Of a stretch of 64,000 nt of DNA, positions 1 to 64,000 are shown piece by piece (position 1 is the first letter of the stretch; every line of letters begins with the position of its first letter). The position numbers were made by a program, and so were the translations under genes. The DNA is from Entrophospora sp. SA101 (taxonomy: Eukaryota; Glomeromycota; Glomeromycetes; Entrophosporales; Entrophosporaceae). The notes under the pieces were generated by a model. The model was not told the origin of the DNA, did not search any database, and saw only the letters and a program-made list of their open reading frames with translations. Location: assembly GCA_958430865.1 (NCBI GenBank), contig CAUDNR010001269.1, forward strand, positions 519 to 64,518, given 5' to 3'.

Positions 1-954
1 AAAAGTGTAAAACTTACGTCGGCACTGTAAGATTTACACAATATTACATCGGCATTGTAAGATTTATGCAAGTTTACGCTAAATTAATTTCCTGATGATA
101 TATGAATTTTATACCCACAATCCAGGACTGCTCCTTAAATAACAGATAACTGACAAATTTAATAGCCCATATATTTGTAAGTAAATGTAGTTTTTTACTT
201 TTGATTCACATAGTTTGATATAAGATTTTTTTTATGTAACATAATAAATGCATGACTTTCTATGGGTGCAAAAAATCGATTACTATTATTATTACTATGA
301 AATTTAAAAAATTTGCCTGGATCGGCATTAATTAAATCATTCCTTAACTGGTGGATCACGAATTAGCTCATCGAAAGCTGCAGCTGGTATCCTTAATTAC
401 AATATAAACTAGAATAACGAGTTCACCATCATTGAAAGATTTTCTTTTAGGAAACAGTTGGAATTATTATGATTGTTTTCTGGATGTCCAGATTGCCCTT
501 TTTTGAAATTCATTTATAATTATAACATTAATTAAAGTGGAGTTTATCATTATACAGTAATATTAAACTTCTCTGTTGATCTGCAGGATACATCACACAA
601 CCAATATTTTTTTGTTTACATAAAATGAAGATTACATCTTTGAAACTATAGTATTATTAAAAAAGGAGCTAATCAAAAGACAGTATAATTAATAACAGCT
701 GAATTATGAACAAACAGCATATGGATCTTTGAGAAATCTTTGGTTTATTTTATTTTGCTCACTCTTTCATTCATCTATTCATTAATTAAAAGAAAATGTG
801 TAACTTCAAAAAACAGATAATGGGGAAACATAACATAGTTAATACTAGTAGATAATGAATAATATTACTATTTATATAACATCATATTAATATTTGTTTT
901 TTCAAAAAAACAGATCTACCAATTAAACATTGGGATTGGATTATTGTTCAAAGC
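1..954. other. Gene-free AT-rich stretch
   Basis: No supported gene. A short exon-like piece at 918-968 has an AAACAG acceptor on its left and a GTAAGT donor on its right, but no flanking exons could be joined to it. The same stretch recurs at 28025-28978. Confidence 0.5.
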
Positions 955-1480
955 ATAATGGTGGATGGTAAGTAATAATATATCAATTACTAATAATACT
1001 TCTTATTATATATATATAATGTATTAATGAGGTTTACTATTATGATTATTGTTACATATGCAACTGATTTATTATAATGGCTTATTGTTAACATGGTAAG
1101 TAATAATAATTTATTAATAATAATTTATTGTATAACATTCATTGTATTAATGGGTTTATTATTATGCATGTGACCATCAAGGTAATAATAATATATTACT
1201 AATAATTCTTATTGTATCAACGGGATTTACTGGTTTATTGTTACGCATGGTAAGTAATAATATAATAATTCTTATTAAATATATAACATTGTATTAATAT
1301 TTCTCTTCTTCCAAAATGAGATTTGCTATCACTATTATTGTTATGCACATGACCATCAAAGCATAACGCAGTAAGTAATAATATAATTTTTATTATATAT
1401 ATATATAACATTGTGATTAATATTTCTTTCTTCCAAAATGGTTCATAGTTAAACAATGGGTTATTTTTACACAACAATTA
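955..1480 (+). repeat. Degenerate tandem repeat with recurring GGTAAGTAATAAT
   Basis: Units of roughly 80 to 150 bp each contain a GTAAGTAATAAT-type core followed by AT-rich sequence and TATAACATTGTATTAA-like segments. Cores lie near 968, 1096, 1250 and 1370, with a weaker one near 1181. The repeat recurs at 28979-29504 and partly at 26295-26671. The core looks like a 5' splice site, but no open exon structure is seen. Short minus-strand frames here are low-complexity shadows. Confidence 0.6.
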
Positions 1481-1778
1481 AAGAAAAAAATTAGTTATCA
1501 TCATTATTATTGCTATTTATAAAATTTATTTGTATTTAAATAAATAAATAAAATTATTTAAAACAATATATTTTCTAGTAATTTTAAGAATAAATCAATT
1601 ATAAATCAAGTATAGTTCAGGTTTAATTTAAGTATAATTTAAGTATGGTTCAAGTATGATAAGTAGAAAATAAGTAGAAAATCATGCTTAATTTCTACTT
1701 AAATTTGCAAGGAACGAGAATGTTTTAAGTGTTTCCCCATAATAGTCAAAATGTGCTTAAATTACACTTGAAATATGC

Positions 1779-1864
1779 TTAAAACATACTTATTTCATGC
1801 TCAAAGCATTAATTAATTCTACTTAAATTAAGTGAGTTTTGAGCATGAAATAAGTATGTTTTAA
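1779..1864. repeat. Perfect 27-bp inverted repeat (hairpin)
   Basis: Arms at 1779-1805 and 1838-1864 are exact reverse complements, separated by 32 bases. The surrounding 1600-1778 is rich in related AAGTAT/TACTTAAA motifs, so the whole may be a foldback element. The right arm ends directly before the first readable codon of the glycoprotein pseudogene. The same hairpin is at 29803-29888. The 582-bp fragment at 26295 stops just before this repeat. Confidence 0.85.
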
Positions 1865-3454
1865 GTGTGCAAACTTTGCATAAGGCATTTTTCTCTGAAG
1901 GAGCTAACAAGCATTAGGATATGTGGTGGATTTCGCTACCAACCATGTCCAGGAATGAAAGATAAGTTGCATGTTGATGAAGAATATGCAATTTACTTTA
2001 ACAAAACATACAGTAACAATGCAATGAGATATCATGTGTTGAAAACTAGTAGTATTGATAATATTTCATATCCTTCCTATGATTTTATGATGTTGAATGT
2101 GACAAGCATACAGAAGGAGGGTTATGGAATTATTGACACAATGGTTGTAGATCATGGTAATGGTGGACTTTTAATAAATAATGCAATCAAACCCAATTTA
2201 AAAACCAATGGGAGTCTTAGCTGGTCAATTCAAGGCTTGTGGTTGTAACCACATGTCAGTTGTCATTCAACCAATCTCACAATAATTTCATGGGAAAACA
2301 ATACCTCCTCTTTGTTTACTGATTGGATAGGCTATGTGGTTATTAACAACACTGATATAAATTCACCATATATAAGTACAATCAATGATTGAGACCAATC
2401 AACCAATCTTCCAGCAAAAAGCAACTGGTATAGTCGTTTTATACAATCTCTTCTTATGCAAGAATTAAATATGACAGCAAATGGAACTTTTTTTGAGTCA
2501 CCTGTTCTTAAAGTTAATTTTGAGGAGCCAAAAACTGTTAATTCAGGAAAATCACTTAATAGTTATTTTGATTCTGATGTTAAATTTAACTCAACACTTA
2601 GCTTGTATGCTTTAATTGAGTGTGAATGATATGGTAAAGTAGACAATCTTACAAAAAATGTAGTTGGTGTTGACTGCTGGATATTACTTGGATTTCCCAT
2701 ACATACTACATGAGGAATTGAACAAACTTTGTACAGCTGTGCTAGTGTAGTTGAAGCAAGTGTAAAGACCATCAAATTGCAATCCAGTATAACAGGATCA
2801 ACTAATGTAATAGATGTGCAAACTATCCCAGCACAATGGTATATTGAAAAGGGAACCCTTAATATTGCTGAAATGAATCCTTGGTGGGGAGGAGTTGAAT
2901 TTGGAGAAAAACTTCCTAATAATAGTTTATTAGTAAGCAAAAATACTCTTTTATTACCAGCAGGAGCTTCCAACATATGGAGTATTAATGCCAATGCAAA
3001 TGCTGCTTCTGCTCCTGCTATGGCAGTTGACATGATGCGTAAGCTTGAGGATAGTTTAAAAGGTTATCGAGGAGATGGGATTGGAAATTTGGCGTTATTA
3101 CAACAATGGAAAGAAGAGGGATTAACTGAAAAGGATATAAGTGGTATGTACAAACGCCAGTGGAATGATATTATGATCAATATGGTGACTCCTACCAACC
3201 AGGCTAAAATCGTTGGTACCACTCAATTTACGGTGAACAAAACATGCTATGATGTACAGTTTGCTACACAGTACTTGATAGCCATGTTTGGTCTAATAAT
3301 TATATTCTACATACTTTTAGCAAGCCTTAGAAATGTAGATGCTTTCAATTCATTGATTAAAATTAGACATGTCGTTCAACAAATGGATCTTGGTAAAGTA
3401 ATAATAAATGTACTGGAATATGGAGAGGCAAACACAGTTGGCCCATCACAATAG
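1865..3454 (+). pseudogene. Broken membrane glycoprotein gene, copy 1
   Basis: One reading frame runs from about 1865 to the stop at 3452-3454 with no frameshift, but it is interrupted by TAA at 2246 and TGA at 2390, 2627 and 2711. The readable protein (about 525 residues) is rich in Asn-X-Ser/Thr sites and has a tryptophan-rich NPWWGG motif. One hydrophobic segment near the C terminus (about 3268-3327, FGLIIIFYILLASL) is followed by a short, more polar tail, which fits a single-pass surface protein. No start codon or signal peptide is visible, and the 5' end abuts a hairpin repeat. The family is not recognised. In copy 1 the codon at 2846 is GAA, so the last 241 codons stay open. In copies 2 and 3 it is TAA. 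Confidence 0.75.
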
Positions 3455-3959
3455 GTAAAAAAATTAATATCATTGGGCAAAAAAGGGTTTGAAAAACCCG
3501 ATCCTAGCAAAAACCCTTATCATGATTTATTTATTTGGAATTTTTTTATACATAATTTAATAATTCCTTCATGCTATGAAATAAAAGTTGCACATATGTG
3601 CTTTATTGACCCCATGAAAAATAAAATACGGAATTAACGTGTGTTAAATACGTTCTTAAAAATGTAAATTAACGTATTTACGGTTTTGAAAAAATTTCCC
3701 TATTCAAATTTAGTATTAGTGTGAAATTGAATTGGTACGGAATCAGCACAGAATTTGAAAAGTAAAAGGTGCATTTTAAATTGTAACACACTGAAAAGGT
3801 ACGTTTTTGGTTCCGCGCATAAGGCATGGAATTTGTGACATAATAATAAATGAATACATTTATTTTATTCATTATGATTATACAATATTTTATTTAAAAT
3901 CTATATCATCATCATTATCAATAATTTCAACATTTTAGATTTATATATTTAATATGCAA
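3455..3959. other. Gene-free stretch with TACGGAAT-type repeat scraps
   Basis: No gene is supported. At about 3735-3835 there are pieces of the GAAAAGGTACGTTTT/GGTACGGAAT repeat that also occurs at 21540-21775 and, inverted, at 53528-53730. The same content is at 31473-31977 and 56644-57148. Confidence 0.5.
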
Positions 3960-4225
3960 CGGTCGCATTTACTTCGTTGAGAATTATTTCGTCGACAATC
4001 ATTTCGTCGACACCCATTTCGTCGAAAATTATTTCATCCTCGAGCCAGAGACCGAACGAGTTAGATGTGAGGAGTGTGAGAAATTATTTAAGAAATTAGG
4101 TGAGGAAAGCGGGTTGTGTGGGAAGTGTGAGGAAAAATTTGTTTAATGAAGTTTTTTTTTTGTGACGAAATAATTTTCGACGAAATGAACTTTCGATGAA
4201 ACAAACTTTCGACGAAATGAATTCA
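3960..4225. mobile_element. Foldback (MITE-like) element with internal CxxC...CxxC frame, copy 1
   Basis: Ends are built of reiterated TTCGTCGAAAATTATTTC-type motifs on the left (3972-4035) and their reverse complements on the right (4162-4220), so the element can fold back. Between and through the left arm runs an open frame without an ATG, ending at 4146. Its C-terminal half contains CEECEKLF and LCGKCEEKF, a zinc-ribbon-like pair of CxxC motifs 16 residues apart. The FVENYF/FVDNHF repeats at its N-terminal end are simply the translated terminal repeats. This could be a captured gene fragment. No transposase is present. Confidence 0.6.
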
Positions 4226-4269
4226 GACCAAGCAATGTTATTATTATTATTAATTTATTAATTTTAAAA

Positions 4270-4912
4270 ATGTCGGATAGATTCGCCAGAAAAAATAACG
4301 AACAAGTAAAGTTAAAGAAACTTCAAGGCAAGTGTTATTAGAGTAATGTTAGTAGCCATTAGTTAAGATCTAGTTATATACAAACTTTGTAGAGAACCTT
4401 CTGAAGCAACAAAATAAACAATAAACATCAATGAGCATTTAAATGGTGATTTAAAAGCAAATGGAATAAAATCATCAACTCCTGGAAAGAAAAGAAAGTG
4501 TGTGAGCTTTTCGTCAGATGTTTCGAAGAAGACAGTGCACAAATTACCATAGACAGCAGAACTGTACCATAACAAGCAATTAGACCATGGCATAAATCAT
4601 GGCCAACAAGAAACAACTACTACAACTACCACCACTATTGTCTGATCAAGAACATTAAATACGTCAATTGACAATTATTTTATGGTTAATGGCCCATTAC
4701 ACTGAAATTCAACAGGAAATTCAACACTTACAACAACTGCAAGAACAACAAAAACAACAACAACAATTATAATTACAATAATTACAACAATAATAACAGC
4801 AGCAGCAGCAAAATCATGATCAACAAGAACAGCAACAACAACAATACCACACCTCAAATATTTGATTGTATTAATATATGAATTATTGAGAAATAAATCT
4901 GAACTTTCTTAC
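4270..4912 (+). pseudogene. Broken Gln/Thr-rich gene, copy 1
   Basis: A Met-initiated start at 4270 gives a basic peptide (MSDRFARKNNEQVKLKK) that closes after about 21 codons. Downstream, a frame from about 4411 encodes a basic STPGKKRKCVSFSS segment resembling RVxF-like phosphatase-docking contexts. It then continues through stops at about 4552 (TAG), 4642 (TGA) and 4700 (TGA) into CAA/ACA-rich codons (poly-Thr or poly-Gln depending on frame). In the Gln frame several CAA positions read TAA. No intron arrangement restores one frame. The coding style suggests a decayed gene, and the family is unknown. Equivalent sequences are at 32288-32930 and 57459-58101. Confidence 0.4.
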
Positions 4913-5690
4913 ATCTGTAGTTAATGGATGAATATATATATAATAAAATAAATGGAATTTCCTTATATCTATAATAAATAGAATTGGTGGGTGAATATGT
5001 ATAATAATAAAGCTCCTGACGGGTCGGGTTCGGGTTGATTTTGGGTTAATAAAAAAATTTTGTGATTTACATAAATTCAGATAATAAAATTAATTAAATA
5101 TAAAAGGCGAAACAGTTGTAATGGTTTAAAAGCTGCAATTGGTGTTATGCGTGACGCAAAACACAATTCATGATGCAAGGGATGCAGGACGCAATTCGTG
5201 ACTCAAGACGTAACTCAAGGAGATTCGTGATGCAATAGATACATAATTAAAGACACAAGGCTAGCGGATGATGGCCGGGAACTAACCATAGTTTAGGCCT
5301 AATCTTGCAGCGAAGTTGGCGAAACTTAAACTGCGGGTTGTTTTATTGAACAAAAAAAAAGAATTGATTTGTTTTATTATTACAAGCCGAATTAGGTCAA
5401 AAAAAGAATTATTTTTATGATGATCATAATCTTTTTTAATAAATATAAATAAATAATAGGAATGCAAATATAAAATATTAATAAAAAATACAAAACGTAA
5501 GAGACTATATAGATCACATGTCCGGCATACGATTGGACGGTACTTCGATAAATCCGTTTTATTTATCATAAAACTTTGGTCATGGTTTGACAATTTAACC
5601 ACAGTTTAGGAGTTTACCCATGGTTTAGGTAATTTTTAAGTTACGTCACTGAGTATATTAATATAAGATGTATAAATAAATTAGCCTATC
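4913..5690. other. Gene-free stretch with short internal repeats
   Basis: A GGGTCGGGTTCGGGTT run lies near 5019. GACGCAA/GTGATGCAA-type short repeats lie at 5150-5240, and AACCATAGTTTAGG-like direct repeats near 5285, 5597 and 5615. The minus-strand frame at 5282-5602 has no recognisable features and low coding quality, so it is not called a gene. Confidence 0.4.
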
Positions 5691-6610
5691 AAATTAAAAC
5701 TTATAGTTAGTGTCCAACTAAAACTTTTGGGCTTAGAGATTAACTACATGTGAATATGCAGTGTGATTCAAAAAAATGGTGGTTGTGACGTAAAATTATT
5801 CAAAGTTGTCAAAAAGATTCCCATTTTTTTTAATAATAGTAAATGTAGTTAGATGATTTACATGTTTGCTAACACAAAATTAGAAGCATAACGTAAACCA
5901 TTTTGCATTTTTGGATGAATGGTATCCATTCACAAAAGGAAGACAAACATATATTCCTTTGTGCCATTGAGAAAAATTAAAGAATCCGTTCTATTGAACA
6001 CAAAGGGTCTTCCTTATAAGGTTACACAAAACTTGCCACGTTTTATTGGACAAGTTATTCGCTGTTTCAACACACCAATTTGCAGTTAAACGCATAATGT
6101 GTCAATTTCACAATTTACTGTTTAATGACATATGAGAAAAAGGTTACAAAAGTTCCGTACCCCGATACTAACTACACGTCACTTTGAAGCTCGGGTAAAG
6201 CTCATTTGAACGACAAGTGGAGTCGTAAGTCCTTACAGATAAAATAGCATTTGATCCTTTTCATTGGTGGCATAAATGCCAGTTTGTAGATTACCAAAAT
6301 CACGGCAAAAAGTAATGACATGGAGAGGAATTTCATTGATATCATGGTTGGGCCTTACATGTTAACATATTGCAGAACTAGCTTTTACCTGCTCCACAAA
6401 GGTCGCATGATAGAAACTGGCGTTTGCGATAATCCGAAGCAAACATCACGTTTTGCGAAGATTACATTGCTGAGAATAGGATTGACTTGATTGACTGGCC
6501 ATTCAATAGACCTGATCTCAATCCGATGGAGAACATGTGGTAAAGAAGAACGCTTAAAAATTTGATGAATTGAAGCAATTTATGGTTGAAGAATGCCTCA
6601 GTAGACAGTT
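5691..6610 (+). pseudogene. Dead Tc1/mariner transposase, copy 1
   Basis: Fragments of a Tc1/mariner-type DDE transposase are scattered over several frames. A KVMTWRGIS segment lies at about 6310, corresponding to the VMVWG block around the second catalytic region. A clear C-terminal block at about 6436-6537 reads DWPFNRPDLNPMENMW and is followed at once by a stop. The PDLNPMENMW motif is the signature of the third catalytic region in this family. Multiple stops and frame changes show the element is inactive. The terminal repeats were not located with certainty. Confidence 0.72.
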
Positions 6611-8118
6611 AAAATATTATTATGTCTGTGAAAAAGAGACGTGAATTAGTTTTAGAAAAAAACGATTATAGAATTTCTTATTAATTTAAATAATATACTT
6701 TTTACATATCACAATTTGTAACTTAAAAAGGCTTTAAACATCTAACGAATGATATATTAGCATAATACAAGAATTCAGCAATGAAACATTCTATGACAAT
6801 TCTATGAATTATATCTTAATACTATGAAGTTGAGAAGCCATGCAAAACTTATGACGGCTGTGTTTGGTTATTTCTTTTAATATGATACATAGAACACAAG
6901 CTAAGATGGTTCAAAAAAAAAACAATTGAGCGGGCACACACAAATCCATTCTAGATAAAAAAAAGATAGACGGGTACTAAGATCCAGGAGAAAGGAGAGA
7001 CACACTGAAATTGATTAATAATCGGGACGATTGATTGATTGAATTGATTGATAATATTAATGCAGTACATATTCAATATCAAACAACATAAAAGGAAATA
7101 CGTGAAATACAGAAGAAGCTCACGAAATAGAGAGAAAAGCAAAAGAAGGATTCACCAAGCTTAATTTACAAACTTATTTATTCATATATTGATTCACGTT
7201 ATTTTAAATATGTTAAATTTGATCGTTAATTTTATCGTTTTTGATTGGTTGAGTTTTTTTAAATGATGCCGAAATCATGTCCTTTTTAAGTTAAACGAAA
7301 TATACATTATTGAAGAAGAATAAAAGTGGCTTTAATAAATTCATTTACAGCAAATGAAACCAAAATATTATCAAGCGTTTTATTATTGTATGAGATTTCT
7401 TTGGTCAAGTATAAATGTCCCAATACCCTGGTCTATAAGATACAAAGTAAAGTATTCAAATTATAATATTAAAAACTTGCGCGATAACTCTTTAAGTTTC
7501 GATTTTCTATGTATATGCATGCGCAGACTTGAATAAATGGCATCATGGAATAAATATATTATAGCGTTAAAATGCTGTATCAAACAAAATTACCTGATTT
7601 ACATGGCCACTTAACAGTTGTTTCTTCAAGAAATAATTTATCATCATCGAATTTAATATGTTCGTTTGTTCTTTTTCAAATAATGCCATAATATGTTTCT
7701 CAGATATTATAAGATATATACACATCTATGCATGCATTTTAAATGCACGTGTGCACACACAGACTATCAAAATTCAAAACTTCACTATCTGGTCCATCGT
7801 AAATAACACATGTAAAGCAGAAGTTTGAATATGATTTTGTGTTTTAGCTGCTGTGAAAAATATGTTCAACGACAACATTAGAAAAGTTTTCCGAGTATAC
7901 GCATGCATATTTTACATTTTGTGGATATGTATATTAATATTAATATATACTGTAATAGTAAGTACTATGGCGTGCAGATTTTTGGTTTTAAATTGTGTGC
8001 ATATTTGTCTTAATGCATATAATATATATTATCAGAAAAGGAAAAAAAATCACCCATTATAATAATAAAGGGGTTTTTTCCTAGGGGTAAGTAAATATAT
8101 TAATTTAGAATATATGGG
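6611..8118. other. Gene-free stretch
   Basis: AT-rich, with short frames on both strands (for example 7354-7536 and 7853-8062 on plus). None shows splice-linked continuation, known motifs or coding-like composition. The same content is at 34629-36136 and 59800-61307. Confidence 0.4.
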
Positions 8119-8214
8119 GCATGCTCACCCAATCCAAGAGGTTTAACCTTAGGATCGACGTCTCAAATAGTAAGGTTAACCCTTGTTGTAGACCCTTGGA
8201 TTGGCTGGGCATGC
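8119..8214. mobile_element. Small hairpin (MITE-like) element, copy 1
   Basis: Left end GCATGCTCACCCAATCCAAG pairs with the right end ending GGATTGGCTGGGCATGC, and an inner pair GGTTTAACCTTA/TAAGGTTAACCC extends the stem. The total is about 96 bp with no coding content. Target-site duplications were not resolved. Confidence 0.7.
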
Positions 8215-10535
8215 AACAAAGTGAACATTTGTACTACGAATGATTACAGGACCAATTAAATAATTGGGGGACATGTAATTGTTGTAAATTATTATTTAAA
8301 AATCAAAACAGTTGTCGAAGGCAGTTTAAGACCTATGAAATTCCCTGTTGAATGGAACACCTCACCACCAGACTTAAGGTTGCTTGCCAAAAATCCTCCA
8401 GAAATCAATCAGCAGGGTTTCGGCAGGTTACACATTAATTGTTTATTATACTTGTATGTTTTTCATATGACTCAATTAATTGCATCAAAAAGTCACCCCA
8501 TTGAGTCAAGTGTAAGCATGTTAGCTGAAGTTGACTCTCTTAATAAAGGTGTAATAGTTTTTCATAAATGCTGAAGTTAATTTTATTAGTTGCCAAAATT
8601 ATATCTGAAATTATTTGGACTCTTTGATTAAATATTAAAAGGCTGGGTAGATTTTTTATGCCTATTGATACAAAGAATATTGTAAATACAAAATTGCTTA
8701 CCAAAATTGATTTTTTCAAAAACCATTTTAACTAACATTCTTATCAACCTATTTCTACCATAGTTAACAAGTTTGGAAATTGTCCATACAATGAATAAGC
8801 AAAATCAGTCAATTCTCTTGGAAAATATATTAACTTAAAAAAAATAAATACAATGGAACAAATTACAATAGATAGATTCATGTCTTGAAATTTTTTTTTT
8901 AATTTAAAAACTTTAATTAGTGTCACATGAGTCACCAATATGTGCAGCCAATAAATGCTTTAATTCCCTAAATGCCCAAGGGGGGTGCACTTAGGGAGGT
9001 TGACTGTAACAGTTTTAAATCGAATTTAATTAATGAAAAGAAGCACGAACTAAATTTATGGTATTTTACCAAAATCATTTTCCTGTTGCTGCTTCATTAT
9101 ATACAACATAACAATCCATTGCAGATAAGAAGGATGGTCGAATTTATCTCACGCATAAAATTTTAAATTTTGCAATGTTCTCAAAGAAGGATTTTCTTAT
9201 ACATTCCATTTTCTTGGCTGGCATTACCTAACTCGCCGGGATCAATTTTGGAGCTAGAATTTCAGCTGATGTTCTTTTGTTCTGATTACTGGCCGCGCGG
9301 GTCTATTTTTCATTTCCAAACTTTAGTCTGGTAGACAGCCTCTACTTTTTCTCGGGTGGTTTGTGAGCGCACTCACCTAAATTTAAACCTATTGAATTTA
9401 CTTCAACTGTCACTGCAAAAGTAGGAATCCCAATATTTTGCAATAAACTCCGCAAAAAATTGTTTATGAACCAGAGCTCGTTGAACAACACCCAAAAAAA
9501 TAAGATAAATGAATTAATTGCCTTGGCATGAAAATTTTCGATAATTTATATACAACCCTAGAAGAAAATATAACAATAAATACAATAGCCTTTTTTAGAA
9601 ATATAATGTTTTCCCCCGCCAAGTAGTATTACAAAATTATTCATCATTGATCGTCCGACCACGAATTAATAATAATAATAATTAATTAAATTAATCAAAC
9701 CAATTTTTTATTAGTTATCGAAAAAATACTCATAATAAGCATAACTACGCCACAAGGTAAGAATAACCTGATTTGTTCAAAACCATTTTTTAGAACTAGA
9801 ACATATTAATATTAATATTACTGTATAAAAATGGTAAATTTGGAACCACGTAAAAAAGCTAAGCTATTTATTTATTTACTATATGTTATCATAATTACGA
9901 GGGTCCCAGAGGTTGTTTTTTGCTGGAGACCGAAAATGACGTAAATGTTAGCATAGTCAGTATGGTTATTACATCCTTCTTTCTTGTATGGCATTTTCCC
10001 TTTAAAGCACTACCATAATTTTTCTTCAAGTATTTAGAACCTTGAGTTGAACCCTTGAAAAATCTTTGGTGGGCTTTGCAATCAATGATTGGCTGCTGTG
10101 GCTTAATACCTCTTTATATGGATAGATAGGTGCAATTGAACACAAAAATAAAAAAAACTTGAGTTTATTAATAGAAAATCCTAAAAAAAAAAAAAAAAGT
10201 AAAAAAAATTTATTAATTTATTAAATTATGTACTACCACTTTTTAATGTAATAATAATAAATAAAACAATAAATAATAAATAAATAATAATGCTACATAT
10301 ACATGAACGGACGAACCTTCTTCTCAAAAGAAAAACTCTTAGAAAATTTTTATTTATTTTAATTTTAATAAAAACTATTCTATAAAATAAAATAAGATAA
10401 AAATATTCTTATTTTTTTCTTTATTTTTAATATTCTGATCATTACTGACCTCTTTTAACTTAAAAGAGATTAACATTCATTCTTTTAATTAATATATAAA
10501 TAAAAAATTGTTATAATACTTAATAATAGTAATAC
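8215..10535. other. Gene-free stretch upstream of the ADAM gene
   Basis: A frame at 8335-8574 (79 codons) starts with ATG but has no recognisable domain. 9180-9480 is less AT-rich and may be an old coding relic, but no frame is long. Near the gene there are poly-A (about 10183-10198), TAA-type repeats, and AT-rich sequence that presumably includes the ADAM promoter, though no specific element was identified. The same content is at 36233-38553 and 61404-63724. Confidence 0.4.
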
Positions 10536-13500
10536 ATGGGCTCATTACCCCTTTTTAATCAATGGTTTATATGGCTTTTTGCCTTGACAACATGGATAAT
10601 ATGTGTTAATGGTAAATTATTATTTTCATTCAATTTCAAAACCATAACTCAAACTTAAAAATATTAATTATTTATATCTTTTTCAGCTGATAGTTATTCA
10701 TCAAACCCTTTGACATATTTGGAATTTGTTAGTGATCCTAGTATAGATATACTTCCTAGAAATAGATTTGAGTCACACAATCAAGAATATTTAATACAAG
10801 ATTTAGATGATAAATCATTACGACATGATGACTCAATGCGTATACGATTTATAGCGTTTAATAGGACATTTAATCTTCATCTTGAACCTCATTACGATTT
10901 ATTACATCCCGAAGCCACCATCACCATACACCATGCAGACGATACCAGCACCACAACACGATTACTACTTGACGATCATAGGTTGTATAAAGGATATTTA
11001 TTAGATGTTAAATTTACCGATAAACGATTAACTGAGGATATGATTGGTTTAAAGAGAAAATCCTTATCAGAAGAACTTTTTGGTTCTGTTGGTGTCCTTG
11101 GTTGGGCAAGTATTCATGTTCACGATGATGGAAGGTAATTATTATTATTAACTTTGAAAAAAAAAATTTTTTCAATGTAATATTTAACAATAGCAAATTA
11201 ATTGTAATTTTTTTTTTTTAAGTCGATCAAACAGGAAACCAATATTTGAAGGCGCATTTTCCTATAATAATGATATATATCATATTAAAACTATTGAGAA
11301 TTTCAAAATAACCCGGTTTAGAGATGATCCAGCAATACCCAATCTTTCTGCACGTCATATTAATCATCGTTATGCTACAATGGTTATATTTCGTGATTCT
11401 GATATAAAAAATTCTGATCATAATCGAAGATCTTTAACCGATGAAAATGTACAAACTTGCGGCAGCGATGATATTCTTGGTATCAAAACTAACAGAAATG
11501 ACCATCTTTTAACTCATACTGATGAAAATTCTAATCCACTTTCTCCATGGTGGAAAAGATTGGACTTTAGTTCAAACATAAAAGGAAACTTGGATGTTTC
11601 CTATCATAGTAATAGTAATAATTTATTTAAAAGAGGTGCGTCAGGTTGTCCAGATGCTAGAAAAGTTGCTTATATGGTTTGTTTTTATTCTTTAACTTCA
11701 TTTATTTTATACACTTATCCCCCCAAAAAAAGAACTCTTCTAATCAAGTCATTTATCCTATCAATGAATATTCATTCAAAAAAAAATGTGTTTAGGGTGC
11801 AGCCGCTGATTGTACATATGGTATGTTATAATATTATTGTCGGTTTTTAATTCTAATTATATTATAAATTACTTTATAAATTCAAAATAAACCTTATTTC
11901 TCTAAAAAAAACCCCTCCCTTTTTTTTCCTAGTCACTTCCTATAAATCGAGTGATGCAGCTCGAAAACAAATACTCACTGATTGGGGTACTGCATCTGCT
12001 GTTTATGAAAGAACTTTTAATGTGACGCTTGGTCTTATAAAAATTGATATACGTGATGCAGCATGTCCTGCTACCCCCGATAGTGCCGTACTTTGGAATA
12101 GAGATTGTAGTGATAGTTATTCTATAAATACTCGTTTAAGTGATTTTAGTTTATGGAGGGGAAAACTTACTAGTAAGTATATTTCCCTCGTTTATTTAAC
12201 TATTTTTTTCGATATATAAAAATTTATTTTTTGGATAAATACGATCAAATTTTAATTGTTAAATATTTTATAGATGATACTGACACAGCTTTATGGCATC
12301 TTATGTCAAAGTGCAAGTAAGTTAAAGAAAAAAAATATTATTTAGTAGTTATATCATCATCAACAACATTGATCTCATGTTATTTTAAAAAAAAATTTTT
12401 TTAACTTGTGATGCTTGCTTTTAACTAATACATATTTATAGTACTGGATCAAAAGTTGGTGTTGCATGGTTAGGTCAGCTTTGTACGATTACAGCAAATT
12501 CTCAAACCACTGGTAAATAAATAAAAACTTTTTTATATTATATTTCCATGTATTTATTATATGTATTATATATTTAATCACTCGTAATCATAATTAAAAT
12601 TAATTTAGAACAAGGTACAGCGTATGTATCAGGAACTGGTGTATCAACCATAGTTAAAGATGAATGGAAAGTTGTTGCTCATGAAATTGGACATGGATTT
12701 GGTAATTAACATTAAAAGTTAATAATATTTACTAATTATAATTGTAATAGTATTTAACATTATAATAATAATGATGATGATGATGATGATGAATTTTAGG
12801 TGCATCTCATGATTGCATAGCAGCAAATTGTCCTTGTACCAGTGCTGCTCAATGTAATTGTTGTCCATTATCCTCAACTGTTTGTGATGCCGGCGGCAAA
12901 TATATAATGAACCCAACTAGCAATGTGCTTACAAATGATTTTAGGTAAAAAAAGTTTTATTTATTTATTAAGGTTACTTAAATATATGCATATTAATTAA
13001 TATATATTATTTTATTTAGTCCTTGTTCAATTCAAGATGTATGTAGTATGCTATTAAGTATTGGTACTTGTCTTAAAGGTTTGTATTTATATTATATTAT
13101 ATTATATTATATATATATATATATATGCATTCTTAAAAAGATATGAAATTTATAAATTTATAAAATTTATAAATATACATTTAATTTTTAGATCCAAGTG
13201 ATACAAATTCAAAAATTTTAAGTCAAGCTATGTGCGGAAATGGTTTAAAAGAAGATGGCGAAGAGTGTGATTGTGAGTAATAGTTAGTTACTAATTATAT
13301 ACATATATATATATATTCAATATTCTTTACTCAAAATAAAATTTTATATAAACAGGTGGCACTGATTGTCAAAATGATCAATGTTGTGATGGCACTACTT
13401 GTAAATTCAAACCTGGTGCTGTATGCGCGTAAGTTGACTATTTATTTTGATTGCTAGAATAATTTAATGAATAAAGTATTCATATAACTAACAATTTGTA

Positions 13501-15146
13501 TGCAAATTCACATGTATATACTTGTAGTGATTCAAACGATCTGTGTTGTCTAAATTGTAAATATAAAACTGCCGGTATAGTTTGTCGACCACCAACTTCT
13601 AATTGTGACATAAGCGAAGTATGTACTGGCACGTCTGGGGATTGCCCTGTGGATAAACACATTGATGATGGAACTACTTGTGGCACAAATCTTGAATGTG
13701 CCGGTGGTATATGCACTTCAAGAGATGCGCAATGTAATGTACGCGGTTCTAAAATGGGTATCACCAAAGCATGCTCATCTGTTGAATCCACGAGTTGTGT
13801 AATAAGTTGCTTAAATCCTAATGATACTCGTTCATGTCTTGAAATGAGTGGATATTTTGTGGATGGGACACCGTGTGGTCTTGCTGGCAGATGCAATAAA
13901 GGACAATGTGCTAATGGATCACTATGTAAATTATTAATTAATCAATCAATCAATTTATTTATTCAAGTAATTTGCAAATAATAATGATGATATCTTCTTT
14001 TAATGTTAAAAAAAGTTCAAGCTATAGGATCTTGGATAGCAAAAAACCTAAAAATAGTTATTCCTGTTGGAATAATTATCGGGCTTATGATATTAGTTTG
14101 GTATGATATTGATTATTGTCGTTATTATTGTCATTATTACTATTTTTCTTTCCTCTCTTTTAAAAAATGAAACTAAAAAAACTTTTCCCCCAATAAATAG
14201 TATATGTAATTGCGTTTATCGTTCTCGTAAAAAGCGACGCTTGGCAAAAAATAAACTGTCAATATCATCGACTGATAGCTCCAGATATCTTTATTCTCCT
14301 GTAAATCCATCCCACACAACTGCCAATCTATCCAGAAGCAACCGCATCGCAACCGGTGATAATACTCCTACTCCAAGTGGATGGGTTGACCCTACACCTT
14401 ACAATGGACCCAAATCACCCCCTGAAACACATCGAAACGTACCCGCCTCATCACAGCCACGCGAAAGGATAGTGCCAATGCCAGATCCTTATCATTATAA
14501 TCGATCTACGGATCGGTTATTTCCTGGCTCATCATCTTCTTCTTCATCCTCATTATCATCATCATCACCATCACCTCCACGTCCACCACCTTCAGCACAA
14601 ACAACATCACATCAGGTGTACGATAATAATAACAACAACAACAACAACAACAACAATAATAATACAAGGTCTGTTTCACCACGTCAAATGTATGATAATA
14701 CAAGGTCTGCTTCACCACGTCAAATGTATGATAATACAAGGTCTGCTTCACCACGTCAAATGTATGATAATACAAGGACAAATCAACCATCAAATCAAAT
14801 GTATATCAATACAATGACAAATCAACCAATACAGAGACAAGATAATCAATCACCGCTGAGCGGTAATAATAGAAGGCAAAATTCACCACATCAAATGCAA
14901 ATTAATACAAGAACAAATCAACCACCTTCATCACACCAACTTAATCCAAGGACCAATCAACCAATACCACGACAAGATAATCAATCGCCAATATTATCAC
15001 CATCAGGCAGTAATAGAGGGCACAATTCACCACCAATACAACGACAAGATAATCACTCGCCAATATTCTCAGTATCAGGTAATAATAATAGAGGGTATAA
15101 TCAACCTGATCGTAATGAACCTTATAACAACGATCAATCAAGATAA
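10536..15146 (+). CDS. Fungal-type transmembrane ADAM metalloprotease, copy 1 (15 exons)
   Basis: Exons: 10536-10611, 10687-11134, 11223-11676, 11796-11820, 11933-12172, 12274-12316, 12442-12512, 12609-12701, 12800-12944, 13020-13078, 13192-13272, 13356-13428, 13528-13925, 14016-14100, 14201-15146. All introns are GT-AG and the phases close to 1078 residues. The order is: signal peptide (1-25), prodomain with a TCGSDD cysteine switch (C254), KR at 311-312, then a reprolysin domain with the zinc motif HEIGHGFGASHD (477-488) and a Met-turn YIMNP. A disintegrin region follows from CGNGLKEDGEECDCG (about 565), then a Cys-rich region, one membrane helix (about 748-768), a basic stop-transfer RSRKKRR, and a ~300-residue Pro/Ser/Asn/Gln tail. 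The tail has poly-Ser, poly-Asn, a PPRPPP stretch and SPRQMYDNTR repeats. All zinc ligands and the catalytic Glu are present. The likely role is processing of cell-surface or wall proteins. Exon 4 is only 25 nt. Confidence 0.93.
14651..14775 (+). repeat. 36-bp minisatellite inside ADAM last exon
   Basis: Three in-frame units encode NTRS(V/A)SPRQMYD, and a partial fourth begins NTRTNQPSNQMY. They follow directly on an AAC/AAT run coding poly-Asn (about 14623-14664). The repeat sits in the predicted cytoplasmic tail. The copy in block 2 is at 42669-42793 with the same unit number. Confidence 0.85.
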
Positions 15147-15383
15147 GATGAAGTTAAAAATTATAAAATTGTCATATATACATTCACACACATATATACA
15201 TAACGGGGGGTGTAAATTGTGTACAGTAATTTTTTAAAAAAGATATATTTATTTTTTGTTTAATTGTTAGAACTATTTATGTAATAATATAATTTTATAA
15301 TTTAAAAAAAGAAAGGTTTATTTAATTGTGATTTTAGAAATAACAATTAATATTAATAAAAAAACTAATAAAAATGGTTATTT

Positions 15384-16551
15384 TTATTTCCTTGAATTAT
15401 ATTTTCGTGTGTGTGTACCTTCTTTTTTGGCTGAATCTTCAACTTTTTTTATGCCTTCATCATTGACATCACTTTTATCGTTGCTTGAAAAGTTGACAAG
15501 GATTGACTGGAATAACTTTTAATGATTTACCGTCTCAACTATGCTCATAAGAATTGCAGGTAAGATTTCCTTCAGGAAAATAAGGATCAAGCTATTTTAC
15601 CTCTTTTATTAATGTCGACATCGCATATGACTCAAGAAATTCAACCGAGTAGGTAGATGGTGTAGGGGTCATTTCGAGGATCTTTGTAGGTACGAACAAC
15701 TTGAGAGTACTTAGAGGGTTATCGATCTCCAGTAATTTGTTTGTTGGGTAGGTCCAACACAAATCCATTTTTCTAACATATATTTCAAAATGGTTTTCTG
15801 TCGACATTTGTCACTGTGCTTTCATATATGATTTGACATTCAACCTTCCCTAATATTCTACCCGAGGTGGTTCATAAATTTCACTGAAATGAAATACTGC
15901 TTGCTCTTTTATACGACATGAATGGGTGTAAATATAAACTTTGTATTTTGTCAACCTAATGGAGAATTTCACCAACAAGTTCATTTATTTTCTCAATGTG
16001 TATATATATATTGGTTTCAAATAGTAATCGCTTACTGAACTGGCCCGGATCTTTGATTGTAACAACTAGCGCAGCATCTTACATGAAACTGCAAATGGAT
16101 TTTAGTTGATTTGACATTATTGCCACAAAACAAACAGCGAATCTAGGAAAATCAAATATATTCCAACCTGGTGGTGGAGGTCGTTTTTTGGCCCGTTGAA
16201 ATAATAAGCCAATCTTGACCTCTTCCAAATTTGTAGAGTTATCTTATCAGTCAGGATAAAGTGAAATCTAGAGCATGTTTGTGCCAATGCCAATAAACCA
16301 GATGTTGGAGAATCTTCAATGTGGCGTGTATATTTATAAAAGGCGCCGTTTGTTTTTTTGTAATTGGTTGGATGTGATTCAACCTGAAGATGATTATTAT
16401 TGTTGTTATTATTATTACTGTCATTGTCCGCACAAGTTTTCTTACGCTGTGAAACTTTTTCTTTATGTGATTCTTGACAAGTAAATAGGAAGACGGATTT
16501 TATAAATAATCTTGACTGTTGCAATGTTTTTCTCTCTTTCGGTTCTAACAA
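15384..16551 (-). pseudogene. Broken F-box-like protein gene, copy 1
   Basis: Read on the minus strand from 16551. A Met-started frame contains a poly-Asn run and then LLALAQTCSRFHFILTDK, followed by LQIWKRSR, which resembles the second half of an F-box. The usual basic/proline-rich follow-on (AKKRPPPPGW) is present only in another frame (about 16160-16200), so a frameshift lies near 16205. Further coding-like stretches continue to a Lys-rich end (stop at 15384-15386), but with a further frame change, stops at about 15590 and 15540, and others near 15800-15860 and 16080. This is a decayed gene, and the F-box assignment is by pattern only. Confidence 0.5.
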
Positions 16552-16728
16552 ATAATACTTGGCGATTTGATGAGGGAAATGAAAATTCCAATAATCAAAT
16601 CATTATACCCACCAAATATAGGTTTGTACTGAAACATTATTTTTTATTCTTAAAAAAGAAAAGTCTGCCTCGAAATCAATTTTTCAACTAGCATTTTTCT
16701 CCCGAATTTTTTGTTGTCGTTTTTCATC

Positions 16729-16767
<39 letters not shown>

Positions 16768-17370
16768 CCATCAATAATGCCTATATCAGTTCCTAATCCT
16801 ACATTGTCATCCACCATATTCTTTGAGCAATTTCAAAAAAATATTCGTTTGCTCCAATTTATGGTGCATATTAATAATATAAAGTAGTTATTATATGGTA
16901 GATAGTCTGGTCCCCTATTAATAAAAAGTGATTTGATGAGGTTGTTAATACTAACATCAAAGATACGATGGGCTTTTGAGGGTTAAGGTTTGGTGAATTC
17001 GTTAATTTCGGCAAATTTGAAACACATCTTGAATTATTAATATTATTAAATGATGATGACGATAATGATGATGATGATGCTGATAAAAATGATTATCACT
17101 AAATTTATGTTATACAATTTTGTTAAGGAAAGAAGGAAAGGCGTTTTTTCTAATCTGGTGCTTGTGTTGCTTTCTTATGAAGGAAAATTAGAATAGGCTT
17201 GTTATTTATTATTTCTTGACGGAAAGTATCAACTTCAGCAATTAAATCCTGTTTAAATGTTATACTAAGTTTCGTGAAACATAAAATAAAGTGAGTTTTT
17301 AAAACAATTGTTTCAATTCTTTCAAAAATAAATTAATTATTTTGAATTCTGAATTTTAAAAAATTTAATA
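16552..17370. other. Intergenic region with (GAT)n microsatellites
   Basis: No gene. A GAT run of about 12 units lies at 16731-16766, and a shorter imperfect GATGATGAC/GATGATGATGAT run near 17048-17082. The same content is at 44570-45388, with the same repeat count in the long run. Confidence 0.7.
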
Positions 17371-18191
17371 ATGTATAAATACATTGAAGTTCACATTGGT
17401 GAGAAAATTAAAGTAGTAAACATCATTTGATTAGTATTTTTAATTCGCTAATTATTAAAAAAATTTTGTTAAAAAATAGTTGAAGCAAAAGACGTTAAAG
17501 ACACTGATACTATTGGTATGTGAAGTGAATATATTAATAAACAATGTATATTTGAATTATAATATTTTTTTTAATTAAAAATAATTTAATTGATATCTTT
17601 TTATATAAATAACTAATAGGCAAAGGTTTGTATGATAAAAATTTTTAAAAAAACTCTTCCACAGAAAACCATTATGTTAATTATTTTAATTTATTTAGGT
17701 GATCCATACATTCAATTTTGGTTTGATAGTTCTGCTACAAAATATAGAACTGATGCGAGGGCTGGAACAGCCACTCCTGTTTGGGATAAAAAATTCAAAA
17801 TGTTAGTGTGTATATATATATATATATAATTCATGATAATAATTTGTTATTTCTAATATATTATTGTTATTTACATCCTCTTTTCCTCAAAAATTTAGCA
17901 AATATGAAAATCAAAAGGTTCTACATCTTCAACTTCTAGACGATGATGTCGGCAAAGATGACATTGTAAATATTGGCAATTTTTATATAATTGTTAATTT
18001 AAAATAAAAAATTTTGCTTAATCACACAATATTTAATAACATATTATTAGATTGGTGATGCGACATTAGAGCTTAGTGAGTTTGAACGTGCTGATGATAA
18101 AAGATACGTTGATAAATGGTGTAGTGTACAGTCTAAGGATGATGCAAAATCTAATGGCGAGGTCCGTGTTATTTTAGAACTTATTGATTAG
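17371..18191 (+). CDS. Small single C2-domain protein, copy 1 (6 exons incl. 6-nt micro-exon)
   Basis: Exons: 17371-17398, 17480-17515, 17620-17625, 17699-17801, 17899-17965, 18051-18191. They give 126 residues that form essentially one C2 domain. The calcium-binding loops are recognisable: DVKDTDTIGKGDPYIQFW (Asp19 and Asp25 in loop 1) and LLDDDVGKDDIIGDA (Asp cluster in loop 3). The predicted protein has no membrane segment or other domain, so it is probably a soluble protein that binds phospholipid in a calcium-dependent way. Exon 3 is 6 nt and supplies the GK of the conserved GKGDPY loop. Skipping it keeps the frame but removes these residues. It lies 2.2 kb downstream of the ADAM gene on the same strand, with no evidence of a functional link. 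Confidence 0.88.
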
Positions 18192-18372
18192 TTGAATGAG
18201 TGAAGTAATTATCTTTACATATTAAGTATTCCTCTTCTCTTCATATAAATATACATTTATGTAAATTATTAAATTATTATGCTTGTATCTTTCTTGCAAA
18301 TTGGAATTTCTCATGTACAAAATATCAAATAAAAATTTTTTTTTTTAAAAATTTTATTAAGTTAAAGGTTCA

Positions 18373-19000
18373 ATAAATTTGATAGTGTCTAAACAATCAA
18401 AAAAGTTGCTACCTCCAATTCTGGTTCTTCCTCGACTGTTGAAATTAATATTGTTTATGATTAATTTTAGAATTTTATCCAACCAACACAACTAAATCAA
18501 ATTGTCATGAATTATTGAAATCACCGCTACCGTCGAAATTTATAGCCTTAGAACTTACTTGTCGTGAAGCATCTTCAACTTCAAAGAATCTGCTTCTTCT
18601 TTTATGATTTTTTATATTTGGTTTGGCATGTTTTGAATTAATTCTTGTCTAATGATTTCCATCACCCCTTACATTAAGATATTTATTACTAGAGCGTAAA
18701 GCACTTTTCCAAAATTCCAAAAGTTGTTATTTATATCCAAACTTTTTTCAGTGTAAAAAAATTAATCATTATTAAAAAGTTTTTTTCGTTTTTGATTTAT
18801 TTGTGAAAGGAACTTCAAATATATTAATAATATTTTTTCCGATTGTAATTATTATAAGTATTCTATATTCTTATTATCAGAAACATCAATATGGACTTTA
18901 GAATCTTCTAAAACATTATGATTTAAAACATCTGCCTTGTTCAATTGTTTCATCATCAAAGTTCACACAGTCCACGCAACTATTAATCAATTCGAAATTA
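18373..19000 (-). pseudogene. Minus-strand coding relic, copy 1
   Basis: Coding-like pieces on the minus strand include a CVDCVNFDDETIEQ stretch and a DSKVHIDVSDNK stretch (18870-18995, different frames) and a basic NHKRRSRFFEVEDASRQ piece (about 18557-18610) followed by a GTAAGT donor at 18551-18556. A last piece after a CAACAG acceptor ends near 18373. No arrangement gave one open frame, so this may be a decayed gene or a gene with exons not recognised. A MITE sits immediately upstream at 19005. The family is unknown. The second copy is at 46391-47018. Confidence 0.25.
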
Positions 19001-19004
19001 GAGT

Positions 19005-19214
19005 TACAGTCTACTCTCTCTATAACGACCCTCTCTATAACGACCACCAAGTAAAATTTCTCTATAACGAACTTCCCTTTTGTCCCCGTTTCAATTTTTT
19101 ATAATTAATTTCTCTCCCTATAACGACCATCTTAATAAACTCTCTCTATAACGACCAAAAGCAGAGAAATTAGATATAGGGACAGAAGGTTCGTTATAGA
19201 GAGAGTGAACTGTA
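19005..19214. mobile_element. pogo/Tc1-like MITE, copy 1
   Basis: The terminal inverted repeats begin TACAGTCTACTCTCTC on the left and, on the opposite strand, TACAGTTCACTCTCTC on the right. Both continue into TATAACG, so about 21 of 23 positions match. The ends have the form TA-CAGT...ACTG-TA, which fits a TA target duplication. The inside is a series of CTCTCTATAACGACC repeats. The element is 210 bp long with no coding capacity, so it would need a transposase in trans. Confidence 0.85.
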
Positions 19215-20132
19215 TATTTAATTTGATCGGACAAACGTCATGTGAAATAAATTTATTTAATATTTGTCATCAATAATTGATATTTTATAACCTTCTGAAT
19301 ACTTTTTTATGCATATCGTTATCTTCTTCCATGTTTTTATGGCAATAAAACTACTGGTTTTATTTATATAGATAGATGTTGATATCAATATTAATTAATG
19401 CAGAAAGAAAGGGGGCGTAATGTAACATAACTGTATTGTATATTTTATATATATTAATTATATTAATATGTATAAGACTCCGAACGAATTGAGTCAAATT
19501 TTAAAGTGACTCAAACCAGAGTTTTAAATTGATGTTATACTTTAAAAGTAAAATGTACCCATAACTAGAATAAGATCATTTCAATGTACAGAATAGGTAC
19601 TAGTGCTGAATAGATGTGGAATGAATACATACTAATATGGAAAAATATACTTTCCAATACTAATATCCTAAAAATATGGAAGTATTTTTGGTCTGGGCAA
19701 TAAAAAAGAACATCGTGATTTGAAAAAAGATTTAAAGAACAACATCTCGAAATCTTACTATGCAAAATGGGTATGGTCTTTTTATATTGTCCAGACCCTT
19801 CTGTAGGTGAAAGTCCATTTTTTTCTATATTAATATGTATATTCCGCATTGGTATGTATTCATTTAACATTTAACATTAAGTTAAGATTGGATGGATATA
19901 AAAAATAAGGAAGTATCTTGCATAAAAACATCAACCGTTCTTATATATATGTATATTTTAACTTTAGTGGTTATTATATTGGTTGCAACATTAAAGATCG
20001 TTAAACTTTATACATTTAATAATATTATTTCAATTCAATCATTAACACCAAAGGAACAAAATTAATTATTTCGCAATAAAAGCTATTTATTTGTTTATTT
20101 TATTAATTTATGCATGCTAATTATTAATTATT
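19215..20132. other. Gene-free right end of the duplicated block
   Basis: AT-rich. The minus-strand frame at 19565-19870 shows no domain or coding-like features. The same content is at 47233-48150. Confidence 0.4.
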
Positions 20133-20390
20133 CAAGTTATTTGTTTTATTTTCTTTTATTCAAATTATTTGCTTTATTCAAATTACTATTCATTTTATCA
20201 TTTTGTTCATTTTGTTCGTTTTATTCACTTTGTTTGTTTCATTTGTTTTATTCCATTCATTTTTATTCGATTTATTCATTACTCAAATTGAATCACTCAA
20301 ATTATTCAAATTATTTTTCATTCAAACTATTTGTTTTATTCAAGTAAACCTTATTCGAATAGAAACCCTAAAGATTATGATATTATTTTA
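20133..20390 (+). repeat. Degenerate TTATTCAAA/TTTGTTCATTT simple repeat
   Basis: Short pyrimidine-rich motifs (ATTCAAATTATTTG, TTTGTTCATTTTGTTC) are reiterated from the copy-1 breakpoint to about 20345. Open frames here are low-complexity Phe/Leu artefacts. The repeat marks the right junction of copy 1 and is absent after copy 2. Confidence 0.75.
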
Positions 20391-21033
20391 GTACAAAGAG
20401 CTTTAGAAATATTTAACCAATAACTTAATTACAATTCTATAATTAGTCATATGTCTTTAATAAAACAAACACGACTTAGCTATTTAATCATTTCCTTGTA
20501 TGTGAATGCCTCCATCCATCAAATATCCATGATGGTCATGAATATGTTTGCTGTTATAATTGACACAACAAGCAATTGCATCACCCAGGTAGTAATGATA
20601 CCAAGGCCATGCATGAATGAAATTTTTAATAATGTGTGTCTACCCAGATCTCCGGGGTTCACAATAATAGATAATAAATCTGATGTTGATTACAGGCGCT
20701 AGATTTAATACAATTTTCCTGTCACAAACACGAAATAAGGCATTTTCATGCCTCCTCATAACTGTGGATTTTCTTCCACAGGTGAGGTAACTCAAACATG
20801 TTGGAGGCTTTAGACAAAACTTCCCCTTATCTCCCCCTCAGACCAGGCTGGCTGTTGTCATATGGGCATTGATCACTGATGAGGATTGGCATTTCTGTGA
20901 AGATTTCTTTGTGTTATATACCTCTAGAATAAAGTCAGTGTCTGCAACTGATTGATGCTTTGGATTTTCCTATGTTCAGAGTTTTGATCCTGGGTTGTTG
21001 TCTTGTTGGTGGCATGCCTACTCACCCCCATTT
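20391..21033. other. Gene-free stretch, less AT-rich
   Basis: 20515-21030 has a more even base composition, with a frame of 83 codons at 20451-20702, but no recognisable domain. Because it continues into the inverted coding repeat at 21034, it may be part of the same dispersed element. Confidence 0.35.
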
Positions 21034-21400
21034 TTAAATAACAAATTCAGTTAGTTAAATAAAAATCAAAGAGAAACAGAGAATTTGGGAAAATAACTAA
21101 TTTATAATATACCAAACAAAATCTGAACCATTTTATAATTTCAGGGCCACCAACCCTGCTCTGAATTGCAACCTCCCGTGCTTGAAACGAATTGCAGATT
21201 ATCTTAATATTTCTCCAGGGTTGCGACTTGTCACAGAGCCATCTTTGCCCTAGGAGTAGGATTGTTGCAGGTGGCTTTTTGTCTAATGTGCTAGCAGCCT
21301 TCTCTGGTCTGGGGAGATTAGTGAAAAGTGTCATTGATGATTGATGTAGTCTCGGCAAACTCCAGTTCCACACGCCTTCTGCCCTATAGAAAATAAACAT
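21034..21400 (-). repeat. Dispersed coding repeat, minus-strand member
   Basis: The reverse complement resembles 25690-26284. On the minus strand it reads NLPRPEKAASTLDKKPPAT, then RWLCDKSQPW, then QSRVGGPEI. The plus member reads NLPRPEMAAAMLAKKLPAT, then GWLCDHVATLEEYQENLQ, then QSRVGGPEI. The protein family is not recognised. The shared non-coding tail (about 21034-21140) matches the sequence ending at the N gap. Confidence 0.65.
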
Positions 21401-21539
21401 ATGGAATGTATAAGAATTTCCTTATATTTGATACAGAATAAATTTTTAGATACGGAATGGACGTATTTAATCTACGTTTTGAAATTTATCAATGTAATGC
21501 AATTTATGGATGTATACGGAAAATGTACGGAATTAAGAA

Positions 21540-21775
21540 AATTATAATAATAATAATAATACTGAAAAGGTATGTTTTGATTCCGCATATAAGGTACGGA
21601 ATTTGTAACATGCTTTTTGATTCCGTATATAAGTACGGAATTTATAACATACTAATACTGAAAAGGTACGTTTTTGATTCCGCGTATAAGGTACGGAATA
21701 GGGTACGGAATTTGCAACATACTGAAAAGGTATGTTTTGATCCTGCATATAAGGTATGGAATAGGTACATATTAG
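21540..21775 (+). repeat. TACGGAAT-type tandem repeat
   Basis: About four degenerate units of the form CTGAAAAGGTATGTTTTGAT-TCCGCATATAAGGTACGGAAT. It leads directly into the satellite at 21776. The same two-part arrangement is found inverted at 52951-53730. Related single units occur near 3735-3835 and 48241-48430. Confidence 0.85.
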
Positions 21776-22506
21776 TACTCCCGCCTATATTATTGAATGA
21801 TTGATAAAACATTCGTTTTGCAAACTTCATAGATCTTGACTAACACTTACTTCGCCTATATAATTATTGAATAATTGATAAATATTCGTTTTGCAAGTTT
21901 CATAGATCTTGACTAATACTTGCTTCGCCTATATAATATTAAATAATTGACAATAATAAAATGTTGATTAAATATATTTATAAACAGCTTTGTAGATCTC
22001 AACTTTAATACTTGCTTCAATCAAACCCACCTATATATTATTGAATAATTGATAACATTCGTTTTGCAAGTTTCGTAGATCTCGACTACTTTAATACTTA
22101 CTTTGATCAAACCCGCCTATATAATTATTGAATAATTGATAAACATTCGTTTTGCAAACTTCATAGATCTTGACTTTGACACTTGCTTCGATCAAACCCG
22201 CCTATATAATTATTTGAATAATTGATAATAATAAAACGTTGATAAATATATTAACTACTTTAATACTTACTCGCCTATATAATTATTGAATAATTGATAA
22301 ACATTCGTTTTGCAAACTTCATAGATCAAACCTGCCTATATAATTATTTGAATAATTGATAATAATAAAACGTTGATAAATATATTAACTACTTTAATAC
22401 TTACTTCGATCAAACCCGTCTATATAATTATTGAATAATTGATAATAATAAAACGTTAAATATATTTTGCAAGTTTTATCAATTATTCAATAGTTTGTGT
22501 AGGAGT
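21776..22506 (+). repeat. Satellite array A (~85-120-bp units)
   Basis: Units contain CGCCTATATAATTATTGAAT, AATTGATAAACATTCG, TTTTGCAAACTTCATAGATC and TTGACT...CTTCGATCAAACC. Some units are shortened or carry a CAATAATAAAACGTTGA variant. The last part (22473-22506) is in opposite orientation and matches the related array at 54350-55447. Confidence 0.88.
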
Positions 22507-22599
22507 AATTCATATTTGCAGAATTTTCAATCATATTTGCAAATCTCATTGTACAAAAGTACTTGAAATTTTTTTTTTTAAAAACATTAATAACAATTT

Positions 22600-23031
22600 T
22601 TCTTTTAAAAACATTTATTAATAACAATTTTTTTCTTTTATATATTTATTATGTAGTATGGTTAGAATTCGATTAGAGCTTCCTAAGAATCAGAAAAAGC
22701 AGAAACAGCTATTTTAACTTTCCTCGAAATAGACATTTATTATTATTATAAATAACATTAACATTTTTTTTACTCGAAGTTCCTTTTATATACTTAATAT
22801 GTATTATGGCTTAGATATTCAATAAGAGCTTTCTAGGAATCAGCAAAAGCGGAACAGCTGTTTAACTTTCTTCGAAATAGACATTTATTATTATTATACA
22901 TAACATTGATAGCATTTTTTTACTCGAAATTTCTTTCATATGTACTGTAGTATCGTTTAGATAAATCTGATTAACTTTCTAGGAATCACCAAAAGCGGAA
23001 AACAGCTATTTTAACTTTCCTCGAAGTAGAC
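22600..23031 (+). repeat. Three-unit ~148-bp tandem repeat
   Basis: Three units can be aligned by GAATCA(G/C)(A/C)AAAGC(A/G)GAA at 22687, 22837 and 22983, each followed by CAGCT-TTTAACTTTC-TCGAA-TAGAC and, in the first two, by CATTTATTATTATTAT. No reading frame runs across it. Confidence 0.85.
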
Positions 23032-23139
23032 AAAGAAATGTATGGTAGTAGTATAAATTATAATAGTACAACATGATGTTATTTATTTAACATACTTTCT
23101 TCTTATTTATTATCCTAATTGTATAATGTGTTTCTAATA

Positions 23140-23435
23140 GAAAGATTTATCTTCAATTGAAAAAATCCACTTGTAGATTGATGGCTTATTACATTACACA
23201 CTGTATTAAGGATGATAACTTGGAGTTGGTGAATAAATATGTGGCGAAGATTGTATTTTTATTTATACATTTACTGCATACTGCTGATCTTATATTCTTA
23301 GATTATTTAACCGTTTTACATAACATTGTTTTTTTTTATATGCTATCTTATATTTTTAGATGATACATCAAGTTTCAACTAAGGAGTTAGCAGATAAATA
23401 CGAGGCGAAGATTACAATCTTATTAATTGTTTTAC
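23140..23435 (+). repeat. Imperfect direct duplication with exon-like halves
   Basis: Two related segments, around 23205-23252 and 23358-23412, share GATGATA...AATAAATA(T/C)G(T/A)GGCGAAGATT. The first encodes a short frame (KDDNLELVNKYVAKI). This may be a remnant of a repeated coding element. Confidence 0.4.
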
Positions 23436-23689
23436 ATGTTCATACTATACTGAAGTCAAAACGGTTAAATTATGTCATGTCACATGAGAACCAATGATCT
23501 AACTTAATGAAACATGGCTTATTAGAATAGTATTGTAAAGGTAATATAATGGTGTTTTAATGTTCATAATGATATACAGCAAACAAAAATATCTCATTAA
23601 CTAGTGATTCGAATTTTATGAATTAGACATCTATTGAGAGAATTCGAATGGTAGTTGTTTTTATTCAAAACAGCCAGATATTGGTAATT

Positions 23690-24020
23690 TCAGTTAATTT
23701 GATACGTTTTTTCTCATGATATGTATTACTTTATTAATAGCAATAAAAAATTATAATTCATACGGAATTTCCGTATCTATAGATCAAATACATGTAATTT
23801 CATATTAATATGGAAAATTGCGAATTTCCGTATATTTTACAATTTTTTCCAGAATAATTCCTATCTTTTATAATAATCATTTTCCATAGCAATAAAAATT
23901 GTAATTCATACGGAATTTCCGTATATAAATTTCTATAGATCAAATATACGTAATTTCAGTTAATTTGATACGTTTTTTAAATAAAACCTCATGCACGGAA
24001 AATTGCGAATTTCCGTATAT
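23690..24020 (+). repeat. Two-unit repeat with palindromic ATACGGAATTTCCGTAT
   Basis: Both units contain TTAATTTGATACGTTTTTT, AGCAATAAAAA-TATAATTC, a 16-17-bp palindrome around GGAATTTCC, and AAAATTGCGAATTTCCGTAT. The units begin near 23692 and 23956 with internal parts at 23741 and 23888. Confidence 0.75.
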
Positions 24021-24031
24021 TATTATGTTAT

Positions 24032-24177
24032 TATACAAGTATAACGGGATAAATAGTGAGTGTCATTATAACGGGTGCGCGTAAATTTGTATTTATAAAT
24101 TTGGTTTTTAAAAAAATGTCATTATAACAAGATTGTCATTATAACGAATGTCATTTATAACGGGAGTGACTTGTATA
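24032..24177. mobile_element. Short MITE with TATACAAGT ends
   Basis: It begins TATACAAGTATAACGGG and ends CCCGTTATAAA-type in reverse, i.e. ...AACGGGAGTGACTTGTATA. Internal TGTCATTATAACGGG-like repeats recur. The 9-bp terminal palindrome and internal TATAACGG motifs resemble the pogo-type MITE at 19005. It has no coding content. Confidence 0.6.
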
Positions 24178-24449
24178 ATTAAATCATGATAAATGTAATG
24201 GATGATTTATGGAAATTAATAGGAATAATCTAAACATTATAGCCAAACAATTTATTTATTTATTTTACTATTTAAGTTTAGAAACATTTGGATAGATGAG
24301 ATTATCTTATTTTTTTTAATCATTATAAATAGAATATTATTTAAGAAATAAAAAGGATAACATTTTTGTTCGTAAGAAAGTGTTTAATTTGTTTTTGAAG
24401 TGTTATGGATATTTGAAAGTGTTGCTAATAATAATAATGAATTAAATAA

Positions 24450-24583
24450 AAAACATAAAAAACACAATACTTGTAGATGAAGACTTGGAATTTGTTGACA
24501 CCTTTAACATTATACATCCTGCCGATGATGTTGAGGCAAAGTGGAAATTACAAGATCTATTTAAAGATTCTCTTGGGTAACTG
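24450..24583 (+). pseudogene. Isolated coding-like fragment
   Basis: A frame of about 42 codons reads VDEDLEFVDTFNIIHPADDV and then EAKWKLQDLFKDSLG before a stop at about 24579. The composition is clearly more protein-like than the surroundings. No ATG or linked exon was found. It is probably an exon or transposon-gene remnant of unknown family. Confidence 0.35.
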
Positions 24584-25153
24584 CATATTTAATTTTGCTA
24601 ATAAATGAATAAAAGAGAAAATTTGGTTTTAAATGTATTATGAGATAAATTAAAAGATTATTTTATTTTAGTTATTTGATAAAATTCATTATAAATTAAG
24701 TTTAATATGTTATGACATTATGGGCTAATTGGACTTATAATGTCCAATTAGTTTTCTTTTAGCCCTTTTGTCCTTACGGTCAATTAGCTTGTGCCCAAAA
24801 GCCAGTTGACTGGCAACACCACCTTTAATCAAGACAATAAATAGTAATAGTAAGGTTATAAATAATTTTATTTGAAGAATTATTAGTGTAAATCATAATT
24901 TAATATTATTATTAAGTGAATTTTAGAAATCTATTCTTGATTCATTGTAGTTTTTTGTGATCATCTGATTGTTTTAATATTAAAAAATTCTTGTTTCAAT
25001 GGGATTTTTGTGATATTAATATTATTACTATTTTTAAAACTAATGTCCGTTTTTTTACCTCTTGTTAAATTACTTTATAATTATGAACAACTGAAAAAGT
25101 GGGTGAAAAATATGAAAAAAGTAGTAATATAGTGATACTACTACAGTGCAGAA
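24584..25153. other. Gene-free stretch
   Basis: AT-rich, with a small perfect hairpin CTAATTGGAC/GTCCAATTAG at 24725-24751. No coding signal was seen. Confidence 0.4.
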
Positions 25154-25330
25154 TAGTGTTGGTCGCCAAAACTATTTTGAAGAGGTGAAAGTCAAAACTA
25201 AAATTAAAAGTTATATGTCAAAACTAAATCAAAAGTCAATAGTCAAAAATCAAAACTAGTTTCGACTTATGGCGAAACCTTTTGACTTTCGCACGGTTGC
25301 GAAACTCTCGAGTTTTGGAAACCAACACTA
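25154..25330. mobile_element. Foldback MITE-like element with TAGTGTTGGT ends
   Basis: The left end TAGTGTTGGTCGCCAAAACT and the reverse complement of the right end (TAGTGTTGGTTTCCAAAACT) match at 18 of 20 positions. The interior has AGTCAAAACTAAA-type short repeats. It is about 177 bp long with no coding capacity. No clear target duplication was seen. Confidence 0.75.
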
Positions 25331-25689
25331 GTTAATACCTAACCAGAGGTACTTATTTTTATTTGTATTGATATTTTTTATTTTATATAAATATTTTAAT
25401 TGGAAATCAAAACGCAGAGCAGATCTTGCTGGGTAAATAATTACAAGATTTTCATTGATAATATTTTGCTTTTTGTAATCCATAATATTAATAATAATAA
25501 TATTATTATATTATTATAATTACAAGATGCCAAGACAACACACCATTGAATATGAAACATTTTGATATGCAACGTTTGATTATTGGAAATTTACAGGCGT
25601 TGAAGCACACATGCTGCCTTGAACACTTTACAGTCATTCTCTCATCTTCCTCATGTACACAAGGCTAATCTGACCAAGATGCCCCTGAT
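25331..25689. other. Gene-free stretch
   Basis: AT-rich to 25530, then more mixed sequence leading into the dispersed coding repeat. No gene is supported. Confidence 0.4.
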
Positions 25690-26284
25690 GATACAATGAT
25701 GCAACAGAATTCCAGGGGGGGGTAACGTGGCCCTGGAGTTTACCGAGACTGCACCACCGTCAATGACACCTTTCACTAATCTTCCCAGACCAGAGATGGC
25801 TGCTGCCATGCTAGCCAAAAAGTTGCCTGCAACAATCCCACCTCTAGGGTAAGGATGGCTCTGTGACCATGTTGCAACTCTGGAGGAATATCAAGAGAAT
25901 CTGCAACTCGTTCAAGCACAGGAGGTCACAATTCAGAGCAGGGTTGGCGGCCCTGAAATTGCATTTGGGCTCTGATGTTAAGAGGAAAGTTGTAAAATAG
26001 TGTTTGTTTTGTATAATCACTTTCATAAATGCTCTGTTTCTCTGATGCTAACCAATTTATAATTTTGGGTAAGGATTGAAATGGGTTTTTGCCCAATCAG
26101 TTCCCCTGTTATATAGTTTAAAAATATCGCATGATTATATACATCCTTGTCAGCAATATGGCCAACAAGGAAAAAGTTATAAAATGGTTTGGATTTTGTT
26201 TGGTATGTTTTGTTATAAATTAATCATTTTCCCAAATTTTCTGCTTCTCTTTAATTTTTATCTGACCAACTGAATTTGTTATTT
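25690..26284 (+). repeat. Dispersed coding repeat, plus-strand member
   Basis: Diverged inverted counterpart of 21034-21400, about 4.5 kb away. The coding-like part at 25725-25975 has one in-frame TAG after PPLG. The tail from about 26180 (AAATGGTTTGGATTTTGTTTGG) matches the reverse complement of 21034-21140 and is cut by the N gap. It is probably a relic of a low-copy mobile element. Confidence 0.65.
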
Positions 26285-26294
26285 NNNNNNNNNN
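26285..26294. other. Assembly gap of 10 N
   Basis: Ten consecutive N bases. The left side ends in a repeat that is also present, inverted, at about 21034-21150. The right side begins inside a fragment of the duplicated block. Both sides are repetitive, so the join is a weak point of the assembly. Confidence 1.
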
Positions 26295-26876
26295 TAATAA
26301 TTTATTAATAATAATTTATTGTATAACATTCATTGTATTAATGGGTTTATTATTATGCATGCGACCATCAAGGTAATAATAATATATTACTAATAATTCT
26401 TATTGTATCAACGGGATTTACTGGTTTATTGTTACGCATAGTAAGTAATAATATAATAATTCTTATTAAATATATAACATTGTATTAATATTTCTCTTCT
26501 TCCAAAATGAGATTTGCTATCACTATTATTGTTATGCACATGACCATCAAAGCATAACGCAGTAAGTAATAATATAATTTTTATTATATATATATATAAC
26601 ATTGTGATTAATATTTCTTTCTTCCAAAATGGTTCATAGTTAAACAATGGGTTATTTTTACACAACAATTAAAGAAAAAAATTAGTTATCATCATTATTA
26701 TTGCTATTTATAAAATTTATTTGTATTTAAATAAATAAATAAAATTATTTAAAACAATATATTTTCTAGTAATTTTAAGAATAAATCAATTATAAATCAA
26801 GTATAGTTCAGGTTTAATTTAAGTATAATTTAAGTATGGTTCAAGTATGATAAGTAGAAAATAAGTAGAAAATCAT
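26295..26876 (+). repeat. 582-bp fragment of the duplicated block
   Basis: Matches 1104-1685 with offset 25191. Two substitutions are visible: the base after GCATG in the first GCATGTGACC-type motif (near 26365), and ATGG to ATAG near 26439. Its left edge is the N gap. Its right edge falls just before the hairpin-bearing repeat of the full copies. It contains only the AT-rich tandem region and no gene. Confidence 0.93.
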
Positions 26877-28024
26877 TTTGTATATTAATATCTATCATAT
26901 TCATTCATCATTTTCCATTTATTTGTTATTTACATAACAATAATAATAAGAATAATAATATTTAATTTAATTTATTTGAATATTAATAAGTCATGTTATT
27001 TGTATTAATCATTCCTTTTAAGGAAAGATTAACTCGGGATTTCCTCATATAGGTATAAATCACATGGGGAATGGTTAGAACTCGGTTCTGGAACCGGTTC
27101 ATGGGTCGGTTCAGAACTGCTCAGAACCGGTTCCCTAGTGGAACCGCCTCATCCCTAGACCTGTGACTGTCAGTGAAGGAAAGGATCTACATAGTAAAAT
27201 TCCGGGATAAGCATCATAGTAAAATCAATTAGTGTCCATAATCTGGAACCACTGCAGAAATAGCATAATATTTTACATGTAGATTTGTACTTTAAAATTT
27301 ACTAAATAAAACTCTGAATATCTGGTTATCTTTTTAATTTAAATTTATAAAAATAGCTCCAAAATTTATAAAGTTACATAATTCAGAATTGTTTTTCTAA
27401 AATCAAAACAAATATTATTGGCCAAAACATACAGATCTTTCATTGAAAAATGATTTATATGAAGAAAAACTTGCCAAGAGCTTTATTAAATTTCCAAAAC
27501 CATGTATTACACGCATTTTTAACTGCTTTATAAGCCTACCAAAAAAATAGTCAATAATTTCAAATTATAATCATAAAAATGGATGTCCAGATTTAACATT
27601 TAAATCTAACCATGACTCTAAAATTGGTGTCTGCAACTGATTTGAAATTCTGCAATTAGTTGTGACCTAGGTTGAAACATCCCAAATTGCAATTTCTTAG
27701 ACCAGACACCAACTTTACACACCTCAATAATTATTGGTTTAAATATAGCTGTTTTGCCACTTTTTGACCCGTGATAGTTTATTGACCTATTAAAATTAAT
27801 ATTATAAATTTTCCTCTGTTATTATTATATGTAACAATTACTGTTAGTTCTTTCTAGATATAAATAAACAGTAAAAATAAATAAAGTCAATAGCTACCAT
27901 TGTGGTTATTAAATATATTTAATAATATTATTATTCTGGAACACATTCTAATTATTTTATATATTTTAATCATCCGGAAAATATAAAAAAATTTTACACA
28001 TGTCAATTGTAAGTTTAATAATAA
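26877..28024. other. Left flank of copy 2, with a GGAACCGGTTC cluster
   Basis: No gene. At 27058-27160 a compact cluster of AACCGGTTC/GGTTC motifs is bounded by GGGGAATGG and CCTCATCCC, possibly a very short foldback element. At 27190-27225 the motif CATAGTAAAAT occurs twice, as it does three times at 53766-53823 in spacer 2. The remainder is AT-rich without coding signal. Confidence 0.45.
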
Positions 28025-29888
28025 AAAAGTGTAAAACTTACGTCGGCACTGTAAGATTTACACAATATTACATCGGCATTGTAAGATTTATGCAAGTTTA
28101 CGCTAAATTAATTTCCTGATGATATATGAATTTTATACCCACAATCCAGGACTGCTCCTTAAATAACAGATAACTGACAAATTTAATAGCCCATATATTT
28201 GTAAGTAAATGTAGTTTTTTACTTTTGATTCACATAGTTTGATATAAGATTTTTTTTATGTAACATAATAAATGCATGACTTTCTATGGGTGCAAAAAAT
28301 CGATTACTATTATTATTACTATGAAATTTAAAAAATTTGCCTGGATCGGCATTAATTAAATCATTCCTTAACTGGTGGATCACGAATTAGCTCATCGAAA
28401 GCTGCAGCTGGTATCCTTAATTACAATATAAACTAGAATAACGAGTTCACCATCATTGAAAGATTTTCTTTTAGGAAACAGTTGGAATTATTATGATTGT
28501 TTTCTGGATGTCCAGATTGCCCTTTTTTGAAATTCATTTATAATTATAACATTAATTAAAGTGGAGTTTATCATTATACAGTAATATTAAACTTCTCTGT
28601 TGATCTGCAGGATACATCACACAACCAATATTTTTTTGTTTACATAAAATGAAGATTACATCTTTGAAACTATAGTATTATTAAAAAAGGAGCTAATCAA
28701 AAGACAGTATAATTAATAACAGCTGAATTATGAACAAACAGCATATGGATCTTTGAGAAATCTTTGGTTTATTTTATTTTGCTCACTCTTTCATTCATCT
28801 ATTCATTAATTAAAAGAAAATGTGTAACTTCAAAAAACAGATAATGGGGAAACATAACATAGTTAATACTAGTAGATAATGAATAATATTACTATTTATA
28901 TAACATCATATTAATATTTGTTTTTTCAAAAAAACAGATCTACCAATTAAACATTGGGATTGGATTATTGTTCAAAGCATAATGGTGGATGGTAAGTAAT
29001 AATATATCAATTACTAATAATACTTCTTATTATATATATATAATGTATTAATGAGGTTTACTATTATGATTATTGTTACATATGCAACTGATTTATTATA
29101 ATGGCTTATTGTTAACATGGTAAGTAATAATAATTTATTAATAATAATTTATTGTATAACATTCATTGTATTAATGGGTTTATTATTATGCATGTGACCA
29201 TCAAGGTAATAATAATATATTACTAATAATTCTTATTGTATCAACGGGATTTACTGGTTTATTGTTACGCATGGTAAGTAATAATATAATAATTCTTATT
29301 AAATATATAACATTGTATTAATATTTCTCTTCTTCCAAAATGAGATTTGCTATCACTATTATTGTTATGCACATGACCATCAAAGCATAACGCAGTAAGT
29401 AATAATATAATTTTTATTATATATATATATAACATTGTGATTAATATTTCTTTCTTCCAAAATGGTTCATAGTTAAACAATGGGTTATTTTTACACAACA
29501 ATTAAAGAAAAAAATTAGTTATCATCATTATTATTGCTATTTATAAAATTTATTTGTATTTAAATAAATAAATAAAATTATTTAAAACAATATATTTTCT
29601 AGTAATTTTAAGAATAAATCAATTATAAATCAAGTATAGTTCAGGTTTAATTTAAGTATAATTTAAGTATGGTTCAAGTATGATAAGTAGAAAATAAGTA
29701 GAAAATCATGCTTAATTTCTACTTAAATTTGCAAGGAACGAGAATGTTTTAAGTGTTTCCCCATAATAGTCAAAATGTGCTTAAATTACACTTGAAATAT
29801 GCTTAAAACATACTTATTTCATGCTCAAAGCATTAATTAATTCTACTTAAATTAAGTGAGTTTTGAGCATGAAATAAGTATGTTTTAA

Positions 29889-31472
29889 GTGTGCAAACTT
29901 TGCATAAGGCATTTTTCTCTGAAGGAGCTAACAAGCATTAGGATATGTGGTGGATTTCGCTACCAACCATGTCCAGGAATGAAAGATAAGTTGCATGTTG
30001 ATGAAGAATATGCAATTTACTTTAACAAAACATACAGTAACAATGCAATGAGATATCATGTGTTGAAAACTAGTAGTATTGATAATATTTCATATCCTTC
30101 CTATGATTTTATGATGTTGAATGTGACAAGCATACAGAAGGAGGGTTATGGAATTATTGACACAATGGTTGTAGATCATGGTAATGGTGGACTTTTAATA
30201 AATAATGCAATCAAACCCAATTTAAAAACCAATGGGAGTCTTAGCTGGTCAATTCAAGGCTTGTGGTTGTAACCACATGTCAGTTGTCATTCAACCAATC
30301 TCACAATAATTTCATGGGAAAACAATACCTCCTCTTTGTTTACTGATTGGATAGGCTATGTGGTTATTAACAACACTGATATAAATTCACCATATATAAG
30401 TACAATCAATGATTGAGACCAATCAACCAATCTTCCAGCAAAAAGCAACTGGTATAGTCGTTTTATACAATCTCTTCTTATGCAAGAATTAAATATGACA
30501 GCAAATGGAACTTTTTTTGAGTCACCTGTTCTTAAAGTTAATTTTGAGGAGCCAAAAACTGTTAATTCAGGAAAATCACTTAATAGTTATTTTGATTCTG
30601 ATGTTAAATTTAACTCAACACTTAGCTTGTATGCTTTAATTGAGTGTGAATGATATGGTAAAGTAGACAATCTTACAAAAAATGTAGTTGGTGTTGACTG
30701 CTGGATATTACTTGGATTTCCCATACATACTACATGAGGAATTGAACAAACTTTGTACAGCTGTGCTAGTGTAGTTGAAGCAAGTGTAAAGACCATCAAA
30801 TTGCAATCCAGTACAACAGGAGCAATTAATATAACAGATGTGCAAACTATCCCAGCACAATGGTATATTTAAAAGGGAACCCTTAATATTGCTGAAATGA
30901 ATCCTTGGTGGGGAGGAGTTGAATTTGGAGAAAAACTTCCTAATAATAGTTTTTTAGTAAGTGAAAATACTCTTTTGTTACCAGCAGGAACTTCCAACAT
31001 ATGGGATATCGATGCAAATGCTGCTTCTGCTCCTGTTATTGCAGTTGACATGATGCGTAAGCTTGAGGATAGTTTAAAAGGTTATCGAGGAGATGGGATT
31101 GGAAATTTGGCGTTATTACAACAATGGAAAGAAGAGGGATTAACTGAAAAGGATATAAGTGGTATGTACAAACGCCAGTGGAATGATATTATGATCAATA
31201 TGGTGACTCCTACCAACCAGGCTAAAATCGTTGGTACCACTCAATTTACGGTGAACAAAACATGCTATGATGTACAGTTTGCTACACAGTACTTGATAGC
31301 CATGTTTGGTCTAATAATTATATTCTACATACTTTTAGCAAGCCTTAGAAATGTAGATGCTTTCAATTCATTGATTAAAATTAGACATGTCGTTCAACAA
31401 ATGGATCTTGGTAAAGTAATAATAAATGTACTGGAATATGGAGAGGCAAACACAGTTGGCCCATCACAATAG
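29889..31472 (+). pseudogene. Broken membrane glycoprotein gene, copy 2
   Basis: Same frame as copy 1, with the shared stops at 30270, 30414, 30651 and 30735 and a fifth stop (TAA) at 30870 that copy 1 lacks. It is six bases shorter in the variable patch, two codons fewer in an Asn/Ala-rich stretch. Downstream of the fifth stop the frame stays open for 191 codons from the Met at 30897 and includes the C-terminal membrane segment. Confidence 0.75.
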
Positions 31473-31977
31473 GTAAAAAAATTAATATCATTGGGCAAAA
31501 AAGGGTTTGAAAAACCCGATCCTAGCAAAAACCCTTATCATGATTTATTTATTTGGAATTTTTTTATACATAATTTAATAATTCCTTCATGCTATGAAAT
31601 AAAAGTTGCACATATGTGCTTTATTGACCCCATGAAAAATAAAATACGGAATTAACGTGTGTTAAATACGTTCTTAAAAATGTAAATTAACGTATTTACG
31701 GTTTTGAAAAAATTTCCCTATTCAAATTTAGTATTAGTGTGAAATTGAATTGGTACGGAATCAGCACAGAATTTGAAAAGTAAAAGGTGCATTTTAAATT
31801 GTAACACACTGAAAAGGTACGTTTTTGGTTCCGCGCATAAGGCATGGAATTTGTGACATAATAATAAATGAATACATTTATTTTATTCATTATGATTATA
31901 CAATATTTTATTTAAAATCTATATCATCATCATTATCAATAATTTCAACATTTTAGATTTATATATTTAATATGCAA

Positions 31978-32243
31978 CGGTCGCATTTACTTCGTTGAGA
32001 ATTATTTCGTCGACAATCATTTCGTCGACACCCATTTCGTCGAAAATTATTTCATCCTCGAGCCAGAGACCGAACGAGTTAGATGTGAGGAGTGTGAGAA
32101 ATTATTTAAGAAATTAGGTGAGGAAAGCGGGTTGTGTGGGAAGTGTGAGGAAAAATTTGTTTAATGAAGTTTTTTTTTTGTGACGAAATAATTTTCGACG
32201 AAATGAACTTTCGATGAAACAAACTTTCGACGAAATGAATTCA
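31978..32243. mobile_element. Foldback element with CxxC frame, copy 2
   Basis: Same sequence as 3960-4225 at offset 28018. The internal frame stops at 32164 and has the same four cysteines. Confidence 0.6.
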
Positions 32244-32287
32244 GACCAAGCAATGTTATTATTATTATTAATTTATTAATTTTAAAA

Positions 32288-32930
32288 ATGTCGGATAGAT
32301 TCGCCAGAAAAAATAACGAACAAGTAAAGTTAAAGAAACTTCAAGGCAAGTGTTATTAGAGTAATGTTAGTAGCCATTAGTTAAGATCTAGTTATATACA
32401 AACTTTGTAGAGAACCTTCTGAAGCAACAAAATAAACAATAAACATCAATGAGCATTTAAATGGTGATTTAAAAGCAAATGGAATAAAATCATCAACTCC
32501 TGGAAAGAAAAGAAAGTGTGTGAGCTTTTCGTCAGATGTTTCGAAGAAGACAGTGCACAAATTACCATAGACAGCAGAACTGTACCATAACAAGCAATTA
32601 GACCATGGCATAAATCATGGCCAACAAGAAACAACTACTACAACTACCACCACTATTGTCTGATCAAGAACATTAAATACGTCAATTGACAATTATTTTA
32701 TGGTTAATGGCCCATTACACTGAAATTCAACAGGAAATTCAACACTTACAACAACTGCAAGAACAACAAAAACAACAACAACAATTATAATTACAATAAT
32801 TACAACAATAATAACAGCAGCAGCAGCAAAATCATGATCAACAAGAACAGCAACAACAACAATACCACACCTCAAATATTTGATTGTATTAATATATGAA
32901 TTATTGAGAAATAAATCTGAACTTTCTTAC
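32288..32930 (+). pseudogene. Broken Gln/Thr-rich gene, copy 2
   Basis: Same sequence and same disabling stops as at 4270-4912. Confidence 0.4.
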
Positions 32931-33708
32931 ATCTGTAGTTAATGGATGAATATATATATAATAAAATAAATGGAATTTCCTTATATCTATAATAAATAGA
33001 ATTGGTGGGTGAATATGTATAATAATAAAGCTCCTGACGGGTCGGGTTCGGGTTGATTTTGGGTTAATAAAAAAATTTTGTGATTTACATAAATTCAGAT
33101 AATAAAATTAATTAAATATAAAAGGCGAAACAGTTGTAATGGTTTAAAAGCTGCAATTGGTGTTATGCGTGACGCAAAACACAATTCATGATGCAAGGGA
33201 TGCAGGACGCAATTCGTGACTCAAGACGTAACTCAAGGAGATTCGTGATGCAATAGATACATAATTAAAGACACAAGGCTAGCGGATGATGGCCGGGAAC
33301 TAACCATAGTTTAGGCCTAATCTTGCAGCGAAGTTGGCGAAACTTAAACTGCGGGTTGTTTTATTGAACAAAAAAAAAGAATTGATTTGTTTTATTATTA
33401 CAAGCCGAATTAGGTCAAAAAAAGAATTATTTTTATGATGATCATAATCTTTTTTAATAAATATAAATAAATAATAGGAATGCAAATATAAAATATTAAT
33501 AAAAAATACAAAACGTAAGAGACTATATAGATCACATGTCCGGCATACGATTGGACGGTACTTCGATAAATCCGTTTTATTTATCATAAAACTTTGGTCA
33601 TGGTTTGACAATTTAACCACAGTTTAGGAGTTTACCCATGGTTTAGGTAATTTTTAAGTTACGTCACTGAGTATATTAATATAAGATGTATAAATAAATT
33701 AGCCTATC

Positions 33709-34628
33709 AAATTAAAACTTATAGTTAGTGTCCAACTAAAACTTTTGGGCTTAGAGATTAACTACATGTGAATATGCAGTGTGATTCAAAAAAATGGTGG
33801 TTGTGACGTAAAATTATTCAAAGTTGTCAAAAAGATTCCCATTTTTTTTAATAATAGTAAATGTAGTTAGATGATTTACATGTTTGCTAACACAAAATTA
33901 GAAGCATAACGTAAACCATTTTGCATTTTTGGATGAATGGTATCCATTCACAAAAGGAAGACAAACATATATTCCTTTGTGCCATTGAGAAAAATTAAAG
34001 AATCCGTTCTATTGAACACAAAGGGTCTTCCTTATAAGGTTACACAAAACTTGCCACGTTTTATTGGACAAGTTATTCGCTGTTTCAACACACCAATTTG
34101 CAGTTAAACGCATAATGTGTCAATTTCACAATTTACTGTTTAATGACATATGAGAAAAAGGTTACAAAAGTTCCGTACCCCGATACTAACTACACGTCAC
34201 TTTGAAGCTCGGGTAAAGCTCATTTGAACGACAAGTGGAGTCGTAAGTCCTTACAGATAAAATAGCATTTGATCCTTTTCATTGGTGGCATAAATGCCAG
34301 TTTGTAGATTACCAAAATCACGGCAAAAAGTAATGACATGGAGAGGAATTTCATTGATATCATGGTTGGGCCTTACATGTTAACATATTGCAGAACTAGC
34401 TTTTACCTGCTCCACAAAGGTCGCATGATAGAAACTGGCGTTTGCGATAATCCGAAGCAAACATCACGTTTTGCGAAGATTACATTGCTGAGAATAGGAT
34501 TGACTTGATTGACTGGCCATTCAATAGACCTGATCTCAATCCGATGGAGAACATGTGGTAAAGAAGAACGCTTAAAAATTTGATGAATTGAAGCAATTTA
34601 TGGTTGAAGAATGCCTCAGTAGACAGTT
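33709..34628 (+). pseudogene. Dead Tc1/mariner transposase, copy 2
   Basis: Same relic as at 5691-6610. The DLNPMENMW block lies near 34532-34558. Confidence 0.72.
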
Positions 34629-36136
34629 AAAATATTATTATGTCTGTGAAAAAGAGACGTGAATTAGTTTTAGAAAAAAACGATTATAGAATTTCTTATT
34701 AATTTAAATAATATACTTTTTACATATCACAATTTGTAACTTAAAAAGGCTTTAAACATCTAACGAATGATATATTAGCATAATACAAGAATTCAGCAAT
34801 GAAACATTCTATGACAATTCTATGAATTATATCTTAATACTATGAAGTTGAGAAGCCATGCAAAACTTATGACGGCTGTGTTTGGTTATTTCTTTTAATA
34901 TGATACATAGAACACAAGCTAAGATGGTTCAAAAAAAAAACAATTGAGCGGGCACACACAAATCCATTCTAGATAAAAAAAAGATAGACGGGTACTAAGA
35001 TCCAGGAGAAAGGAGAGACACACTGAAATTGATTAATAATCGGGACGATTGATTGATTGAATTGATTGATAATATTAATGCAGTACATATTCAATATCAA
35101 ACAACATAAAAGGAAATACGTGAAATACAGAAGAAGCTCACGAAATAGAGAGAAAAGCAAAAGAAGGATTCACCAAGCTTAATTTACAAACTTATTTATT
35201 CATATATTGATTCACGTTATTTTAAATATGTTAAATTTGATCGTTAATTTTATCGTTTTTGATTGGTTGAGTTTTTTTAAATGATGCCGAAATCATGTCC
35301 TTTTTAAGTTAAACGAAATATACATTATTGAAGAAGAATAAAAGTGGCTTTAATAAATTCATTTACAGCAAATGAAACCAAAATATTATCAAGCGTTTTA
35401 TTATTGTATGAGATTTCTTTGGTCAAGTATAAATGTCCCAATACCCTGGTCTATAAGATACAAAGTAAAGTATTCAAATTATAATATTAAAAACTTGCGC
35501 GATAACTCTTTAAGTTTCGATTTTCTATGTATATGCATGCGCAGACTTGAATAAATGGCATCATGGAATAAATATATTATAGCGTTAAAATGCTGTATCA
35601 AACAAAATTACCTGATTTACATGGCCACTTAACAGTTGTTTCTTCAAGAAATAATTTATCATCATCGAATTTAATATGTTCGTTTGTTCTTTTTCAAATA
35701 ATGCCATAATATGTTTCTCAGATATTATAAGATATATACACATCTATGCATGCATTTTAAATGCACGTGTGCACACACAGACTATCAAAATTCAAAACTT
35801 CACTATCTGGTCCATCGTAAATAACACATGTAAAGCAGAAGTTTGAATATGATTTTGTGTTTTAGCTGCTGTGAAAAATATGTTCAACGACAACATTAGA
35901 AAAGTTTTCCGAGTATACGCATGCATATTTTACATTTTGTGGATATGTATATTAATATTAATATATACTGTAATAGTAAGTACTATGGCGTGCAGATTTT
36001 TGGTTTTAAATTGTGTGCATATTTGTCTTAATGCATATAATATATATTATCAGAAAAGGAAAAAAAATCACCCATTATAATAATAAAGGGGTTTTTTCCT
36101 AGGGGTAAGTAAATATATTAATTTAGAATATATGGG

Positions 36137-36232
36137 GCATGCTCACCCAATCCAAGAGGTTTAACCTTAGGATCGACGTCTCAAATAGTAAGGTTAACCC
36201 TTGTTGTAGACCCTTGGATTGGCTGGGCATGC
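36137..36232. mobile_element. Small hairpin element, copy 2
   Basis: Same as 8119-8214. Confidence 0.7.
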
Positions 36233-38553
36233 AACAAAGTGAACATTTGTACTACGAATGATTACAGGACCAATTAAATAATTGGGGGACATGTAATTGT
36301 TGTAAATTATTATTTAAAAATCAAAACAGTTGTCGAAGGCAGTTTAAGACCTATGAAATTCCCTGTTGAATGGAACACCTCACCACCAGACTTAAGGTTG
36401 CTTGCCAAAAATCCTCCAGAAATCAATCAGCAGGGTTTCGGCAGGTTACACATTAATTGTTTATTATACTTGTATGTTTTTCATATGACTCAATTAATTG
36501 CATCAAAAAGTCACCCCATTGAGTCAAGTGTAAGCATGTTAGCTGAAGTTGACTCTCTTAATAAAGGTGTAATAGTTTTTCATAAATGCTGAAGTTAATT
36601 TTATTAGTTGCCAAAATTATATCTGAAATTATTTGGACTCTTTGATTAAATATTAAAAGGCTGGGTAGATTTTTTATGCCTATTGATACAAAGAATATTG
36701 TAAATACAAAATTGCTTACCAAAATTGATTTTTTCAAAAACCATTTTAACTAACATTCTTATCAACCTATTTCTACCATAGTTAACAAGTTTGGAAATTG
36801 TCCATACAATGAATAAGCAAAATCAGTCAATTCTCTTGGAAAATATATTAACTTAAAAAAAATAAATACAATGGAACAAATTACAATAGATAGATTCATG
36901 TCTTGAAATTTTTTTTTTAATTTAAAAACTTTAATTAGTGTCACATGAGTCACCAATATGTGCAGCCAATAAATGCTTTAATTCCCTAAATGCCCAAGGG
37001 GGGTGCACTTAGGGAGGTTGACTGTAACAGTTTTAAATCGAATTTAATTAATGAAAAGAAGCACGAACTAAATTTATGGTATTTTACCAAAATCATTTTC
37101 CTGTTGCTGCTTCATTATATACAACATAACAATCCATTGCAGATAAGAAGGATGGTCGAATTTATCTCACGCATAAAATTTTAAATTTTGCAATGTTCTC
37201 AAAGAAGGATTTTCTTATACATTCCATTTTCTTGGCTGGCATTACCTAACTCGCCGGGATCAATTTTGGAGCTAGAATTTCAGCTGATGTTCTTTTGTTC
37301 TGATTACTGGCCGCGCGGGTCTATTTTTCATTTCCAAACTTTAGTCTGGTAGACAGCCTCTACTTTTTCTCGGGTGGTTTGTGAGCGCACTCACCTAAAT
37401 TTAAACCTATTGAATTTACTTCAACTGTCACTGCAAAAGTAGGAATCCCAATATTTTGCAATAAACTCCGCAAAAAATTGTTTATGAACCAGAGCTCGTT
37501 GAACAACACCCAAAAAAATAAGATAAATGAATTAATTGCCTTGGCATGAAAATTTTCGATAATTTATATACAACCCTAGAAGAAAATATAACAATAAATA
37601 CAATAGCCTTTTTTAGAAATATAATGTTTTCCCCCGCCAAGTAGTATTACAAAATTATTCATCATTGATCGTCCGACCACGAATTAATAATAATAATAAT
37701 TAATTAAATTAATCAAACCAATTTTTTATTAGTTATCGAAAAAATACTCATAATAAGCATAACTACGCCACAAGGTAAGAATAACCTGATTTGTTCAAAA
37801 CCATTTTTTAGAACTAGAACATATTAATATTAATATTACTGTATAAAAATGGTAAATTTGGAACCACGTAAAAAAGCTAAGCTATTTATTTATTTACTAT
37901 ATGTTATCATAATTACGAGGGTCCCAGAGGTTGTTTTTTGCTGGAGACCGAAAATGACGTAAATGTTAGCATAGTCAGTATGGTTATTACATCCTTCTTT
38001 CTTGTATGGCATTTTCCCTTTAAAGCACTACCATAATTTTTCTTCAAGTATTTAGAACCTTGAGTTGAACCCTTGAAAAATCTTTGGTGGGCTTTGCAAT
38101 CAATGATTGGCTGCTGTGGCTTAATACCTCTTTATATGGATAGATAGGTGCAATTGAACACAAAAATAAAAAAAACTTGAGTTTATTAATAGAAAATCCT
38201 AAAAAAAAAAAAAAAAGTAAAAAAAATTTATTAATTTATTAAATTATGTACTACCACTTTTTAATGTAATAATAATAAATAAAACAATAAATAATAAATA
38301 AATAATAATGCTACATATACATGAACGGACGAACCTTCTTCTCAAAAGAAAAACTCTTAGAAAATTTTTATTTATTTTAATTTTAATAAAAACTATTCTA
38401 TAAAATAAAATAAGATAAAAATATTCTTATTTTTTTCTTTATTTTTAATATTCTGATCATTACTGACCTCTTTTAACTTAAAAGAGATTAACATTCATTC
38501 TTTTAATTAATATATAAATAAAAAATTGTTATAATACTTAATAATAGTAATAC

Positions 38554-41500
38554 ATGGGCTCATTACCCCTTTTTAATCAATGGTTTATATGGCTTTTTGC
38601 CTTGACAACATGGATAATATGTGTTAATGGTAAATTATTATTTTCATTCAATTTCAAAACCATAACTCAAACTTAAAAATATTAATTATTTATATCTTTT
38701 TCAGCTGATAGTTATTCATCAAACCCTTTGACATATTTGGAATTTGTTAGTGATCCTAGTATAGATATACTTCCTAGAAATAGATTTGAGTCACACAATC
38801 AAGAATATTTAATACAAGATTTAGATGATAAATCATTACGACATGATGACTCAATGCGTATACGATTTATAGCGTTTAATAGGACATTTAATCTTCATCT
38901 TGAACCTCATTACGATTTATTACATCCCGAAGCCACCATCACCATACACCATGCAGACGATACCAGCACCACAACACGATTACTACTTGACGATCATAGG
39001 TTGTATAAAGGATATTTATTAGATGTTAAATTTACCGATAAACGATTAACTGAGGATATGATTGGTTTAAAGAGAAAATCCTTATCAGAAGAACTTTTTG
39101 GTTCTGTTGGTGTCCTTGGTTGGGCAAGTATTCATGTTCACGATGATGGAAGGTAATTATTATTATTAACTTTGAAAAAAAAAATTTTTTCAATGTAATA
39201 TTTAACAATAGCAAATTAATTGTAATTTTTTTTTTTTAAGTCGATCAAACAGGAAACCAATATTTGAAGGCGCATTTTCCTATAATAATGATATATATCA
39301 TATTAAAACTATTGAGAATTTCAAAATAACCCGGTTTAGAGATGATCCAGCAATACCCAATCTTTCTGCACGTCATATTAATCATCGTTATGCTACAATG
39401 GTTATATTTCGTGATTCTGATATAAAAAATTCTGATCATAATCGAAGATCTTTAACCGATGAAAATGTACAAACTTGCGGCAGCGATGATATTCTTGGTA
39501 TCAAAACTAACAGAAATGACCATCTTTTAACTCATACTGATGAAAATTCTAATCCACTTTCTCCATGGTGGAAAAGATTGGACTTTAGTTCAAACATAAA
39601 AGGAAACTTGGATGTTTCCTATCATAGTAATAGTAATAATTTATTTAAAAGAGGTGCGTCAGGTTGTCCAGATGCTAGAAAAGTTGCTTATATGGTTTGT
39701 TTTTATTCTTTAACTTCATTTATTTTATACACTTATCCCCCCAAAAAAAGAACTCTTCTAATCAAGTCATTTATCCTATCAATGAATATTCATTCAAAAA
39801 AAAATGTGTTTAGGGTGCAGCCGCTGATTGTACATATGGTATGTTATAATATTATTGTCGGTTTTTAATTCTAATTATATTATAAATTACTTTATAAATT
39901 CAAAATAAACCTTATTTCTCTAAAAAAAACCCCTCCCTTTTTTTTCCTAGTCACTTCCTATAAATCGAGTGATGCAGCTCGAAAACAAATACTCACTGAT
40001 TGGGGTACTGCATCTGCTGTTTATGAAAGAACTTTTAATGTGACGCTTGGTCTTATAAAAATTGATATACGTGATGCAGCATGTCCTGCTACCCCCGATA
40101 GTGCCGTACTTTGGAATAGAGATTGTAGTGATAGTTATTCTATAAATACTCGTTTAAGTGATTTTAGTTTATGGAGGGGAAAACTTACTAGTAAGTATAT
40201 TTCCCTCGTTTATTTAACTATTTTTTTCGATATATAAAAATTTATTTTTTGGATAAATACGATCAAATTTTAATTGTTAAATATTTTATAGATGATACTG
40301 ACACAGCTTTATGGCATCTTATGTCAAAGTGCAAGTAAGTTAAAGAAAAAAAATATTATTTAGTAGTTATATCATCATCAACAACATTGATCTCATGTTA
40401 TTTTAAAAAAAAATTTTTTTAACTTGTGATGCTTGCTTTTAACTAATACATATTTATAGTACTGGATCAAAAGTTGGTGTTGCATGGTTAGGTCAGCTTT
40501 GTACGATTACAGCAAATTCTCAAACCACTGGTAAATAAATAAAAACTTTTTTATATTATATTTCCATGTATTTATTATATGTATTATATATTTAATCACT
40601 CGTAATCATAATTAAAATTAATTTAGAACAAGGTACAGCGTATGTATCAGGAACTGGTGTATCAACCATAGTTAAAGATGAATGGAAAGTTGTTGCTCAT
40701 GAAATTGGACATGGATTTGGTAATTAACATTAAAAGTTAATAATATTTACTAATTATAATTGTAATAGTATTTAACATTATAATAATAATGATGATGATG
40801 ATGATGATGAATTTTAGGTGCATCTCATGATTGCATAGCAGCAAATTGTCCTTGTACCAGTGCTGCTCAATGTAATTGTTGTCCATTATCCTCAACTGTT
40901 TGTGATGCCGGCGGCAAATATATAATGAACCCAACTAGCAATGTGCTTACAAATGATTTTAGGTAAAAAAAGTTTTATTTATTTATTAAGGTTACTTAAA
41001 TATATGCATATTAATTAATATATATTATTTTATTTAGTCCTTGTTCAATTCAAGATGTATGTAGTATGCTATTAAGTATTGGTACTTGTCTTAAAGGTTT
41101 GTATTTATATTATATTATATTATATTATATATATATATATATATGCATTCTTAAAAAGATATGAAATTTATAAATTTATAAAATTTATAAATATACATTT
41201 AATTTTTAGATCCAAGTGATACAAATTCAAAAATTTTAAGTCAAGCTATGTGCGGAAATGGTTTAAAAGAAGATGGCGAAGAGTGTGATTGTGAGTAATA
41301 GTTAGTTACTAATTATATACATATATATATATATTCAATATTCTTTACTCAAAATAAAATTTTATATAAACAGGTGGCACTGATTGTCAAAATGATCAAT
41401 GTTGTGATGGCACTACTTGTAAATTCAAACCTGGTGCTGTATGCGCGTAAGTTGACTATTTATTTTGATTGCTAGAATAATTTAATGAATAAAGTATTCA

Positions 41501-43164
41501 TATAACTAACAATTTGTATGCAAATTCACATGTATATACTTGTAGTGATTCAAACGATCTGTGTTGTCTAAATTGTAAATATAAAACTGCCGGTATAGTT
41601 TGTCGACCACCAACTTCTAATTGTGACATAAGCGAAGTATGTACTGGCACGTCTGGGGATTGCCCTGTGGATAAACACATTGATGATGGAACTACTTGTG
41701 GCACAAATCTTGAATGTGCCGGTGGTATATGCACTTCAAGAGATGCGCAATGTAATGTACGCGGTTCTAAAATGGGTATCACCAAAGCATGCTCATCTGT
41801 TGAATCCACGAGTTGTGTAATAAGTTGCTTAAATCCTAATGATACTCGTTCATGTCTTGAAATGAGTGGATATTTTGTGGATGGGACACCGTGTGGTCTT
41901 GCTGGCAGATGCAATAAAGGACAATGTGCTAATGGATCACTATGTAAATTATTAATTAATCAATCAATCAATTTATTTATTCAAGTAATTTGCAAATAAT
42001 AATGATGATATCTTCTTTTAATGTTAAAAAAAGTTCAAGCTATAGGATCTTGGATAGCAAAAAACCTAAAAATAGTTATTCCTGTTGGAATAATTATCGG
42101 GCTTATGATATTAGTTTGGTATGATATTGATTATTGTCGTTATTATTGTCATTATTACTATTTTTCTTTCCTCTCTTTTAAAAAATGAAACTAAAAAAAC
42201 TTTTCCCCCAATAAATAGTATATGTAATTGCGTTTATCGTTCTCGTAAAAAGCGACGCTTGGCAAAAAATAAACTGTCAATATCATCGACTGATAGCTCC
42301 AGATATCTTTATTCTCCTGTAAATCCATCCCACACAACTGCCAATCTATCCAGAAGCAACCGCATCGCAACCGGTGATAATACTCCTACTCCAAGTGGAT
42401 GGGTTGACCCTACACCTTACAATGGACCCAAATCACCCCCTGAAACACATCGAAACGTACCCGCCTCATCACAGCCACGCGAAAGGATAGTGCCAATGCC
42501 AGATCCTTATCATTATAATCGATCTACGGATCGGTTATTTCCTGGCTCATCATCTTCTTCTTCATCCTCATTATCATCATCATCACCATCACCTCCACGT
42601 CCACCACCTTCAGCACAAACAACATCACATCAGGTGTACGATAATAATAACAACAACAACAACAACAACAACAATAATAATACAAGGTCTGTTTCACCAC
42701 GTCAAATGTATGATAATACAAGGTCTGCTTCACCACGTCAAATGTATGATAATACAAGGTCTGCTTCACCACGTCAAATGTATGATAATACAAGGACAAA
42801 TCAACCATCAAATCAAATGTATATCAATACAATGACAAATCAACCAATACAGAGACAAGATAATCAATCACCGCTGAGCGGTAATAATAGAAGGCAAAAT
42901 TCACCACATCAAATGCAAATTAATACAAGAACAAATCAACCACCTTCATCACACCAACTTAATCCAAGGACCAATCAACCAATACCACGACAAGATAATC
43001 AATCGCCAATATTATCACCATCAGGCAGTAATAGAGGGCACAATTCACCACCAATACAACGACAAGATAATCACTCGCCAATATTCTCAGTATCAGGTAA
43101 TAATAATAGAGGGTATAATCAACCTGATCGTAATGAACCTTATAACAACGATCAATCAAGATAA
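38554..43164 (+). CDS. Fungal-type transmembrane ADAM metalloprotease, copy 2 (15 exons)
   Basis: Same gene as at 10536-15146, shifted by 28018: 38554-38629, 38705-39152, 39241-39694, 39814-39838, 39951-40190, 40292-40334, 40460-40530, 40627-40719, 40818-40962, 41038-41096, 41210-41290, 41374-41446, 41546-41943, 42034-42118, 42219-43164. The predicted 1078-residue protein is identical where compared, including the length of the poly-Asn tract and the 36-bp repeats in the last exon. If both copies are real, they cannot be separated by short reads and would double the dosage of this protease. Confidence 0.92.
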
Positions 43165-43401
43165 GATGAAGTTAAAAATTATAAAATTGTCATATATACA
43201 TTCACACACATATATACATAACGGGGGGTGTAAATTGTGTACAGTAATTTTTTAAAAAAGATATATTTATTTTTTGTTTAATTGTTAGAACTATTTATGT
43301 AATAATATAATTTTATAATTTAAAAAAAGAAAGGTTTATTTAATTGTGATTTTAGAAATAACAATTAATATTAATAAAAAAACTAATAAAAATGGTTATT
43401 T

Positions 43402-44569
43402 TTATTTCCTTGAATTATATTTTCGTGTGTGTGTACCTTCTTTTTTGGCTGAATCTTCAACTTTTTTTATGCCTTCATCATTGACATCACTTTTATCGTT
43501 GCTTGAAAAGTTGACAAGGATTGACTGGAATAACTTTTAATGATTTACCGTCTCAACTATGCTCATAAGAATTGCAGGTAAGATTTCCTTCAGGAAAATA
43601 AGGATCAAGCTATTTTACCTCTTTTATTAATGTCGACATCGCATATGACTCAAGAAATTCAACCGAGTAGGTAGATGGTGTAGGGGTCATTTCGAGGATC
43701 TTTGTAGGTACGAACAACTTGAGAGTACTTAGAGGGTTATCGATCTCCAGTAATTTGTTTGTTGGGTAGGTCCAACACAAATCCATTTTTCTAACATATA
43801 TTTCAAAATGGTTTTCTGTCGACATTTGTCACTGTGCTTTCATATATGATTTGACATTCAACCTTCCCTAATATTCTACCCGAGGTGGTTCATAAATTTC
43901 ACTGAAATGAAATACTGCTTGCTCTTTTATACGACATGAATGGGTGTAAATATAAACTTTGTATTTTGTCAACCTAATGGAGAATTTCACCAACAAGTTC
44001 ATTTATTTTCTCAATGTGTATATATATATTGGTTTCAAATAGTAATCGCTTACTGAACTGGCCCGGATCTTTGATTGTAACAACTAGCGCAGCATCTTAC
44101 ATGAAACTGCAAATGGATTTTAGTTGATTTGACATTATTGCCACAAAACAAACAGCGAATCTAGGAAAATCAAATATATTCCAACCTGGTGGTGGAGGTC
44201 GTTTTTTGGCCCGTTGAAATAATAAGCCAATCTTGACCTCTTCCAAATTTGTAGAGTTATCTTATCAGTCAGGATAAAGTGAAATCTAGAGCATGTTTGT
44301 GCCAATGCCAATAAACCAGATGTTGGAGAATCTTCAATGTGGCGTGTATATTTATAAAAGGCGCCGTTTGTTTTTTTGTAATTGGTTGGATGTGATTCAA
44401 CCTGAAGATGATTATTATTGTTGTTATTATTATTACTGTCATTGTCCGCACAAGTTTTCTTACGCTGTGAAACTTTTTCTTTATGTGATTCTTGACAAGT
44501 AAATAGGAAGACGGATTTTATAAATAATCTTGACTGTTGCAATGTTTTTCTCTCTTTCGGTTCTAACAA
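43402..44569 (-). pseudogene. Broken F-box-like protein gene, copy 2
   Basis: Same sequence and same disablements as at 15384-16551. Confidence 0.5.
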
Positions 44570-44746
44570 ATAATACTTGGCGATTTGATGAGGGAAATGA
44601 AAATTCCAATAATCAAATCATTATACCCACCAAATATAGGTTTGTACTGAAACATTATTTTTTATTCTTAAAAAAGAAAAGTCTGCCTCGAAATCAATTT
44701 TTCAACTAGCATTTTTCTCCCGAATTTTTTGTTGTCGTTTTTCATC

Positions 44747-44785
<39 letters not shown>

Positions 44786-45388
44786 CCATCAATAATGCCT
44801 ATATCAGTTCCTAATCCTACATTGTCATCCACCATATTCTTTGAGCAATTTCAAAAAAATATTCGTTTGCTCCAATTTATGGTGCATATTAATAATATAA
44901 AGTAGTTATTATATGGTAGATAGTCTGGTCCCCTATTAATAAAAAGTGATTTGATGAGGTTGTTAATACTAACATCAAAGATACGATGGGCTTTTGAGGG
45001 TTAAGGTTTGGTGAATTCGTTAATTTCGGCAAATTTGAAACACATCTTGAATTATTAATATTATTAAATGATGATGACGATAATGATGATGATGATGCTG
45101 ATAAAAATGATTATCACTAAATTTATGTTATACAATTTTGTTAAGGAAAGAAGGAAAGGCGTTTTTTCTAATCTGGTGCTTGTGTTGCTTTCTTATGAAG
45201 GAAAATTAGAATAGGCTTGTTATTTATTATTTCTTGACGGAAAGTATCAACTTCAGCAATTAAATCCTGTTTAAATGTTATACTAAGTTTCGTGAAACAT
45301 AAAATAAAGTGAGTTTTTAAAACAATTGTTTCAATTCTTTCAAAAATAAATTAATTATTTTGAATTCTGAATTTTAAAAAATTTAATA

Positions 45389-46209
45389 ATGTATAAATAC
45401 ATTGAAGTTCACATTGGTGAGAAAATTAAAGTAGTAAACATCATTTGATTAGTATTTTTAATTCGCTAATTATTAAAAAAATTTTGTTAAAAAATAGTTG
45501 AAGCAAAAGACGTTAAAGACACTGATACTATTGGTATGTGAAGTGAATATATTAATAAACAATGTATATTTGAATTATAATATTTTTTTTAATTAAAAAT
45601 AATTTAATTGATATCTTTTTATATAAATAACTAATAGGCAAAGGTTTGTATGATAAAAATTTTTAAAAAAACTCTTCCACAGAAAACCATTATGTTAATT
45701 ATTTTAATTTATTTAGGTGATCCATACATTCAATTTTGGTTTGATAGTTCTGCTACAAAATATAGAACTGATGCGAGGGCTGGAACAGCCACTCCTGTTT
45801 GGGATAAAAAATTCAAAATGTTAGTGTGTATATATATATATATATAATTCATGATAATAATTTGTTATTTCTAATATATTATTGTTATTTACATCCTCTT
45901 TTCCTCAAAAATTTAGCAAATATGAAAATCAAAAGGTTCTACATCTTCAACTTCTAGACGATGATGTCGGCAAAGATGACATTGTAAATATTGGCAATTT
46001 TTATATAATTGTTAATTTAAAATAAAAAATTTTGCTTAATCACACAATATTTAATAACATATTATTAGATTGGTGATGCGACATTAGAGCTTAGTGAGTT
46101 TGAACGTGCTGATGATAAAAGATACGTTGATAAATGGTGTAGTGTACAGTCTAAGGATGATGCAAAATCTAATGGCGAGGTCCGTGTTATTTTAGAACTT
46201 ATTGATTAG
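45389..46209 (+). CDS. Small single C2-domain protein, copy 2 (6 exons)
   Basis: Same gene at offset 28018: 45389-45416, 45498-45533, 45638-45643, 45717-45819, 45917-45983, 46069-46209. The predicted 126-residue protein and the micro-exon are unchanged. Confidence 0.88.
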
Positions 46210-46390
46210 TTGAATGAGTGAAGTAATTATCTTTACATATTAAGTATTCCTCTTCTCTTCATATAAATATACATTTATGTAAATTATTAAATTATTATGC
46301 TTGTATCTTTCTTGCAAATTGGAATTTCTCATGTACAAAATATCAAATAAAAATTTTTTTTTTTAAAAATTTTATTAAGTTAAAGGTTCA

Positions 46391-47018
46391 ATAAATTTGA
46401 TAGTGTCTAAACAATCAAAAAAGTTGCTACCTCCAATTCTGGTTCTTCCTCGACTGTTGAAATTAATATTGTTTATGATTAATTTTAGAATTTTATCCAA
46501 CCAACACAACTAAATCAAATTGTCATGAATTATTGAAATCACCGCTACCGTCGAAATTTATAGCCTTAGAACTTACTTGTCGTGAAGCATCTTCAACTTC
46601 AAAGAATCTGCTTCTTCTTTTATGATTTTTTATATTTGGTTTGGCATGTTTTGAATTAATTCTTGTCTAATGATTTCCATCACCCCTTACATTAAGATAT
46701 TTATTACTAGAGCGTAAAGCACTTTTCCAAAATTCCAAAAGTTGTTATTTATATCCAAACTTTTTTCAGTGTAAAAAAATTAATCATTATTAAAAAGTTT
46801 TTTTCGTTTTTGATTTATTTGTGAAAGGAACTTCAAATATATTAATAATATTTTTTCCGATTGTAATTATTATAAGTATTCTATATTCTTATTATCAGAA
46901 ACATCAATATGGACTTTAGAATCTTCTAAAACATTATGATTTAAAACATCTGCCTTGTTCAATTGTTTCATCATCAAAGTTCACACAGTCCACGCAACTA
47001 TTAATCAATTCGAAATTA
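46391..47018 (-). pseudogene. Minus-strand coding relic, copy 2
   Basis: Same as 18373-19000. Confidence 0.25.
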
Positions 47019-47022
47019 GAGT

Positions 47023-47232
47023 TACAGTCTACTCTCTCTATAACGACCCTCTCTATAACGACCACCAAGTAAAATTTCTCTATAACGAACTTCCCTTTTG
47101 TCCCCGTTTCAATTTTTTATAATTAATTTCTCTCCCTATAACGACCATCTTAATAAACTCTCTCTATAACGACCAAAAGCAGAGAAATTAGATATAGGGA
47201 CAGAAGGTTCGTTATAGAGAGAGTGAACTGTA
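47023..47232. mobile_element. pogo/Tc1-like MITE, copy 2
   Basis: Same element as 19005-19214. Confidence 0.85.
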
Positions 47233-48150
47233 TATTTAATTTGATCGGACAAACGTCATGTGAAATAAATTTATTTAATATTTGTCATCAATAATTGATA
47301 TTTTATAACCTTCTGAATACTTTTTTATGCATATCGTTATCTTCTTCCATGTTTTTATGGCAATAAAACTACTGGTTTTATTTATATAGATAGATGTTGA
47401 TATCAATATTAATTAATGCAGAAAGAAAGGGGGCGTAATGTAACATAACTGTATTGTATATTTTATATATATTAATTATATTAATATGTATAAGACTCCG
47501 AACGAATTGAGTCAAATTTTAAAGTGACTCAAACCAGAGTTTTAAATTGATGTTATACTTTAAAAGTAAAATGTACCCATAACTAGAATAAGATCATTTC
47601 AATGTACAGAATAGGTACTAGTGCTGAATAGATGTGGAATGAATACATACTAATATGGAAAAATATACTTTCCAATACTAATATCCTAAAAATATGGAAG
47701 TATTTTTGGTCTGGGCAATAAAAAAGAACATCGTGATTTGAAAAAAGATTTAAAGAACAACATCTCGAAATCTTACTATGCAAAATGGGTATGGTCTTTT
47801 TATATTGTCCAGACCCTTCTGTAGGTGAAAGTCCATTTTTTTCTATATTAATATGTATATTCCGCATTGGTATGTATTCATTTAACATTTAACATTAAGT
47901 TAAGATTGGATGGATATAAAAAATAAGGAAGTATCTTGCATAAAAACATCAACCGTTCTTATATATATGTATATTTTAACTTTAGTGGTTATTATATTGG
48001 TTGCAACATTAAAGATCGTTAAACTTTATACATTTAATAATATTATTTCAATTCAATCATTAACACCAAAGGAACAAAATTAATTATTTCGCAATAAAAG
48101 CTATTTATTTGTTTATTTTATTAATTTATGCATGCTAATTATTAATTATT

Positions 48151-49158
48151 TCTTTTTGTTTTTTTTTTCCTGTTGTTGTTCATTCAAATTTTTATTATAT
48201 TGTGAATATTTACATTTACTATTATTATTATTGTAATTACCAGAACTAATTCCACATGGTTTCCATATTTTTAGGTATTAGTATTGGTATTAGTATGTGA
48301 AAGCGCATTTTCCCACATTAGTATCTATTCCATATCAAAATGTGTTTGCCTGGTGCATTCCATATCAAAACACGCCTTTTCCGTATTCAGACCGCATCTA
48401 TTCGGTATTAGTACCCATTATGTACATAGCCTTTTATAGGGCATAGATTTGTCAAGGTGAATTGGTTATAAGCACATTTATTTTAAAAATGCGGACATCC
48501 GTATAAAATACTAATACATTCAAGCATCGTTTTAATGGTACTGATCACCAAAATTCGTTGTAATGATCAATACAGTTTTTAATGGATGATGATGTTGTTG
48601 AGACATTTTCAAAGGTTTTAATCGTAAAATTTTTATTTGATAAAAGAAAATTTCATCTTTATTTATACAGATTTCTTGGTGTTATTTTTTTTATTTTAAT
48701 TAAACAATTTTATTATTGTTCATTAATATTAATATTATCGTAGTCTTTTTTAAATTCGTTGTAACGCGGTTAGTACTATTACTATTTGAATGGATGGTAA
48801 TATTTGGCCTGATAAATAAAAATTCATTAATATTAAAAGAGATTCATTATAAAATGTATTATTATTGTGAATCCTATTTAATCCTTCATCCAGTAAATGA
48901 TTGGTTAAATATGCAAAATGATTGATGAATTTTCAGATAGGATATTTGCTGGAGAAGTCCCATAGAACATTTTAAAAAAAAACCAATGTTCTAATTAATG
49001 ATTGAAATATTATGATAACCAAACTGATTAATAAATGAGCATTTAAAATTAATTATATAATTTGTGATGTATCAGCTATTAATAGGAATTACATGAGACA
49101 ATAAATAATCATTTTTAATTGATCCTAATGAATTATATAAGACACTGACTGATTAAAT
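48151..49158. other. Right flank of copy 2, gene-free
   Basis: 48241-48430 carries degenerate relatives of the TACGGAAT repeat in opposite orientation (GGTATTAGTA, TTCCATATCAAAA, CCTTTTCCGTATT). The frame at 48716-48925 is AT-driven and shows no domain. The 3' region of the DRG2-type gene adjoins at 49158. Confidence 0.5.
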
Positions 49159-51305
49159 CTATTTTTTTTTAACAACTAAATTTTTTTTTCAAAGAATTAA
49201 AAAAGTGTCAATATTTTATATAGATATGATAATGATGATAATAGTTAATAATACCTTGAATAACATCTTCATTTTCTACAATATGTGTTGAACCCACTTT
49301 TTGTGGATTATGTTTAGTAGAAATTCCCTATAAAATAAATTAATAAATGAATATATATCAAGAAAAAAATTTTTTTTTTTGAAATTTTTATAATCATTCA
49401 TTACCCAAACCAAAGCATATTTGAATTCATCAACTAAAGAACGATGAATTACATGACACTAAATAAAAATAAATAATTTTATTATTATATGTTAAAAGTA
49501 TAAGGATAAATTTGATATTTAAAATTTCTTTAACTCACCACATGTTCAACAGTTGCACCTCTCCTAACAATCAAACCACTCCCAAAATCAGGATATTCTG
49601 TATAAGATTATAAAATTATCTCCTTTATTAATATCAAGGCACCAGAATCAATCACATGTACATTAGAAAAATACTACCTCCTCTTTTTTTAGTGTAAACT
49701 CTTAATAAATTTAAATTCTTCCAAATCTGATCAACAAGAAAATCAAGGTTCAAATCCATTTCACAACTAATGAATGAATAAATGATAAATTTATATTAAA
49801 AAATTCATAAGAAATTAAAAAGATTAAATGCAAAATGGTTTATCATTGCAATTGAATAAACAATAATAACCTAATGACTAATGAATTAGGCTCATGAGCT
49901 AATTTATCCAATTCTTCCAAAGTAATAGAATCAATCTTGTTATAGCACTAAATAATAATGATGTCTTGATTAATAGATTGGTTGATTGATTTGATATATA
50001 AATAATAATAATAATAATAATATGCAATATATATGTACATATAAACAGTTAATATATTTACGATTCCCCAATACCACATCAATAAATTCATCTACTGTAA
50101 CATCTTCTCTAACCAAAACTTCTGCATTAAAGATTTCTTGAAGTAAAAATAATTTTATATATAATTAAAAACAATATTATTTTATTATAAGGATTAAATA
50201 AACATATTATTTTATATAAAAGGATACTGTAATCATGTAAAATATGATAAACCATTTTTTCATTTAAATGATTTAATTTAACAGTGGCATTAAAGCTAAT
50301 GCCACCACCTTTCTTAACCTTGAAATAAACATTTGGTTTTTCTTTATTTAATCTAATCCCCACAGCTTCTAATTCACGTTCTAATAACATCCTATGATTA
50401 ATCAATTAAAATAATATTGCATTATATTAATGTTATTAGAATATGTAATTAAAATATTTCAATACTTGAATTTATTTAATTAATTTATTTAATTACTTTT
50501 GTTGTGTGGTTTTTGTAGCATCCAACATAATCAATATTAAATCTGCAGTCCTTGCAACAGCAATTACTTGTCTTCCTCTACCTTTACCTATTTCAATACA
50601 GAAATTGTTATTATTATTATTAAGTACGAGGCATGACAAACTTATGATTAATTAAAAATACACACATAAATATATATATGCTTATTTATTTATTTTTGAA
50701 CCTTGTGAAGCTCCTTCAATAATTCCAGGTAAATCAAGTAATTGAATATTTGCTCCATTGTATTCAATCTTGCCCGGGATACATGTTAAAGTAGTGAATT
50801 CATATGCACCAGCTTCAGAATGAGTCTTGGTGAGTCGATTAAGTAAAGTTGATTTACCAACTGAAGGAAATCCAATCAATGCAACTCGTGCATCCCCAGA
50901 TTTCATAACATCGAACCCTTCACCCTGATGATGATGAATTGGATTGTAAATCAATAAGTTTGGCTGGTTAACTAATCTTAAAAAGTTACAGTAATAAAAG
51001 TAAATATAAAAATAATAACATTTTCTTAATTTTTCGCATGTTTGTCTTACTTTTGCACTAGAGCCCTTTGATGGTTCCAAAAGCTGCACTCTATATTTTG
51101 CTAGTTTTGCTTTTAATAAGCCAAGGTGATATTCAGTTGCTAAAATGAATATATGTATATATTAATAATATATATATGCATCATAGTCATAATTAAAAAG
51201 CAATAATCAAAATTTTATTATAATTAAAACAAATGTTCTACCTTTATTTTTTTGAGTACGAGATATTTCTCTTTCAATTTCAGCAATCTTTTCAAGAATT
51301 CCCAT
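49159..51305 (-). CDS. DRG2/Rbg2-type developmentally regulated GTPase (12 exons)
   Basis: Exons, 5' to 3' on the minus strand: 51305-51242, 51139-51051, 50924-50702, 50587-50497, 50391-50228, 50136-50039, 49947-49871, 49766-49678, 49597-49539, 49458-49405, 49327-49255, 49175-49159. All introns are GT-AG, and the phases close to 365 residues, the usual family length. Visible motifs are the N-terminal [21 protein letters not shown]1 GFPSVGKST (69-77), the FTTLTCIPG switch region, G3 DLPG (115-118), G4 NKID (246-249), an SC pair for G5 (269-270) and a C-terminal TGS domain (about 285-365). Family members bind ribosomes with a DFRP partner and support translation. The DRG2 rather than DRG1 assignment rests on the N-terminal and TGS sequence. 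The donor of exon 6 is a weak GTACAT. No copy of this gene is seen elsewhere in the window. Confidence 0.95.
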
Positions 51306-51590
51306 TTTTTTTTTTTTTTTGTTAGATTGATGCAAAAGATGTATTGGTATCAGCATGTGCTAAATTGAATTGTACACCCACCTGTCACTGCCTTTTTTAA
51401 GTTTTATATATTATTTTAAAACCAAAACCCGGAATTCGAAGAACAATAATAATAAATAATAATAATAAGTTGATTGTGCGAATACGACAATTAATAACAA
51501 CAACAATAAACATAGACAACAATAACATAGTTACAAACCATACTGAAATTTTAGATCAAAGTCTTGTAACATTGACTAAACGTAAAATTG
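51306..51590. other. Upstream region of the DRG2-type gene
   Basis: A poly-T tract (about 51305-51320 on plus) gives an A-rich leader directly before the start codon. Beyond it the sequence is AT-rich with AAT/AAC repeats and no identifiable promoter element. Confidence 0.4.
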
Positions 51591-52565
51591 AGGCAGAAGT
51601 GTTCAACTCCTAATACCTAACAAACGTCCAAAAAGAAATTATATCTTACTTCAACAATAGGAAAGATTATAAACCAGAGAAATGTACTTGTTCAAGAAAA
51701 TTACAATTTAATCAATATCAAGCATGTAAACATAATAAATTTATAATTTATCAATTATTTATCTATTTAATCAGATGGTTCATTTATAAAAAATCTTGTT
51801 TATTTTTTGTTGGAATGTAAACAAGAAATCAGATAGATGCAGATTTTAAAAATCTTGAGTATTTTGACATTGATCCTGTAACATATGAAATAATAGAAGG
51901 TTCAAATTTTATTTCAGATCAGAAACCTGCTCCAATGCTAGAATCAAGAGAAACCCATTAAGTCAAGAGGATTGACAATATATATTAGATATAACTACTA
52001 TCATGACTTAAACAGTGATAATATTTTTAAAAAAATTAATATGTTCTTTGAAATATTAAAATTAGATTTAATAGCCTCTACTTTTAGAATGAATTTTCTC
52101 ATATAGATAAATCTCCATATTGAAAAATATCAGAACAAATGGTAGACAATTATGTGATATTTATCAATACATAATTTTTAGTGGGTTTTGATATGCATGG
52201 TGTGATAGAGAAATGAGTATTACATGTTATGACAAGTGGGATGATTTGTCACCAGAAACCTTTTTGACACTTGGTAAATGTTCTTTCAGACATAGACATG
52301 AAAAAAAAAACATATGTTGGGTATTTGTTTCTATCAACATCCAGAAATTGAGAAATTTTACAGGGAAACATTCAAATTACTTAAAGATGATCCAATAATT
52401 AATGAAAATAATTCTGATTTGCTTAATGCTGGACTAAATAAATCCATAACTGCTATAGAGTTGACTGAATCAACAAAACCAATGAAATTGGTAATATTTA
52501 AAAAAACCTATAAAGTCAATAAGATCAACAAAATCTACAAAATCTTTAGAGTCAATGACTACTAA
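51591..52565 (+). pseudogene. Decayed gene of unknown family
   Basis: Several coding-like stretches on plus are interrupted by stops and frame changes. FNNRKDYKPEKCTCSRK lies near 51655, NLEYFDIDPVTYEIIEG near 51850, CYDKWDDLSPETFLTLGKCS near 52227, and YQHPEIEKFYRETFKLLKDD near 52335. Introns could explain some breaks, but no consistent GT-AG structure was found. It ends in KTYKVNK-like low complexity. Confidence 0.35.
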
Positions 52566-52950
52566 AGAATTTTTGAACTGACTGTAACTTTTCCTGCTTT
52601 TATCAAGTCTGGACCAGATTAACTATCATTAGATAAATCTAGCAACAGTGACGACTTTATAATAACTGAAAAATTTTTTTTATGGAAGATTATCTATTAC
52701 TATAAACAGCACCATCAACAATAATAAGGATTATTTAATGGAACCGATGGATATATAGATTTAGAAATTTATTACAACTTACATGAGAGTTATGATCAAC
52801 TTTGATAGGATAATGGAGAAATGACACATGAAAAACTTTGTGAAATTTGAAAAAAAAGGTTATCCATTTGTGATTAGGAACTTGAAATATGAATATCAGC
52901 TTTGGAATCCAGGTTTACCTTAGTAGACTATTTGGTAATATTCCATGTGA
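52566..52950. other. Gene-free stretch
   Basis: AT-rich, with short relic-like frames only. Confidence 0.35.
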
Positions 52951-53527
52951 TATATATAGGCGGGTTTGATCGAAGTAAATTTTAGTCAAGATCTATGAAG
53001 TTTGCAAAATGAATGTTTATCAATTATTCAACAATTATATTGACAGGTTTGATCGAAGTAAGTATTAAAGTAGTTAAAATATATTTATCAACATTTTATT
53101 ATTATCAATTTATTCGAATAATTATATAGGCAGGTTTGATTGAAGCAAGTGTCAAAGTCAAGATCTATGAAGTTTGCAAAACGAATGTTTATCAATTATA
53201 TAGGCGGGTTTGATTGAAGTAAATATTAAAGTAGTCGAGATCTATGAAACTTGCAAACTGAATGTTATCAATTATTCAATAATTATATAGGTGGGTTTGA
53301 TTGAAGTAAGGATTAAAGTTGAGATCTACAAAGCTGTTTATAAATATATTAATCAATGTTTTATTATTGTCAATTATTTAATATTATATAGGCGAAGTAA
53401 GTATTAGTCAAGATCTATGAAACTTGCAAAATAAATATTTATCAATTATTCAATAATTATATAGGCGAAGTAAGTGTTAGTCAAGTTTGCAAAACGAATG
53501 TTTTATCAATCATTCAATAATATAGGT
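52951..53527 (-). repeat. Satellite array A, inverted copy
   Basis: The reverse complement shows the same units as 21776-22506 (CGCCTATATAATTATTGAAT, TTTTGCAAACTTCATAGATC). It is followed by the TACGGAAT repeat, so the whole unit is an inverted copy of 21540-22500 about 31 kb away. Confidence 0.88.
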
Positions 53528-53730
53528 GAGAGTACTAATATGTACCTATTCCGTACCTTATATGCGGGATCAAAACATACCTTTTCAGTATGTTGCAAAT
53601 TCCATACCCTATTCCGTACCTTATAGACGGGATCAAAAAGTACCTTTTCAGTATGTTGTAAATTCCATACCTATTCCGTATTTTATATACGGAATCAAAA
53701 GGCACCTTTTCAGTATTAGTATCAGTCACA
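53528..53730 (-). repeat. TACGGAAT-type repeat, inverted copy
   Basis: Three units of ATTCCGTACCTTATA-GCGGGATCAAAA-ATACCTTTTCAGTATG, the reverse complement of the units at 21540-21775. Short frames on both strands here are artefacts of the repeat. Confidence 0.85.
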
Positions 53731-54345
53731 GGACATTTCCCGCCGATCTATAGGAGGTTGTAAAACATAGTAAAATTTGGATGATCTGCATCATAGTAAA
53801 ATTCGAATTTACATAGTAAAATTTTATAATCGAATGTCTTCACACCCTCGTTTGATACCCTTGCTGTGTAGCAACCACCACCAAATTTGAGATATAATTT
53901 CTTTATCATATGTATCTATTTTATGAAAAATCTTAAAGCAGGTTGTTAATAAAACCGAAAATAATCTGACCCTCAAAGTCAAATTTTGCCTTTATATTCA
54001 TATGCGTAAAATTTTGTTTGACGCGTCCAATTGCAAGTATAAGCAGAAATAAATGTCCAAACATTACATTATTATGAATATTTACAGATTTTTGATCACT
54101 TAGGTATGTCTTTTATAGTAAAATCATTTATTTTAAAAGTAAATATAATAAATAAATAGATTTTAAAATTTTTCTTTACCTATATACATAAATAATGATT
54201 AGAATAATAAACAAGCAACAATGATGATTAAATTAAAAGGTGTTTTATCTCTGACTTTATTCATTTAATTATTTATCATAGTGATGTTATTAAATATAAG
54301 TTAAAATAAAAGAGAAATTTATATACATAAATAAATAATAAACAT
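53731..54345. other. Gene-free stretch with CATAGTAAAATT motifs
   Basis: Three CATAGTAAAATT motifs at 53766-53823 are shared with 27190-27225. The rest is AT-rich without coding signal. Confidence 0.45.
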
Positions 54346-55447
54346 AACTATTGAATGATTGATAAAACGTTTGTTAGTATATTTTCGATCACTCCTATAC
54401 AACTATTGAATAATTGATAAAACATTTGTTAGTATGTTTTGCTCATAGATCTTGTCCTTATTGCTTACTTCGATCACTCCTACACAAACTATTGAATAAT
54501 TGATAAAACGTTCGTTAGTATGTTTTGTTCATAGATCTTGTCCTTAATGCTTACTTCAATCACTCCTATACAACTATTGAATAGTTGATAAAACGTTCCT
54601 TAGTATGTTTTGTTCATAGATCTTGTCCTTAATGCTTACTTCGATCACCCCTATACAATTATTGAATAGTTGATAAAACGTTCGTTAGTATGTTTTGTTC
54701 ATAGATCTCACCGCTATCGCCAACTAATATGAATTTACGTTTGGGTTGTCCTTAATGCTTACTTCGATCACTCCTATATATACAATTATTGCATAGTTGA
54801 TAAAACGTTTGTTAGTATGTTTTGTTCATAGATCTTGTCCTTGATGCTTACTTCGATCACTCCTATACAATTATTGAATAGTTGATAAAACGTTCCTTAG
54901 TATGTTTTGTTCATAGATCTTGTCCTTAATGCTTGAATAATTGATAAAATGTTTGTTAGTATGTTTTGTTCATAAACCTTGTCCTTAATGCTTACTTCAA
55001 TCACTCTATACAAACTATTGAATAATTGATAAAACGTTTGTTAGTGTATTTTGTTCATAGATCTTGTCCTTAATGCTTACTTCAATCACTCCTATACAAC
55101 TATTGAATAATTGATAAAACGTTTGTTAGTATGTTTTGTTCATAGATTTTGTCCTTAATGCTTACTTCGATCACTCCTACACAATTATTGAATAGTTGAT
55201 AAAACGTTCCTTAGTATGTTTTGTTCATAGATCTTGTCCTTAATGCTTACTTCGATCACTCCTATACAACTATTGAATAATTGATAAAACATTTGTTAGT
55301 ATGTTTTGTTCATAGATCTTGTCCTTAATGCTTACTTCGATCGCTCCTACACAAACTATTGAATAGTTGATAAAACGTTTGTTAGTATGTTTTGTTCATA
55401 GATCTTGTCCTTAATGCTTACTTCGATCACTCCTATACAACTATTCA
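54346..55447 (+). repeat. Satellite array B (~85-bp units, about 12-13 units)
   Basis: Regular units of TATTGAATAATTGATAAAAC-GTTTGTTAGTATGTTTTG-TTCATAGATCTTGTCCTTAA-TGCTTACTTCGATCACTCCTATACAAC. Spacing between CTTGTCC motifs is 85-86 bp. One unit near 54706-54750 carries an unrelated insertion of about 40 bp and one near 54930 is truncated. It is related to array A (shared TATTGAATAATTGATAA and TTCATAGATCTTG). The array runs without a gap into copy 3 of the duplicated block. Confidence 0.93.
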
Positions 55448-56643
55448 ATGTCAGTTGTCATTCAACCAATCTCACAATAATTTCATGGGAAAACAATACC
55501 TCCTCTTTGTTTACTGATTGGATAGGCTATGTGGTTATTAACAACACTGATATAAATTCACCATATATAAGTACAATCAATGATTGAGACCAATCAACCA
55601 ATCTTCCAGCAAAAAGCAACTGGTATAGTCGTTTTATACAATCTCTTCTTATGCAAGAATTAAATATGACAGCAAATGGAACTTTTTTTGAGTCACCTGT
55701 TCTTAAAGTTAATTTTGAGGAGCCAAAAACTGTTAATTCAGGAAAATCACTTAATAGTTATTTTGATTCTGATGTTAAATTTAACTCAACACTTAGCTTG
55801 TATGCTTTAATTGAGTGTGAATGATATGGTAAAGTAGACAATCTTACAAAAAATGTAGTTGGTGTTGACTGCTGGATATTACTTGGATTTCCCATACATA
55901 CTACATGAGGAATTGAACAAACTTTGTACAGCTGTGCTAGTGTAGTTGAAGCAAGTGTAAAGACCATCAAATTGCAATCCAGTACAACAGGAGCAATTAA
56001 TATAACAGATGTGCAAACTATCCCAGCACAATGGTATATTTAAAAGGGAACCCTTAATATTGCTGAAATGAATCCTTGGTGGGGAGGAGTTGAATTTGGA
56101 GAAAAACTTCCTAATAATAGTTTTTTAGTAAGTGAAAATACTCTTTTGTTACCAGCAGGAACTTCCAACATATGGGATATCGATGCAAATGCTGCTTCTG
56201 CTCCTGTTATTGCAGTTGACATGATGCGTAAGCTTGAGGATAGTTTAAAAGGTTATCGAGGAGATGGGATTGGAAATTTGGCGTTATTACAACAATGGAA
56301 AGAAGAGGGATTAACTGAAAAGGATATAAGTGGTATGTACAAACGCCAGTGGAATGATATTATGATCAATATGGTGACTCCTACCAACCAGGCTAAAATC
56401 GTTGGTACCACTCAATTTACGGTGAACAAAACATGCTATGATGTACAGTTTGCTACACAGTACTTGATAGCCATGTTTGGTCTAATAATTATATTCTACA
56501 TACTTTTAGCAAGCCTTAGAAATGTAGATGCTTTCAATTCATTGATTAAAATTAGACATGTCGTTCAACAAATGGATCTTGGTAAAGTAATAATAAATGT
56601 ACTGGAATATGGAGAGGCAAACACAGTTGGCCCATCACAATAG
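55448..56643 (+). pseudogene. Broken membrane glycoprotein gene, copy 3 (5' truncated)
   Basis: Identical to copy 2 from its codons near 30277 onward, including the stop at 56041. The first third is missing because the duplicated block begins here, against satellite DNA. The apparent open frame starting at 55405 joins satellite sequence to the gene fragment by chance. Confidence 0.75.
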
Positions 56644-57148
56644 GTAAAAAAATTAATATCATTGGGCAAAAAAGGGTTTGAAAAACCCGATCCTAGCAAA
56701 AACCCTTATCATGATTTATTTATTTGGAATTTTTTTATACATAATTTAATAATTCCTTCATGCTATGAAATAAAAGTTGCACATATGTGCTTTATTGACC
56801 CCATGAAAAATAAAATACGGAATTAACGTGTGTTAAATACGTTCTTAAAAATGTAAATTAACGTATTTACGGTTTTGAAAAAATTTCCCTATTCAAATTT
56901 AGTATTAGTGTGAAATTGAATTGGTACGGAATCAGCACAGAATTTGAAAAGTAAAAGGTGCATTTTAAATTGTAACACACTGAAAAGGTACGTTTTTGGT
57001 TCCGCGCATAAGGCATGGAATTTGTGACATAATAATAAATGAATACATTTATTTTATTCATTATGATTATACAATATTTTATTTAAAATCTATATCATCA
57101 TCATTATCAATAATTTCAACATTTTAGATTTATATATTTAATATGCAA

Positions 57149-57414
57149 CGGTCGCATTTACTTCGTTGAGAATTATTTCGTCGACAATCATTTCGTCGAC
57201 ACCCATTTCGTCGAAAATTATTTCATCCTCGAGCCAGAGACCGAACGAGTTAGATGTGAGGAGTGTGAGAAATTATTTAAGAAATTAGGTGAGGAAAGCG
57301 GGTTGTGTGGGAAGTGTGAGGAAAAATTTGTTTAATGAAGTTTTTTTTTTGTGACGAAATAATTTTCGACGAAATGAACTTTCGATGAAACAAACTTTCG
57401 ACGAAATGAATTCA
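57149..57414. mobile_element. Foldback element with CxxC frame, copy 3
   Basis: Same sequence as 3960-4225 at offset 53189. Confidence 0.6.
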
Positions 57415-57458
57415 GACCAAGCAATGTTATTATTATTATTAATTTATTAATTTTAAAA

Positions 57459-58101
57459 ATGTCGGATAGATTCGCCAGAAAAAATAACGAACAAGTAAAG
57501 TTAAAGAAACTTCAAGGCAAGTGTTATTAGAGTAATGTTAGTAGCCATTAGTTAAGATCTAGTTATATACAAACTTTGTAGAGAACCTTCTGAAGCAACA
57601 AAATAAACAATAAACATCAATGAGCATTTAAATGGTGATTTAAAAGCAAATGGAATAAAATCATCAACTCCTGGAAAGAAAAGAAAGTGTGTGAGCTTTT
57701 CGTCAGATGTTTCGAAGAAGACAGTGCACAAATTACCATAGACAGCAGAACTGTACCATAACAAGCAATTAGACCATGGCATAAATCATGGCCAACAAGA
57801 AACAACTACTACAACTACCACCACTATTGTCTGATCAAGAACATTAAATACGTCAATTGACAATTATTTTATGGTTAATGGCCCATTACACTGAAATTCA
57901 ACAGGAAATTCAACACTTACAACAACTGCAAGAACAACAAAAACAACAACAACAATTATAATTACAATAATTACAACAATAATAACAGCAGCAGCAGCAA
58001 AATCATGATCAACAAGAACAGCAACAACAACAATACCACACCTCAAATATTTGATTGTATTAATATATGAATTATTGAGAAATAAATCTGAACTTTCTTA
58101 C
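57459..58101 (+). pseudogene. Broken Gln/Thr-rich gene, copy 3
   Basis: Same sequence and same disabling stops as at 4270-4912. Confidence 0.4.
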
Positions 58102-58879
58102 ATCTGTAGTTAATGGATGAATATATATATAATAAAATAAATGGAATTTCCTTATATCTATAATAAATAGAATTGGTGGGTGAATATGTATAATAATAAA
58201 GCTCCTGACGGGTCGGGTTCGGGTTGATTTTGGGTTAATAAAAAAATTTTGTGATTTACATAAATTCAGATAATAAAATTAATTAAATATAAAAGGCGAA
58301 ACAGTTGTAATGGTTTAAAAGCTGCAATTGGTGTTATGCGTGACGCAAAACACAATTCATGATGCAAGGGATGCAGGACGCAATTCGTGACTCAAGACGT
58401 AACTCAAGGAGATTCGTGATGCAATAGATACATAATTAAAGACACAAGGCTAGCGGATGATGGCCGGGAACTAACCATAGTTTAGGCCTAATCTTGCAGC
58501 GAAGTTGGCGAAACTTAAACTGCGGGTTGTTTTATTGAACAAAAAAAAAGAATTGATTTGTTTTATTATTACAAGCCGAATTAGGTCAAAAAAAGAATTA
58601 TTTTTATGATGATCATAATCTTTTTTAATAAATATAAATAAATAATAGGAATGCAAATATAAAATATTAATAAAAAATACAAAACGTAAGAGACTATATA
58701 GATCACATGTCCGGCATACGATTGGACGGTACTTCGATAAATCCGTTTTATTTATCATAAAACTTTGGTCATGGTTTGACAATTTAACCACAGTTTAGGA
58801 GTTTACCCATGGTTTAGGTAATTTTTAAGTTACGTCACTGAGTATATTAATATAAGATGTATAAATAAATTAGCCTATC

Positions 58880-59799
58880 AAATTAAAACTTATAGTTAGT
58901 GTCCAACTAAAACTTTTGGGCTTAGAGATTAACTACATGTGAATATGCAGTGTGATTCAAAAAAATGGTGGTTGTGACGTAAAATTATTCAAAGTTGTCA
59001 AAAAGATTCCCATTTTTTTTAATAATAGTAAATGTAGTTAGATGATTTACATGTTTGCTAACACAAAATTAGAAGCATAACGTAAACCATTTTGCATTTT
59101 TGGATGAATGGTATCCATTCACAAAAGGAAGACAAACATATATTCCTTTGTGCCATTGAGAAAAATTAAAGAATCCGTTCTATTGAACACAAAGGGTCTT
59201 CCTTATAAGGTTACACAAAACTTGCCACGTTTTATTGGACAAGTTATTCGCTGTTTCAACACACCAATTTGCAGTTAAACGCATAATGTGTCAATTTCAC
59301 AATTTACTGTTTAATGACATATGAGAAAAAGGTTACAAAAGTTCCGTACCCCGATACTAACTACACGTCACTTTGAAGCTCGGGTAAAGCTCATTTGAAC
59401 GACAAGTGGAGTCGTAAGTCCTTACAGATAAAATAGCATTTGATCCTTTTCATTGGTGGCATAAATGCCAGTTTGTAGATTACCAAAATCACGGCAAAAA
59501 GTAATGACATGGAGAGGAATTTCATTGATATCATGGTTGGGCCTTACATGTTAACATATTGCAGAACTAGCTTTTACCTGCTCCACAAAGGTCGCATGAT
59601 AGAAACTGGCGTTTGCGATAATCCGAAGCAAACATCACGTTTTGCGAAGATTACATTGCTGAGAATAGGATTGACTTGATTGACTGGCCATTCAATAGAC
59701 CTGATCTCAATCCGATGGAGAACATGTGGTAAAGAAGAACGCTTAAAAATTTGATGAATTGAAGCAATTTATGGTTGAAGAATGCCTCAGTAGACAGTT
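58880..59799 (+). pseudogene. Dead Tc1/mariner transposase, copy 3
   Basis: Same relic as at 5691-6610. The DLNPMENMW block lies near 59703-59729. Confidence 0.72.
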
Positions 59800-61307
59800 A
59801 AAATATTATTATGTCTGTGAAAAAGAGACGTGAATTAGTTTTAGAAAAAAACGATTATAGAATTTCTTATTAATTTAAATAATATACTTTTTACATATCA
59901 CAATTTGTAACTTAAAAAGGCTTTAAACATCTAACGAATGATATATTAGCATAATACAAGAATTCAGCAATGAAACATTCTATGACAATTCTATGAATTA
60001 TATCTTAATACTATGAAGTTGAGAAGCCATGCAAAACTTATGACGGCTGTGTTTGGTTATTTCTTTTAATATGATACATAGAACACAAGCTAAGATGGTT
60101 CAAAAAAAAAACAATTGAGCGGGCACACACAAATCCATTCTAGATAAAAAAAAGATAGACGGGTACTAAGATCCAGGAGAAAGGAGAGACACACTGAAAT
60201 TGATTAATAATCGGGACGATTGATTGATTGAATTGATTGATAATATTAATGCAGTACATATTCAATATCAAACAACATAAAAGGAAATACGTGAAATACA
60301 GAAGAAGCTCACGAAATAGAGAGAAAAGCAAAAGAAGGATTCACCAAGCTTAATTTACAAACTTATTTATTCATATATTGATTCACGTTATTTTAAATAT
60401 GTTAAATTTGATCGTTAATTTTATCGTTTTTGATTGGTTGAGTTTTTTTAAATGATGCCGAAATCATGTCCTTTTTAAGTTAAACGAAATATACATTATT
60501 GAAGAAGAATAAAAGTGGCTTTAATAAATTCATTTACAGCAAATGAAACCAAAATATTATCAAGCGTTTTATTATTGTATGAGATTTCTTTGGTCAAGTA
60601 TAAATGTCCCAATACCCTGGTCTATAAGATACAAAGTAAAGTATTCAAATTATAATATTAAAAACTTGCGCGATAACTCTTTAAGTTTCGATTTTCTATG
60701 TATATGCATGCGCAGACTTGAATAAATGGCATCATGGAATAAATATATTATAGCGTTAAAATGCTGTATCAAACAAAATTACCTGATTTACATGGCCACT
60801 TAACAGTTGTTTCTTCAAGAAATAATTTATCATCATCGAATTTAATATGTTCGTTTGTTCTTTTTCAAATAATGCCATAATATGTTTCTCAGATATTATA
60901 AGATATATACACATCTATGCATGCATTTTAAATGCACGTGTGCACACACAGACTATCAAAATTCAAAACTTCACTATCTGGTCCATCGTAAATAACACAT
61001 GTAAAGCAGAAGTTTGAATATGATTTTGTGTTTTAGCTGCTGTGAAAAATATGTTCAACGACAACATTAGAAAAGTTTTCCGAGTATACGCATGCATATT
61101 TTACATTTTGTGGATATGTATATTAATATTAATATATACTGTAATAGTAAGTACTATGGCGTGCAGATTTTTGGTTTTAAATTGTGTGCATATTTGTCTT
61201 AATGCATATAATATATATTATCAGAAAAGGAAAAAAAATCACCCATTATAATAATAAAGGGGTTTTTTCCTAGGGGTAAGTAAATATATTAATTTAGAAT
61301 ATATGGG

Positions 61308-61403
61308 GCATGCTCACCCAATCCAAGAGGTTTAACCTTAGGATCGACGTCTCAAATAGTAAGGTTAACCCTTGTTGTAGACCCTTGGATTGGCTGGGCA
61401 TGC
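61308..61403. mobile_element. Small hairpin element, copy 3
   Basis: Same as 8119-8214. Confidence 0.7.
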
Positions 61404-63724
61404 AACAAAGTGAACATTTGTACTACGAATGATTACAGGACCAATTAAATAATTGGGGGACATGTAATTGTTGTAAATTATTATTTAAAAATCAAAACAG
61501 TTGTCGAAGGCAGTTTAAGACCTATGAAATTCCCTGTTGAATGGAACACCTCACCACCAGACTTAAGGTTGCTTGCCAAAAATCCTCCAGAAATCAATCA
61601 GCAGGGTTTCGGCAGGTTACACATTAATTGTTTATTATACTTGTATGTTTTTCATATGACTCAATTAATTGCATCAAAAAGTCACCCCATTGAGTCAAGT
61701 GTAAGCATGTTAGCTGAAGTTGACTCTCTTAATAAAGGTGTAATAGTTTTTCATAAATGCTGAAGTTAATTTTATTAGTTGCCAAAATTATATCTGAAAT
61801 TATTTGGACTCTTTGATTAAATATTAAAAGGCTGGGTAGATTTTTTATGCCTATTGATACAAAGAATATTGTAAATACAAAATTGCTTACCAAAATTGAT
61901 TTTTTCAAAAACCATTTTAACTAACATTCTTATCAACCTATTTCTACCATAGTTAACAAGTTTGGAAATTGTCCATACAATGAATAAGCAAAATCAGTCA
62001 ATTCTCTTGGAAAATATATTAACTTAAAAAAAATAAATACAATGGAACAAATTACAATAGATAGATTCATGTCTTGAAATTTTTTTTTTAATTTAAAAAC
62101 TTTAATTAGTGTCACATGAGTCACCAATATGTGCAGCCAATAAATGCTTTAATTCCCTAAATGCCCAAGGGGGGTGCACTTAGGGAGGTTGACTGTAACA
62201 GTTTTAAATCGAATTTAATTAATGAAAAGAAGCACGAACTAAATTTATGGTATTTTACCAAAATCATTTTCCTGTTGCTGCTTCATTATATACAACATAA
62301 CAATCCATTGCAGATAAGAAGGATGGTCGAATTTATCTCACGCATAAAATTTTAAATTTTGCAATGTTCTCAAAGAAGGATTTTCTTATACATTCCATTT
62401 TCTTGGCTGGCATTACCTAACTCGCCGGGATCAATTTTGGAGCTAGAATTTCAGCTGATGTTCTTTTGTTCTGATTACTGGCCGCGCGGGTCTATTTTTC
62501 ATTTCCAAACTTTAGTCTGGTAGACAGCCTCTACTTTTTCTCGGGTGGTTTGTGAGCGCACTCACCTAAATTTAAACCTATTGAATTTACTTCAACTGTC
62601 ACTGCAAAAGTAGGAATCCCAATATTTTGCAATAAACTCCGCAAAAAATTGTTTATGAACCAGAGCTCGTTGAACAACACCCAAAAAAATAAGATAAATG
62701 AATTAATTGCCTTGGCATGAAAATTTTCGATAATTTATATACAACCCTAGAAGAAAATATAACAATAAATACAATAGCCTTTTTTAGAAATATAATGTTT
62801 TCCCCCGCCAAGTAGTATTACAAAATTATTCATCATTGATCGTCCGACCACGAATTAATAATAATAATAATTAATTAAATTAATCAAACCAATTTTTTAT
62901 TAGTTATCGAAAAAATACTCATAATAAGCATAACTACGCCACAAGGTAAGAATAACCTGATTTGTTCAAAACCATTTTTTAGAACTAGAACATATTAATA
63001 TTAATATTACTGTATAAAAATGGTAAATTTGGAACCACGTAAAAAAGCTAAGCTATTTATTTATTTACTATATGTTATCATAATTACGAGGGTCCCAGAG
63101 GTTGTTTTTTGCTGGAGACCGAAAATGACGTAAATGTTAGCATAGTCAGTATGGTTATTACATCCTTCTTTCTTGTATGGCATTTTCCCTTTAAAGCACT
63201 ACCATAATTTTTCTTCAAGTATTTAGAACCTTGAGTTGAACCCTTGAAAAATCTTTGGTGGGCTTTGCAATCAATGATTGGCTGCTGTGGCTTAATACCT
63301 CTTTATATGGATAGATAGGTGCAATTGAACACAAAAATAAAAAAAACTTGAGTTTATTAATAGAAAATCCTAAAAAAAAAAAAAAAAGTAAAAAAAATTT
63401 ATTAATTTATTAAATTATGTACTACCACTTTTTAATGTAATAATAATAAATAAAACAATAAATAATAAATAAATAATAATGCTACATATACATGAACGGA
63501 CGAACCTTCTTCTCAAAAGAAAAACTCTTAGAAAATTTTTATTTATTTTAATTTTAATAAAAACTATTCTATAAAATAAAATAAGATAAAAATATTCTTA
63601 TTTTTTTCTTTATTTTTAATATTCTGATCATTACTGACCTCTTTTAACTTAAAAGAGATTAACATTCATTCTTTTAATTAATATATAAATAAAAAATTGT
63701 TATAATACTTAATAATAGTAATAC

Positions 63725-64000
63725 ATGGGCTCATTACCCCTTTTTAATCAATGGTTTATATGGCTTTTTGCCTTGACAACATGGATAATATGTGTTAATG
63801 GTAAATTATTATTTTCATTCAATTTCAAAACCATAACTCAAACTTAAAAATATTAATTATTTATATCTTTTTCAGCTGATAGTTATTCATCAAACCCTTT
63901 GACATATTTGGAATTTGTTAGTGATCCTAGTATAGATATACTTCCTAGAAATAGATTTGAGTCACACAATCAAGAATATTTAATACAAGATTTAGATGAT
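63725..64000 (+). CDS. ADAM metalloprotease, copy 3 (5' part only, cut by window end)
   Basis: Exon 1 is 63725-63800 (signal peptide) and exon 2 starts at 63876 and runs past the window end. The sequence matches the first 66 or so codons of the other two copies. Whether the rest of the gene is intact cannot be seen. Confidence 0.85.

What the first reader, a model, noticed from the sequence alone, without database searches (positions are those of the whole stretch)
1..64000. Three direct, near-perfect copies of a ~20-kb gene-bearing block within 64 kb
Copies at 1-20132, 28025-48150 and 55448-64000 keep constant offsets over kilobases. They share homopolymer and microsatellite lengths (16-base poly-A, 12-unit GAT, AT runs), yet have different flanks. 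Such identity at fast-mutating sites means either very recent tandem duplication or homogenisation, or haplotypes or repeat copies joined by the assembler. If real, it multiplies an intact ADAM protease and a C2 gene while leaving the DRG2-type gene single in the window.
Basis: seen in the sequence. Interest (0 to 1): 0.75.

Follow-up and report, generated by a model that had tools for sequence, protein, structure and literature searches.

The report
Falsely repeated block in fungal assembly
The 20-kb block appears three times here almost certainly because the genome assembly of this plant-root symbiotic fungus wrote the same stretch down repeatedly, not because the fungus carries three copies.

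Summary
In detail: the block lies at 1-20132, 28025-48150 and 55448 onward, copy 3 running past the window to 73321. The copies are letter-for-letter identical for 17-18.5 kb. All internal differences sit in 2790-3022, where two variants are combined in different phases. A 10-N gap and a stray 582-bp piece of the block lie between copies 1 and 2.

The decisive control is the rest of the assembly. In four Pfam family searches, 10 gene sets recur with equal scores inside one contig, proteasome and TCP1 genes among them. All 10 are 100% identical over 600-2000 bp, 5 with an inverted copy (DNA: 24, 26, 56, 58).

The host is an arbuscular mycorrhizal fungus close to Entrophospora/Claroideoglomus SA101. 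The published SA101 genome came from amplified single nuclei, and one of its three workflows produced spurious duplicates (PMC6987183).

Verdict: false segmental duplication, about 0.93. The ADAM gene is intact and ordinary; no C2 domain was found on this contig. No reads were available for a direct test.

The parts
1..20132 (+). Block copy 1 (its left edge lies at or before the window start and could not be seen)
28025..48150 (+). Block copy 2; identical to copy 1 except the stretch matching 2790-3022
55448..64000 (+). Block copy 3, starting at block position 2253; it runs past the window to equivalent position 73321, then follows copy 1's right flank
2790..3022 (+). The only stretch inside the block in which copy 1 differs from copies 2 and 3 (22 alignment columns: 16 substitutions and a 6-bp indel); mosaic of two variants, with an 82-bp identical stretch (2847-2928) between the two groups of sites
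26285..26294 (.). Run of 10 N between copy 1 and copy 2 (read as a scaffold gap)
26295..26876 (+). Stray 582-bp piece of the block (= 1104-1685, 99.66%) directly after the gap
26877..28024 (+). Left flank of copy 2; its first 862 bp also occur at 100% on contig C1712, and part belongs to a dispersed repeat (92% on C1336 and C1495)
10536..15143 (+). ADAM-type (M12B) metalloprotease gene, multi-exon, intact by prediction, in copy 1 (again from 38554 in copy 2 and 63725 in copy 3)
20133..21559 (+). Right flank shared verbatim by copies 1 and 3 but not copy 2; relatives on five other contigs align through the 20132 boundary at 68-78%
48151..48985 (+). Right flank of copy 2; a 91% match on C329 starts within 10 bp of the junction, with no block sequence before it
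49075..51305 (-). DRG2 GTPase gene, found once in the assembly
54384..55449 (+). 85-bp satellite array abutting the start of copy 3

Best explanation
The three copies are a false segmental duplication made by assembly. The same roughly 20-kb locus was assembled more than once, each version ending or branching at a repeat (satellite, dispersed element, low-complexity run), and the alternative versions were laid head to tail on one contig instead of being merged. The 233-bp difference is a phasing error between two related variants present in the data. Shown here: the verbatim identity, the mosaic stretch, the gap with a stray piece, and the same verbatim repetition elsewhere in the assembly. 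Inferred: that this assembly came from amplified single nuclei and merged assemblies like those published for a very close relative.
For: (1) Exact identity over 17,110, 17,874 and 18,537 bp for the three pairs, with all internal differences in 233 bp. (2) That stretch is mosaic: contig C1712 carries copy 1's letter at 6 of 6 differing columns in 2790-2846 and copy 2's state at 16 of 16 in 2929-3022; right of that it is identical to the copies in the 200-column windows examined, left of it 6-10% off. The phase flips across 82 identical bases. (3) A 10-N gap followed at once by a 582-bp piece of the block. (4) Assembly-wide control: four Pfam families of my choice were searched (PF00227, PF00118, PF00493, PF00168). 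They showed 10 sets of equal-score hits inside one contig (4, 2, 0 and 4 sets). DNA was compared for all 10 and all 10 are 100.000% identical over 600-2000 bp, including a proteasome gene four times in C1256 and three times in C2; 5 of 10 sets include an inverted copy. (5) By my grouping, 12 of 17 proteasome groups and 7 of 8 TCP1 groups occur at two or more places, while only 4 MCM genes were found where six are expected (recalled). Missing plus duplicated core genes fits uneven amplification and poor merging better than polyploidy. (6) The published genome of SA101, very close by DRG2 (97% to P0122), came from MDA-amplified single nuclei; its authors report increasing duplication of single-copy genes when normalised per-nucleus SPAdes assemblies were merged with Lingon (PMC6987183, Results read).
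Against: No reads or depth were available, so the junctions were not tested directly. The assembly held here (101.35 Mb, 2123 contigs) equals no row of that paper's Table 1, and the paper's combined workflow 3 had few duplicates, so how this assembly was made is inferred. The three copies have different outer flanks, as real dispersed duplicates would. No N lies between copies 2 and 3. MCM genes showed no in-contig repeat. The ADAM core was seen on no other contig. A genuine duplication collapsed to one graph edge would also be re-expanded as identical copies.
Confidence: 0.93

Rival explanations
1. A real, very recent segmental triplication (direct copies with 7-8 kb spacers), or gene conversion keeping the copies identical, that gives the fungus three ADAM genes.
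For: Copies are long, in the same orientation, at similar spacing (28,024 and 25,171 bp) and with different flanks; beyond short repeat pieces the ADAM core matches nowhere else in the assembly (40 of 70 candidates scored).
Against: Zero differences over 17-18.5 kb, microsatellites included. The same verbatim pattern occurs for unrelated genes on other contigs, 5 of 10 sets with an inverted copy; that would need many simultaneous duplications. Gap and stray fragment between copies 1 and 2.
Confidence: 0.04
2. Two haplotypes or two nuclear genotypes of one locus joined end to end.
For: One stretch (2790-3022) differs between copy 1 and copies 2/3 at 22 alignment columns; contigs C1068 and C2070 look like two non-verbatim versions of one region.
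Against: Three copies, not two; no other difference in the block; the variable stretch is a mosaic when set against a third sequence, C1712.
Confidence: 0.02
3. Amplification chimeras: molecules rearranged during multiple displacement amplification were sequenced and assembled faithfully.
For: 5 of 10 in-contig repeat sets include an inverted copy; C1712 folds back near block positions 3777/1753. Passages of PMC10449900 say that virtually all duplications and inversions in long reads of amplified single cells were chimeras; the abstract of PMC13265396 reports pervasive palindromic reads.
Against: In those passages 81.5% of false events were inversions and lengths were usually under 5 kb; here the block is about 20 kb and direct. 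This is a variant of the artefact reading rather than a case for real copies.
Confidence: 0.01

Closest known systems
False segmental duplications from mis-assembly (Kelley and Salzberg 2010, PMC2864568: outline and one-line abstract, start of the longer abstract in listing 31; Ko et al. 2022, PMC9516828: outline and abstract)
   Same: Near-identical duplicates in an assembly that overstate gene copy number.
   Different: By those abstracts the main source is divergent haplotypes of diploids; here the copies are verbatim and genes recur up to four times in one contig, direct or inverted.
Duplicated single-copy genes in the Claroideoglomus claroideum/luteum SA101 single-nucleus assemblies (Montoliu-Nerin et al. 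2020, PMC6987183: Results section read, passages)
   Same: Very closely related fungus by DRG2; the authors report spurious duplication growing as per-nucleus assemblies are merged in workflow 2.
   Different: The assembly in hand (101.35 Mb, 2123 contigs) matches no row of their Table 1; their workflow 3 showed few duplicates. In-contig verbatim repeats were not described in what I read.
Fungal ADAM/M12B metalloproteases of Glomeromycotina (Rhizophagus irregularis 61%, R. clarus 59%)
   Same: Propeptide, metalloprotease and disintegrin parts present.
   Different: Nothing unusual seen in the gene itself.

Membership tests
False segmental duplication by mis-assembly | Copies more alike than independent evolution would leave them | tested here: met
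   0 differences in runs of 17,110-18,537 bp, microsatellites included
False segmental duplication by mis-assembly | Same error affects normally single-copy genes elsewhere in the assembly | tested here: met
   10 of 10 equal-score in-contig sets from four family searches are verbatim identical at DNA level, 6 of them proteasome or TCP1 genes; none seen for MCM
False segmental duplication by mis-assembly | Gap or broken joins between copies | tested here: met
   10-N run then 582-bp stray piece between copies 1 and 2; no N between copies 2 and 3
False segmental duplication by mis-assembly | Read depth of the block equals single-copy depth | not testable with these tools
   no reads held
False segmental duplication by mis-assembly | No read or mate pair spans the junctions | not testable with these tools
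   no reads held
Uncollapsed haplotypes | Allelic differences spread along the copies | tested here: not met
   all internal differences in 233 of about 20,130 bp
ADAM (M12B) metalloprotease | Reprolysin propeptide, M12B catalytic and disintegrin domains | tested here: met
   PF01562, Reprolysin_2/_4/_5 and PF00200 hits on separate frames; P0001 964 aa
   25 matches in the assembly, none on C1052

The most novel reading that the evidence does not exclude
The fungus really carries three verbatim copies of a 20-kb ADAM-bearing block, and other loci in like manner, kept identical by very recent duplication or continuous homogenisation: a genome-wide wave of large direct and inverted duplications in a lineage long thought asexual.
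Probability: 0.03. Interest if true: 0.7.

Novelty: not a real feature. Interest (0 to 1): 0.07.

Why it matters
It matters as a warning. Gene counts, gene-family expansion and synteny taken from this assembly are likely to be inflated, because a core gene can appear up to four times verbatim inside one contig. Claims of ADAM expansion or of recent segmental duplication in this fungus should not be based on it. If the copies were real, they would be a striking case of genome-wide recent duplication, which unamplified long reads could settle at once.

Tried and rejected
Mobile element carrying the block: beyond short repeat pieces the ADAM core (12800-14700) matches nowhere else in the assembly (40 of 70 candidates scored, so a lower bound); only the block edges and the small family at 1889-3777 have relatives elsewhere among the parts I searched. 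Rejected.

Polyploidy or whole-genome duplication: would not by itself put verbatim copies inside one contig, and only 4 MCM genes were found (the expected six, MCM2-7, is recalled, and the search goes exon by exon and may miss some). Rejected.

C2 gene in the block: not found (also a crude motif scan). Attribution of the assembly to a named deposit: a paper search for the contig number listed three papers, none of use by title and abstract; sizes in Table 1 of PMC6987183 do not match. A paper search for duplication in AM fungi matched 110 papers, and the eight listed are all about plant gene families; no claim about the literature is built on it. A term search in the main text of PMC10512289 (further AM-fungal single-nucleus assemblies) found no 'duplicated' and no 'chimeric'.

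The control therefore rests on four Pfam families that I chose (three as normally single-copy gene sets, one to test the C2 claim) and on equal-score repeat hits. Within those four families one further partial, inverted, unequal-score pair (TCP1 pieces on C483) was not fetched or compared.

Full report
What is in the sequence. The window is part (519-64518) of contig C1052, 81,511 bp, of an assembly of 101,348,593 bp in 2123 contigs. Self-alignment confirms three direct copies of a block: window 1-20132, 28025-48150 and 55448 to 73321, the last running past the window. Every difference between copy 1 and the others, apart from the block ends, lies in 2790-3022.

The flanks. Copies 1 and 3 share the right flank to 21559 and then part in satellite-like repeats; copy 2 leaves the block at 48150 into another sequence. 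On five other contigs, relatives of the block end align through position 20132 into the copy 1/copy 3 flank at 68-78%, whereas a 91% relative of copy 2's flank on C329 begins within 10 bp of the junction and has no block sequence before it. Copy 3 starts at block position 2253 directly after an 85-bp satellite array. Between copies 1 and 2 there is a run of 10 N, followed immediately by a 582-bp piece of the block, followed by 1148 bp that lead into copy 2. Those 1148 bp, in two overlapping pieces, and the first 1753 bp of the block occur again, in reverse, on contig C1712 at 99-100%.

The variable stretch is a mosaic. At the 22 alignment columns where copy 1 and copy 2 differ, C1712 has copy 1's letter at 6 of 6 columns in 2790-2846 and copy 2's state at 16 of 16 columns in 2929-3022; further right it is identical to the copies in the 200-column windows examined, and to the left it is 6-10% away from them. 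The switch falls across 82 identical bases. Two variants have thus been combined in different phases, which is what a short-read graph does when an identical stretch is longer than its word length (inference).

The decisive control. If the triplication were a property of this locus, other loci should not show it. Proteasome genes (PF00227) formed 17 groups by my grouping of places and scores (14 genes would be expected, recalled; a group may be a piece of a gene). 12 of 17 groups occur at two or more places and 4 of 17 occur repeatedly within one contig: C1256 four times, C2 three times, C714 twice, C1683 twice. TCP1/HSP60 genes (PF00118) formed 8 groups, 7 at two or more places, 2 with equal scores within one contig (C1455, C636). 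A partial inverted pair with unequal scores on C483 was not tested. MCM genes (PF00493): 4 found where six are expected (recalled), 2 of the 4 on two contigs, none repeated within a contig. C2-domain genes (PF00168): 4 in-contig sets (C956, C97, C32, C704). DNA was compared for all 10 equal-score in-contig sets: 10 of 10 are 100.000% identical over 600-2000 bp, 5 with an inverted copy and 5 direct only. Repeat hits also show two to four equal-score places in single contigs. A true history would need very recent, perfect duplication at many unrelated places at once, in both orientations; an assembly that lays alternative versions of one locus end to end explains all of it.

Whose genome. The ADAM model is 61% identical to Rhizophagus irregularis and 45-64% to the other Glomeromycotina proteins among the 120 listed, partial ones included. 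The DRG2 model is 97% identical over its length to a protein of Entrophospora sp. SA101, and its exons align to SA101 proteins with very few mismatches. SA101, named Claroideoglomus claroideum/luteum in the paper, was sequenced from MDA-amplified single nuclei. In two of three workflows per-nucleus assemblies were merged with Lingon, and all three were scaffolded on a nanopore assembly; the authors report that single-copy genes became increasingly duplicated in workflow 2, which merged normalised per-nucleus assemblies, and that few were duplicated in workflow 3 (PMC6987183, Results section; passages). The assembly in hand fits the first picture but equals no row of that table, so I infer the kind of process, not the deposit. 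Its 322,579-bp contig is longer than the largest contig of every row of that table except 2n (338 kb), the scaffolded form of workflow 2; total size and contig number still differ.

Genes. The ADAM gene looks intact: 964-aa prediction P0001; propeptide, catalytic and disintegrin matches on successive frames. P0001's 90% cluster stands for 5 sequences on 3 contigs, the longest 103,319 bp, so other public contigs than this one encode it; I could not look at them. The DRG2 region matches in full only once in the assembly. No C2 domain was found on this contig. The frame at 2714-3454 is open in copy 1 and has a stop in copy 2; copy 3 is identical to copy 2 there.

Results against this reading. No reads were available; flanks of the three copies do differ; there is no N between copies 2 and 3; MCM genes showed no in-contig repeat; the ADAM core was seen on no other contig, so cross-contig redundancy was not seen for it; the published workflow 3 had few duplicates. 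None of these outweighs the verbatim repetition found elsewhere in the assembly. Verdict: assembly artefact, confidence 0.93.

Noticed in passing
54384-55449, 52953-53328 and 21789-22228: Satellite family with units of about 85 bp, inverted at 52990-53704 relative to 21611-22327, at or near points where the copies part or start.
   Followed up: partly
27170-27970 with 98-365: Dispersed repeat of which C1336 and C1495 hold 92-94% relatives that skip about 150 bp between the two parts.
   Followed up: partly
1889-3777, with relatives on C1712, C1596, C1624, C18: Small diverged family (about 70-96%) without a Pfam match in the frames tested; copies 2 and 3 carry an in-frame stop that copy 1 lacks.
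   Followed up: partly
C1712:35228-39378: Fold-back: a 95-96% relative of block 1889-3777 joined, with 6 bp overlap, to the reverse of block 1753-1 at 100%.
   Followed up: partly
contigs C1068 and C2070: Both carry a proteasome and an MCM gene at like distances, the proteasome scores slightly different: probably two versions of one region.
   Followed up: no
14659-14777: 36-bp tandem repeat, 3.3 copies, in the coding tail of the ADAM gene.
   Followed up: no
49256-49327 (DRG2), proteins P0122 and P0140: Two DRG2 predictions named Entrophospora sp. SA101 differ, besides gene-model differences, at one residue; the window agrees with P0140 there.
   Followed up: no
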